Below, in pieces: positions 1 through 64,000 of a stretch of 64,000 nt of DNA. The DNA is taken from assembly GCA_033675265.1 (NCBI GenBank), contig JAUJYZ010000900.1, forward strand, positions 231,879-295,878. The letters are read 5' to 3'. Position numbers and translations under genes: made by a program. The notes under the pieces are model-generated. The model did not search any database, was not told where the DNA came from, and saw only the letters and a list, made by a program, of their open reading frames with translations. Source of the DNA: Actinostola sp. cb2023. Taxonomy: Eukaryota > Cnidaria > Anthozoa > Actiniaria > Actinostolidae. How positions within the stretch are numbered: the stretch's first letter is position 1; each line of letters opens with the position of its first letter.

Positions 1-994
1 AATCCCGCTTGCTTCCTGCACATATCATTTGAACTACTGGCTGACCTGACATGGTGTGAAGTCCATATAACGCGCCTTTGCAATTGAGTTTCGATTTGTG
101 TTTATCTTTGGCCGTTATTGTTCTTTGAATGAGCAGAAGCTCGCCTTGGTGGATGGAAATCGTTGTCGCCATCTACAGCTGAGCTCTGACCGAGAAGGAA
201 GCTACTTCTCATAAAATTGTAAAAATAGAGAGGATATTTTCATTTAGCAAATATGAAATTATGGATTAGACAGAATTATTCACGATACAAAGCTCTTGCT
301 TGAAAATAATGGCATTTCGATTCCGGGAATTTTTGCCAGTTGATTGACAGGTGAAGTTATTAATTCCGAGAAATGATTATGCTAAGGTAACGCAAGCTCA
401 GTAAATCTGATCTGATTTTTCATCGGGTTATATCCCGTAGACACAACATTTTAGTTGGACCAATGATTAAGAAATATAAAATTCTACAATCTATTACATT
501 GTGTTCTGCCGGTTATGTTTAATTTGTCAGTTAGATAACAGTGATACTCAATTCAAACCCGTTTTAAAATTGAGCATTCACGGTGTTTTATTGCATGTTG
601 TTGTCATTGATATATACAACTTTCATTAACTACAAATGCCCTTCGTATACACCTGTTTTCAAAAACGTTGCCCTTTTACAAAATAGTAAAATAGCAAAAA
701 TTGAATTAACAAATACGTAAGTCGCAAGTTGGCCAATCCTTTTATTGCTTTATTTAAACTTTATAGAAACAGTCATTACAAAAAAAAACGGTACTTCATT
801 ATGTACTTATCTATAAACTAGCCGCTGTGATTAGAGCTTCATCTGTAGCTCGTTAACTTAATATTTACAAATTGCAATATCTAAGATATATATAAATTGT
901 TCCATGACTTCAGACGTTATGCTGATATATTTACAGTATATTCGAACATGTTCTTATCTACACGTACAACCCCAGCAGGCAATGTGGTGCATGT
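1..994. other. Intergenic, no gene seen
   Basis: No open frame of note and no recognisable domain on either strand. The stretch is AT-rich and unique-looking. It lies downstream of the minus-strand JAB gene that ends at 995 and probably contains its 3' UTR. Confidence 0.5.
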
Positions 995-2260
995 TTAGAC
1001 CCTACTAATATAATACCTGCAAGAACGCTGGAGAGTTTCTCTTAATTTGTACAGAACCAGATCTAATCTCCCAAACCCACTTATGCTAGAAACGTGTGGT
1101 ACAGCAGATTTCTTCTCAAGTTTTACTGCCCCTGTGGGAAATGTTATGGGGAAAGTTACAACCCAGCGGCAATTATTATGCTTGAATTCCATGGACAGAT
1201 CCTGTGTTGATGTGTCTCTTGTAATTTCAACTTTCCTGTTGTCAGAAAGTGTTTTTACGAATCTTAGAGTTTCTCGTAAAGTATCTTTTCTTGCTTCATA
1301 CCACTGTTGCGAACTAGACACTGCAATATACCTATGAGTACTGTCTTCATTGTTTGGATGTTGTGGAGGTCGTGGTGGTGATGCGCCGATACGGGAAGCT
1401 CTAGGGTTTGCCCGAGAAGTACGTTCTGGCTTTGGTTGTTGAGGTGGTTGAGGTGAGTAGGCTGCCTGATGGACGCCAACTTGGTCTGCGTTGAGTGAGC
1501 AATATTCTTTCTCATGAGATCTGTCAGGAAACGAACGCGATTGCGGTCTGCAAGCTGTTTCTTTTTGTGGTGATCGAGAGCGACTACGAGAATGAACCTG
1601 TGGTAGTTGCCTTGCATTTGGTCGACTTCTCGACTCAACCTCTTGTGTTGGTAAGCTGTCTTCTAGTCTTGTTTGTCTCCAGCTAACTAAATCTTGTCGT
1701 ACGAATGCCTCCTTTCCCTCGTTAATACACCTTTTGATGGATGCCACTTGATTAAACGGATTTTTTGTAGCCAAGACTTCAACACGTCCGCGCTCAAAAG
1801 GCGTCATATCATCAACAAACTTGAATGGCGATAGTTTTACATTTCCATCGCGTAGAATGTTGGCAATCATGAGCACAAAACCCTGCGAGCCTCGTGGATA
1901 GTTTCGTCTTATGGTACCACAGTCCCCTCCACTGGGTTCGTGTAACTGCAGCTGGTGATGGGAGTGCCATTCGCCAATATGACACAAAAAATATTGCTTT
2001 GTCAACAACTCGCCTACTCTGCTCATGTACGGAATGTCTTGGTAGAAAGATGTAGCGCTTCGTCTACAGTTCTGACCTGGTCCCGTAGCAACAAGGACAA
2101 CAGCGTTGCTGTAGTTAGTCCACAAACCAAACAAGTTTCCTCCTGTCTCCTCGTTCGGTCTCTCACTGACTAGCTTTCCAATTTCTATATAATCTTCTTC
2201 AAACATACACAATGTGAAATTGGTGTCTGGGTTTCTTGAGCGTCGATATCTTGAATCCAT
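995..2260 (-). CDS. JAB/MPN (JAMM) deubiquitinase-like protein with C-terminal E2/RWD-like domain
   Basis: Predicted zinc isopeptidase of the JAB/MPN family, which cleaves ubiquitin or ubiquitin-like conjugates or trims precursors. I start at the ATG at 2260 (421 aa). The frame is open to 2392, but the two paralogues in the window begin at the equivalent point, so the extra 44 codons are probably 5' UTR. Counting from that ATG, the JAMM residues are Glu38 (in ETGGNLFGLW), His99 and His101 (GEWHSHH), Ser110 and Asp113 (PSGGD). Residues about 200-310 are low-complexity and rich in Arg, Ser, Gln and Pro. The last 100 residues begin at QWYEARK and contain a TFPITFP hairpin resembling the YP hairpin of UBC/RWD folds, without a catalytic Cys. 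There is no intron. It lies downstream of an E2 relic on the same strand, forming a decayed E2-JAB pair. The domain call is firm; the substrate is unknown. Confidence 0.85.
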   Translation of the reverse strand: MDSRYRRSRNPDTNFTLCMFEEDYIEIGKLVSERPNEETGGNLFGLWTNYSNAVVLVATGPGQNCRRSATSFYQDIPYMSRVGELLTKQYFLCHIGEWHSHHQLQLHEPSGGDCGTIRRNYPRGSQGFVLMIANILRDGNVKLSPFKFVDDMTPFERGRVEVLATKNPFNQVASIKRCINEGKEAFVRQDLVSWRQTRLEDSLPTQEVESRSRPNARQLPQVHSRSRSRSPQKETACRPQSRSFPDRSHEKEYCSLNADQVGVHQAAYSPQPPQQPKPERTSRANPRASRIGASPPRPPQHPNNEDSTHRYIAVSSSQQWYEARKDTLRETLRFVKTLSDNRKVEITRDTSTQDLSMEFKHNNCRWVVTFPITFPTGAVKLEKKSAVPHVSSISGFGRLDLVLYKLRETLQRSCRYYISRV

Positions 2261-2711
2261 TATCTCCAACATAAAATTGATCTCAAAGACGAAGCGTAAC
2301 CTTTCTACATGGAGCGTGAACACTGAATTTGTAGGCACGAGCATGCGCAGAAGTGTGTTTTCATTCTCGGAAACAGGAAACCTTTTTTTCACGAATTAGG
2401 GGATTCCCCGTGTAATAAACACCTCTGTAGGTGTTAGTTAAATTACACTTTTATGCTGCATTTCAACCCCTGTGGCGCGACCGCCAAAATGCGGCTGTAT
2501 TCGCAGGCTAGCATTTTCCCTGGAATATTTATTGGATGACATTTTAATTTCGTTTAATAAACAATATATTTAAGATTGCTACGATTGCTACTATAGAAAT
2601 TTTTACAAGCAATTTTATTACATAATAATCATTCGAAAAACAAATCCGATAAAGGTTTATTACATTCACTGTTCGTTAGTAACACTGAAGAGGATTCGTT
2701 TTCACTTCCCC

Positions 2712-2985
2712 GGCTCAAATACGTACTGAAAAAATCCAGTTCTTCGGTGGGCTTCATATGCTTCGAGCAAAATAAGTCCTTTCATAAACACTTGATACAG
2801 CGTGTATTTATTTGTCCGTTCACATGGCTCGGAAAGTGACATATTTTTATGAGGCCATTTTTTGTTCCAAAAGACAGTGTCGTCTTGTGCTGATAGGGAT
2901 CCATTAAGCTTTGATTCGATTTATTATTTCTTTTTAATTTCAGTATCCTCGGTCGGTGACGCCACGGTTAGCTCTGCATGGACAC
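2712..2985 (-). pseudogene. E2-like relic (C-terminal part)
   Basis: The minus strand is clearly homologous at nucleotide level to the C-terminal two thirds of the E2-like gene at 5642-6091. It covers the segments for the IKICHF region, the LYQVFMKGL helix and the EAHRRTG tail. Small indels break the frame and the N-terminal part is missing. It lies upstream of the JAB gene at 995-2260 in the same direction, so the pair mirrors the E2 and JAB relic at 6091-3057. It is a decayed tandem duplicate. Confidence 0.75.
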
Positions 2986-3056
2986 CGTAGTTCAATGTAT
3001 ATAGTTCCACTTTTTACACTTTTGAACGGTATCAAACGGCAAGCAGTCGACACTTT

Positions 3057-4343
3057 TCACAGTTGAATATAGTAAGATGAGCTGAATATTTTCTTAGTAT
3101 TTTTATTTGCCTTCATGGTTGAAGACTTTGTTGCTTGCTTTGTTTGACCACACAAAATTGTGATTCCCCGATCAACAGATGATTCCATATTGTGCTGCTT
3201 TTTGTTGCTATCACTAGGATATTCAAGATCTGTTTTAACGCGGTCAAAATGAGTTATTTGGACTCCGTAATACTGTACTTCTAATGAAGGCTGGTATTTT
3301 GAGTTTTCTTTATCTTTAACTAACGCATTTGATGTACAGTTTTCTGTGGTGGAGCAAAGGTGATTTCTTTTAAGGTTGATGTGAAAGGATACTCTAGAAC
3401 AGTGGCTTGATTTGTTGCTTGTCTCAGCTCTCGTAGACGTCTTTTCAGCAAACCGATGTTCATTGTTGTTATCTTTGCTGGTGTCAACATACTGTGGTGG
3501 TACTTTGCATTGCTTGTAACTGTCTTCTTTGTCATCACTGATTTGAAAGTTTTTGACCCGCGTCGTGGGTAAACTGACCCATATATTGTTGAGAATTCTT
3601 GATGTCCATTGATTGCCTAGGCTCTGTTTTGCTTCGATGATTTGATCTGGCATTTGCTTTCACGTTTTTAATACAGTTTTCTTTTCTTTTCATGTACCTT
3701 CTCGCAGGCTGTTCTCCATCATGTATACCTGTGTATTGGTTTAGTAAATGTCCAGAGTTTGTAGTCTCTGCTCCATCGTCGATTTCATCTTTGATTTTCA
3801 TTCGAAAAGGGCTTAAAGTATCATTAATTAATTTGAATTTGCCTTCCATAACTTGGCTATGCTGACTTAAATTGTTTCTTAATGTCCTCTCAAATAGAAA
3901 GCAACCAATACGAACGTCACCAGGCATACAGTTTCTTGAACCTAACCTGTGAGTAGATCTCTCCCAAATGTTGGCAATGAACAGAAAGAAGCGATGTAGA
4001 CCATATCGATGCATGTTGGACCAAACAGTGTTCTCGTCTCCACCACTTGGTCTCGTCAAACCAAGTGTATGATGCGAGTGCCATTCTCCAATATGACACA
4101 GACCTTCTTTAGTGCATGTTAACTGATTACCAACTCGTTCAAGGTACTCTACGTCTTGGTAGAAAGAAACACTTGTTCTTCTGCAGTTTTTCCTGGTCCA
4201 AGTACGAGTTGTACTACTGCAGTGCGCTCGTCTAACCACAAGCCAAACAAATCTCCCCCTGTCTCGCAGTTTGGAAAATTATCGACCCAGGCTTGTATCT
4301 GCCGATATTCTAAAACGTAAAGCAAAACTGTAAAATAACTCAT
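3057..4343 (-). pseudogene. JAB/MPN (JAMM) gene, frameshifted
   Basis: A JAB paralogue split over three frames. The first frame, from the ATG at 4343, gives the N-terminus through CETGGDLFGLW and VLGPGK. A one-base loss in the A-run near 4190 then moves the reading into a second frame (4239-3535) that carries VSFYQDVEYL and the complete motif GEWHSHHTLGLTRPSGGD. A further shift between 3653 and 3535 leads to a Ser/Lys/Asn-rich C-terminal frame ending at 3057. The metal ligands are all conserved, so decay is recent, or the shifts are sequencing errors in homopolymers. The C-terminal E2/RWD-like domain seen in the paralogues is barely recognisable. It lies downstream of the intact E2 gene at 5642-6091 on the same strand, separated by 1.3 kb of repeats. 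Confidence 0.75.
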
Positions 4344-4784
4344 GATCTATGTTGTCATTCTTCTCTTTCAAGAATATCAATCTCTTCGATATCAAAGAGC
4401 TTCTGCAAATTAAACACATTGAATCAGATGTTTTGTTTGAAAATATAGCTATGTAGCCTCTCAATTCCAAGCTTTAAGCTTGTCCATCCCCCCGAGAATT
4501 TGCCATCTTTGTTGCAGAACGCAAAATGCCCTACTGTGCGGGAAATATCGGAATTACTATATATTAAGTTTATACTCTGAATACTTTTAATGTACTCTAT
4601 CGTTTACTTCCTGTGTCTCAACCAAGTTTTGCGTTTTTCCTGCAGTAAAGTTGAGAACTGTATATTAATCAGCCCGGCGTGGGAATTGGCTACTTGAGAA
4701 ATGCCCGACAAATGACCGGGGAAGTTGGGAAAGCTTCTATACAGCGCCAAAACTTGGTGGTTGACCTTTTTACTTAATTCCGGA

Positions 4785-5215
4785 AAATGAATCCGCGGAT
4801 GTCAAGTCCAACATTAATTTTAATGACATTCTGGGACCTGACGGGGGTTTCCCTAAACACTTGAGCCGTCAGTGCGTGATAATACGACTTTGTCTTCAAG
4901 ACGATGTATTTCGAGACAGTTTTACATAAGATCGAACCAAATAAACCAAATGAAGCAACTCGGATCATAACGATATAACTTCAGTGATGGTCAATGCAGC
5001 TGTTTAGTATACATGCATAACTGATGTAAACACGCAATTCCTGGAAGCGATGCTTGACCTCCATGGGAAACGAAGAGTGTTACGTAACATTAAATTCGTG
5101 GAAACTGCGGATGTTAAGTCCAAAATTATTCTAATGAAGTTCTTCGAAGTGAGATATGTTTGTACGCAAAATTAAGGGGGTTTCCCTGAACACTTGAGCC
5201 AGTGCGTTATACGTA
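4785..5215. repeat. Dispersed repeat family, copy 1
   Basis: Recognised by the blocks GACATTCTGGGACCTGACGG, GTTTTACATAAGATCGAACC and TTCCTGGAAGCGATGCTTGA. The same blocks recur at about 9168-9485, 23268-23700, 47735-48350, 48515-48852, 51929-52140 and 52365-52426. It has no coding domain. An antisense frame of about 64 codons is shared among copies but looks incidental. Confidence 0.8.
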
Positions 5216-5220
5216 CGCAA

Positions 5221-5252
<32 letters not shown>

Positions 5253-5266
5253 TAAAATGTTATTTC

Positions 5267-5336
<70 letters not shown>

Positions 5337-5346
5337 TTAATAATAA
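5221..5346. repeat. (AAT)n microsatellite
   Basis: Nearly pure AAT triplets over about 125 bp, with one short interruption near 5251-5270. It lies between the dispersed repeat and the E2 gene. The downstream 5380-5600 is duplicated at 9500-9740. Confidence 0.95.
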
Positions 5347-5641
5347 TATAGAAATAATAAAAATAACTTGCAATTGTGTGGAATAGTTTTCAGACATAAA
5401 TAAAATTCGTTTCCAAAATGTTTCTTTTTACTATCTATTTTATTCGATTTATTTTCAAATAATATTAATCCTGACACTTTATTTTTAATATTCATTTTCA
5501 TATTTCGTGTCTTTGGAAGCGCTATGATGAATTAATCTTAGTATTTCCGTGACAGTTCAAAAATTACAATAAATATTATGACAGTTTCAATTCATTTGAG
5601 AAAGTTTGGCTGGATTAAACTTCCAGCTGATACTTTTCAAG

Positions 5642-6091
5642 TCACATTTCCCTCAAATACGTACTGATAGATTTGCCAGTTCTTCGGTGTGCTTCATAAG
5701 CTTCGAGCCAAAGAAGACCTTTCATAAACACTTGATACAGTGTGTATTCATCTGTCCACCGCCATTCTTGAAAGTGACATATTTTTATGAGACCATTTTT
5801 TGTTCCAAGAGTATGGTCTTCTGCTGATAGGGATCCATTAAGCTCTGATCCATTCTTTCTTTTCAGTATCCTCGGCGATGCCACGGTTAGTTCTGGACAC
5901 GAATTAGGGTAGTCTGAAGGAAGATATATCCTTAGTGTATAGCAGTGATCGTTACTTGTAGTCATCTTTACATCAACCAACGTATCCCCAGTGGGATTAG
6001 TCCAGTTGACTTTATTCACAAAGTAGGATTCTAGAATTCCTTTTTCCATTCCCAATCTGTTCTGCTGACTTGTAGACCAAGGCATGTTCAA
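5642..6091 (-). CDS. E2-like ubiquitin-conjugating (UBC-fold) protein, copy 1
   Basis: A 149-aa single-exon protein with a UBC-type fold pattern. It has an N-terminal helix (QQNRLGMEKGILESYF), a beta meander, the hairpin LRIYLPSDYPNSCPELTV with the E2-like YP..CP motif (about 53-70), then NGLIKICHFQEW with the candidate catalytic Cys105. A conserved C-terminal helix region follows (LYQVFMKGLLWLEAYEAHRRTG). It lacks the canonical eukaryotic HPN box. The Cys-then-Trp layout and the WLEAYE..RTG tail resemble the prokaryotic E2 families found beside E1 and JAB genes. The second copy at 22521-22970 keeps the same Cys and tail, which shows selection. The ATG at 6085 (third codon) is an alternative start, since the other copy begins at the matching MxW. 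It probably receives a modifier from a cognate E1. Confidence 0.8.
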   Translation of the reverse strand: MNMPWSTSQQNRLGMEKGILESYFVNKVNWTNPTGDTLVDVKMTTSNDHCYTLRIYLPSDYPNSCPELTVASPRILKRKNGSELNGSLSAEDHTLGTKNGLIKICHFQEWRWTDEYTLYQVFMKGLLWLEAYEAHRRTGKSISTYLREM

Positions 6092-6951
6092 TTCAGTATT
6101 CGCTCAGTGAAGGCACCTTTCAATGCAAGTTAATGAGGACGCATGCGTACAATGTTTAGTGACCATTTGTGCTCTCGCACTGTCATTCATATTCAGTTTT
6201 ACACTTTCACACAACACCTGGACAACAACAAAGTATCTAGTTATTAAATTATCAAGAGTAAACCTTGATAAAAGGAATGATACCAAATTACGTAATTCGA
6301 GATGATAATAAAGAGTCAGTATTGCGTGACTTACTCAGAAAAGAGTAACGTTTGAACAATAAAGATAAGACTAGAAGTTGCATAATGCAAAGGAAGTGCT
6401 GCTGAGCCACACCAACAACACATTAGATACGAAACATGATTAGTCATTAGTGTGTCCTGACAGTCAAGATTGAGAACTGTAGACAAAGCTATAGCCTTGT
6501 AAAATCTGTCACCTTCGGTTAAGATCTCATCGATCGTTTCAGAAGTCCACCGAGCGATCGATAGGCAAATTCTGAGCAAATAAAAGAACACTGGCGTCCT
6601 CTCGAAATGTCACTGAAGCGTTTGTCACCTTGATGAATAGTTTTTTAACATCAGATGATAAATATTCGAATAATCACACTGTCGAAATAGCCACGAAATT
6701 CTGCAGACCACAGGTAGCCCGATGTGTGACACGTGACAGAAATCCGGATACCAAAAGATCGAAAATCTAGCTGGCATCCAGACCACAGGTAGCCCAACGT
6801 TTAACACGTGACATAAATCCGAATACCAAAAGATCGAGTGCTGTCAAGACTATTTCGCTGCTCGCTACGCTCGCAGCAATAATATCGCATTGGTGCTTAG
6901 AAGTCAACAGAGACTATAACTACAGCTGTATATATATATGTATAATTCGCG
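6092..6951. other. Intergenic with a 75-bp direct repeat
   Basis: No gene is seen. Positions 6704-6838 hold two tandem copies of a 75-bp unit starting CAGACCACAGGTAGCCC. The region separates the minus-strand E2 gene from the plus-strand small gene, so it may hold two divergent promoters. I could not identify a convincing core element. Confidence 0.6.
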
Positions 6952-7260
6952 ATGGAAAACAACAATAATCAGTCCTATTCTGAAAGGATGTTCAGAGCTT
7001 GTTATGTAAAGAGAAAAGAAGAGATTGTAGAAGGCAGCTCTTCTGATGGTAAAGGAAATATATCTTCAGTGGCAATGATAACGTACGAATCTCGAGGCAC
7101 GACGGCTAATCAAGAAGAAATTGTCTTCGACATTCAAAGTGGAAAATTAGTTGTCTCCAACTCATCTAAGTCGACGCAAGACAAGTACACTACAGGCAAA
7201 TCAGAGGATACCAAGAACCCAGTTATGACCCAAATGGCTGCTGATGGATTTTATTATTAA
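6952..7260 (+). CDS. Small protein with C-terminal MAxDGF motif, candidate modifier or partner
   Basis: A 102-aa single-exon protein. The N-terminal third is Asn/Ser/Lys-rich and probably disordered. The C-terminal half reads VFDIQSGKL, a Ser/Lys-rich linker, then VMTQMAADGFYY at the very end. The 69-aa protein at 24033-24242 shows the same layout (VFDPKTLKL, Lys-rich linker, LVFTGMAVDGFFRIE). The two sit near opposite edges of the E1/E2/JAB cluster, which suggests a shared role as substrate, modifier or adaptor. There is no di-glycine tail, and I do not recognise a ubiquitin fold with confidence. Function is unknown; conservation of the tail between divergent copies is the main evidence that it is a real gene. 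Confidence 0.55.
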   Translation: MENNNNQSYSERMFRACYVKRKEEIVEGSSSDGKGNISSVAMITYESRGTTANQEEIVFDIQSGKLVVSNSSKSTQDKYTTGKSEDTKNPVMTQMAADGFYY

Positions 7261-7566
7261 ATGCAAAAAGAAACTTGAATTAAATCTTAGCATGAATCTG
7301 GTAATTCAGAAATTACATTATTTACAATTGTGAAGTGGTTAAAAAAGAAGTTTTCTAAACTTTAACTTGCGACATTAACTTTGGATTTGGTATTTTCGGT
7401 AGAACTTATGTATACTTGCTAAAATATGTCACACTTTATGCTGTTGTTGATGAAGCTCAATGTCGAATTTCATTTATTTGCATTTTGTTTTCTAAACCGT
7501 TTTGTAGCGTATGATCTCAAACGTTTCCATCGTCAAAACATAGTATGGATAATTGGTTTATTATAA

Positions 7567-7689
7567 GTAATACCATGGCACTGAGGGATATTAGTGATTA
7601 AATGTCCCCGAAGCCGAGGGAAGTTTACTAAACTTCCCGAGGCTGAGGGACATTTAATCACTAATATCCCGAAGAAGCCATGGTATTAG
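7567..7689. repeat. Hairpin (foldback) repeat
   Basis: The two halves are inverted copies. TAATACCATGG...GATATTAGTGATTAAATGTCC on the left pairs with GGACATTTAATCACTAATATC...CCATGGTATTA on the right, around a short centre. It is probably a MITE or the tip of the neighbouring element. Confidence 0.8.
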
Positions 7690-7900
7690 TTTGTAATACC
7701 ATGATCACCGAGGAAATGGACAAAAATACAGGCTTGAGTTAACCGGCGCAAAGGAGAATATATTATAGTGTTTTGTGAAAGAGTCTTGATTAGACTGTAC
7801 TCTGGGGAATGCTTCATGTTGCACATCTTTGTTTCATTTACACAATAAAAGAGTATAAATTAGTTATAGTAAGAAGTACCTGAAGGTAAACAGATCAGAA

Positions 7901-8032
7901 ATGGCGGAAGGTCGGTTTACTTTTATGAGAGATGACGAAGTGGAGCAAGTAAGAGAGAATACGGTTCCTCAAAATACTAAAAAGCACATACAGAAAAAGA
8001 GGAAAGTGCCAACTCATTGTGTGAACAAATAA
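7901..8032 (+). pseudogene. Crypton-type tyrosine recombinase fragment (N-terminal piece)
   Basis: A 43-codon frame beginning MAEGRFTFMRDDEVEQVREN and containing VPQNTKKHIQ. This pattern (RF.F....EV...EN.VP.NTKK) is typical of the start of Crypton-derived recombinase proteins common in cnidarians and molluscs. The rest of the domain is absent, so it is a relic or an isolated first exon. A related pattern occurs at 50017-50110. Confidence 0.5.
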
Positions 8033-8263
8033 CAGAAATAGGTCTAATCAAATATCCTTTGAATTCGACTTTTGTGCATTTCCTTCTATTGCGCATGCGT
8101 TAACGATGTTGTGGAGCTTCACACATCCCATACGTCTTGAATGCTCGAGTCATCATAAGTAGAGGAGCGATTAAGTACTATTCGGTTTGCTCTTGGGTCC
8201 CAATGATTGTGATTACACCTGGTGTATATGAGGGACTGACTTGCATCCTCATGCATAGTAATG

Positions 8264-8425
8264 AGGGATATTTAGTCTAAATGTCCCTCATGAATATAAT
8301 CATGAGGGACATTTAGTCTAAATTTCCCTCATGATTGCATTCATGAGGGACATTTAGTCTAAATTTCCCTCATGATTGTATTCATGAGGGAGATTTAGTC
8401 TAAATTTCCCTCATTACTATGCATG
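8264..8425. repeat. 41-bp palindromic tandem repeat, about 4 units
   Basis: Units start at 8304, 8345 and 8386 (period 41 bp), with degenerate units on either side. Each unit contains the imperfect palindrome GAGGGACATTTAG-TC-TAAATTTCCCTC, so every unit can form a stem. Confidence 0.85.
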
Positions 8426-8665
8426 AGCGATGCTAGACTTAGAGCTTTCGCGAGGGATGTTCGATGTTAAATGTCCCTCGTGGAACAATGAAAACCGAGG
8501 TGATCATGGTATTATCTACAACTATATACTGGTAATAGTTACGTCACCTTCAAAGTGCTATTTCATCATTATCGATCCTTGTGTTACGTTTCTACTGCAC
8601 TGTAGCGCGCACATATCTAAGAAGCTAGCTTGTCATCTATGTCATCATTTGCCGTACCAAACAGC

Positions 8666-8930
8666 ATGGATGCTACACTTGAGGAAGGGAACGACTTTAT
8701 TCTTTACATTTTTAAGAAAGAACTTGAAATGGTAAACGGTATGGGAAGCCGCATAGAACTGCTGATAGCGGATTGTTTGGCTTATGGACCAGCACTGGAA
8801 GCCCCGTCACATTCAAGGAATATTCATTTCTACAAAGCAGACATTTCAAGGGACATGAACGAACAATGGACCGGCTAGCTACATGTAAGTCAGTGGTATC
8901 TGACTGAGGGTGAGCGTGCAAAACTGCCAA
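8666..8930 (+). pseudogene. JAB-like N-terminal relic
   Basis: It starts MDATLEEGNDFILYIFKKEL, matching the start of the degenerate JAB protein at 15172 (MDAGQGNDFLLYMFKDDI). After about 25 codons the homology moves to another frame, where LFGLWTSTGSPVT and KEYSFLQS correspond to the LFGLW and EYHFLQS segments of that protein. It then stops before the JAMM region. It is a truncated, frameshifted duplicate of the pseudo-JAB rather than of the active JABs. Confidence 0.7.
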
Positions 8931-9167
8931 AAACAAACCGTACAGATGTCAAAGAAATGATTATTCTCATTTCCCGCCAACGTTTTCAGAAGCCGTACGT
9001 TCTGCAGAGTTATAAAGAGATATACAATCCTATCACCGATAAGATCGTCGACTTTTTCAGCGTCTTGCTGAGATTTGTTTTGTAGATTCAGCACATTTTG
9101 TACAAACATTAATCATATGGTTATCTGGAGCGAGACCTTATATCATTTTATGAATCATCCTCGCGAT

Positions 9168-9485
9168 TAATAGTTTTACATAAGATCGAACCAAATAAAC
9201 CAAATGAATCCTCTCGGATCAGAACTACATGACTTCAGTCACGGACATTGCAGCTGTTTAGCACACATATGATAACTGATGTAAACACGCAATTCCTGGA
9301 AGCGATGCTTGACCTCCATGGGAAACGAAGAGTGTTACGTATTCATTAAATTCGTGGAAACTGCGGATGTTAAGTCCAAAATTATTCTAATGAAGTTCTT
9401 GGAAGTGAGATATGTTTGTACGCAAAATTAAGGGGGTTTCCCTAAACACTTGAGCCAGCAGTGCGTGATACTATGACCTTATACG
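9168..9485. repeat. Dispersed repeat family, copy 2
   Basis: Carries the GTTTTACATAAGATCGAACC and TTCCTGGAAGCGATGCTTGA blocks and the motif GGGGGTTTCCCTAAACACTTGAGCC. Together with 9500-9740 it repeats the order seen at 4785-5600 (repeat, AT-rich spacer, E2 3' end). This indicates a segmental duplication of the whole block. Confidence 0.8.
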
Positions 9486-9762
9486 CAAAAAAAAAAAACG
9501 AAAATAAAATCGTGTTATAGTTAGACATAAATAAAATTCGTTTGTATCTTTTTGCTGTCTATTTTATTCTATTTATTTTCAAATAATATTAAACACTTGA
9601 TTTGTAACATTCATTTTCGCATTTTTGTGTCTTTAGAAGCCGTGCTATGGTAAATCCATCTTAGTATTTCCGTGACAGTTCAAAAATTACAAAATATTAT
9701 GACAGTTTTATTTGAGAAAGTTTTTTGATGGATTAAAGTCTTTCCAGCTGATACTTTTAGAG

Positions 9763-9843
9763 TCACATTTCCCTCAAATACGTACTGATAGATTTGCCAG
9801 TTCTTCGGTGGGCTTCATACGCTTCGAGCCAAAGAAGACCTTT
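9763..9843 (-). pseudogene. E2-like relic, 3' (C-terminal) piece
   Basis: On the minus strand it encodes the last 26 codons of the E2 (WLEAYEAHRRTGKS region to the stop), nearly identical to the gene at 5642. The homology stops abruptly at 9843, where TGGTGGCCGAG repeat DNA begins. The matching 5' piece is at 14777-14943, so one E2 copy was split by the intervening insertion. Confidence 0.8.
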
Positions 9844-10506
9844 ATGGTGGCCGAGGACTGCCACCATAACTTTTATTTATTTTTGCATAAAAAATAAAAG
9901 TTTATATTGAACTAAAACGAAAATGGCATTGAAAATCTAAACAAATTGAATGTAAATTAAAATGGCATTGCAAATAAAATTAAAATTGGAAAGCAAAATA
10001 AAATTAAAATTCAATGCAAATTAAAGTGAATTAAAAAATCAAATCAAAAGTAAATTCCAAATATAAGTGAAATCAAAAATGTAATTTCAATTTAAATTCA
10101 GAGTGAAAGTAAAAATGAATTTCCCGATGGCCGAGCGCTGCCACTACCATAATATCAAATCAAAAGTAAATTCCAAATATAAGTGAAATCAAAAATTTAA
10201 TTCAGAGTGAAAGTAAAAATGAATTTCCCGATGGCCGAGCGCTGCCACTGCCATAATGCATTGCGCGATTGAGTGGTTCCATCATGCTTTGCGCATGTGG
10301 TCAAAGCATACAATAATGTGTATACTATACTATAGGAGTCTAGAACGACTACAATTAGTAGAAGGCAGTCAATCATCTTTTCAAAAATCCTTTTATACAT
10401 GTTGAACAAGTTCTAATGTCGGACCACGGAGAAGCTTTGTGGAAGGATGATGGTGACCTTAAAGATGCTATCTCGAAATATGTTCGACAAGGCTTACAAA
10501 GAGGTG

Positions 10507-11928
10507 TGTGGTGGCCGAGAACTGCCATTGAATTTTTTCTAGATTTTTCGTTTATTTTAAATTTTATTTCTTTTTTTACTTCTTTTTTATTTCATTTTAT
10601 TTTATTTTTTCAATTTGGTTTACTCTTACTTTGAAAAGTAAATTGAAATTAATAACAAATTGAAACTCAAATGAATTTTAAATTTATTTTAAAATCAAAA
10701 CGTAAAATAAAAGTAAAGTAAAATGAAAACAAAATCTTGCATGGCCGAGCGCTGCCACTAAAATTAAATCAGAATGAAAAACAAAATCTTGCATGGCCGA
10801 GCGCTGCCACTACAGTCATGCATTGCGGTCGATCAGTTCTCCGAAATGCTGACAAACTGACACTCACTAAACAGTAAACATGACCGATTGGCGTGCTTTT
10901 GTGAACAAGCAAAAGCAGAAACGAAAAGGTAGAAAGGAAGCGAATCTTCGGAAGCGACGAAGGATGACATAGAGGTGCAGAGGATGAGCTTTGAGGTTAG
11001 CGAAAAGCAGCAAAAATACAGTCCAGTTGGTGCACCGGAATACGTGCCATTCGAACATGACGACGAACTTTAAAATACATTCGACAACGTATTAAATAGA
11101 TACCTGCCAGAAACACTTTGCTATCCAAATTGGGAAAGGCATGGTATGTGATATTCTCGCCGGGGAGCGTGGTCCATCCGCCTGTAAGAAACTGATGATG
11201 AATATTCCAGATATGAAAGTGTTCCGCCGGGCTACGTATGGTTCATTGAGAGGGAAGACAATGACACAAGCTTCACCGTGGCGGACCATCTCGACCAGGA
11301 TGGGCCACGCTCCCCGGCGAGAATATCACCATGCCTTTCTCAATTTGGATAGCAAAGTGCTTCTGGCAGGCATCTAGTTCGTCGTGTTCGAATGGCACGT
11401 ATTCCGGTGCACCAACTGGATTGTATTTTTGCTGCTTTTCGCTAACCTCAAAGCTCATCCTCTGCACCTCTATGTCATCCTTCGTCGCTTCCGAAGATTC
11501 GCTTCCTTTCTACCTTTTCGTTTCTGCTTTTGCTTGTTCACAAAAGCACGCCAATCGGTCATGTTTACTGTTTAGTGAGTTTGTCAGCATTTCGGAGAAC
11601 TGATCGACCGCAATGCATGACTGTAGTGGCAGCGCTCGGCCATGCAAGATTTTGTTTTTCATTCTGATTTAATTTTAGTGGCAGCGCTCGGCCATGCAAG
11701 ATTTTATTTTCATTTTACTTTACTTTTATTTTACATTTTGATTTTAAAATAAATTTAAAATTCATTTGAGTTTCAATTTGTTATTAATTTCAATTTACTT
11801 TTCAAAGTAAGAGTAAACCAAATTGAAAAAATAAAATAAAATGAAATAAAAAAGAAGTAAAAAAAGAAATAAAATTAAAAACAAACGAAAAATCTAGAAA
11901 AAATTCAGTGGCAGTTCTCGGCCACCAT
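10507..11928. mobile_element. 1.42 kb near-perfect palindromic foldback element
   Basis: It begins TGTGGTGGCCGAGAACTGCCA and ends TGGCAGTTCTCGGCCACCAT. Both arms of about 590 bp are inverted copies that continue almost to the centre near 11216 (for example CTCGCCGGGGAGCGTGG at 11157 against CCACGCTCCCCGGCGAG at 11307). AGAGGTG flanks it on both sides as a probable 7-bp target duplication. Removing the element and one copy restores the reading frame of integrase gene A. The arms carry a short basic frame that may be a captured gene piece. Confidence 0.8.
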
Positions 11929-13616
11929 AGAGGTGAAATGTTGGATTTCTTGATTCGTGACTTCCCAGAATATGCGTGGAGTATGAGAACACTCGACAGA
12001 CGACTCCGGCATTTTGAAATATATTTTAATGACGCAGGCATAAGCGTTGATGATGTGAAGAAGGCAGTAGAAACTGAACTGAAAGGTCCAGGTAAACTGT
12101 TGGGGTATCGAGCAATGCACAAGAAGATCAGACAAGAACATGGCCTTAACGTGACACGAGATCAAGTCTACGATGTCATGAGCGAGCTTGATCCCGAAGG
12201 TCTCGAAGCAAGAAGTGGTATTGGTGGTAAGAAAAAGCGTAAAAAGGGCAATTTTACTACAAAAGGGCCCAACTGGGTTCACTCACTTGATGGTCATGAC
12301 AAGTTAATGGGCTATCAAAATTCAACCTTCCCATTGGCCATCTATGGTTGCCTTGACACAGCTAGCAGAAAACTTCTGTGGCTGAGAGTATGGGTCAGTA
12401 ATAGTGACCCAAAATTGATTGGACGATGGTATTTAGAACATCTGTATGAGACAAGAATGATCTCAGCCATTCTGCGAGTGGACAAAGGGACAGAGACAGG
12501 GGTGATGGGAACCATGCATTCATTCCTTAGGAGACACCATGGAGATATGAATCCACATGATACAGTTCTCTATGGTCCTTCAACATCAAATCAGGTAAGA
12601 TATTATCTTAAAGTAAAGCCTTGCAAACGCTTCCAACTTCACTGTCCTCAATGTGTTGGATGCAAAAGACAGCATTTTCTTTCACATGTGCCGTGGTCAT
12701 CAAAATACTCATTTAAAAAAACTGGGTCTGTTTGTGAACGTACATGTAGCCACTGCAATGAACAGTAGTTGTTATATATTGTTGGAAGCATTTGCACTAA
12801 CGTTACTTATATAGTAGAGGTGTGCTTAATCTCATAATACAATAAGGCAATATATTGCATACATGTATACATATGAATGGAATATTAATTTTGTTGGTTT
12901 TTAAAGGTACATGTATATCTATGTACATGTGTGATGAGACCAATCACAAGCTACCGTACATACATACATTGTGTAAGAGTTCAAAATTACCCAAGCTGAA
13001 TCCTAAATGAATAATATTGATTGATGTAATTAATGTACACTGGATTTACTATTCTTTTCCAAATGCGACAACATGTCAAGTCAGCATCTATTTTGTTCTT
13101 CATCCACTGCAAATTCATGACGTGTCATGCTTTTCTTTCTTCACCACCCTGCTAGCTACTGCTCTTGTCACATGGCAAAAATTCCCTTGTCAACAGCCTT
13201 TTTACTTTGCACATGAGTTTGCATTTGCAACTAGGAGACCAGATAAATAACTGTTCATTGACTCGCTGCTCAAGGTCATTGAACTGTCAAGTCTAAACAT
13301 GAGCAGCATCTTATTCTAATATATACATATATCATGATTACTCTTGAAGATTGAAAGATGGTGGAGAGAGCTCCATGAAAGAATGGAGAAGTACTTCAAA
13401 ACTCAGTTGGGTTGGCTGAAAGACCAGGGTAACTTTGATCCTCACAATGATACTGACAGGTAAGAACATTCAATGTGCCAAATTTGAAGCATCATTTCTT
13501 ATATGATATCGAGGCTCATTTATAAGAACACGAGAAATGGATGATAGCTAGAGTATGATAGATAATTTGATGGCAATGCAGCCAGAAGAAAATGTTTGTT
13601 GCATGTGGAAGCCATA

Positions 13617-13774
13617 AAGGCCGATTTACACGGTACAACTCTTGCCTATAACCATCGCATACAACCTGCTCATGCCATATTTACAACATGAGTCGTGTTC
13701 TCTAAATCAATCACGTTGTAAGCTAGTTGTATGCAATGATTGTAGACAAAAGTTGTACCATGTAAATCGGCCTT
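13617..13774. mobile_element. MITE in intron 2 of integrase gene A
   Basis: The ends AAGGCCGATTTACACGGTAC and GTACCATGTAAATCGGCCTT are inverted copies. The interior is also partly self-complementary. It is about 158 bp and non-coding. Confidence 0.75.
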
Positions 13775-14776
13775 AAAATATCCATAAATTTCACTTGATT
13801 CAATATGATAGTATTTATTTATATTTTTGATGCAGAATGCTTTTGGCTTTCATCATGGTACCACTTATACAGAAGGAGCTGGATGTTTTCAGAGAAACAG
13901 TATGGAACACACACAGGATCCGAGCACAAAAAGACACTGTCCTTCCTGATGGTATACCAGACCATATCTATAACTTCCCAGAACAGTACGGCCTTGAAGA
14001 ATGTGGTATGTGGCAAAATCCTTTTGAGTACCTTTGAAATTTGGGTCATAAAATTGCACATTGAATTGTAAAATTTAGCCTGAGAATGCAAACATCCTTT
14101 TATCACTCCCCTTGATACCCATTCCATACATGTACATGAGTTATTAACTCTCTATGACGTATGATATGTTTATTCAGATACTAAAATCCTCACCCACGAG
14201 TATTAATAAGTGAGGAACAAGCAATAGTATAACATCAACCAGGGATCTTTGGGATAATGTAGGGATTTTATTGCAAGCAAGAAAAATGGCATCCCAACAT
14301 TGTCAGTGGAATATGCCAATCTAAACTTTCTGGCTTAATTTCCAAACAGTTTATCAAGGCCCTTATACTATTCATCAAGGAGTATTTCAAATATTGTTAA
14401 GGCTATTAGTTAGGTTTTGTGGGTTCATGATCTCCATTAAGTAAATACAATGTTTTCTTCTTTACATTGTATGATGATTTATAACTGATAAATTAATTGT
14501 CCTCTGACACCACTACTTATTACTTGGATAGGTTTTCCTGTTACTGAGGACCAACTTAAGGAGGCAGCAACTGAATCTGGCGTTTTACATGTCCCAGATG
14601 ACTTTCTCACTCAAGAATTCAGAGCAGAATGCGAGCGTCTCATTCCAGATAATGCCTCCATTAAGCCATATGAATGGACACATGCATATAAGTATTTAAA
14701 GGATAACTTCACACTTTCAGTATAATATGTATACCGTACAATCCTGGTTATAACTTCGTAAGGGTTTTGTGGTGGG

Positions 14777-14943
14777 TTAGTGTATAGCAGCGATCGTTAC
14801 TTGTAGTTATCTTTACATCGACCAACGTATCCCCAGTGGGATCAGTCCAGTTGACTTTATTCACAAAGTAGGATTCTAGAATTCCTTTTTCCGTGCCTAA
14901 CCTTTTCTGCTGGTTTGCATTTCCTATCCTTATCGATGTTGAT
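14777..14943 (-). pseudogene. E2-like relic, 5' (N-terminal) piece
   Basis: The minus strand encodes the E2 segment from about LGTEKGILESYFVNKVNW to the SNDRCYTL strand, very close to residues 13-53 of the E2 at 5642-6091. It then breaks at the insertion border. With 9763-9843 it forms one E2 copy that was split and lost its centre, including the catalytic Cys region. Confidence 0.8.
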
Positions 14944-15171
14944 AGTGTTTGGTGTAAAGACGCTACGATATTTGCTAATGTCTGATGATATATTGCGTTA
15001 CTGACATTCATGTCTACGTGCCAGTTACTGATGTCACATACGATAGCGTGACATGTACAATTTCCGAGAACTCTGTTGCAATGATCGTGATGATGAAACA
15101 AAATCAATCAACCGATTTACTCTGTCGATGCATGTAGTGAAACTGTATTGTGGATGACTGTTTCATTAAGT

Positions 15172-16173
15172 ATGGACGCAGGACAGGGAAACGATTTCCT
15201 TCTCTACATGTTTAAAGATGACATCGAAATGCTGAAAGGTTGGTGTTCTGGACCAACAAATCAGCCAGGTGAAGGTGCTCTGTTTGGCTTGTGGACAAAC
15301 AGTCGAAATCCTGTGGTACACCTGGTGCATCATGGCGATGTACTACCCAATGAGTACCATTTCCTTCAAAGCTGGTCTGATCATAGAAATGGCAAAAGCA
15401 ATTTTATGTTATGTAAACTTGGTTATTGGTCGTTCAAAACACACTTTAACGACGCAATGCCTGCAACAGTTACTTCAAATGACGGACATAATTGCGTTTA
15501 CCTACATATTCAGCCAAGCACAGACTTTGTCCCATTTATGTTGACAAGAGAACGAAAGCTTCATGGAAGGATTGAGACTTTACAGGGACATAATCCTTTC
15601 AGAATTCCCCAAGATGAGCAGGTTGTAAAGACTAATTCACAAATACCAGTAGCTAAGTTGATTGATGTGTGTGAAACCGCGGAAACTACCTCGATGGAAA
15701 AGAACATCGGAAACTACAACAATCCGTCAGCGGAATTCGACTCTAGAGCTCAAGGAGATAGGTCAACACTACCTAAACAGTTTTCAAATGTTTCCATACA
15801 GAATCCTGTGGATTTCCAGTGTGAAGCAGAGGTATCCACATCACTGTGCGCCGTAGCACAACAGTGGTACTTGAACGATGACGGTCAAACCCTTAGGAGA
15901 TTGTGTGACAATCTTAGTAACTTCGCAAGGGTTGAAAAGATGCTAAGAGATAATGAGACACATAACATTACAATATATTTAATCTTCGAAGGAAAACAAT
16001 TCTCTGTTTCTTTCCCTGAAAATTTCCCTGAAAGTAATGCCGATTTATTTCAGCATAGATTATCTACACAAAGTGCTACGCCGTATCGTGTCAATCTGAA
16101 GTCCACAGATCCCATAGAGCTATCCAGTGAAATACTTAACCATTGTAGGACTTGTAGTTGGTATGGCCACTAG
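15172..16173 (+). CDS. JAB-like pseudoenzyme (JAMM ligands lost) with C-terminal E2/RWD-like domain
   Basis: A 333-aa intact single-exon frame. I start at MDAGQGNDF (15172) because the relic at 8666 starts the same way; in-frame ATGs lie upstream at 15148 and 15154. It aligns with the active JABs through LLYMFKDD, GALFGLWTNS and EYHFLQSW. The ETGG glutamate is replaced (PGEGALFGLW) and GEWHSHH reads GYWSFKT, so the zinc ligands are gone. The C-terminal domain is well kept: QQWYLNDDGQ, then FSVSFPENFPES. An undisrupted frame of this length with precise loss of catalysis suggests a binding or regulatory pseudoenzyme rather than decay. An AATAAA lies at 16569-16574. It is followed in the same direction by the active JAB at 16959. 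Confidence 0.75.
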   Translation: MDAGQGNDFLLYMFKDDIEMLKGWCSGPTNQPGEGALFGLWTNSRNPVVHLVHHGDVLPNEYHFLQSWSDHRNGKSNFMLCKLGYWSFKTHFNDAMPATVTSNDGHNCVYLHIQPSTDFVPFMLTRERKLHGRIETLQGHNPFRIPQDEQVVKTNSQIPVAKLIDVCETAETTSMEKNIGNYNNPSAEFDSRAQGDRSTLPKQFSNVSIQNPVDFQCEAEVSTSLCAVAQQWYLNDDGQTLRRLCDNLSNFARVEKMLRDNETHNITIYLIFEGKQFSVSFPENFPESNADLFQHRLSTQSATPYRVNLKSTDPIELSSEILNHCRTCSWYGH

Positions 16174-16958
16174 AACAATTTGGAGATGTGTTATATACAT
16201 TGGTTACCGTTTTGGTACAGACGTCGCATATTTGGGCTTATTGAATATTGATTATATTAATTAATCAACTAATTAACTTTAGCATTAATGTACTATGTCT
16301 TTAGTTTGTACTATTTGAAATAATTCGTTTTAGTTCTTTGTATAAATTCTCAATTCTTCAATCATGATCGTGTTACATATACTGATAATTAACTAGAGTG
16401 AACATTTAGAGTTTTTTTTTCACCCTAGCTATATTGATGACGAAGCCTTTTCAGTCTCATAAAATCTCCTACAGATGGAATGTTAAAAGTAATGTCAGTC
16501 ATTTTTTGTCATTTTTATTATTTTTAATAGTAAACCGAGATTGTGGAAATATATAAAAATCAAGAAAAAATAAAGATATTGCAAAAGCTGAGTGAATTTA
16601 TGTCAACTGATACCTCTGACATGCAGAAACTGATCACCACTGGTCATCTGGAATACATACAATATATACAAAACACAAATCACTGTTCACGTAGCTTTCC
16701 TTAATTTACCCAAATATGTTTTCTGGCGATTTTTCACACATGTGATCATGTAAGGTCGATAGAATTCAAGACATTGTTGTCTATTGTTGTCACAGCATTT
16801 GCATTTTGAGAATGTGCAAGCTAGCAACTCGTGACAACTGACTGTGACATATCTCGGAATCCAGCTGTTACATTACGCATGCGTGAAAACTGCATCATTC
16901 ATTTTGTTCTCTAATTCTATAAGAGTGAGTCTAGCTATCTAGCTACTGCTCAAAAGCA
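16174..16958. other. Intergenic between two JAB-type genes
   Basis: AT-rich with no frame of note. It contains the probable 3' UTR and poly(A) signal of the upstream gene (AATAAA at 16569) and must hold the promoter of the JAB gene at 16959. No repeat was recognised. Confidence 0.5.
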
Positions 16959-17936
16959 ATGTCAAGTTCCATAAATACGTTCGTTGTCTATATGTTTAGG
17001 CATGATTTTGAGAATATGAAGAAATGGGTTTTGCAATATCCTGACCGGGAAACAGGAGGCGATTTGTTTGGTTTGTGGTCCAACCAAGATAACGCAGTCA
17101 TTCATATTGTACTTGGTCCTGGCCGTCAGTGCACACACGGTGAATACCATTTCTATCAAGATGTACCTTACTTGAAGGAAGTTGGTGATCTCTTGACCAG
17201 GGATTATATGCTTGGACACATCGGTGAATGGCATTCACACCATCAACTGAAGCTAGATGAACCGAGCGAAGGTGACTGCAGGACTGTGCACAGGAATTTT
17301 CCGAGAGGTTCTTGTGGCTTCTTTCTGATGATAGCTAACATAATCGCCCAAGAAAATGTTCAGATCTCACCATATATTTTTAAAGAGGGTTCTCACTACT
17401 ACCAAGCAGGACAAATCGAGATCATTGCAGAAACAAGTCCATTCAGACTTGTACCTGAGATATCATCGATAATAGAAGATGGAGTAGAAGTAAAGAAAGT
17501 CGACGAATCTAGTTTACTGGATACTGGTTTAAAATATGTTGAGGGTGCAAAATCTACAATAATGTCAAAGTATAACCAGTTTGAAAGATTTATAAGTGAG
17601 CTAGTTTCTTCAAGTTCTCAAAACAGCCTTCAGTGGTACACCAAACCAGAGGGTCAGCTTATCCTCCAAGCAATTATAAACAATTTGTGCAATATTATAT
17701 ATAACTTTCACATTGAAAAGGAAGATTGTGGAATGCATGACATGATAATGAAATTATCTTGTAATGGGCATGACGTTAGACTATGTTTTCCCTGGCAATT
17801 CCCATGTAAGGAAGCGAAAATATACATTGACAATGGACCTTCAAAATACATTTTTACTCAGAACCCGTTTAATGTAAACCAGTTTGTTTCTAAAATAAAG
17901 AAGTTAGTGATGCCATATATCAAGCAAACAGTCTGA
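16959..17936 (+). CDS. JAB/MPN (JAMM) deubiquitinase-like protein, intact
   Basis: A 325-aa single-exon protein and the cleanest JAB in the window. The N-terminal JAB domain spans about 1-160, with candidate zinc and catalytic residues Glu31 (ETGGDLFGLW), His92 and His94 (GEWHSHH), Ser103 and Asp106 (EPSEGD). There are eight residues between the second His and the Ser, one more than the textbook JAMM spacing, and the same is true of all the paralogues here. Residues about 160-210 form a linker. The C-terminal 100 residues (from LQWYTKPEGQ, with VRLCFPWQFP) form an E2/RWD-like domain lacking a catalytic Cys. A poly(A) signal lies at 18098-18103. It sits directly upstream of the E1 gene in the same direction, as in bacterial E1/E2/JAB operons. 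It is predicted to remove or process the module's modifier. Confidence 0.87.
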   Translation: MSSSINTFVVYMFRHDFENMKKWVLQYPDRETGGDLFGLWSNQDNAVIHIVLGPGRQCTHGEYHFYQDVPYLKEVGDLLTRDYMLGHIGEWHSHHQLKLDEPSEGDCRTVHRNFPRGSCGFFLMIANIIAQENVQISPYIFKEGSHYYQAGQIEIIAETSPFRLVPEISSIIEDGVEVKKVDESSLLDTGLKYVEGAKSTIMSKYNQFERFISELVSSSSQNSLQWYTKPEGQLILQAIINNLCNIIYNFHIEKEDCGMHDMIMKLSCNGHDVRLCFPWQFPCKEAKIYIDNGPSKYIFTQNPFNVNQFVSKIKKLVMPYIKQTV

Positions 17937-18672
17937 TCGCTAATATATGATTTTGATCTTCTTGATACTGACACCAAACTGCTAAACACTTGTAAATATA
18001 GAGGTTTTTTAATGAACTTGTATATGCTTGATTTCGTTTAGCATAAATTGTCATAATTGTAACGTCAAAATTAAAGGTGTATACTTGAATTGATTAAAAT
18101 AAAGACTTCAAGTTAACAGGTGATAAGATACATTTGGTGATATTTCAAAAAACTAAAAATTCAAATATTAAAAAAAGTCCAAAGTCCAACTTGATTCTCA
18201 GAACCGATATTTTTTTCTGAGAAAAGGTATTGTTTATATTACGTTCTAGTGGAACAGTATTCCGTTGACCGAAATACCCAAATATGGTAAAAATACATTC
18301 ATGTCAGATAACGGGGAAACCCCTTCTCGTTTGACGAATTACGTTTCTTGGAATTACGTTTCTTGGAATCTTTTATAAAAACAAATATAATTTAAAATTC
18401 CAATTCTTCTTGATGTTGTGGTTTATGCATGTGAAATAAACAGAAGATAGAACTAGATACACCTAGATATATAGTATCCCTTCATGTGGATGGCTTTGCT
18501 ACTGTCAATATATTACTATGAATCTGTATTAGTAAGTTAAGGGTTCAACTTTCAATTTCCCGGAATCCACGTGATATCACAGCTTCGGGTTTCTCAACCG
18601 ATGAATGTAGCACTACATCCAGACAGTGTTTCTCGTAGCAGATAATTTGGTTGGTATAAAAAGTAGTTTAAA
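17937..18672. other. Intergenic between JAB and E1
   Basis: Contains the poly(A) signal of the JAB gene (18098-18103). No coding frame and no repeat family were recognised. The E1 promoter should lie in the last few hundred bases, but no element stands out. Confidence 0.5.
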
Positions 18673-20603
18673 ATGCACCAACCAGATGACCTTGTCTTGT
18701 GTTTAATACAATCTAATGTCATCGATATTTTGAGAAAGAATAAGGACCATAACTTTACGGTCACACCAGTCGATGATGGGGACGTCCTTCACATCACAGT
18801 ATCCTCTGCAGCTCAAGAAGAAGTCAGTGAAAACCAAGTGGCTTTGACCATGCTCGCTCGAAGGTTTCCCAGATGGCGACAAAGAAATTAATGAAATCAT
18901 CGAGGATACCTTCAGAAAACTGCAGGAGAGCGCCACTACACAGATTGCTTTGCTGATAACCACAGATAATCAAGTCAAAGCATACACAAGGAAGACGTCC
19001 ACTGATCCACCAAAGCAAACCAAAGTACTATTGAATCCTTCAAAAGACTTGCTCTACTCAAGAAGTCAAGGTTTACTTGAGTCTGGTTTGTTAGAGGAGC
19101 AAAAAGTCGCCATTGTCGGACTGGGCAGCGGTGGTTCTCATGTGGCTATTGAGTTGGCAAAGGCCGGTGTTGGAAACTTTGTTCTTGTGGACTACGATCG
19201 CATCGAACTGAACAACATTATCCGCCATACATGTGGGGTGAGTGACCTGGGTAGACTCAAGACTAAAGCCATTCGCGATCGCATCTTGGACAAGAATCCT
19301 TTTGCTGATGTGAAGCTTCACAATAGTGACATTAATGATCAGGAGAATGCTAGAAATATTCTAGCGGGCTGTGATCTTATTGTCGCTGCCACAGATAACA
19401 TACGAAGCCGATTGAACATCAACACTGTTTCACTTGAGCTTGACATCCCAGTTTTGTATGGCAAATGTGCTGTAAGAGCTGCAGGAGGAGAGGTTGTGAT
19501 GATCAGACCACACAAACTCAAGGTACTTAAGGCCTGGTTCAAAAAGGCAACTTGGAAAATCACATTTCTTGTAATAACTCGCTGCTCTAATTTACTTAGG
19601 CACTCATATTTAGGCATAAGGTTATATACAAGATTTGAGACAATTTAGATCTAACAATTGTGACGTCATGTGGTCACGTGACCTTATGGAGGAAAATATA
19701 GTTTTTCTTAAATGCGGTCGCGAATTCAATTCACAATGAAATACCTTTTACGTAATAGCGTTAAGGATAACCAGTTAAACAAGATAGCGTTTAGAAAACC
19801 TCGGAATTATATATAGTTTAAGAGAAAACTACAGAAATATAATCTGATGAAATGGTCACGTGACCTCTTTTCCGAAATATTCTCCTTGCAAAAAGCGGGA
19901 GACAGGTTTTCTAAACGAGGGTTAATAGATGATCATAAACGTGATTATACACAACTATTTGCTTTCACTTTCCTCTTAAACTGGCGACCGCATTTTATAT
20001 TTTGTTTTCAAAATTCTTTGTCACGTGGTTAACCACGTGATACGCTATTTTGGATTTCATTCACTTAAATGAGTAGAGGATATAAAACTCTCAAGCTGTG
20101 CCAAGTTTTGTGATGTTTAGTCAAAATGATTAGACATTATAATTTTTTTCGTTTTTCTGCTATTTAAGGCTTGAACCAGGCCTTAAGTACCTTGAGAAGG
20201 GCCGTGCTTCAGCTGTGTCTACAAAAATGCTCTTATAGAAGCAGACAAGGAAGAAGTCTCCTCGTTCCGCCAAGCAAGAGAGGCAAACCCAAGCTACGTC
20301 CCTGACAATGAGGTTGAGGCCACTATTCAAGTTGGCTTGTCATCAGACATCATCCCCATCAGCAACATGATTGTAAAGATTGCTCTTGTTGAGCTATGCA
20401 AAGGAAAAGACAGCGCCTTGTCTTCGCTGGAGAATGATTTCAGAAGTGCATACTACATGTGGTCAAATCGCAGGGAAGGTCAGTATGCTTCATATCCCGA
20501 TGATGGTTTTGACAAGTTCAACATGCCGAGTATTCTGCGATGGTACTCAATGGAAGTGAAAAAAGACGACACATGTAAAACTTGTAATATTGAAATGGAC
20601 TAG
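18673..20603 (+). pseudogene. E1-like ThiF/MoeB-type adenylating enzyme, interrupted
   Basis: E1 activating enzyme that would adenylate the modifier's C-terminus. The N-terminal segment (MHQPDDLVLC..., frame 1) shifts by one base near 18850 into the ThiF frame, which runs EGFPDGDKEI, then the Rossmann loop VAIVGLGSGGSH, VDYDRIELNNIIRH (arginine and acidic residues), LKTKA and AATDNIRSRLN (MoeB-type Asp). It continues to GGEVVMIRPHK, where a MITE is inserted. Beyond it the frame resumes at GPCFSCVY, the PCxxC zinc motif of ThiF/MoeB proteins, and ends with a second CxxC (DTCKTCN) and stop at 20603. Joining HK directly to GPC keeps the frame if a 2-bp AA duplication is discounted. Splicing at the apparent GT-AG of the insertion would give the wrong frame. 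A poly(A) signal lies at 20774. It is recently inactivated unless both lesions are assembly or polymorphic events. Confidence 0.82.
19517..20196. mobile_element. MITE inserted in the E1 gene
   Basis: The ends CTCAAGGTACTTAAGGCCTG... and ...CAGGCCTTAAGTACCTTGAG are inverted copies over 26 bp. The interior is partly self-complementary (AAATGCGGTCGC against GCGACCGCATTT; GTTTAGAAAACCTCG against GGTTTTCTAAACGAGG). AA flanks both sides as a possible 2-bp duplication. Subterminal TTAA at 19527 and 20183 is an alternative boundary, as for piggyBac-type MITEs, but that choice leaves the PCxxC motif out of frame. It is non-coding. Confidence 0.8.
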
Positions 20604-20919
20604 CTTAGTTGTAATGACTGCATGCAGTAATGAACCATCGGTCGTTAATACAGAGTGACGTACACAGTTCATTTTTTAGAATATATCATTTGAAAATTAT
20701 ATACTTAGTTTTAGTATAATGTTAGACTTGAATATTCACCGATAATCACATCGTCTTCGGCGTATAATTGTTAAATAAATGGCATTTCCCATAATACAAT
20801 GCCCTCATAATTATATCTTTATGCAGTTATTTAAGGCTTCGTCAGCCCAATCATAATTGTATGCTATATAACCACAATTACTCAGTAATAATACAAATGG
20901 AATTACAACACAATACAGA

Positions 20920-21320
20920 GCTTTATTATATTTTTTTGTCAAAGAACGCACGAAATATGCACAAGAACGCGCGAAATATGGGACCGTATTTTGGGTAGTT
21001 ACTTCAAACTGGCTTTCCAATCATTCATGCAGAATCGTGCGATGAAAATTAACCAATCAGCGTGCGAGAATTCTACATTGGCTAGCGCGCGCTCGTACAG
21101 AGATTTCCAAGTTTTCACTGTAATTTGTTGTTTTTCTTTCACCAGAATAGCTAGTTTCTTTGACAAAAAATATAATAAACAACTTATTAGTCGGCTAAGC
21201 ATCTAATACGGCTGTGAATTTTTACTCGTCATGTATTTTGGCTCGCCTAAAGGCTCGCCAAAATACCAAATGACTCGTAAAAATACACAGCCGTATTAGA
21301 TACTTAGCCGACTAATAACC
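20920..21320. repeat. Nested foldback repeats
   Basis: Two adjacent inverted repeats. TTATTATATTTTTTTGTCAAAGAA (20923) pairs with TTCTTTGACAAAAAATATAATAA (21156). TTATTAGTCGGCTAAG... (21183) pairs with ...CTTAGCCGACTAATAA (21318). This is the architecture of a foldback MITE. The rest of 20604-22430 shows no gene. Confidence 0.75.
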
Positions 21321-22434
21321 TCTATGTATAGCAAGAAAATAAAATGTATGTTATTATTGATATAACAATATGTTTTGGTGTTAAAGCATTCTCTTTATTT
21401 TCTATGGATATTTATATTTTAAAATAAGTTACCAGTAGCAATCCATGCAAAGCACTATTCCAAGAACTTGCAAATTGCGGCACCATGCTCAAAGCAGTTA
21501 TTGAATTTAATACCAGTTAATTTACAGACTTCGGTTTCATAAACAACAAACATTTTTGGGATTTAATGGTAGTCAGTCTTTCGTGGGTGGGATGAATAGA
21601 TCTTTGTACAGAATGTTAGACATGCGCCGCAATCCTAATAGTTAAGTTTATACAAGGGGCATTTCCCCAAAGGCGCAAAGTCCTTTCCATTCTGTGCGTA
21701 TCAGAATCGTAATGCATGAATTTGTTAATATTTACTGCCATGGTATAGGGCTTCCCATACGCTGCAAAATTTGTAGACTGATTCCGTTTTTTTATCAAGA
21801 ACTTTCAATGACTTATGCAAAATTGTTTACACAATGCTCAGTGTGGGCGTCTAGTATTCATTTCGATCCACGTTGTAAACTAGTTCTATTGTAATCCTAC
21901 GTTAAATAAAGTATGTATGTGTGTATGTCATGCTTCCCAGAATCCCAGAAGTGTAGCTTCTGTCTGTAAGGGACTTTCCCTGTCTTTGTCAAATTCTCAG
22001 AAACCACACACTGGAACTATTTACATATCATGCAAAACTTTCCATGCAAGCCGAACTTCTTGAAAGTAAGTTGCATCTGTAATAAATGAATAACATGAAA
22101 GAAAATTTATATATTCATCTGTTAAACAGTGTGTGAAATTACATAGCTGAATAATGTGGTGATATAATAAAACCGTAAAATAAGGCTACCATATATTCAG
22201 TATTTTTTTAAGAATTGCTGAAGCTAATTACAATTAAAATTATCATCCTGTTATAGTGCACTATTCGTTATGACATGTCTTTGTTCAATACCATTGTGCA
22301 TATTAATTGATTTTCCTTGATCGACATCCTATTATCAACCATTATGACTTGTCTTGTAATTGCAGCCAGGATGCATTATATGACATTAAAATTGGTTGTC
22401 TCTGGCTTATATATTTGTTATTAAAGCTACAAAC

Positions 22435-22463
22435 GTTTCGATCCTTCCTCGGATCTTCTGCAG
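22435..22463 (-). ncRNA. Degenerate hammerhead ribozyme-like core (Penelope-type relic)
   Basis: The minus strand reads CTGCAGA, then stem GATCC-GAGGAA-GGATC, then GAAAC. This matches the hammerhead core CUGANGA/stem II/GAAA carried by Penelope-like retroelements, except that CUGANGA is mutated (C for A at the fourth position), so it should be inactive. It is consistent with Penelope-type coding remnants elsewhere in the window. Stems I and III were not verified. Confidence 0.5.
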
Positions 22464-22520
22464 TGTCTTATTACTTGTATTTATTTGTTTTTCCGGCGCC
22501 AGTAAAACGATCATAGTTTT

Positions 22521-22970
22521 TCATATGGGCATTTCCCTCAACAATTTATTAATTTCCTTCCCTGTTGCAAGGTGAATTTCGTAGGCCTCCAGCCACAAAC
22601 GACCTTTCAAAAACACTTGATACAACGTGTTGTCGCCCGTCCAGTAGCCTGGTACGAAATGACAGATCTTTGTAAGATTGTTTATTGTGGTGCCATAGCT
22701 ATGATCACTGTAACCAAGATTGTTACCGTTTCGCCTTTTCAGTGGATGACTAGGACTGCTTACCACCAAGACTGGACAGGAATTTGGGAAATCCTTTGCA
22801 AGATAAATTTGCAGTGTGTATTGTCTATCATTATTGGTGTTCATGGCCACTGCAACTTTGGCTTCAGCAGGAGTTTGATGACTAATCCATGTCACTTTAC
22901 CAGGGAAATTTGCGTCTAGAATACGCTTCTCAATGCCAAGTCTGCGTTGCTGAACAATAGTCCAAGACAT
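22521..22970 (-). CDS. E2-like ubiquitin-conjugating (UBC-fold) protein, copy 2
   Basis: A 149-aa single-exon paralogue of the E2 at 5642-6091, the same length and roughly half identical. It starts MSWTIVQQRRLGIEKRIL, followed by LQIYLAKDFPNSCPVLVV, then LTKICHFVPGYW with candidate catalytic Cys103, then LYQVFLKGRLWLEAYEIHLATG. Conservation of the Cys, the FP/YP hairpin and the WLEAYE helix against marked divergence elsewhere indicates purifying selection on both copies. It lies 1.9 kb downstream of the E1 gene and converges with it. A Penelope-type relic adjoins its 3' end. It is the best candidate partner for the E1 in this module. Confidence 0.82.
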   Translation of the reverse strand: MSWTIVQQRRLGIEKRILDANFPGKVTWISHQTPAEAKVAVAMNTNNDRQYTLQIYLAKDFPNSCPVLVVSSPSHPLKRRNGNNLGYSDHSYGTTINNLTKICHFVPGYWTGDNTLYQVFLKGRLWLEAYEIHLATGKEINKLLREMPI

Positions 22971-23267
22971 TTGGATACCAATAACGTACGTTGGCAGGTT
23001 GTGTCGTTTTGGGCGGTATTTCTTAATAACACAGCTGGATGTCTAGTGCTATTTCTCGGAAATTCATGCATGAGCAGAAACGCCGTTTTCTCGGTAATTT
23101 AACCCAAGATGATGTTACAAGTACCTCCCCCCCCCCCCCCCCCGGGCGTCTCTACCGCCGAATTAATATCACTTTTGATGTGGAAGCCATTAGGATATGA
23201 GATATTTAAGAAAGATGATATGAGCTTCTGATATTGGAATACATCGCTGTAAGGTTTTATCGCTATA

Positions 23268-23700
23268 TTAGTGTACCACTAAACACGCATTTCCTGGAAG
23301 CGATGCTTGACCTCCATGGGAAACGAAGAGTGTTACGTATTCATTAAATTCGTGGAAACTGCGGATGTTAAGTCCAAAATTATTTAATGAAGTTCTTGGA
23401 AGTGAAATATGTTTGTACGCAAATTTAAGGGGATTTCCCTGAACACTTGAGCCAGTAAGGAAGTAATTAAGGAGCATCTAGCCGTACGTAAACAAAAACT
23501 CGTGTGTTTTCAGAGATAAATATAATATAATTACTCGGGTTACCTGTGGTAAGCCGTGGTACCCTATTTGTGTCGTCGTCATCGTTCTACACAAAATGAC
23601 AAAATTGCGCGATATAGTTTCCCGAGATTGCTTCACGTCTCTTCAGGATCGCCTCTTTTACACTTTCTAGGCGACTTTATTGAATTGAATATATCAGTGT
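23268..23700. repeat. Dispersed repeat family, copy 3
   Basis: Shares TTCCTGGAAGCGATGCTTGA, the CTGAACACTTGAGCC block and the segment ATTACTCGGGTTACCTGTGG with copies near 48 and 52 kb. A C-homopolymer lies just upstream at about 23126-23143. The rest of 22971-24032 shows no gene. Confidence 0.75.
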
Positions 23701-24032
23701 TCATCGTATTTTAGATGGTTCGGAATGTAATAAGTGACATGTACAGATATTGTCCGCTGTACCGCCTAATATGACTTTTGATGTGAAACCCGTCAGGATA
23801 TATGCCACTATATCTGTTACCTATGAGGAATTGTTGTTTGTGCAGAGTCTGGATGTTATAGACATATAATTGTTCTACCTTGGTTGTATTCAACTACTAA
23901 TTCGTTTGCTCAATTGCTATCATTCAAATGATAGTCACTTAATCACAGTCTCATATATTATTTAATGTTTTGCTTCGGCTTCGGCCTTTAGTGAAGTGCG
24001 TTGTTTCCCTTGAACACCACAACAGCAGAAAA

Positions 24033-24242
24033 TCATTCAATGCGAAAAAATCCATCTACAGCCATACCCGTAAACACCAAAGTATCTCCTGCACGTTCAG
24101 CTTCTGTTTTCTTTTTCTTCTTTAGCTTCAAAGTCTTTGGATCAAATACCAGAACCTCTGAACTAGACTCTTCTGTATTATTTCTAGCATTTTTTTGTAG
24201 AAATTCTTCAACTGCGGCTGCACTTTCGTCTGGAGAACTCAT
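24033..24242 (-). CDS. Small protein with C-terminal MAxDGF motif, second copy
   Basis: A 69-aa single-exon protein. It has an acidic/Ser-rich N-terminus, then VLVFDPKTLKL, a run of Lys, and the tail LVFTGMAVDGFFRIE. It matches the 102-aa protein at 6952-7260 in the VFD...KL segment and in the MAxDGF[FY] tail, but little else. The short size, charged linker and conserved hydrophobic end suggest a peptide-like modifier, adaptor or degron. There is no Gly-Gly terminus. It lies between the second E2 and the left end of the giant transposon. Function is unknown. Confidence 0.55.
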   Translation of the reverse strand: MSSPDESAAAVEEFLQKNARNNTEESSSEVLVFDPKTLKLKKKKKTEAERAGDTLVFTGMAVDGFFRIE

Positions 24243-24499
24243 CCTCTTCGACTCTTATGCTTACTTAGGGTGGTTCAAATACTGGGCTCTTTTCTCTAAT
24301 AATCCTGCCAACCAAGAATCGGGATCGATTTAATGACAATAATTTAGTGATGCTCTTTGACTTTTGTTTGAAATTCTAAGGAACGGGACGTTTCGTGGAA
24401 GTGTATACACTTATTTACAAAAACGTCGCCAACAACCCATCAAACGTCAAGCCAAGACCGAAGTGCATGCTGGTCTTTTGTTAGCTAATTAATTATTCA

Positions 24500-24702
<203 letters not shown>

Positions 24703-24915
24703 ATGAATGTGATGACGAGAAGATAAATCATTTTATTCGATCGAATATTTCGGCTAACAACTGTAGCCATCTACTGCGAAAGTAAAGTGAATGCTAATAC
24801 ATTTACAAGGTTACTTAGTTGAATAAGTAAAGAGGAAGTGACTGTCCTGTTCATTCAGGCTTGGTTTTATTTGTTTAATAAACAAAGCCTCTGAAATTTT
24901 TCTCTTTTTGTAGTA

Positions 24916-24966
24916 ATGGTAGTTAGTAGCAAGAACGTGAAAATTGTCTTTGGAAACAGGCGCGTG
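24916..24966 (+). pseudogene. Penelope-like element ORF, left piece
   Basis: Reads VVSSKNVKIVFGNRRV in the frame that continues at 47442 once the giant element and one CGCGTG copy are removed. The VKIVF pattern followed by a GIY-YIG domain is typical of the end of Penelope-like reverse transcriptase proteins. A plausible splice acceptor (TTTTTGTAG) precedes it. It marks the insertion site of the giant element. Confidence 0.6.
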
Positions 24967-26692
24967 TATGGCGTACGAAACCGTTCACAATTCATTCGGG
25001 TTATTATCGATATCGGGAATTGTATTATCGATATCGGGAATTGTATTGTCGAGGTCGGGCTTGAATTGTCCATATCGTATTTCAATTGTCGATATCGGAA
25101 TGTCGGTCATTTATAAACCGTCATCTGTGTTTCTATTTCCGATATCGGTTATTTAATTGTCGATATCGGTTATTAATTCTCGATATGGGGTATTAATTCC
25201 GATGTCAGGATATCGGTTATATTATTATCGATATCGGTTATTTAATTGTCGATATCGGTTATTAATTCTCGATATATATGGGGTATTAATTCCGATGTCA
25301 GGATATCGGTTATTATGGCGTACGAAACCGTTCAAAATTCATTCGGGTTATTATCGATATCGGGAATTGTATTATCGATATCGGGAATTGTATTGTCGAG
25401 GTCGGGCTTGAATTGTCCATATCGTATTTCAATTGTCGATATCGGAATGTCGGTCATTTATAAACCGTCATCGGTGTTTCTATTTCCGATATCGGTTATT
25501 TAATTCTCGATATCGGGTATTAATTCCGATGTCAGGATATCGGTTATATTATTATCGATATCGGTTATTTAATTGTCGATATCGGTTATTTAATTGTCGA
25601 TATCGGGTATTAATTCCCGATGTCGGGATATCGGTTATATTATTATCGATATCGGTTATTTAATTGTCGATATCGGTTATTAATTCCCGATGTCGGGATA
25701 TCGGTTATTTAATTCTCGATATCGGTTATTAATTATCGATATCGGGTGTCGGGTATTCATTCCCGTTATCGGTTATTACATTATTTCCCCGTTCAACATT
25801 TTAAAAATGAACAAACAAACAGACAGACAAACAAACAGACAGACAGACAACAGACAGACAGACAACAGAGATAGTCAAACAAACAGACAAACAGACAGAC
25901 AACGTACAGAGATAGACAAACAAACAAACAAACAGACAAACAAACAAACAGACAGACAGACAACAGACAGACAGACAAACAATAGATTGACAAACAAACA
26001 AACATACAGACAACAGATAGACAAACAGACAGACAGACAAAAAAACTAATACACGCACAGACATACATACAATAAATAAAAAAAACTAATAAACAAACTA
26101 ACAAACAAACAGACAGACAGACAAACAACAGACAGACAGACAACAGAGATAGACAAACAAACTAACAAACAAACATACAGATAAACAAACAAACAAACAG
26201 ACAGACAAACAAACAACAGACAGACAGACAACAGAGATAGACAAACAAACTAACAAACAAACAAACAGACAGACAGACAAACAAACCTCCCTGCATGTAG
26301 CGTTAAGTTTGCCACGCAGGCTAATTTTATGCGTTAATTCCTTCCTTTTTTTATTTCACTTTGAAAAGCAAAATGGGAATTTGAGAAGTAATAACAAGTA
26401 GAAAGGGAAATATGCTCTTTATTTTGCTCTCGTACGTACCTTTAACGATCTCGTTAGTACTAGAGGGGCTATTTAGTACTAATTAGTGTAAAACGTTGCA
26501 CGGTTTTAGTGTTTGTACTCTGATATATTGTAATGTTTTGTATTTATGATCAACGTTTTTGGAAACAGGTGTATATAAAACAAATAATTTAGTCGTTTAG
26601 TTCATTTATTTCAGTGTACTCCTATTAATTCACTAAATGGGGAGTCTGTTAAGCGGACACTCCTCGGGACCTTGCGTGGTGTACGTTTAATA
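24967..26692 (+). repeat. Left terminal inverted repeat of unit 1
   Basis: Contains two tandem starts of the terminal sequence (24967 and about 25315), then CCGATATCGG-type palindromic satellite to about 25790. An (ACAG/ACAA)n microsatellite runs to about 26285, followed by about 400 bp of unique sequence ending at GGTGTACGTTTAA (26692). It is the reverse complement of 40327-41713 and, in pieces, of 46888-47441. The long reading frames in the microsatellite are artefacts. Confidence 0.9.
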
Positions 26693-27922
26693 GGGGGTGT
26701 CCGCTAATAGAATCCCATACATATTACGCAATATTGGTTCGTTAGTGATTCACCGTTTACTGTAGCTACTTAACAAAGAAAGAAAGGAATATATCTGCGT
26801 AATTTCGTAAACAATTTTTAACTCGATACAATAACAATAATAGAAATGCAACTTCGTAATTTGAAGTTATTTAATTGACAGGAAATCATGGATAAATATT
26901 TTTTTTGGATTTGGATAACCATTCCCTTGGGGGTTACAGTGGCATATACGGGGAGGCTCCGCCCGAAAGGGGTCCGGTTTTGACGCTGGAGGTACATAAA
27001 AGCTAGATATTTATTTATTCAATAAATAATTTCGTTTCAGTCGTTCATTTATTTATTCTTTCATGCATTTATACAGTTCATGGCAAAATAGTAGTGACAA
27101 ATACAGTATATTCTACTTCAATTTCAGTCTTTTTATAATTTCTGAAGGAAAACGTAACAACAATGGCGTTTTTCAACTATACAGTTTGCATTTATCTCAC
27201 TCCTTCTAATCTGGAATTGTAGAAGACTTTGAGCTTTCCACTACCAATATAATATTATATACACGTGATCTGAATGGATGGATCGCAGACAAAGTGTTCA
27301 ATACTGTGTTCACAGGGATTCTGTTGTGTTTTTGAATACAATTTTAGCGAGTGAAGTGCGCGCGCTACTGACGCCAGTTACGCCATCGAGCGCGCGCTGG
27401 GTTTGTTTTCTTCAGTATTTTGGTCTTTTTGAAAAATAGCGTCATCAAACCGTGCTCCGTTCTCTGATAAAGCACAGTTTTCAGCCAATGAGAGCGCGCG
27501 GATTGACTCGACTATGGGAGGTTTTACGTGCATGTGACGTAGTGGCCGTCAAGATCTACAAAATGTTCGATCCTAACTTTCAAAGTCTGTTAGTTTTTCT
27601 TCAAGCAACTGGATGACATTTGTTTGTTTGTTTATAAGTAACTTATATTTGGTATATTTGACAGATATTTAGACTTCACCGATCTAAAATTGAAGTTTTG
27701 AGCAAGTAAAATGACGGTTTAACAGCCACTCGCGACAGATTTTGAAGTCAGAAAATGATTCCATAAAACCTCCCATATAATAAATATATATATAAAGTAA
27801 AAACTCATTAACTATACTAGCTTTGATAGGGTTCTCCCTTTTTATTTATAATATTTGATGATTGACAATATCAACACTTCATTTTAATTAACTTCAAGTA
27901 TTCCTCTAGCTCATCTTCTCGT
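26693..27922. other. Internal left flank of the giant element, no gene
   Basis: 26693 to about 27310 recurs at 42836-43505 with small differences, so it belongs to the element and not to the host. The remainder is AT-rich without a coding signal. Confidence 0.7.
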
Positions 27923-30900
27923 CTATACCGTATTTTTCTTTTCCCCTTGATTTTGTTCTCTTTTCAGTCTTTTCAATCTTCGTCTCTTCTCTCTTTTTTT
28001 TTCAGATCTTGTTCTTTCTTCTTCCCCCTCCACCGCTTCTGGATTAGTTTCCTCCTCTTTTTCGTTAAACTTTTCTTCAGTTTCAAGCTTTTCACGTTTA
28101 TTTCCTTTTTCGTTATCAATGTTCATTTTCCTCTTTCCAGAACTTTCTCTTTCTTTCGTTTCAAAACTGTCATTTCTTGATTCATCTGAAAAATGGGAAT
28201 ATAATTTGAATTAAGTAAGTTATTCACCAAATAATAATGAGTGGCTTCGATTTAAATTTCAATAAACCTGTTTCAAAGCTTGCTGATTCGTTTGATGGTG
28301 GCATCGTTCCCTTAAATGTCACCTGAAGAGTAAGAGGAAAAGGGAAGTAACTTAAACAAAACATTACCCCTCGTTTCCTAATCGCTTCAGCCTTCAATCC
28401 CTAAAGTGGCGCACAAGCTAGAGAAAGCGGCTTCCACGCGTTCACAGAGAGACACCCAGTGAAGTCCCCGTTCCCTGATCGCTTCAGCCTTCAATCCCTA
28501 AAGTGGCGCACAAGCTAGAGAAAGCGGCTTCCACGCGTTCACAGAGAGACACCCAGTGAACTCCCCGTTCCCTGATCGCTTCAGCCTTCAATCCCTAAAG
28601 TGGCGCACAAGCTAGAGAAAGCGGCTTCCACGCGTTCACAGAGAGACACCCAGTGAACTCCCCGTTCCCTGATCGCTTCAGCCTTCAATCCCTAAAGTGG
28701 CGCACAAGCTAGAGAAAGCGGCTTCCACGCGTTCACAGAGAGACACCCAGTGAACTCCCCGTTCCCTGATCGCTTCAGCCTTCAATCCCTAAAGTGGCGC
28801 ACAAGCTAGAGAAAGCGGCTTCCACGCGTTCACAGAGAGACACCCAGTGAACTCCCCGTTCCCTGATCGCTTCAGCCTTCAATCCCTAAAGTGGCGCACA
28901 AGCTAGAGAAAGCGGCTTCCACGCGTTCACAGAGAGACACCCAGTGAACTCCCCGTTCCCTGATCGCTTCAGCCTTCAATCCCTAAAGTGGCGCACAAGC
29001 TAGAGAAAGCGGCTTCCACGCGTTCACAGAGAGACACCCAGTGAACTCCCCGTTCCCTAATCGCTTCAGCCTTCAATCTCTAATTAAGTGGCGCACAAGC
29101 TAGAGAAAAGGGATTCCAGCCCACAGGGAATGGGAATGTTATGTTCAAGTACCACCCCACAAGTACATTTGTACTTACGTCATCTCTGTTTAGCATTTTT
29201 TTCATCCCTTCTTCAGTCTAGGAAATATACACAAAGTTCATAGGCAGACGTAATAAATTTAACAAACATCACAAAAAGATTTGAATCACGTTTCCAAATC
29301 AATAATATTTACCTCCTCTATCAACCTGACCACTTTGCGTTCTTCAATGCTCTCATGTAGGTGTTGTACTTTGCCTGAAGTATCTTTCAGTACAAAGTAC
29401 AAAGGAAGGGATGTGTTACTTCCCAGCCAGTCATACATTTCCTGAAAATCCGTTCAAACCTAGCTATTAGTTGTAATTTAATTTCACGATTGAATTTTTT
29501 GTGCATTACTTAGCTTTCTACCTGATATTTTGCACCATTTTCCACTTTTCTGACTAGTGTGCCCATGGGTGTCAACACCTTCGTCTGGATCCCATGTAAT
29601 GGCTCTTCTGGCATCCTTGCTCTTCGTGCAGTTCTTATCTGTTGTTCGAAAAAGAAGACATTTAAGAAACACCCCTTTTCGTGGAATTTAACCACGCACG
29701 GGATACAGTTTACCCAATTATTATTATTATTATTATTATTACACTCAATTAATAATAATAAGTTACATACGGAAATACCTCAACTTCTTCCTCTTCAGAC
29801 TTGGCTAAATCCTGTAAAGGAATAAAACCAAGTCTGTCATAGCAAATTATCTAATTTGTAGCAATTCCAACGCACGTCGTCACTTAGGTGTCCCAACCAT
29901 CCGTTTCTTACTGTTGCCTTTACTTTTTCTTCCTCCTTCCTTTTTTCCTGAATAAAGGAGAATAAAGGTCAGAACGTATACGTGTCAGTGCTTGTATGAA
30001 TGTGTAGCCATGACAACCACTATAACAACAAGACGCTCAATGAGCGTACACTCGGGCTTATGACAAGGACAATGTCAGTTGCGTGAGGAGAGACCTGACA
30101 ATGACTGACAGTTGCGTGACGAGGGAGACTGTATATACATGTATGTGTCGAGTTCATTTGATTTGCCTTTGACTTTGAGTTCATTTGATTACCTTTTGAC
30201 TTTGAGTTCAATTGATTTGATTTTGATGAGGTCGTGTAAAGGCCCCCTCTCTAGCTTCAGATCCCGAAACGTCGAGTTTGGAATCGAGTTCGAGTTCGGG
30301 TTCGAGTTACGGTTCGAACGTCGAATAAAACAAGGACATCTTCAATACAATATCATTTCTCTGACGTCATGACAATCAGTGACAGTTGAGTGACGAGGGA
30401 GACTATGAGTCGGATGAGTACGAACATGATACGTCTTGAGGTTGCATAGGTCAGATGGTTCCGATAACGCCCTCGCGTTACGACAGTCAGGCAGCAAGCA
30501 AAGCGATATTAGCTATCTAAACAAAATCTACTGAAAAATCAAACCCTTGCTCTCTAGCTTCAGAGACATAATACGAAGCTGCTCAGTAACGGATTATTAA
30601 CGACATGTTGCTTTCAAAACTAAGATTCATAATCTACTTGAGTCGTGTGTCGTATTGTCTTTTCTTATCTGCTGAGTAATCTTGAAACTCCGGATACGAT
30701 TAAATACGTCGCATACTTTCGTCATTCTTGAGCCTAAAAAACTACTACTACCGAAAAACGCATTTTCTAACTCGGGCTTCCATCGGAAGGGCCCGAGTAA
30801 TTACTAAATATACCAAAAATAATGAGCTCTGTCGGATTGCCTTTTTTAAATACCTTTATATTTTCTTCTGAAGGTATTTCCTTATCCTTTTCTTTTTTGC

Positions 30901-33900
30901 TCTAGATTGACAAATACACGGCATTGCGGATTTTAAAATTATCAGATTAGTATGCAAGAAATCGATACTGAATTATAATATGTGATATTCGACTTCAAAC
31001 ACACCTTTTCATGTTGCAAAGCCGCAAGGAACTCCTTGTCTTGTTTTCTCTTCATTTCCCGCTCTTCGTCGCGTGCTTCCCTGAGACAGTAATAATGTGA
31101 ATAAACGTATTTTGGCTTTAATATTTGATTTGAAACAATTTTCACATATACCTTTGTATTTTCACAATGTCCATGGATTGCATGGCTCCTTGTAGAGCTG
31201 ACTGGAGCTCTTCTATAGCGATTTCCCCTGACAAGAACATCACAGAGAAATATATATGTTTGCAAAACGTATTCCAGTCGAACTTCTAGAACCCTTTTTC
31301 GGTTCCGAGGGTGTCCTCTTCAAATAATGGAGGTTCGACTGTATGTCAGTGGAGTTTCTTCTACTGATAACAATCATAGTGTGTGGCATGGAGTGAGGAG
31401 TCAGTAAATTACTTACCAGAGAATCTTTCCACGCACGAAGGTTGAATGTTGCATAATCTTAATGAGGGGGCAGCGACCACAACTTGTGGAAAAGGAAATG
31501 TCTGGCAACGTAATGTCTTGACAGCTACAGAATATTTGGCAATTTCAGTGTTAATTGTAAAATTATTAGTAAAAAATATTACGTTTTTTGCCGATTTCGA
31601 CATACCAACTTTTCCCTGTGTGGAATATCTTCCAGCAATCCAAAAAAATGCATTGATGTCAGGGTGGTACCACATTGCCAGTTTTCTGAAAAAAGATCTT
31701 GCCTTTAGGATTCACTCGTCATCGGGTTGACGGATTGATAGTGGTTTATATTCAGTTTATGTACCTTAAAAGTTGCTCTTCCTGGTTTGAAAGCCGTTTC
31801 TCGTTGTTTAGGATAACTATTACAGCGGGCTGCAAACTGCTATTAATATGATGGCACAGCTATATTATGGAGCAAAAACGGAAAAATATAGTACGTTTAA
31901 AACCATTTAAGTAAGTAGGTAATAATATTCAGACAATACATGTAATACAAACGCAAGTACTTACAGTTTCAAAGCTGATATTTAGAAAATGTGGTCCACT
32001 GTAACCAACCACTTCTTTTGCCCCATTTAGGACATCCATACTCTCCGAATATGGCAGGCCTAATATAGAATGATATGAAATGAGATATGAAGATAAACTG
32101 ATGAACAGAAAAAAAACTCATCTCCTGATTGAAAGTTATATTATAAATTCTCATTATTTTCTTTATGTTTTACATGACCAGGTCGAACATTTAGCGGCTC
32201 AGGACGTTTATATGATCGAGTTAGTGAGCGAGCGAGTGAACTCAGATTGCGATTAATTGAGGTTAGGGGTCGAGTCTATGGGCAGAGCCCCCCCCCCCCC
32301 CCCCCTCCCCCCCCCGTATAAAACTTAATTTGTTAAACCCACTTTGTTGGTTGATTGGTGGGTTTTTTGTTTGTTTATAATAATAATAATAATTATTATT
32401 ATTATTATAATTATAGATGGTGGTTACCTTGGGGTGTAATTCCTTTGTCCGTTAGATCTCTTGTAACACTTCCAACTATGAGTATGTAAGAGATTTAGTA
32501 AGATAAAAACTTATTTGAAAGTCACTGATACATCTACACAGACATGATGATGATTATCACTATTATTATTGTTATTGTTATTGTTATTATTCTTATTCTT
32601 ATTTATTCTTATTATTCTTATTCTTATCATTATTCTTATTATTCTTATCATTATTATTACTATTATTATCACTATTATTATTATTATTATTATATTATTA
32701 ATATTTTTATGATTATGATTATTATTATGATTATGATTATTATTATATCATTATTATCACCCTTTTTTTTTTACATATAACTAGTGTTTGAAACTCATCA
32801 TTAACAATAATAATGATGAGTTTCAAACACTAGTTATATTTAAAAATAACAACACGATCAGTTACCTTTAAATCCCACACTGTGAAAAGCAGGTCCCCGT
32901 ATCCCTATTGGTTGAAAAGGGAATTAGAAGCAGAATGGACTGGTAGCATAAAGCCATTTACAATTCCACCATACCTATTGTGTGAAGACTCGGCGGGCGA
33001 GTAGTCCTTGTGGTAATGCTTGTCGGTCTTATCTCGCCTTCATCATCGTCGTCGATAGTGACAGTTGCTGGTTGGTCTGCTTGTGGTTCATACCACGCTG
33101 TCAGCAGCTCCATATCACTGTCATGATCATTGTCTGATTCTATGGGCGTACTTGCTAACAATGGATCCGGTATTGTGATGTGATTAGGGCTTGCGTCGAT
33201 TGTGGGTGCGCTTGTTGATGTTGATGTTGTACTTGTGTGGGTTATAGGAGCTGTTACAGTATTAGAATTTGGAGAGGAAACGGTCAAAGGATTTAACGTG
33301 TTAATATTATCAGCAGCAATTGATGTGTTATTAGCAATATCGTTTGCATTAGTTGTTGCACTTGTAGAAGTTTCTGTTGTTGTTGCAGTTGTTGTAGTTG
33401 TTGTTAAATTATTAGATGTACCATTAATGTTACTGATTGTAGATGTCGCAGTAGGGAAACTGAAGTAAACCTTTGTTGTTGGATACTTAAAAACCTCCAA
33501 GAGTTGCTGAGCTGACAGTCCCTCCCCAACTGTTCTTATGGAGTGATTTCCTGTTCTGCCGGACTTGAGAAAGACTAATCTGAAATTATGAGAAAAGCAA
33601 TCGCAAGATGATTTTAGTAATAAAATAGGTATTTATTACAGCAATAGTTTATACTTGGGCTTTATATTGGTATACAATATAAGTAATTTGATTCCGCTTC
33701 GCCGTACATCCACGAGTACTGGTATTTAATTACGCCACGTGTAAGTTATAAATAAGTCCGTTTGTAATCCTTCTTCGGGTAGTGTTAGGAGACAATCAGG
33801 GCGATTAGCGTCTAGTTCAATATGCAGAAGTGATTGTTGTAGAGAATTATTTAGCATGTATTCTGAATTAAGAAAATACTTATAGAAATAGATTTCATGA

Positions 33901-34440
33901 CCACCTAATTTAGTCACTAGGCGAACGCGTGACGCTATTAGTCATTGTAATGGGAATAGTGGTTGACATGAGTCATGGTGATTTAAGAAGCATGCAATTG
34001 TATACAGCAAATAAAAGTTTTCAAAATTCCAATATATTTTTCGGTGATATCTCACGAGTGTAGAAGTCCATATTCACTAAATCATTTGCATATACAAAAC
34101 AATCACAACTCATGTACCTTGTAGGAATTTGTAGATCTGGAAACTCACGCGCCACCAGAGTCACGAGTTCTTCGTGCGTTGCGTTTCTTGGAAATTTAAT
34201 TTTTTTGCTGGCTTGATCAGCGTTCCCATTATGCAATCGAGAGAAATATCTTGAGGGGTGGTTACCCCTAGAACGTCTTTGGGTGCGAGTGGAAGAACTT
34301 GGCGAGTTCGTACGGGGACGAAATAACGAGCCAATGTTGCTTAGTAGCTGCTGATCCTCAGCTATATCATCCCCCCCTTCACTTTCCCTTCTTTCTAGGG
34401 CTTGAAGTAACCTTTCTAATGTTTCTTGGTTAACGGCCAT
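27923..34440 (-). CDS. 18-exon gene with coiled-coil and UBX-like region, giant-element cargo
   Basis: Reconstructed from splice sites. Exons in transcription order, some edges plus or minus a few bases: 34440-34118, 33579-32975, 32904-32866, 32475-32428, 32059-31965, 31829-31765, 31685-31606, 31524-31417, 31227-31152, 31080-31005, 30903-30854, 29947-29912, 29811-29779, 29638-29522, 29441-29313, 29217-29179, 28322-28268 and 28185-27923. Phases agree at the junctions checked. The first exon begins MAVNQETLERLLQALERRES. Exon 2 is Thr/Ser-rich with an acidic VTIDDDDEGE stretch resembling a SUMO-interacting motif. Later exons give a charged coiled coil (REARDEEREMKRKQDKEFL), then MPEEP, MGTLVRKVENGAKYQEMYDWLG and LPLYFVLKD, a FAF/UBX-like arrangement. 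The C-terminus is Glu/Lys-rich and basic. I recall similar proteins in fish and cnidarians annotated as G2/M-specific E3 ligase-like; no HECT domain is seen here. It is divergent from the integrase gene. Confidence 0.65.
28381..29110. repeat. 97-bp tandem repeat in an intron
   Basis: Seven near-identical units start at 28381, 28478, 28575, 28672, 28769, 28866 and 28963, with a partial degenerate unit at 29060. Each contains GCTTCAGCCTTCAATCCCTA. It lies in the intron between exons 16 and 17 of the 18-exon gene. The units abut without spacers, so it is not a CRISPR array. Confidence 0.95.
30029..30803. mobile_element. Non-autonomous element in an intron
   Basis: The left end GACGCTCAATGAGCGTACACTCGGGCTT forms a small hairpin followed by CTCGGGCTT. 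The right end is GGAAGGGCCCGAGTAATTAC. The same end signature (GACGCTC...AGCGT, then GTCGGGCTTC and GAAGCCCGACTAATT) bounds the Crypton-like relic at 48853-51928. A repeated block with GTGACGAGGGAGACT occurs inside near 30117 and 30391. Confidence 0.5.
32288..32837. repeat. Homopolymer, trinucleotide and hairpin repeats in introns
   Basis: A C-rich run lies at about 32288-32315, a mixed ATT/ATTC microsatellite at 32544-32770, and a perfect hairpin at 32779-32837 (AACTAGTGTTTGAAACTCAT against its complement, short loop). Only the small exon at 32428-32475 of the 18-exon gene interrupts this stretch. Confidence 0.85.
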
Positions 34441-34775
34441 AGTCGTTCAGTAGCGCGATAGATCAAGTACAGTTATGGTATAGCTAGCATAGCTCGGCTG
34501 TAGGTTTGGCACACCTTAACAAATTCTAAGATTTCATGACAGCTGTCAATCGAGTTAAAACTGACATAGATCGTTTTTATAAGAGATATGCAAATGTTAT
34601 CAATTTTTCCGCAAAAGGAAATTCCATTTCCACCCAATGTTGTTTTTGATAAGATAGCAAACGTGTGGCGCCGCAGTGAGTACAGCGCAAATTCGAAATA
34701 TTTATTACATCCGGTACAAATAAATGCGCTATTTATCAGTTTCTTACTGACAAACTATTCCTTTTTTGTTCGCTC
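34441..34775. promoter_or_regulatory. Shared divergent promoter region
   Basis: About 335 bp between the start codons of the minus-strand 18-exon gene and the plus-strand integrase gene. Such a short head-to-head gap implies a bidirectional promoter. No TATA box or initiator can be assigned with confidence. Confidence 0.5.
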
Positions 34776-34787
34776 TTGCAATCAAGG

Positions 34788-36630
34788 ATGATGAAGTTCT
34801 GCAAAGAAATTGTTGTTATTTTGGCATTTCTATCTGTTTTATCATCAATTCATTGCTTTGAAATCGAAAAAGTAATAGACTTTGTAAAGGATGTACAGCA
34901 ACAGTATATGAAAGCTAAGGATGAACTCAAGGATGGCAGTACCTCTCCTGACGCACTATCAAGTAGAAGCATTAGACGGGAGGCTGCAGTATCCTATTTA
35001 AAAAAGATCCGTTGGTTCCTTTCCACCACCAAACCGTGTTCCGACCCACTTCTATGCAATATTTTGAATCACTTACAGCGCCTGGAGAACAGAGTTGGGG
35101 AAATTGTGAGCCACATGCAGCGTATTATTCCCTTTCTACTTGAGGAAGTTCAGTTTCGAGCAACGTCACAAACAACAGGTCAAGTTGGAAGACCTTCATT
35201 TATAATCACCAAAGAACAACTTGAAGCCATGCGGTATTATGGATTGGCGTGGGTAGATATTGCTAAATCACTCGGTAAGAATTGAACTTGCATATCAACT
35301 TCATCCTACTATATTTTGTATTCTAAATTTTTAAACTGACGTTTAGGGGTATCGTTGGCGACGATTTGGAGAAGGAGGGTCAGATTTGGTATTGACACAA
35401 AAAACAGTAGAACAGCAAAAGAGTTATCTCCTTCTGCGCTCAAGGCTTTTATTGCGATGTTACAAGAAAAGACCCCAGGGATTGGAATACGGATGGTGGA
35501 AGGAACACTGAGAAGCAAAAATCTATTTGCTCGCAGAGACGATATTGCTGAAACGATGCGGCTCATAGATCCTGTTGCTTCAATGCTAAGATGGAGTGAA
35601 CAAGTGCCAAGAGTAGTTTACAAAGTGGCAGGTGATTCGATATGTTTTTGTCTACGCGGTTCTATTTCTAGTATTTCAGTAACTAAAGTGAAATTTATTT
35701 GTGATTACAGGTCCAAATAGTCTCTGGCATTTAGACGGGAATCATAAATTAATAAGGTAAGACTGTACTAACTACTTAGAAAACAAACTTACGAAAGGAA
35801 TGGCACCTGAGATCAAAATTATAGACTTAGTAAATCGATCAAAGAATTAAACTTTCTTTGTTTACAGATGGCGGTTAGTGATACATGGTGGAATTGATGG
35901 ATACTCTCGAGTAGTGGTTTACTTGAGATGTGCTGCCAATAACAGAGCGGAAACAGTGGCGCAGCTCTTTGAAGAAGCAACAAAAGAATATTGTTGGCCA
36001 TCCAGAGTGAGGACCGACAAGGGAGTCGAAAACAGTATAGTGGCAAGAATAATGATTGAAAAACGTGGCGAAGGGAGGGGCAGTATCATTCAAGGCAGCT
36101 CAGTTCACAATCAGAGAATTGAACGTTTATGGAGGGACATGCGGAGAATGGTAGCCGAGTATTATAGACAACTGTTTTATTTCATGGAGAGTAATGACCT
36201 TCTTAACCCAATTGACGAAGTGGATATTTTCTGTTTACATTATGTGTTCTTGCCTAAAATTAACGTTGCCCTAAAGGAATTCCACAAATCGTGGAATAGT
36301 CACAAGCTTTCCACAGAAGGAGGGAAAACCCCAGATCAGCTATATTTAACAGGGATGTTGCGGTTGCACGGTTCATCAAATGTAGCCGTGAGGGATTTTT
36401 TTGATCCGACTGGAGAAGTCGATGACAATTATGGTGTCGACGAACCAGAAACCAGTGAACAGTTTGACGAAAATAACAACGTGACCATCCCCGATATGCG
36501 GCTAAATATCCCCGTAGAATGTTTGACAGAACTGAGTCAGAGGATCGATACTACAACTAATCACCAAAATGACCATTTTATTCCGCAATATGTTTTAAGC
36601 AAACAGATTGTCGAGAGGCACTTATCTTAA
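34788..36630 (+). CDS. Integrase-core (DDE) gene B, intact, four exons
   Basis: Probable transposase of the giant element. Exons are 34788-35274, 35347-35631, 35711-35756 and 35868-36630, with GT-AG borders and matching phases; in-frame ATGs at 34776 and 34791 are alternative starts. The catalytic acids appear as Asp in WHLDGNHK, Asp in VRTDKGVEN and Glu in QRIERLWRD, with the family hallmarks HGGIDGYSR, SVHNQRIERLWRD and FCLHYVFLP. An HTH-like segment (LGVSLATIWRRRVRFGI) spans exons 1-2. Oddly, the N-terminus (MKFCKEIVVILAFLSVLSS) looks like a signal peptide followed by a helical region, so the true start may differ or the protein may enter the secretory route. It is in the same family as the interrupted gene at 10416-14725. 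Confidence 0.85.
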
Positions 36631-36663
36631 CCCGCAAGATTGATTACGCACGTGCGCATTTTG

Positions 36664-36665
36664 GT

Positions 36666-36698
<33 letters not shown>

Positions 36699-37025
36699 TG
36701 CTTTTAATTAAGAAATGAACAATTATCGTAATCAACAGTATTGTTATTGTACTTATTACAACGGGCTAATAAAGTTGTATTGTCAAAAAAGGTCAAAATT
36801 CCCATCCAATACATGAAGTGGTGCATACCACGGTACGTATCGCGTTGAGTACCCCCTGCACCCAGTCCTTGAATTCTCTTAGGTAATCGGGCAAGCTAGT
36901 TCCAGTTATTTTTTTCACTTGAAAAAGTGGCTGCATGCATAGAGAAGTTGGACGGTGGACAACGGACGATTTTTTTAAATTTTCGTTTTGATTATAATTA
37001 TGTAATAATAATAATAATAATAATA

Positions 37026-37103
<78 letters not shown>

Positions 37104-37200
37104 TAATAATAATAAAAAAAAAATAATAATAATGATAACTTTATTCCTCAAAACAAATTACAAATAAGAGATAGAAAAATAGATAAAAATCCTTATTATA

Positions 37201-37233
<33 letters not shown>
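36664..37233. repeat. Poly-G tract and (AAT)n microsatellites
   Basis: A G homopolymer of about 33 bp starts at 36664. AAT repeats occupy about 37004-37135 and 37204-37233. No gene is seen between the integrase stop at 36630 and the TRAF-like start at 38346. Confidence 0.9.
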
Positions 37234-37235
<2 letters not shown>

Positions 37236-38345
37236 GGCGCGGATCCAGACCGGTTCACACCGTTTTCCTGAAAACAGTCAACATTTTCAAAGTAGCAGTA
37301 ATAGAGTTGAATTTTTATTCATGAAAACTTGTTTAAAGACACAAAAACGGCCGGTTCTGACAACGGTCATTTGGAAAACGGTGCGGGTGTGTGGGTAAAT
37401 TATAATTATTGCTGAAAGCTAGTGCACGTTGTTGCTCACAATATAAATATGTTGCCAAATAAAATTATATTCTAGGGATAGCTCTTCTTATATGCATGCT
37501 TATGTGAGAGTGTAGGAATGTGAATATAATATAGGACATCTTTAGGTATACCGCTCATATCCTGTTTGTCATACCTAATTACTCACTACAGTACTGATAA
37601 GGCAAGACATCCTGTCCCAAATACTTGTCCCATTACCAATTTAGACTATATAAACATATGCATACTGTCGATATCCACTTCAATCAGTTTAAAATGAAAT
37701 TATTTTAAATCGTTAATGTGGCACTTTATTGGATTTCATAAATGAACAAACCTATCACGCTACGCACAAACGTATTCTGAACACACATATGGCTGTTTTT
37801 AAAACAAAGAGTATATATTTTGAGAGGTTGGTTTGTGCGGATATAAACGTTAACAATCTTCATATGTAAATGTTGACAAGAAAGTTCTACAATGTCATCA
37901 TAGATAAATAGCTGTCGCAGGACAAAGCTTGCTATTTAAAAAAATGCTGAAAGCTATTTTTTAAAGGATACTACTGAGCAGGACGGAAACTGTACGATTG
38001 TGGAGTTTATAATAAATGCTAAGTTACTGTATATATATAGTGTGTTGTAATAATTTCCTTTTCGCACGGAAAAGGAAATACGTAAGTAACTGTATATAGA
38101 TAAATGTATGCGAGGAATCTTTGTGGTTGAGGGCCGTACATATTTGTCTTATCGTCACTCATGCATTGTCCGTTGTCCACCCTTTCCATGTTTCATCACA
38201 TGCCGACTACTTGTATAAATATAAAAGCTACGGGAAATTCAGTCATTTCATCCTGTTACGATAAAGACTACAAAGGACTTCCAAAAACCGCAACCACACA
38301 TCAGCGACACACGTCAGTATACCTTCAAAAACTTGGACACACAAA

Positions 38346-39920
38346 ATGGAATATATTTCTCTTGAAGATGAAACTCCAGAGGAGTTTATGTGTAAAGTTT
38401 GGTAAATATATATTTCATTTGTTGACTTTAATTTTGTATTTCTTCAAAGCTGACAAAATTGATGTTTTCGATACTTTTAGTGACGCCGTTATGGTCGATC
38501 CTGTCGTCCTTCGATGCGGACATACTTACTGCAGACCGTGCATCCGCAAGTGTATTGGAACAGTCAATAACCGTTGTCCCCAGTGCCGGGGTGTTTTGAT
38601 GTTCGAGTGCAATTATACCTTGAAGTCCTTGGTCGTTAAATTGAAAGCAAAATGCAGGAGATGTAACGAGGAAACAACGTTGGGTAGTCTACTAAAGCAC
38701 GAATGTCCTGAAGAGAAGACCACCTGTTCAAACGAAGGCTGTGTATCTTCTTTTGAAAGAAAACATAAAGACGAACACAGTTTGGTTTGTGTGTATCAAA
38801 AGGTGCCATGCACAGAATGCGGTTCCTCGGTATTACTAGCCGGTATGGAAGACCATTTCAACAAAGCCTGTCCCCAGTCAGAAGTACACTGCCCTTTGAA
38901 ATGCCAAAGCAAAATGAAAAGGTATGAAGGAAATTCTTATATTTTATTAGCTAGATTTTTGTGATGTTTTTGTGACGCCCTGTTTCGTTTTACGTCACGT
39001 ATTACCTTGCGTGACAACATCAAGTCAAACAACATTTCATTATTCTTTTCCCACGTAGAAATGAAATGACACTCCATATGTACCATTGCGTGACTCGTCA
39101 AAGAAAATGCGGAGTAGATGGGTGCTGCTATTGGGGAACGCAAGTCGACATGCAAGATCACATGAAACTATGTGCAGAAAACCACGTGAAACTGCTGCAA
39201 AGTAACAAAGAAAAGCTCACTAACGCTATACTGGAAAAGGTAATTTGTGCTTTCCACCCATTTCCGCTCATCTGAATTAATAATGAATTAATAATGAATT
39301 AGTTATTAATTAGTCCACTTTACTTTTTTTTGAAGAACAACACCGCTGATCTGGTAATCAAAGAAGACTGTATAGACAGTTTCCTTTGGGCAATCCACGA
39401 TTTTAAAGTATCGGTTTTAGCCAACACCTCGGAGTCAACACCTTTCACCAGCCCAGAATTCCAGGCTCATGGCGCAAAGTGGAGACTTCTGTTATTCCCT
39501 GGCAGAAAATGGGAGGTTTTTCTACAGTTGACTTCGTCATTTATTCCTTTTAGGATTGTCACGAGGTACATACCTTTTTTCATCTAGCCTTACATAATCA
39601 TATATAAAAAATGTTCAGTATGGATTCATAATGATGATGATGATGACGATTCTTCTCCAAGTTTCAAGTTCTTCTTATTCTTCTTTTTCCATTGTTATTG
39701 TTAGACCTTGTTATTGTTATTGTTACACAGATTCGTATTGCTAGGAGCAGACAACGAACAAGAAGATGATTTATCATACACCATCGAACATGTGCGCCTC
39801 ACAGAAGGACAAATGATAGGTGTAGGACTTTGTTCTCTCACAAGGTTGGAATCCCTTGTGGAGAAAACAAAGGATTTAACGATAAAGGTTTTTATTGCAA
39901 CTTTATCGTACAGTTTATAA
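38346..39920 (+). CDS. TRAF-like RING E3 ligase (RING, TRAF zinc fingers, MATH), five exons
   Basis: Exons are 38346-38401, 38481-38921, 39059-39239, 39336 to about 39565 and 39731-39920. I start at MEYISLEDETPEEF because splicing at 38401/38481 completes the RING: CKVC, then VVLRCGHTYCRPC and CPQC. Two or more TRAF-type zinc fingers follow (for example CRRCNEETTLGSLLKHEC, CTECGSSVLLAGMEDHF, CGVDGCCYWGTQVDMQDH), then a MATH/TRAF-C domain (FLWAIHDFKV, FTSPEFQAHGAKWRLLLFP, ending DLTIKVFIATLS). TRAF proteins are ubiquitin E3 ligases and adaptors in immune receptor signalling. Here the gene lies inside the giant element, 1.7 kb after the integrase gene. Its frames are intact. Its origin, host capture or long-term element gene, is unresolved. 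Confidence 0.85.
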
Positions 39921-39924
39921 GCAT

Positions 39925-40326
39925 GAAATGACTGCATGAACGAATGAACGAACGAACGAATGGATGTATTAATGAATGACTGAATGGATGTATTAATGAA
40001 TGAACGAACGAACGAGTGGATGTATTAATGAATGACTGAATGAATGTATGAATGAACGAACGAACAAACTGAAATGAAATTAATTACATAATAAATACAG
40101 ATTGAAATAAACATGCTTTGACCTCAAAGTGCACAATTCTGTTATTTTTTGACACCCTCCCCCACCCCCTAAATGTAAAATTGTCCCCCTGTGTGAATTC
40201 GAGGTGGGTCCATAAATGAAATTAATCGGCACATCAAATACTACATTTGTGCCAAGTTTGATGCTTTTACCCCAAAGTGCACAATCGTTTCACCATATTG
40301 CTTGACTATGTTTGTTTGTTTATTTA
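39925..40326. repeat. GAAT/GAAC tetranucleotide repeats, then non-coding
   Basis: 39925-40075 is a degenerate GAAT/GAAC/GACT tetranucleotide array with a recurring GGATGTATTAATGAATGA block. The rest up to the inverted repeat at 40327 shows no gene. Confidence 0.8.
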
Positions 40327-41713
40327 AACGTACACCACGCAAGGTCCCGAGGAGTGTCCGCTTAATAGACTCCCCATTTAGTGAATTAATAGGAGTACAC
40401 TGAAATAAATGAACTAAACGACTAAATTATTTGTTTTATATACACCTGTTTCCAAAAACGTTGATCATAAATACAAAACATTACAATATATCAGAGTACA
40501 AACACTAAAACCGTGCAACGTTTTACACTAATTAGTACTAAATAGCCCCTCTAGTACTAACGAGATCGTTAAAGGTACGTACGAAAGCAAAATAAAGAGC
40601 ATATTTCCCTTTCTACTTGTTATTACTTCTCAAATTCCCATTTTGCTTTTCAAAGTGAAATAAAAAAAGGAAGGAATTAACGCATAAAATTAGCCTGCGT
40701 GGCAAACTTAACTCTACATGCAGGGAGGTTTGTTTGTTAGTTTGTTTGTCTATCTCTGTTGTCTGTCTGTCTGTTGTTTGTCTGTCTGTCTGTTTGTTTG
40801 TTTGTCTATCTGTTTGTTTGTTTGTTAGTTTGTTTGTCTATCTCTGTTGTCTGTCTGTCTGTTGTTTGTCTGTCTGTCTGTTTGTTTGTTAGTTTGTTTA
40901 TTAGTTTTTTTTATTTATTGTATGTATGTCTGTGCGTGTATTAGTTTTTTTGTCTGTCTGTCTGGTTGTCTATCTGTTGTCTGTCAGTTTGTTTGTTTGT
41001 CAATCTATTGTCTGTCTGTCTGTCTGTCTGTTTGTTTGTCTGTTTGTTTGTTTGTCAATCTATTGTTTGTCTGTCTGTTTGTTTGTTTGTCAATCTATTG
41101 TTTGTCTATCTGTTTGTCTGTTTGTTTGACTATCTCTGTTGTCTGTCTGTCTGTTGTCTGTCTGTCTGTCTGTTTGTTTGTCTGTCTGTTTGTTTGTTCA
41201 TTTTTAAAATGCTGAACGGGGAAAAAATGTAATAACCGATAACGGGAATGAATACCCGACACCCGATATCGATAATTAATAACCGATATCGAGAATTAAA
41301 TAACCGATATCCCGACATCGGGAATTAATAACCGATATCGACAATTAAATAACCGATATCGATAATAATATAACCAATATCCTAACATCGGAATTAATAC
41401 CCGACATCGGGAATTAATAACCGATATCGACAATTAAATAACCGATATCGATAATAATATAACCGATATCCCGATATCGGGAATTAATAACCGATATCGG
41501 GAATTAATAACCGATATCGAGAATTAAATAACCGATATCGGAAATAGAAACACCGATGACGGTTTATAAATGATCGACATTCCGATATCGACAATTGAAA
41601 TACGATATGGACAATTCAAGCCCGACCTCGACAATACAATTCCCGATATCGATAATACAATTCCCGATATCGATAATAACCCGAATGAATTTTGAACGGT
41701 TTCGTACGCCATA
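40327..41713 (-). repeat. Right terminal inverted repeat of unit 1
   Basis: Reverse complement of 24967-26692 in the same order: unique block, (TGTC/TGTT)n microsatellite (about 40732-41200), CCGATATCGG palindromic satellite, and terminal TTCGTACGCCATA at 41713. It is shorter than the left arm, mainly because the satellites differ in copy number. Confidence 0.9.
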
Positions 41714-43505
41714 GGTTATACTATTATCGATATCGGTTATTTACTTGTCGATATCGGTTATTAATTCCCGATATCGGGATATCAGTTATTTAATTCTCGA
41801 TATCGGTTATTAATTATCGATATCGGGTGTCGGGTATTCATTCCCGTTATCGGTTATTACATTTTTTCCCTGTTCAACATTTTAACCGATTAAAAATGAA
41901 CAAACAAACAAACAGACAAACAAACAGACAGACAGACAGACAACATACAGACAGACAACAGAGATAGTCAAACAGACAAACAAACAGACAGACAACAGAC
42001 AGACAACAGAGATAGACAAACAAACAGACAAACAAACAGACAGACAGACAAACAATAGATTGACAAACAAACAGACAGACAGACAACAGACAGATAGACA
42101 GACAGTCAACAGAGATAGACAAACAAACATACAGACAGACAGACAGACAAACAAACAAACAAACTAATACACGCACAGACAAACATACGATAAATAAACA
42201 AACTAATAAACAAACTAACAAACAAACAGACAGACAGACAGACAAACAAGCTAATTTTATGCGTTCCTTTCTTTTTTTATTTCACTTTGAAAAGCAAAAT
42301 GGGAATTTGAGAAGTAATAACAAGTAGAAAGGGAAATTATATGCTCTTTATTTTGCTTTCGTACGTACCTTTAACGACCTCATTAGTACTAGAGGGGCTA
42401 TTTAGTACTAATTAGTGTAAAACGTTGCACGGTTTTAGTGTTTGTGCTCTGATTTATTTTACTATTTTGTATTTATGATCAACGTTTTTGGAAACAGGTG
42501 TACAGCGATTTGCAAAAATTCTGTAAAATCCCAATATATCGATATATCAATATATAGTAATTTGCATAATCCTAATTCTTTGATTTTAGCTATTATTAAA
42601 CCTGAATCTAAACCCAATTAACCTTTGTAGTATGTATGTGAAAAAAACAATTGAAAAAATGGAACTTTAGAGGGCTTATTCATCAATTTTATGATGGAAT
42701 TACCCACAATGCACCCGATATATTGATATATTGATATATTTGGTTTTTACAGAATTTTTGCAAATCGCTGTATATAAAACAAATAATTTAGTCGTTTAGT
42801 TCATTTATTTCAGTGTACTCCTATGAATTTAATGGGGAGTCTATTAAGCGGACATCCTCGGGACCTTGCGTGGTGTACGTTTAATAGGGGGTGTCCGCTA
42901 ATAGAATCCCATACATATTACGCAATATTGGTTCGTTAATGATTCACCGTTTACTGTAGCTACTTAACAAAGAAAGAAAGGAATATATCTGCGTGATTTC
43001 GTAAACAATTTTTAACTCGATACAATAACAATAATAGAATGCAACTTCGTAATTTGAAGTTATTTAATTGACAGGAAATCATGGATACATAATTATTTTT
43101 GGATTTGGATAACCATTCCCGGCGGGGTTACAGTGGCCTATTCGGGGAGGCTCCGCCCGAAAGGGGCCCGGTTTTTACGCTGGAGGTACATAAAAGCTAG
43201 ATATTTATTTATTCAATAAATAATTTCGTTTCAGTCGTTCATTTATTTATTACTTCATGCGTTTATACAATTCATGGCAAAATAATAGTGACAAATACAG
43301 TATATTCTACTTCAATTTCAGTCTTTTTATAATTTCTGAAGGAAAACGTAACAACAATGGCGTTTTTCAACTATACAGTTTGCATTTATCTCACTCCTTC
43401 TAATCTGGAATTGTAGAAGACTTTGAGCTTTCCAGAAACCAATATAATATTATATACACGTGAATGGATGGATCGATAATCCCAGACAAAGTGTTCAATA
43501 CTGTG
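41714..43505 (+). mobile_element. Left end of unit 2 of the giant element
   Basis: In the same orientation as the left arm: GATATCG satellite, ACAG microsatellite (41895-42245), the unique block, and then the internal sequence matching 26693-27310. It directly abuts the right end of unit 1 with no host DNA between them. A 268-bp MITE (42503-42770) is absent from unit 1. Confidence 0.85.
42503..42770. mobile_element. Tc1/mariner-type MITE with TA duplication
   Basis: Perfect 26-bp inverted ends start CAGCGATTTGCAAAAATTCT and are flanked by TA on both sides. The unoccupied site GGAAACAGGTGTATATAAAA is preserved at 26561-26580 (and inverted near 40440), which confirms the limits exactly. The interior contains repeated ATATATCGATATAT motifs. 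It is non-coding. Confidence 0.93.
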
Positions 43506-46500
43506 TGCACAGGGTAGCAAAGGGTTGTGATCACGCTTCACGTACCATTTTTTCGTAAATTCACGACTCAAAATAATCATTTAAGCCATTCCACGCACGT
43601 TTTTCGTGTATTTCAATTCACGGTTCATGTGTACAGAGCGAATATACTTGTGGGGACGGATAATTAAAACATGACTACTTTTACTGGACCATACAGCACT
43701 GTTTCGTGAGGGAGTACCTCACTCGTCAGGGTTTTGTATTACACTGTGAGTAAAGTTCGCAGCGATCAGAACGTTCGCTATAGATTATATTTACATTAGG
43801 CGTTAGACGCGCTAAAAATAGCGTGCGAAGTGAAATATAGTAGTCAAAAATGTGTTGGTTAATAATGGAGAAGCCAAGCTAGAAATGGGGTAAAATATGA
43901 AATAAGTGATGCTAGAAAGGCAGCGTGGGGGGTGGAAGGGAAGCTGCAGGGTTTACAAAAGTGGTATATATAATGAGGGAGATGTGAGCTCACAATCCAA
44001 GGAGAGTTAGAGAGTGGGAGCCTCTGTCCAGTGCCCACTGGGACTCTAATCTTCAGGGGTTTAGAAGTCCCAGCGTGATTCAAAGATCAAGACGTTTCAT
44101 ACTTGACAGGCCTGCAAGCTATACCCTACGCCATGGCAAAGGACAGAGGGGGAGGGGAATTTGACTAGTAAGGGCGCTGATGTGCTGGCGTGGCGTGCGG
44201 GAAAGCAGGCGAGACCGGGGAGGAAATGTGAAGGTTGCGCAGAGCGCGGTGGTGATGATGTTGTGGATATGAATATGGTACCTTTAGAGCGGGAATTTTT
44301 GGAGTACATCGGACTGACTTGTGTTCTTAGGTGAGATTCTATTAGAAAGGGCGGAGTGGTGCGTAGCGGGTCTTTATATAGGAGGGACTGGGGAAGGTTA
44401 TTGGGTTTCCTGTGTGTGACGTTTTTGGGTTCGCGGGGGCGTATGGGGGGCGGGGCCTTTGGACGAAGGTAGCAATGGCGGAGGGGGGGGGGTGTGGTTT
44501 GTGGAGGGTGGTATTGGGATATGGGGACTGGGGGTGAGTGTGAATTTATGGGAGGATGGAACGTAGAAGGAAGAAAAGAAAGGAGGGAAGAACTGGAAGT
44601 ATGTAGCTATGTAGGGTGACAAGTGGAGAAATGGATGATGGAGATGGGGGGGGGGGGGGGGGGGAGGGGTTTGTTTTGTTTGTTTGTGGGGGTGGAAAGT
44701 TTGATAGGGAGAGAGAAAGAGAGAGGGGGGTGTATGCATAGGGGACGCTGGGATCAATATGATGCGGCCTTTCCCTTGTAGTGAGCACATTTTTGATTAT
44801 CGACTGATTAAGCCAGATCGATAGATTTTGCAAGGTATTCGGACCAGCGTTGGTGGTGGGTAGTCAAGGTGTGTGTGGGTGTTTTGTGGGGGGGGGGGGG
44901 GGGGGGGGGAGGTGAATGGAGAGGATAGGGGTGATGTTTCCAGGGAGGGGGGGGGGGGGGGGGTTTGGTGGAAGGTGGTATATTGGGATATGGGGACTGG
45001 GGGGCGAGTGTGAATTTGTGGGAGGATGGAACGTAGAAGGAAGAAAAGAAAGGAGGGAAGAACTGGAAGTATGTAGCTATGTAGGGTGACAAGTGGAGAA
45101 ATGGATGATGGAGATGGAGAGAGGATATATATAGGTGGAATGTATGTAGAAAAATAGTGGCAAGTGGAGAATTGGATGATAGCGAAGAAAAGAAGAAAGA
45201 TAGAAGTGGAGTGTATGCAGATAAATAGTGACAAGTGGAGGAATGGATGATTGAATCGATGATTAAAACTGGATGATAGAGAGGGGGAAAGAAGAGGAAT
45301 GTAAGTTATGTTGAAGCCATAGAGTGACAAGTTGAAAAAAATAATAAAAGGGGGGGGGGGGGGGGGGGGGGAGGATATCTGAAGGGAAAGAGGTAAAGTA
45401 AAAAGAGTGAGGGTGAAGGGATAGGATAGATTGGTGTGTGAGGATTTGAGAGAAGCGGATGGATGGGAAATGGGAAGAAAGGCGGACTTGGCAGGCCATG
45501 CAGCAGTGATGGCGCCTTGTAATGGTTGTACTAAGGGTGTATCATGACATGGTAAGGGTAAGATAGGACAGGTACGACTACCTGTTAGGCAATGCACATT
45601 TATATCCTACATATCCCACGCCCACCCTCCATCCACCATCACCCCCTATTCCCCCCACTTCTAGCCTCATTTCCTCTACACTTCCCGATAATAATATTCT
45701 ACCCTTTCCGCTTAACCTCTTTCAATGTTTTTCCCCACAGCTCACTCCACCCACTCCACCAACACCAAAACCACCAAAAAAATTTTGTATAATTTTTGGA
45801 ATACATCGGACTGACTTGTGTTCTTAGGTGAGATTCTATTAGAAAGGGCGGAGTGGTGCGTAGCGGGTCTTTATATAGGAGGGACTGGGGAAGGTTATTG
45901 GGTTTCCTGTGTGTGACGTTTTTGGGTTCGCGGGGGCGTATGGGGGGCGGGGCCTTTGGACGAAGGTAGCAATGGCGGGGGGGGGGGGGGGGGGTGTGGT
46001 TTGTGGAGGGTGGTATTGAGATATGGGGACTGGGGGTGAGTGTGAATTTATGGGAGGATGGAACGTAGAAGGAAGAAAAGAAAGGAGGGAAGAACTGGAA
46101 GTATGTAGCTATGTAGGGTGACAAGTGGAGAAATGGATGATGGAGATGGGGGGGGGGGGGGGGGGGGAGGGGTTTGTTTTGTTTGTTTGTGGGGGTGGAA
46201 AGTTTGATAGGGAGAGAGAAAGAGAGAGGGGGGTGTATGCATAGGGGACGCTGGGATCAATATGATGCGGCCTTTCCCTTGTAGTGAGCACATTTTTGAT
46301 TATCGACTGATTAAGCCAGATCGATAGATGCATACACCCCCTATCTCTCTATCCCACTTCCCAACTCCCTTTCCATCACCACCTTGACATGATTACCCTA
46401 CCCATGTCATAACTCCATATGACACCCTTACCCTGGCCCATGTCATCACACCATTATATTTAAATATAATGATATTATATTATATTATATTATATTATTA

Positions 46501-46887
46501 TATTATATTATATTATATTATATATATATTATATTATATATATTATAATATAATATAATATAATATATATAATATATTATATTATATTATATTATATTAT
46601 ATTATATTATATTATATTATATTATATTATATTATATTATATTATATTATATTATATTTTTTAAATATTTTATTTAATATTTTTTATTTCTTACTTTTTA
46701 TTAGTTTTATTTCTTAATTTTTAATTTTTTAATTTCAAAGATAGTTCTCATTTTATTCATCTATAACCATCCATCCATTTATTTATTTTCACTTCTCCAT
46801 TCTATTTTTCTTCTTTTCACATATCCCTCTTTCAATATGTATGGATTTAATTGCATTTGCCACCCACAAAAAAAAAAATAGTATAGT
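43506..46887. other. Replaced interior of unit 2, no recognised gene
   Basis: The segment is purine-rich on the plus strand, with several G homopolymers (near 44647, 44889, 44947, 45352, 45977 and 46147). 44299-44820 and 45797-46327 are near-identical direct repeats of about 525 bp, and a shorter part recurs near 45000. 46455-46660 is a TATAT/TATTA microsatellite. The Pro-rich minus-strand frames reflect G tracts and are not supported as genes. Confidence 0.7.
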
Positions 46888-47441
46888 AAATCAGAGCACA
46901 AACACTAAAACCGTGCAACGTTTTACACTAATTAGTACTAAATAGCCCCTCTAGTTGTCTGTCTGTCTGTCTGTCTGTTTGTTTGTTTGTTTGTTTGTCG
47001 GTTAAAATGTTGAACGGGGAAAAAATGTAATAACCGATAACGGGAATGAATACCCGACACCCGATATCGATAATTAATAACCGATATCGAGAATTAAATA
47101 ACTGATATCGATAATAATATAACCGATATCCTGACATCGGAATTAATACCCCATATCGAGAATTAATAACCGATATCGACAATTAAATAACCGATATCGA
47201 TAATAATATAACCGATATCCTGACATCGGAATTAATACCCGATATCGAGAATTAAATAACCGATATCGGAAATAGAAACACCGATGACGGTTTATAAATG
47301 ACCGACATTCCGATATCGACAATTGAAATACGATATGGACAATTCAAGCCCGACCTCGACAATACAATTCCCGATATCGATAATACAATTCCCGATATCG
47401 ATAATAACCCGAATGAATTTTGAACGGTTTCGTACGCCATA
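46888..47441 (-). repeat. Right end of unit 2 of the giant element
   Basis: A shortened version of the right arm: a 60-bp piece of the unique block, a small TGTC array, the GATATCG satellite, and the terminal GAACGGTTTCGTACGCCATA. It is followed directly by the target duplicate CGCGTG at 47442. Confidence 0.88.
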
Positions 47442-47660
47442 CGCGTGCCCGCTGCAACGTCCGAACATAGACACAACTTGGTGTATCAAGCTACATGTCC
47501 CGATCGACTGTCCCGCGATACGTACGTTGGTGAAACAGCTAGGAGATTACAAACAAGAATAAACGAACACAGTATTAAAGACAAAAAATCCGCCCTTCTA
47601 AGACATAGTACTAGCAGCGGGCACGCGCCTATTTCCTCTCGGCCGATATTCAATTAATCC
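47442..47660 (+). pseudogene. Penelope-like element ORF, GIY-YIG piece
   Basis: About 70 codons with a GIY-YIG nuclease signature: NLVYQATCPD, then TYVGETARRLQTRINEH, then LLRHSTSSGH. This domain closes the protein of canonical Penelope-like retroelements. It has no start codon of its own; its frame joins 24916-24966 across the giant element. The reverse transcriptase part is not in the window. Confidence 0.75.
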
Positions 47661-47734
47661 TTTACGTAGAAGAAATATATTTTTATTATAATGTTTAGAT
47701 GTTATTATATTATTATAAACGGGAAATGAATGTT

Positions 47735-48350
47735 GTGTCAAACGAATGTAATGTATTCATTAAATTCGTGGAAATGGTGGATGTCAAGTCCAACATTAAT
47801 TTTAATGACATTCTGGGACCTGACGGGGGTTTCCCTAAACACTTGAGCCGTCAGTGCGTGATAATACGACTTTGTCTCCAAGACGATGCATTTCGAGACA
47901 GTTTTACATAAGATCGAACCAAATAAACCAAATGAAGCAACTCGGATCATAACGATATAACTTCAGTCATGGACATTGCAGCTGTTTAGCACACATACAT
48001 AACGGATGTAAACACGCAATTCCTGGAAGCGATGCTTGACCTCCATGGGAAACGAAGAGTGTTACGCATTCATTAAATTCGTGGAAATGATGTACGCAAA
48101 ATTAAGGGGGTTTCCCTAAACAGTGCGTGATAACATGACCTTATAAAGAAGCAAGGGACACCTAGCTGTACTCAATAAACAAACTCGTGTTTTCAGAGAT
48201 AAATATAATTACTCGGGTTACCTGTGGTAGCCCCAGTCTAAAAAAATGGGTTTTATGATATGTCGTTGTCCTACGCAAGATGACAAAACTGTGCGATATT
48301 ACCCCCAGATTGCTTTGCATCTCTTCAGTATCGCTCATTTGACACTTTTA
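47735..48350. repeat. Dispersed repeat family, copy 4
   Basis: A long copy containing GACATTCTGGGACCTGACGG, GTTTTACATAAGATCGAACC, TTCCTGGAAGCGATGCTTGA and ATTACTCGGGTTACCTGTGG in order. It gives the best view of the family's full layout. Confidence 0.85.
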
Positions 48351-48514
48351 GGTGACTAACTTTATATTGTACGCTGTGACATGTACATATGTCACATATA
48401 TCATTATCCTAAATTTCGGGCTAAACAAGAGAATCTTCAATCATGATCAATGTCAATCCATTGGACGTTATATAATCCATCAAGAAAAACCGCAATACAC
48501 AATCAAAGAAACAA

Positions 48515-48852
48515 CTTTGAAAGGAATGTATTCATTAAGTTCGTGGAAATCGCGGATGTCAAGTCCAACGTTAATTTTAATGACATTCTGGGACCTGACG
48601 GGGGTTTCCCTAAACACTTGAGCCATCAGTGCGTGATAATACGATTTTGTCTTCAAGACGATGTATTTCGAGACAGTTTTACATAAGATCGAACCAAATA
48701 AACCAAATGAAGCAACTCGGATCATAACGATATAACTTCAGTGATGTTCAATACAGCTGTTTAGCACACATGCATAACTCATGTAAACACGCAATTCCTG
48801 GAAGCGATGGTTGACCTCCATGGGAAACGAAGAGTGTTACGCATTCATTAAA
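48515..48852. repeat. Dispersed repeat family, copy 5 (left part)
   Basis: It is closely related to copies 1 and 4, is cut at CATTCATTAAA by the Crypton-like element, and resumes at 51929 (AAGGGGGTTTCCCTAAACAC). Confidence 0.85.
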
Positions 48853-50016
48853 AAAACTAGACGCTCTTCTAGCGTGAAGTCGGGCTTCTAAATGAAATGT
48901 AACCTATTTGAACTAAATATAGCTAGATATCTTATAGTGCGATTTTCAGTGCGATTGAAACAGTTTTTGGTTGCTCGTCGTTGCATGACTCGAGCTCGAT
49001 AGAACATGCTTTCCTTTACTTTCCTTGCAATTTCAGTACTGCGAACTTTACAGTATGGGCCCGTTCGCATTTGTCCAAATTTATGTTTGTTTTGCAAAAA
49101 TATATGTCAACACGAGCCGTTTCCCAGTGCGAACGACATTTTTCGATCTTACCAATTTTTGTCTGACCTTACCAAACATCAAAGATGCCGTCGGCCTGCT
49201 TCGAAGCAGGACAAATTTTTGTCAAACGTCAAAAATGTCAGATTTCAAGAAATGTAACAGAACAAATTCAGTGGAGCGTGGTATTAGGTCAGGTCGCTCA
49301 GTCACAGGCTAGTCGCTGTCATGAATGGAGAGACTTCAAGCGTTCCCAATATTTTCGGTCAAGAAAACTATTACCAACCTGACCACCACAACTCTACCGG
49401 CAGATGATGCAGTTTCTTGTAAGCTTTGACCTCAACTGCTACGGATCGCAAATGAGATGAATCTGGAACAAAGAAGTTTCTGGCCTTGGTAGTATCAAAT
49501 AGGGCTGAAATCTTCGACCTCATCTTCGAGCATAGCCTATTTTTCAAACGATCCTTGGTCCTCCGCTCTCGCTATAATTTGGTTTTGATGCTGGACCCTC
49601 AAAAGACAAAGCAACATCATAAGCTGATGTTGAGTGTAAACTAGAAAATGTATAGAAAATGTTTCGAGGCAGCATTTTTCTTACAAGAAATGTGAACACT
49701 AGTGAATTATAACATAGCTACAATATAACGCGCGCTCTGATTGGCTGGTTATCTATGAACAAGAAATGGATATACCATAGAGATATTTCATGGAAATCAC
49801 GTCAAAATCCAAAAACAAAGATTTTCGCTGAAGTTTTCGTACCTACTATAAGACGAAAATGGATGGCTTTGCTTTATTTAGCATTGACCACGGAGACCTA
49901 AAGCTTACCGACCGTCTCAGCGGTTAAAACTCATTGTTAACGAAGCCGACATAATCGAAAATGCCGAACTAGAAAGTGTCAAAACAACACGCTTTGCATC
50001 CCGGTTTCGCATAAGC

Positions 50017-50553
50017 TTACTTGTCGGAGGACGATTTACAGCAACTTTTGATGGATAAGCAGTCAAAAAGGACAAAGAAAATGATAAACTGGCCGTGTTT
50101 CAATATTTAAAGGTAAGTAAGCTTAACATAATGTTTAAACGACGAAGAAGAAAACTATGTAATCCTAATTATTTGAAAACAAATGATCGTACAGCAACAG
50201 ATAAGCTTAATTGTATTTCGGTAGCAAAATTTTACAAATTCAAGTCCAAGTAAGCTCAAGCTTTACTTGTCACAACTTGTGTGAGAAACTGACTGAATAT
50301 CATAATAACAACAAAAAAATACTTTAAATAAATTTCCTGTAATAATTAAGCTTATCAATTACGTTAAAAGTACCTTTTCCATCACTTTTTTTAGCCTGGT
50401 GTATAAAAGAGACAATTTGTCCAAACTCCACTTGCTTGAAAGAATGACAAAACTCGATGCCCACCTTGACTGGCTGAAGCCGCGATTTTACGCCAAAGCG
50501 AGGAAAACAGACCAGGGAATGTACAGCAAAAAGACACTACTTCAGTACAGATA
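50017..50553 (+). pseudogene. Crypton-type tyrosine recombinase fragments
   Basis: The first piece reads YLSEDDLQQLLMDKQSKRTKK and ends at a GTAAGT donor (50111). The second, after an acceptor-like TTTTTTTAG (50395), reads LDAHLDWLKPRFYAKARKTD then MYSKKTLLQYR. This matches the N-terminal helical part of Crypton-derived recombinase/ZMYM-like proteins (LL..FY.EAR..DG..Y...SL..IR). Stops and a frame change remove the rest; the catalytic domain is absent. Confidence 0.55.
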
Positions 50554-51377
50554 ACTTATACCGAATCGTCACACCATGGCGATATCTGGGCACCGAAATG
50601 AGCAAAGCTTGGCTCATTATAACACACGTCCATCGTCAATACAACTTCACCACTGCAGCGAAATCTTGTCACGAAGCCTCGAGCAAAGTTCTTCTACACT
50701 ACATGTACAGCAGTTGCTTTGGCTCAACCGTCCTTTCAAGTAATAGCAGCAGTACAGCAAAACAATGTCAGTCATCTTAGTGAGGGTCAGATGAAGCCTC
50801 CAATCCACTTTGATTCCCTTTTCAACAACTACACTATCCAGAACGTCCAAGTTGTAGTTTCGTCGAACGCTCGTAATCGATGTGTTTTTAAACTTCAAAA
50901 GTTCTTTGAAAATTCATCTCCAGAACGTGCCAAAATGAAAAACTGTGTTTTTTGTAATGTTTAGATAAATCTATTTTGTAAATTTTCCACGGAAAATGTG
51001 TAGTTTTGAGAAAATAGAGCACTTTGAGCGACATTTGCTGGTGTAAAGTCGTCTTCAGGTTTTGAACACTTTGATTGAATTGAGAAATACGTGCGCAGGT
51101 TTAGAAGAATTTGTCAGTTGATCAGAAGTATTGATAACAATAAATCTGTTTTTGACCGGTAAAATCCTTGTCTTTTATGTTTAGTTGTGTGTATATGTAG
51201 ACCACTTTTAGCGGCTTTTGCTTGTGTATTAAAAGTTGTCTTCAGATATTGAACAATTTGAAAGAATTGAGATATATTCGTGCGCCAGTGTGAAGAATTT
51301 GTCAGTTGATCAGAATTATTGATAACAATAAATCAGTTTTTGACGCGTAAAAGCCATGGCTATGTTATAAAAGCAAT

Positions 51378-51555
51378 GGTCAATGCTTAGCTGTGCGTAT
51401 ATCCAGTTCTGGATGCACTTGGTCGGCTGCTAAGCACTCAAGAAGCTAGAGTCGCACTCGGCTACGCCTCGTGCGACTCTTACGCTTCTCTCGTGCTTAG
51501 CAGCCTCCCGCGTGCATCCAGAACTGGATATACGCACGCTAAGCATTGACCATTC
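51378..51555. repeat. Long hairpin
   Basis: GGTCAATGCTTAGCTGTGCG...TATATCCAGTTCTGGATGCA on the left pairs with its complement ending GCATTGACC on the right, around GTCGCACTCGGCTACGCCTCGTGCGAC. It is probably a foldback MITE or an element terminus. Confidence 0.85.
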
Positions 51556-51928
51556 CTTTAGATACGTATACGTCAATGCGATAGAATTACACTTTGATTG
51601 TCATATGCGGTTTGTAGTTTGTATTTTGGTAGCTTGTAGTGCGAACACAAAGGGACAAACATTTTTTTGCAGGAGCAATTTTTGTCATGACTTTTGGTTG
51701 GACGAACAATTTTTGCCAGTCTAATCGAGAAAAAAACTTATATTTTGGTCCCTTGACCTCCGGTGCTTTCCCTGATTGGTTTGTGCTTTGTAATCTTTCT
51801 TGGCCAGACTTCATGTCTCCTTCGGCTTTAGCTCGACGTTAGGCGCATGCGCTGTAGAACCCAATATGCTTTCTGGGGACGACGAAGAACGCTCTGCATT
51901 TTTAGAGTCGGGTGGAAGCCCGACTAAT

Positions 51929-52426
51929 TAAGGGGGTTTCCCTAAACACTTGGACCACTAGTGAGTGATAATATGACCTTATATGGAAGTAAGGAGCATC
52001 TAGCCGTACGATATTAAAAAACTAGTGTGTTTTCAAAGATAAATATAATTACTCGGGTTACCTGTGGTAGCCCGAAAAGAAAAATGGGCTTTATGTCTTC
52101 GTCTTACACAAAATGATAAAATTGTGCGATATTACCCCAGAAGCAAATTAAATAATAAGAGTTCCGTTAACTGGTAAATTAAAATGTTTCAGTTTAGATT
52201 TAAAAGTGTCAATGGCTTCTTCCAGACTTAGCGGGAGAATGGTCCATAGTACAGTTTAGAGGCGGCAGCAGAGAAGGATCGATCACCATATGAAACAAGA
52301 TTGGTTCTTGGAGTGATAAGATTGTTTCTTGTATTGGAGCGAAGGCGGTGAGTAGGTTTTTATACATTAAATTCGTGGAAGTGATGTACGCAAAATTAAG
52401 GGGGTTTCCCTAAACACTTGAGCCAT
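51929..52426. repeat. Dispersed repeat fragments (copies 5 right part and 6)
   Basis: 51929-52140 resumes copy 5, and 52365-52426 is a short fragment ending CACTTGAGCC directly at the satellite border. The 200 bp between them shows no recognised feature. Confidence 0.7.
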
Positions 52427-55400
52427 GGCGTATGTAGTGCTATCAGTGTAGTGCGTAGTGCCATCAGTGTAGTGTGTAGTGCCATCAGTGTAGTGCCATC
52501 AGTGTAGTGTGTAGTGCCATCAGTGTAGTGCCATCAATGTAGTGTGTAGTGCATCAGTGCAGTGCGTAGTGTCATCAATGTAGTGCGTAGTGCCATCAGT
52601 GTAGTGTGTAGTACCATCAATGTAGTGTGTAGTGCCATCAATGTAGTGTGTAGTGCCATCAGTGTAGCGCGTAGTGCCATCAATGTAGTACGTAGTGTCA
52701 TCAATGTAGTGTGTAGTGCAATCAGTGTAGTGTGTAGTACCATCAATGTAGTGTGTAGTGCCATCAATGTAGTGTGTAGTGCCATCAGTGCAGTGCGTAG
52801 TGCCATCAATGTAGTACGTAGTGTCATCAATGTAGTGCGTAGTGCAATCAGTGTAGTGTGTAGTACCATCAATGTAGTGCGTAGTGCCATCAATGTAGTG
52901 CGTAGTGCCATCAGTGCAGTGCGTAGTGTCATCAATGTAGTGCGTAGTGCCATCAGTGTAGTGTGTAGTACCATCAATGTAGTGTGTAGTGCCATCAATG
53001 TAGTGTGTAGTGCCATCAGTGTAGCGCGTAGTGCCATCAATGTAGTACGTAGTGTCATCAATGTAGTGTGTAGTGCAATCAGTGTAGTGTGTAGTACCAT
53101 CAATGTAGTGTGTAGTGCCATCAATGTAGTGTGTAGTGCCATCAGTGCAGTGCGTAGTGCCATCAATGTAGTACGTAGTGTCATCAATGTAGTGCGTAGT
53201 GCAATCAGTGTAGTGTGTAGTACCATCAATGTAGTGCGTAGTGCCATCAATGTAGTGCGGAGTGCCATCAGTGTAGTGCCAACAATGTAGTGCGTAGTGC
53301 CATCAGTGTAGTGCCATCAATGTAGTGCGTAGTGCCATCAATGTAGTGCGTAGTGCCCATCAGTGTAGTGCCATCAGTGTAGTGCCATCAATGTATTGTG
53401 TAGTGTCATCAGTGTAGTGTCGTCAATGTAGTGCGTAGTGCCATCAGTGTAGTGCCATCAATGTAGTGCGTAGTGCAATCAGTGTAGTGCCATCAATGTA
53501 GTGCGTAGTGCAATCAGTGTAGTGTGTAGTACCATCAATGTAGTGTGTAGTGCCATCAGTGTAGTGCGTAGTACCATCAATGTAGTACGTCGTGTCATCA
53601 ATGTAGTGCGTAGTGCAATCAGTGTAGTGCGTAGTGCCATCAGTGTAGTGCCATCAATGTAGTGCGTAGTGCCATCAGTGTAGTGAGTAGTGCCATCAAT
53701 GTAGTGCGTAGTGCCATCAGTGTAGTGCGTAGTACCATCAATGTAGTGTGTAGTACCATCAATGTAGTGTGTAGTGCCATCAGTGTAGTGCGTAGTGCCA
53801 TCAATGTAGTACGTAGTGTCATCAATGTAGTGCGTAGTGCAATCAGTGTAGTGTGTAGTACCATCAATGTAGTGTGTAGTGCCATCAGTGTAGTGCCATC
53901 AGTGTAGTGCGTAGTGCCATCAGTGTAGTGCCATCAATGTAGTGCGTAGTGCCATCAGTGTAGTGCCATTAATGTAGTGCGTAGTGCCATCAGTGTAGTG
54001 CCATCAATGTAGTGCGTAGTGCAATCAGTGTAGTGCCATCAATGTAGTGCGTAGTGCAACCAGTGTAGTGTGTAGTGCCATCAATGTAGTACGTAGTGTC
54101 ATCAATGTAGTGCGTAGTGCAATCAGTGTAGAGCGTAGTGCCATCAGTGTAGTGCCATCAATGTAGTGCGTAGTGCCATCAGTGTAGTGAGTAGTGCCAT
54201 CAATGTAGTGCGTAGTGCCATCAATGTAGTGCGTAGTGCAATCAGTGTAGTGTGTAGTACCATCAATGTAGTGTGTAGTGCCATCAATGTAGTGTGTAGT
54301 GCCATCAGTGTAGTGCGTAGTGCCATCAGTGTAGTGCGTAGTGCCATCAATGTAGTACGTAGTGTCATCAATGTAGTGCGTAGTGCCATCAGTGCAGTGC
54401 GTAGTGCCATCAATGTAGTGCGTAGTGCAATCAGTGTAGTGTGTAGTACCATCAATGTAGTGTGTAGTGCCATCAATGTAGTGCGGAGTGCCATCAGTGT
54501 AGTGCCAACAATGTAGTGCGTAGTGCCATCAGTGTAGTGCCATCAATGTAGTGCGTAGTGCCATCAATGTAGTGCGTAGTGCCATCAGTGTAGTGCCATC
54601 AATGTATTGTGTAGTGTCATCAGTGTAGTGTCGTCAATGTAGTGCGTAGTGCCATCAGTGTAGTAGTGCCAGTCATGTAGTGTGTAGTGCCATTAATGTA
54701 GTGCGTAGTGCCATCAGTGTAGTGCCATCAATGTAGTGCGTAGTGCCATCAGTGTAGTGCCATCAATGTAGTGCGTAGTGCCATCAGTGTAGTGCCATCA
54801 ATGTAGTGCGTAGTGCCATCAGTGTAGTGCCATCAATGTAGTGCGTAGTGCCATCAGTGTAGTGCCATTCAATGTAGTGCGTAGTGCCATCAGTGTAGTG
54901 CCATCAATGTAGTGCGTAGTGCCATCAGTGTAGTGCCATTAATGTAGTGCGTAGTGCCATCAGTGTAGTGCCATCAATGTAGTGCGTAGTGCAATCAGTG
55001 TGCAATGTAGTGTAGTGCCATCAGTGTAGTGCCATCAATGTAGTGCGTAGTGCCATCAGTGTAGTGCCATCAATGTAGTGCGTAGTGCCATCAATGTAGT
55101 GTAGTGCCATCAGTGTAGTGTGTAGTGCCATCAATGTAGTGTGTAGTGCCATCAGTGTAGTGCGTAGTGCCATCAATGTAGTGCGTAGTGCCATCAATGT
55201 AGTGTAGTGCCATCATGTAGTGTAGTGCGTAGTGCCATCAGTGTAGTGTGTAGTGCCATCAATGTAGTGCGTAGTGCCATCAGTGTAGTGCGTAGTGCCA
55301 TCAATGTAGTGCGTAGTGCCATCAATGTAGTGCGTAGTGCCATCAATGTAGTGCGTAGTGCCATCAGTGTAGTGCGTAGTGCCATCAGTGTGTAGTGTGC

Positions 55401-58400
55401 GTAGTGCCATCAATGTAGTACGTAGTGCCATCAGTGTAGTGAGTAGTGTGTAGTGCGTAGTGCCATCAATGTAGTGCGTAGTGCCATCAGTGTAGTGCGT
55501 AGTGCCATCAATGTAGTGCATGTAGTGCCATCAGTGTAGTGAGTAGTGCCATCAATGTAGTGTGTAGTGCCATCAGTGTAGTGCGTAGTGCCATATGTAG
55601 TGCGTATCAGTGTAGTGTGTAGTGCCATCAATGTAGTGCGTAGTGCCATCAGTGTAGTGAGTAGTGCCATCAATGTATGTAGTGCGTATGTAGTGCCATC
55701 AGTGTAGTGCGTGTAGTAGTGCCATCAATGTAGTGTGTAGTGCCATCAGTGTAGTGCGTAGTGTAGTGTGTAGTGCCATCAATGTAGTGCGTAGTGCAAT
55801 CAGTGTAGTGTGTAGTACCATCAATGTAGTGTGTAGTGCCATCTATGTAGTGCGTAGTGCCATCAGTGTAGTGCCATCAATGTAGTGTGTAGTGCCATCA
55901 ATGTAGTGTGTAGTGCCATCAATGTAGTGCGTAGTGCCATCAGTGTAGTGCCATCAATGTAGTGCGTAGTGCCATCAATGTAGTGCGTAGTGCCATCAAT
56001 GTAGTGTGTAGTGCCATCAATGTAGTGCGTAGTGCCATCAGTGTAGTAGTGTAGTACCATCAATGTAGTGCGTAGTGCCATCAATGTAGTGCGTAGTGCC
56101 ATCATGTAGTACGTAGTGCCATCAATGTAGTGCGTAGTGCCATCAATGTAGTGCGTAGTGCCATCAGTGTAGTGCGTAGTGCCATCAGTGTAGTGCGTAG
56201 TGCATCATCAGTGTAGTGCGTAGTGCCATCAATGTAGTGCGTAGTGCCATCAGTGTAGTGCGTAGTGCCATCAGTGTAGTGTGTAGTCCGTAGTGCGTAG
56301 TGCCATCAATGTAGTGCGTAGTGCCATCAATGTAGTGCGTAGTGCCATCAATGTAGTGTGTAGTGCCATCAATGTAGTGCGTAGTGCCATCAAGTGTAGT
56401 AGTGCCATCAATGTAGTGTGTAGTGCCATCAATGTAGTGCGTAGTGCCATCAATGTAGTGTAGTGCCATCAATGTAGTGCGTAGTGCCATCAATGTAGTG
56501 CGTAGTGCCATCAATGTAGTGCGTAGTGCCATCAGTGTAGTGCGTAGTGCCATCAATGTAGTGCGTAGTGCCATCAGTGTAGTGCGTAGTGCCATCAGTG
56601 TAGTGCGTAGTAGTGCCATCAATGTAGTGCGTAGTGCCATCATGTATCGTAGTGCCATCAATGTGTAGTACATCAATGTAGTGTCATCAATGTAGTGCGT
56701 AGTGCAATCAGTGTAGTGCGTAGTACCATCAATGTAGTGTGTAGTGCCATCAGTGTAGTGCGTAGTGCAATCAGTGTAGTGTGTAGTACCATCAATGTAG
56801 TGTGTAGTGCCATCAATGTAGTGCGGAGTGCCATCAGTGTAGTGCCAACAATGTAGTGCGTAGTGCCATCAGTGTAGTGCCATCAATGTAGTGCGTAGTG
56901 CCTTCAATGTAGTGCGTAGTGCCATCAGTGTATAGTGCCATCAGTGTATGTAGTGCCATCAATGTGTGTAGTGTCATCATGTAGTGTAGTGTCATCAATG
57001 TAGTGCGTAGTGCCATCAGTGTAGTGGGTAGTGCCATCAGTGTAGTGGGTAGTGCCATCAGTGTAGTGCGTAGTGCCATCAATGTAGTACGTCGTGTCAT
57101 CAATGTAGTGCGTAGTTCAATCAGTGTAGTGCGTAGTGCCATCAGTGTAGTGCCATCAATGTAGTGCGTAGTGCCATCAGTGTAGTGAGTAGTGCCATCA
57201 ATGTAGTGCGTAGTGCCATCAGTGTAGTGCGTAGTACCATCAATGTAGTGTGTAGTGCCATCAGTGTAGTGCGTAGTGCCATCAGTGTAGTGTGTAGTAC
57301 CATCAATGTAGTGTGTAGTGCCATCTATGTAGTGCGTAGTGCCATCAGTGTAGTGCCATCAATGTAGTGCGTAGTGCCATCAGTGTAGCGCGTAGTGCCA
57401 TCAATGTAGTACGTAGTGTCATCAATGTAGTGCGTAGTGCAATCAGTGTAGTGTGTAGTATCATCAATGTAGTGTGTAGTGCCATCTATGTAGTGCGTGG
57501 TGCCATCAGTGTAGTGCCACCAATGTAGTGCGTAGTGCAATCAGTGTAGTGCCATCAATGTAGTGCGTAGTGCAATCAGTGTAGTGTGTAATACCATCAA
57601 TGTAGTGTGTAGTGCCATCAGTGTAGTGCGTAGTGCCATCAATGTAGTACGTAGTGTCATCAATGTAGCGCGTAGTGCAATCAGTGTAGTGCGTTGTGCC
57701 ATCTGTGTAGTGCCATCAATGTAGTGCGTAGTGCCATCAGTGTAGTGCCATGAGTGAGTAGTGCCATCAATGTAGTGCGTAGTGCCATCAGTGTAGTGCG
57801 TAGTGCCATCAATGTAGTACGTAGTGTCATCAATGTAGTGCGTAGTGCCATCAATGTAGTGTATAGTACCATCAATGTAGTGTGTAGTGCCATCAGTGTA
57901 GTGCGTAGTGCAATCAGTGTAGTGTGTAGTACCATCAATGTAGTGTGTAGTGCCATCAATGTAGTGCGGAGTGCCATCAGTGTAGTGCCAACAATGTAGT
58001 GCGTAGTGCCATCAGTGTAGTAGTGCCATCAATGTAGTGCGTAGTGCCATCAATGTAGTGCGTAGTGCCATCAGTGTATAGTGCCATCAATGTAGTGTGT
58101 AGTGTCATCAGTGTAGTGTCGTCAATGTAGTGCGTAGTGCCATCAGTGTAGTGGGTAGTGCTATCAGTGTAGTGGGTAGTGCAATCAGTGTAGTGCGTAG
58201 TGCCATCATGTAGTGTGTAGTGCCATCAATGTAGTGCGTAGTGCCATCAGTGTAGTGGCGTAGTGCCATCATAGTGTAGTGCCATCAGTGTAGTGCGTAG
58301 TGCCATCAATGTAGTGCGTAGTGCCATCAATGTAGTGCCATCAGTGTAGTGCGTAGTGCCATCAATGTAGTGCGTAGTGCCATCAATGTAGTGCGTGCCA

Positions 58401-61400
58401 TCAATGTAGTGCGTAGTGCCATCAGTGTAGTGCGTAGTGCCATCAGTGTAGTGCGTAGTGCCATCAATGTAGTGTGTAGTGCCATCAATGTAGTGCGTAG
58501 TGCCATCAGTGTAGTGCCATCAATGTAGTGCGTAGTGCCATCAATGTAGTGCGTAGTGCCATCAATGTAGTGCGTAGTGCCATCAATGTAGTGCGTAGTG
58601 CATCAATGTAGTGCGTAGTGCCATCAATGTAGTGCGTAGTGCCATCAATGTAGTGTGTAGTGCCATCAGTGTAGTGCGTAGTGTGCCATCAGTGTGTAGT
58701 GCCATCAGTGTAGTGCGTAGTGCAATCAGTGTAGTGGGTAGTGCCATCAATGTAGTGGTGTAGTGCCATCAGTGTAGTGCGTAGTGCCATCAGTGTAGTG
58801 CGTAGTGCCATCAATGTAGTGCGTAGTGCCATCAGTGTAGTGCGTAGTGCCATCAGTGTAGTGTGTAGTGCCATCAATGTGTGCGTAGTGCCATCAGTGT
58901 AGTGCCATCAATGTAGTGCGTAGTGCCATCAGTGTAGTGCGTAGTGCCATCAATGTAGTGCGTAGTGCCATCAGTGTAGTGTGTAGTGCCATCAATGTAG
59001 TGCGTAGTGCCATCAATGTAGTGCGTAGTGCAATCAATGTAGTGTGTAGTGCCATCAAGTGTAGTGTGTAGTGCCATCAATGTAGTGTGTAGTGCCATCA
59101 ATGTAGTGCGTAGTGCCATCATGTGTAGTGCGTAGTGCCATCAATGTAGTGCGTAGTGCCATCAGTGTAGTGCCATCAATGTAGTGCATCAGTGTGTAGT
59201 GTGTAGTGCCATCAATGTAGTGCGTAGTGCCATCATCAGTGTAGTGCCATCAGTGTAGTGCGTAGTGCCATCAGTGTAGTGTGTAGTGCCATCATGTAGT
59301 GTGTAGTAGTGCCATCAATGTAGTGCGTAGTGCAATCAGTGTAGTGTGTAGTGCCATCAATGTAGTGCGTAGTGCCATCAGTGTAGTAGTGCCATCAATG
59401 TAGTCACGTAGTGCCATCAATGTAGTGCGTAGTGCCATCAGTGTAGTAGTGCCATCAATGTAGTGTGTAGTGCCATCAATGTAGTGCGTAGTGCCATCAG
59501 TGTAGTGCGTAGTGCCATCAGTGTAGTGCCATCAATGTAGTGCGTAGTGCCATCAGTGTAGTGCGTAGTGCCATCAATGTAGTGTGTAGTGCCATCAATG
59601 TAGTGCGTAGTGCCATCAATGTAGTGCGTAGTGCCATCAGTGTAGTGCGTAGTGCCATCAGTGTAGTGCGTAGTGCCATCAATGTAGTGTGTAGTGCCAT
59701 CAATGTAGTGTGTAGTGCCATCAGTGTGTGCGTAGTGCCATCAATGTAGTGCGTAGTGCCATCAATGTAGTGCCATCAATGTAGTGCGTAGTGCCATCAG
59801 TGTAGTGCGTAGTGCCATCAATGTAGTGCGTAGTGCCATCAATGTAGTGCGTAGCCATCAGTGTAGTGCGTAGTGCCATCAATGTAGTGTGTAGTGCCAT
59901 CAATGTAGTGCGTAGTGCCATCAGTGTAGTGCCGTATGTAGTGCCATCAGTGTAGTGCCATCAATGTAGTGCGTAGTGCCATCAGTGTAGTGGCGTAGTG
60001 CCAATCAGTGTAGTGTCAGTAGTGCCATCAATGTAGTGCGTAGTGCCATCAATGTAGTGCGTAGTGCCATCAGTGTAGTGCCATCAATGTAGTGCGTAGT
60101 GCCATCAATGTAGTGCGTAGTGCCATCAATGTAGTGTGTAGTGCCATCAGTGTAGTGCGTAGTGCCATCAGTGTAGTGCGTAGTAGTGCCATCAATGTAG
60201 TGCGTAGTGCAATCAATGTAGTGCGTAGTGCCATCAATGTAGTGCGTAGTGCCATCAATGTAGTGCGTAGTGCAATCAGTGTAGTGCGTAGTGCCATCAA
60301 TGTAGTGCGTAGTGCCGTGTGTAGTGCCATCAGTGTAGTGCGTAGTGCAATCAGTGTAGTGTGTAGTGCCATCAATGTAGTGTGTAGTGCCATCAATGTA
60401 GTGCGTAGTGCCATCAGTGTAGTGCCATCCACCATGTAGTGCGTAGTGCAATCAGTGTAGTGCCATCAATGTAGTGCGTAGTGCATCATCAGTGTAGTGC
60501 CATCAATGTAGTGCCATCATGTAGTGTGTAGTGCCATCAGTGTAGTGCGTAGTGCCATCAATGTAGTACGTAGTGTCATCAATGTAGTGCGTAGTGCCAT
60601 CAATGTAGTGTGTAGTGCCATCAGTGTAGTGTGTAGTGCCATCAATGTAGTGTGTAGTGCCATCAGTGTAGTGCGTAGTGCCATCAATGTAGTGCGTAGT
60701 GCCATCAATGTAGTGCGTAGTGCCATCAGTGTAGTGCGTAGTGCCATCAATGTAGTGCGTAGTGCCATCAATGTAGTGCCATCATCAGTGTAGTGCCATC
60801 AATGTAGTGCGTAGTGCCATCAGTGTAGTGTGTAGTGCCATCAATGTAGTGCGTAGTGCCATCAGTGTAGTGCGTAGTGCCATCAATGTAGTGCGTAGTG
60901 CCATCAGTGTAGTGCCATCAATGTAGTGCAGCGTAGTGCCATCAATGTAGTGCGTAGTGCCATCAATGTAGTGCGTAGTGCCATCAGTGTAGTGTGTAGT
61001 GCCATCAATGTAGTGTTTAGTGCCATCAGTGTGCGTAGTGCCATCAATGTAGTGCGTAATCAGTGTAGTGCCATCAATGTAGTGCGTAGTGCCATCAGTG
61101 TAGTGTGTAGTGCCATCAATGTAGTGTGTAGTGCCATCAGTGTAGTGCGTAGTGCCATCAATGTAGTACGTAGTGTCATCAATGTAGTGCGTAGTGCCAT
61201 CAGTGTAGTGCGTAGTGCCATCAGTGTAGTGCCATCAATGTAGTGCGTAGTGCCATCAGTGTAGTGAGTAGTGCCATCAATGTAGTGCGTAGTGCCATCA
61301 GTGTAGTGCGTAGTGCCATCAATGTAGTACGTAGTGTCATCAATGTAGTGCGTAGTGCAATCAATGTAGTGTATAGTACCATCAATGTAGTGTGTAGTGC

Positions 61401-64000
61401 CATCAGTGTAGTGCGTAGTGCAATCAGTGTAGTGTGTAGTACCATCAATGTAGTGTGTAGTGCCATCAATGTAGTGCGTAGTGCCATCAGTGTAGTGCCA
61501 TCAATGTAGTGCGTAGTGCCATCAGTGTAGTAGTGCCATCAATGTAGTGCGTAGTGCCATCAATGTAGTGCGTAGTGCCATCAGTGTAGTGTGTAGTGCC
61601 AGTGCGTAGTGCCATCAATGTAGTGCGTAGTGTCATCAAGTGTAGTAGTCCATCAATGTAGTGCGTAGTGCCATCAGTGTAGTGCGTAGTGCGTATCAGT
61701 GTAGTGGGTAGTGCCATCAGTGTGTAGTGCCATCAGTGTAGTGCGTAGTGCGATCAGTGTAGTGCGTAGTGCCATCAATGTAGTGCGTAGTGCCATCAGT
61801 GTAGTGGGTAGTGCCATCAGTGTAGTGCCATCAGTGTAGTGCGTAGTGCCATCAGTGTAGTGCGTAGTGCCATCAATGTAGTGCGTAGTGCCATCAATGT
61901 AGTGCGTAGTGCCATCAGTGTAGTGCCATCAATGTAGTGCGTAGTGCCATCAATGTAGTGCGTAGTGCCATCAGTGTAGTGCCATCAATGTAGTGTGTAG
62001 TGTCATCAGTGTAGTGCCGTCAATATAGTGCGTAGTGCCATCAGTGTAGTGGGTAGTGCTATCAGTGTAGTGGGTAGTGCCATCAGTGTAGTGCCATCAG
62101 TGTAGAGCGTAGTGCCATCAGTGTAGTGCGTAGTGCAATCAGTGTAGTGAGTAGTACCATCAATGTAGTGTGTAGTGCCATCAATGTAGTGCGTAGTGCC
62201 ATCAGTGTAGTGCCATCAATGTAGTGCGTAGTGCCATAAATGTAGTGCGTAGTGCCAACAATGTAGTGTGTAGTGCCATCAGTATAGTGCGTATTGCCAT
62301 CAGTGTAGTGCGTAGTGTCATCAATGTAGTGCGTAGTGCAATCAGTGTAGTGTGTAGTACCATCAATGTAGTGTGTAGTGCCATCAATGTAGTGTGTAGT
62401 GCCATCAGTGTAGCGCGTAGTGCCATCAATGTAGTACGTAGTGTCATCAATGTAGTGCGTAGTGCAATCAGTGTAGTGTGTAGTATCATCAATGTAGTGT
62501 GTAGTGCCATCTATGTAGTGCGTGCGTGGTGCCATCAGTGTAGTGCCCACCAATGTAGTGCGTAGTGCAATCAGTGTAGTGCCATCAATGTAGTGCGTAG
62601 TGCAATCAGTGTAGTGTGTAATACCATCAATGTAGTGTGTAGTGCCATCAGTGTAGTGCGTAGTGCCATCAATGTAGTACGTAGTGTCATCAATGTAGTG
62701 CGTAGTGCAATCAGTGTAGTGCGTTGTGCCATCTGTGTAGTGCCATCAATGTAGTGCGTAGTGCCATCAATGTAGTGCGTAGTGCCATCAAGTAGTAGTG
62801 CGTAGTGCAATGCCATCAATGTAGTGCGTAGTGCCATCAATGTAGTACGTAGTGTCATCAATGTAGTGCGTAGTGCAATCAATGTAGTGCGTAGTACCAT
62901 CAATGTAGTGTGTAGTGCCATCAATGTAGTGCGTAGTGCCATCAGTGTAGTGGTGTAGTGCCATCAATGTAGTGTGTAGTGCCATCAATGTAGTGCGTAG
63001 TGCCATCAATGTAGTGCGTAGTACCATCAATGTAGTGTGTAGTGCCATCAGTGTAGTGCGTAGTGCCATCAATGTAGTGTGTAGCACATCAATGTAGTGC
63101 GTAGTGCAATGTGTAGTACCATCAATGTAGTGTGTAGTGCCATCAATGTAGTGCGTAGTGCCATCAATGTAGTGCGTAGTGCCATCAATGTAGTGCGTAG
63201 TGCCATCAGTGTAGGGGTTAGTGCCATCAATGTAGTGTGTAGTGCCATCAGTGTAGTCAGCGTAGTGCCATCAGTGTAGTGTGTAGTGCCATCAATGTAG
63301 TGTGTAGTGCCATCAGTGTAGTGCGTAGTGCCATCAATGTAGTGTAGTCCAGTGTAGTGCCATCAATGTAGTGCGTAGTGCCATCAGTGCGTAGTCAAGT
63401 GTAGTGCCATCAATGTAGTGTGTAGTGCCATCAATGTAGTGCGTAGTGGGCCATCAATGTAGTGCCGTAGTGCCATCAGTGTAGTGCCATCAATGTAGTG
63501 TGTAGTGCCATCAATGTAGTGCGTAGTGCCATCAGTGCCATCATGTATGCGTGCCATCAGTGTGTAGTTGCCATCAATGTAGTGTGTAGTGCCATCAGTG
63601 TAGTGCGTAGTGCCATCAGTGTAGTAGTGCCATCAATGTAGTGTAGTACCATCAATGTAGTGTGTAGTGCCATCAGTGTAGTGTGTAGTGCCATCAGTGT
63701 AGTGTGTAGTGCCATCAATGTAGTGTGTAGTGCCATCAATGTAGTGCGTAGTGCCATCAGTGTAGTGCGTAGTGCAATCAGTGTAGTGCCATCAATGTAG
63801 TGCGTAGTGCAATCAGGTGTAGTGTGTAGTAACCATCAAGTGCGTAGTGTCAGTGTGTAGTGCCATCAGTGTAGTGCGTAGTGCCATCAATGTAGTACGT
63901 AGTGTCATCAATGTAGTGCGTAGGCAATCAGTGTAGTGTGTAGTAGCCATCAATTAGTGTGTAGTGCCAGCAATGTAGTGCGTAGTGCCACAGTGTAGTG
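52427..64000. repeat. 11.6 kb satellite array of 21/14-bp units
   Basis: The dominant unit is GTAGTGCGTAGTGCCATCA[AG]T (21 bp), itself GTAGTGC twice plus CATCA[AG]T. A 14-bp form lacks one 7-mer. Variants (GTGTAG, GTACCATC, GTGTCATC, GCAATC) recur in a fixed order. 52564-52920 and 52921-53277 form a 357-bp (17-unit) higher-order repeat. The array reaches the window end. All long frames on both strands (MALRTTL or RSAINVV repeats) are by-products of a period divisible by three. Confidence 0.97.

What the first reader, a model, noticed from the sequence alone, without database searches (positions are those of the whole stretch)
995..24242. Bacterial-type E1/E2/JAB ubiquitin-like conjugation module in an animal chromosome
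Within 24 kb there are an E1 (ThiF type with PCxxC and CxxC), two intact E2-like genes, two JAMM-intact JABs, one JAB pseudoenzyme, several relics and two small MAxDGF proteins. All are single-exon, unlike the intron-rich genes nearby. Compact E1-E2-JAB sets with a small modifier are known from bacterial operons (prokaryotic ubiquitin-like systems, including the Bil type and the CBASS Cap2/Cap3 relatives). Clustering in a metazoan, with E2s lacking HPN, suggests horizontal acquisition followed by local expansion, perhaps for antiviral or anti-transposon defence. The defence role is inference.
Basis: partly seen in the sequence, partly recalled or inferred. Interest (0 to 1): 0.95.

Follow-up and report, generated by a model that had tools for sequence, protein, structure and literature searches.

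The report
Bacterial protein-tagging kit in sea anemones
A sea anemone chromosome carries relatives of all four genes of a bacterial operon (a protease, two conjugation-type enzymes and a small protein of about 65 residues), and corals carry at least three of them, so animals likely borrowed from bacteria a second, ubiquitin-like system that is predicted to tag proteins with a modifier unlike ubiquitin.

Summary
The observation largely holds. Window 1-24,242 carries two JAMM-intact JABs, a JAB pseudoenzyme, two intact E2-like genes, one E1, two small "MAxDGF" proteins and several relics. Correction: the E1 is broken here (a frameshift plus a 680-bp inverted-repeat element); an Actinostola gene model of the same neighbourhood appears intact.

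E1 (44-57% identity to named cyanobacterial hits) and E2 (43-45%) match an operon found at 57 bacterial loci. 50 of 57 hold four adjacent genes: JAB, E2, a ~65-residue protein ending near GF[FA], and E1. A profile of the bacterial small protein finds exactly the two anemone "MAxDGF" genes (E 4e-7, 2e-5). In 8 loci the small protein is fused in frame to E1; in L053 it is doubled in tandem. An AlphaFold2 model makes it a helix plus hairpin, not a beta-grasp. It has no convincing match in the family libraries or PDB.

Best explanation: an ancient bacterial gift in which JAB trims the small protein, E1 activates it and E2 attaches it to targets. Homology and operon are shown; the chemistry and a defence role are inferred. 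It resembles BIL, CBASS and Bub but fails defining tests of the first two; Bub membership was not tested.

The parts
23..160 (-). JAB fragment at the window edge
   Evidence: bacterial JAB profile E 0.0027
995..2392 (-). JAMM-intact JAB with C-terminal E2-like (RWD-like) tail
   Evidence: JAB profile E 5e-52, tail stretch 1124-1336; JAMM residues
2735..2937 (-). E2 relic in two frames
   Evidence: anthozoan E2 profile E 4e-13 and 1e-4
3538..4346 (-). JAB split by a frameshift
   Evidence: two ORFs, anthozoan JAB profile E 7.5e-46 and 3.6e-21
5642..6085 (-). intact E2-like protein, 147 aa from the ATG; His and Cys of the active site kept
6952..7260 (+). candidate modifier copy 2, 102 aa, ends MAADGFYY
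   Evidence: bacterial small-protein profile E 1.7e-5
8663..8808 (+). weak JAB relic
   Evidence: E 0.18 to 0.22, two frames; below significance
9766..9846 (-). E2 C-terminal relic
   Evidence: anthozoan E2 profile E 4.6e-13
14775..14918 (-). E2 N-terminal relic
   Evidence: anthozoan E2 profile E 9e-20
15148..16173 (+). JAB pseudoenzyme, no HxH
   Evidence: JAB profile E 5e-9; its N-terminal part is nearly identical to the start of Actinostola P0174
16959..17936 (+). JAMM-intact JAB with C-terminal E2-like tail, 325 aa
18673..20601 (+). E1 (ThiF type) with N-terminal domain and PCxxC/CxxC; broken by a frameshift and an insert
19517..20196 (+). inserted element with perfect 26-bp terminal inverted repeats, inside E1
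22521..22970 (-). intact E2-like protein, 149 aa, divergent copy
24033..24242 (-). candidate modifier copy 1, 69 aa, ends MAVDGFFRIE
   Evidence: bacterial small-protein profile E 4e-7

Best explanation
These sea-anemone genes are homologs of a four-gene bacterial operon (JAB protease, E2, ~65-residue small protein, E1) that animals likely acquired from bacteria, and together they are predicted to attach the small protein to other proteins as a ubiquitin-like tag. Proposed working, all inferred: JAB trims the variable tail behind the conserved GF[FA] end of the small protein; E1 adenylates the new C-terminus; E2, with its conserved Cys and upstream His, passes it to target proteins; JAB also removes it. 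The E2-like tail of JAB probably holds E1, E2 or the tag. In anthozoans the JABs appear to have multiplied and several carry a dead domain, which suggests a conflict (immune) role. In this window the E1 copy is broken, so a working set would depend on another E1 copy; two E1 proteins are listed for Actinostola (P0174, P0178).
Against: No chemistry was tested. No column with Cys in 30% or more of rows lies in the E1 loop behind PCxxC; the only near-constant non-zinc Cys is in RHxCG (74 of 80 rows), so a thioester E1 step is unproven. The Gly before F is Pro in L043, L045 and L054, and lost in L026, so Gly need not be the mature end. The E2 and JAB profiles found no PDB sequence at E 0.05. Family libraries call the bacterial E2 copies only weakly or not at all (L001: PADLOC E2 0.031, Pfam UQ_con 0.22; L011: none), and the E2 fold was not modelled. 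Whether other anthozoans have the small protein could not be searched. E1 in this window is broken. The 69-aa anemone protein shares only 16-34% identity with the other 27 aligned copies.
Confidence: 0.7

Rival explanations
1. The small protein is not a tag but a peptide matured by E1 as in microcin C (MccB-like adenylation of a peptide end), with E2 and JAB as tailoring or immunity factors.
For: E1 profile meets MccB at 2e-17 and PaaA at 5e-14; no loop cysteine in E1; the substrate is short and not a beta-grasp in the model.
Against: E2 with conserved His and Cys, and JAMM JAB, go with E1 in 50 of 57 operons; the best structural hits are conjugation E1s, although MccB is also among the first 50; retention in animals with many JAB copies is odd for a microcin.
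Confidence: 0.15
2. The small protein is a regulator or docking peptide of E1, and the true modifier is ubiquitin or another Ubl encoded elsewhere.
For: It is fused to E1 in 8 of 57 loci; its hairpin motif also heads downstream proteins in seven loci; G at the end is not absolute.
Against: The end motif G[FY][FA] followed by a variable tail is its best-kept part beside the hairpin, and two tandem copies occur in L053; no other small conserved gene was seen between the four genes in the loci printed.
Confidence: 0.2
3. Bacterial contamination or symbiont DNA misassembled into an animal contig.
For: The proteins resemble bacterial ones.
Against: E1 97% to an Actinostola protein on a 186,770-bp contig; anthozoan relatives named in Actinia, Exaiptasia, Orbicella, Stylophora, Montipora, Oculina, Desmophyllum and Dendronephthya; bacterial E2 at most 45% identical; mobile-element debris among the genes.
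Confidence: 0.01
4. Ordinary eukaryotic UBA5, UBC and CSN5-type genes that diverged.
For: ThiF core and RWD hits.
Against: Nearly full-length E1 match to cyanobacteria incl. the N-terminal domain; E2 and JAB are found by profiles of the bacterial operon genes; the small protein has bacterial homologs in the same operon.
Confidence: 0.02

Closest known systems
BIL (BilABCD, bacterial ISG15-like)
   Same: Four-gene set: modifier, E2, JAB, E1; JAB precursor processing (PMC11354881, passages read)
   Different: BilA has two ubiquitin-like domains; BilD has an inactive and an active adenylation domain plus a Cys domain (same passages). Here the small protein is a helix plus hairpin in the model, and E1 shows one ThiF domain after a domain of unknown kinship
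CBASS Cap2/Cap3 and 6A-MBL
   Same: E1, E2 and JAB parts; Cap2 is the best Foldseek hit; hits far below cut-off to NCBIfam 6A-MBL cap2_3
   Different: E1 and E2 are separate genes here; a dedicated small protein
Bub (bacterial ubiquitination-like)
   Same: Foldseek hits to BubCD structures; Bub is called a putative immune pathway (PMC13373217, passages read)
   Different: By the entry titles BubCD is one chain; that it joins JAB and E1 is recalled. Here JAB and E1 are separate and JAB carries an E2-like tail.
Type 6d operons of Iyer, Burroughs and Aravind 2006 (PMC1779556, section 14 read)
   Same: Separate Ub-like gene, JAB, E1 and E2; found in cyanobacteria and Bacteroides; E2 with a Cys and a histidine in an unusual place
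   Different: 6d has a predicted beta-grasp small protein, JAB with an N-terminal alpha+beta domain and an alpha-helical protein; these were not seen here
EAD1-linked Ubl-conjugation set in TERNS3 systems (PMC8195603, passages read)
   Same: E1 with Ubl and E2 genes inside bacterial conflict systems
   Different: There Ubl and E2 are fused to EAD1 domains; none was seen here, but it was not tested by profile
Pup (recalled)
   Same: Small, largely non-globular tag of about 64 residues
   Different: Pup uses the PafA ligase, not E1/E2 (recalled); not tested

Membership tests
BIL | Modifier with beta-grasp (ubiquitin-like) domains | tested here: not met
   Model of the natural fusion L007: helix 3-19, hairpin 26-31/36-41, helix 55-59, block pLDDT 68-86; at E 0.01 only two one-off weak Pfam hits among 28 copies, neither ubiquitin. 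Model of one bacterial copy only, no solved structure
BIL | E1, E2, JAB and modifier in one operon | tested here: met
   50 of 57 bacterial loci; in the anemone a loose cluster on both strands
BIL | E1 with an inactive plus an active adenylation domain | tested here: inconclusive
   One ThiF stretch per protein; the N-terminal domain was barely covered by the fold comparison
BIL | E1 Cys domain with a conserved Cys | tested here: not met
   No column with Cys in 30% or more of 80 rows between the two zinc pairs
CBASS type II | E2-E1 fusion protein Cap2 | tested here: not met
   E2 and E1 are separate ORFs in the 50 loci with all four genes
CBASS type II | CD-NTase in the operon | tested here: inconclusive
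   None among the first 25 PADLOC families for 90 neighbours; 67 families matched, 42 not shown
Type 6d operon (Iyer 2006) | JAB with N-terminal alpha+beta domain | tested here: not met
   In the five bacterial JABs printed from their start codon (L001, L003, L005, L007, L011) the JAB begins near the N-terminus; the extra domain is C-terminal and E2-like
E2 (UBC-like) enzyme | Active-site Cys with upstream His and the P-x-x-Y/F-P motif | tested here: met
   H92, C104, D59 and P61 invariant, P57 nearly, in 15 rows; PADLOC E2 E 1.2e-5 for the 22521 copy, RWD 6.7e-6 for the 5642 copy. HPN itself is absent; bacterial copies score weakly; the fold was not modelled
JAMM protease | E, HxH, S, D metal site | tested here: met
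   HSH, S, D in 16 of 16 rows, E in 15; one residue longer between HxH and S than the usual JAMM spacing (recalled)
UBA5/ThiF/MoeB type E1 | ThiF adenylation domain with CxxC...CxxC zinc site | tested here: met
   PF00899 E 2e-33 to 9e-37; four Cys in 80 of 80 rows
UBA5/ThiF/MoeB type E1 | Catalytic Cys in the crossover loop (recalled) | tested here: not met
   No Cys column there in 80 rows
Bub | Sequence homology to BubA-D | not tested
   Bub sequences were not held; only fold hits

The most novel reading that the evidence does not exclude
Animals of the coral and sea-anemone lineage, and probably sponges and choanoflagellates, run a second protein-conjugation system of bacterial descent whose tag is not a beta-grasp protein but a short helix-hairpin peptide with a GF[FA] end, trimmed and removed by a fast-multiplying JAB family as part of innate immunity.
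Probability: 0.4. Interest if true: 0.95.

Novelty: new variant of a known kind. Interest (0 to 1): 0.87.

Why it matters
Ubiquitin-like conjugation in animals is thought to rest on beta-grasp tags inherited from the eukaryote ancestor (general knowledge). A bacterial four-gene set kept in cnidarians would be a second, separately acquired route, with a tag of another shape and an E1 that lacks the usual loop cysteine. It also offers a candidate function for a large, mostly unannotated JAB family (756 matches at E 0.01 or better; the five with an organism name among the 120 listed are anthozoan), and it gives bacteria a tag operon that in 18 of 57 loci sits with a Clp-type unfoldase gene, which makes a tag-to-unfolding pathway directly testable.

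Tried and rejected
Contamination: rejected (97% to Actinostola on a long contig). Ordinary eukaryotic genes: rejected, without a tree that holds UBA5, UBC or CSN5 rows. Phage or plasmid cargo: no match in phages at 1e-20; in plasmids at 1e-40 two Bradyrhizobium ThiF matches, 37% over 68% of the query, not followed up; no confirmed viral contigs locus. E1 N-terminal domain as a JAB or E2 relative: hhalign gave 0.5% or less. Solved relatives by sequence of E2, JAB and small protein: none of note. VIA-align rows cover almost only residues 192-494 of the model, so the fold of the small protein and of the N-terminal domain was barely compared. A single-sequence fold of the fusion was a wasted job (pLDDT 30); it was repeated with 111 rows. 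In that alignment I left out 13 of the 53 loci with a small protein, among them the three with Pro. Defence context: of 237 neighbour ORFs 90 were scanned; PADLOC models of DolB or PDC-M37B met 14, TRIP13 6, IetA 3, PtuA 2, AbiEi 1; 25 of 67 families were shown: suggestive only, since AAA+ models overlap. NCBIfam and PADLOC were tried with two copies of the small protein, Pfam with 28. Literature: ten searches of an open-licence library listed no paper on this operon or its animal copies that I recognised as such; I read section 14 and passages of PMC1779556 and passages only of PMC11354881, PMC13373217, PMC13319465 and PMC8195603. Subscription papers, including later surveys by Burroughs, Iyer and Aravind and the BIL and Bub papers themselves, were not found there, so prior description of the bacterial operon cannot be excluded.
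Full report
WHAT IS IN THE WINDOW. The left 24 kb of the window holds a cluster of genes and relics of E1, E2 and JAB type. Two JABs are intact (995-2392 minus, 16959-17936 plus) and keep the metal site E, HSH, S, D. One JAB pseudoenzyme (15148-16173) and one frameshifted JAB (3538-4346) lie among them. Two E2-like genes are intact (5642-6085 and 22521-22970, both minus). The E1 spans 18673-20601 but is broken by a frameshift and by an element with perfect 26-bp inverted ends at 19517-20196. Two small proteins end in MAADGFYY (6952-7260 plus) and MAVDGFFRIE (24033-24242 minus). Five further relics were found by profile search, one of them below significance.

WHOSE GENOME. The E1 pieces are 97% identical over 95% to Actinostola sp. 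protein P0174 on a 186,770-bp contig. The start of P0174 is nearly identical to part of the window's pseudo-JAB, so its gene model joins the same neighbours, and the protein runs through both breaks. Because it is a predicted protein, an intron drawn over the insert is not excluded. The window is therefore a sea anemone, Actinostola or near it. A second Actinostola E1, P0178, is listed too.

RELATIVES IN ANIMALS. JAB: 756 proteins at E 0.01 or better among 1,519 candidates; 120 are listed, and the five with an organism name are all anthozoan. E2: 53 listed, seven with an organism name, all anthozoan. E1: 1,148 matches among the 7,995 candidates scored, 120 listed; besides anthozoans, the octocoral Dendronephthya included, these hold the sponge Oscarella (P0226) and a EukProt transcript (P0275; that it is a choanoflagellate is my guess from the style of its name). 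Gene sets near each other in other anemones are inferred: P0004, P0006 (JAB), P0166 (E2) and P0176 (E1) all report a 21,515-bp contig, and P0007 (JAB) and P0122 (E2) of Actinia have consecutive LOC numbers and equal contig length.

RELATIVES IN BACTERIA. The eight listed E1 hits with a bacterial organism name are all cyanobacterial, 44-57% identical over 70-92% of the query, and align along almost the whole protein. One scan of bacterial and archaeal genomes with the E1 alignment gave 57 loci: 31 Bacteroidota, 10 Cyanobacteriota, 5 Caldisericota, 3 Cryosericota, 3 Actinomycetota and five single or unassigned others. This is a lower bound set by two peptide patterns. Around E1 lie JAB, E2 and a small protein: 50 of 57 loci have all four, 47 in the order JAB-E2-small protein-E1 and 3 (Actinomycetota) in the order small protein-E1-JAB-E2, always on one strand (small protein counted down to profile E 0.1). 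Of the 7 others, 6 stop at a contig end and L026 has a degenerate small protein.

THE SMALL PROTEIN. Where not fused it is 50-72 residues as a rule, with the motif LVFDPxTGxL in the middle and GF[FA] close to the end, followed by 0-6 variable residues. Over the 53 loci where it was found, the G is kept in 50 and is P in L043, L045 and L054 (script count plus four ends read). In the 62 rows of the model alignment, from which 13 of the 53 loci were left out, G stands in 61, F or Y in 61, F, A or Y in 61. In 8 loci it is fused in frame to E1, and 25 of the 120 listed E1 homologs carry the same fusion, a 26th a partial one. L053 has two tandem copies; L033 has a second, degenerate one. A profile of bacterial copies alone finds both anemone proteins, E 4e-7 and 1.7e-5, and no other of 2,555 window ORFs below E = 1. 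It has no useful match in NCBIfam and PADLOC (two copies), Pfam (28 copies) or PDB. A model of a natural fusion (L007, 111 rows, pLDDT 86.7, pTM 0.80) shows a helix, a beta-hairpin and a short helix, not a beta-grasp. Where JAB would cut is open: after G, as usual for such proteases, or after F-[FA], since these two are as well kept as G.

HISTORY. In the E1 tree every row named as animal, with the EukProt row, falls in one clade of 20 rows (SH-aLRT 100), within which octocorals split from anemones plus stony corals, as species do; the program warns that this clade joins a long row, P0289. The window's and the listed anthozoan E2s form one clade (98) next to Actinomycetota and near Cyanobacteriota (88). 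In the JAB tree the 51 bacterial rows stand together (97). The three trees are compatible with one transfer of the whole set from bacteria before anthozoans radiated, possibly before sponges split off. They are quick trees without an outgroup, so direction rests on the wider spread of the operon among bacterial phyla.

CONTEXT AND FUNCTION. In 18 of 57 loci a Clp-type AAA+ gene follows E1 at -21 to +295 bp (two of them checked with Pfam), in 4 others another AAA+ gene. An NB-ARC ATPase gene lies near the operon in 7 of 10 cyanobacterial loci, in L010 in pieces. PtuA models match 2 of 90 neighbours, most likely the related genes behind the operon in L011 and L020 (39% identical). This hints at protein unfolding and at defence, but proves neither. 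In anthozoans the JAB family is large, and several coral proteins (P0008, P0023, P0043, P0068, P0080) carry a domain without HxH beside a live one (by eye), a pattern common in immune genes (general knowledge).

MECHANISM PROPOSED. JAB trims the small protein, E1 adenylates it, E2 transfers it to targets, JAB removes it; in some bacteria a Clp unfoldase acts on the tagged proteins. Shown: homology, operon, active-site residues in E2 and JAB, ThiF core. Inferred: every chemical step and the role.

COMPARISON. It works like BIL, CBASS Cap2/Cap3 and Bub, but it is not filed under any of them: the tag is not a beta-grasp by model, E1 lacks the conserved Cys of the Cys domain described for BilD (passages of PMC11354881), E1 and E2 are not fused as in Cap2, and the 6d operon of PMC1779556 has other accessory domains (section 14). 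Bub could be compared by fold only. Ten literature searches in an open-licence library listed no description of this operon or its animal copies; much literature was out of reach.

Noticed in passing
downstream of E1 in L032 (9506-12088), L033 (9201-11765), L035-L041, L043, L045, L046, L049-L052, L054, L055: A Clp-type AAA+ ATPase gene follows E1 directly in 18 of 57 loci, which suggests that tagged proteins are handed to an unfoldase.
   Followed up: partly
L025:9251, L032:9242, L040:7738 and 8260, L042:5019, L044:7462, L047:8914, L024:9268: ORFs behind E1 begin with the same hairpin motif ([FY][DN]PxTGxF or close to it) as the small protein; perhaps a shared docking element.
   Followed up: partly
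L001-L006, L010: An NB-ARC ATPase gene, mostly on the other strand and upstream, lies near the operon in 7 of 10 cyanobacterial loci.
   Followed up: no
L011:8641-10068, L020:9212-10609: Related AAA ATPase genes (39% identical), most likely the two Septu PtuA matches, directly follow the operon.
   Followed up: partly
L043, L045, L054: The Gly of the small protein's end is Pro, yet the aromatic residues after it stay.
   Followed up: no
window 52434-64000: An 11.5-kb satellite of a 21-bp unit, about 576 copies, runs off the window end.
   Followed up: no
window 25-28 kb and 40-44 kb: Matching stretches in inverted and direct orientation (ORFs 25793-26161 and 40829-41215 share sequence).
   Followed up: no
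window 11908-12768: Integrase-like ORF (rva_4, E 0.0014, below cut-off) amid the cluster; another integrase-like ORF, by eye, at 35851-36630.
   Followed up: no
window 38131-38964: RING plus TRAF-type zinc-finger-like exon, by eye only.
   Followed up: no
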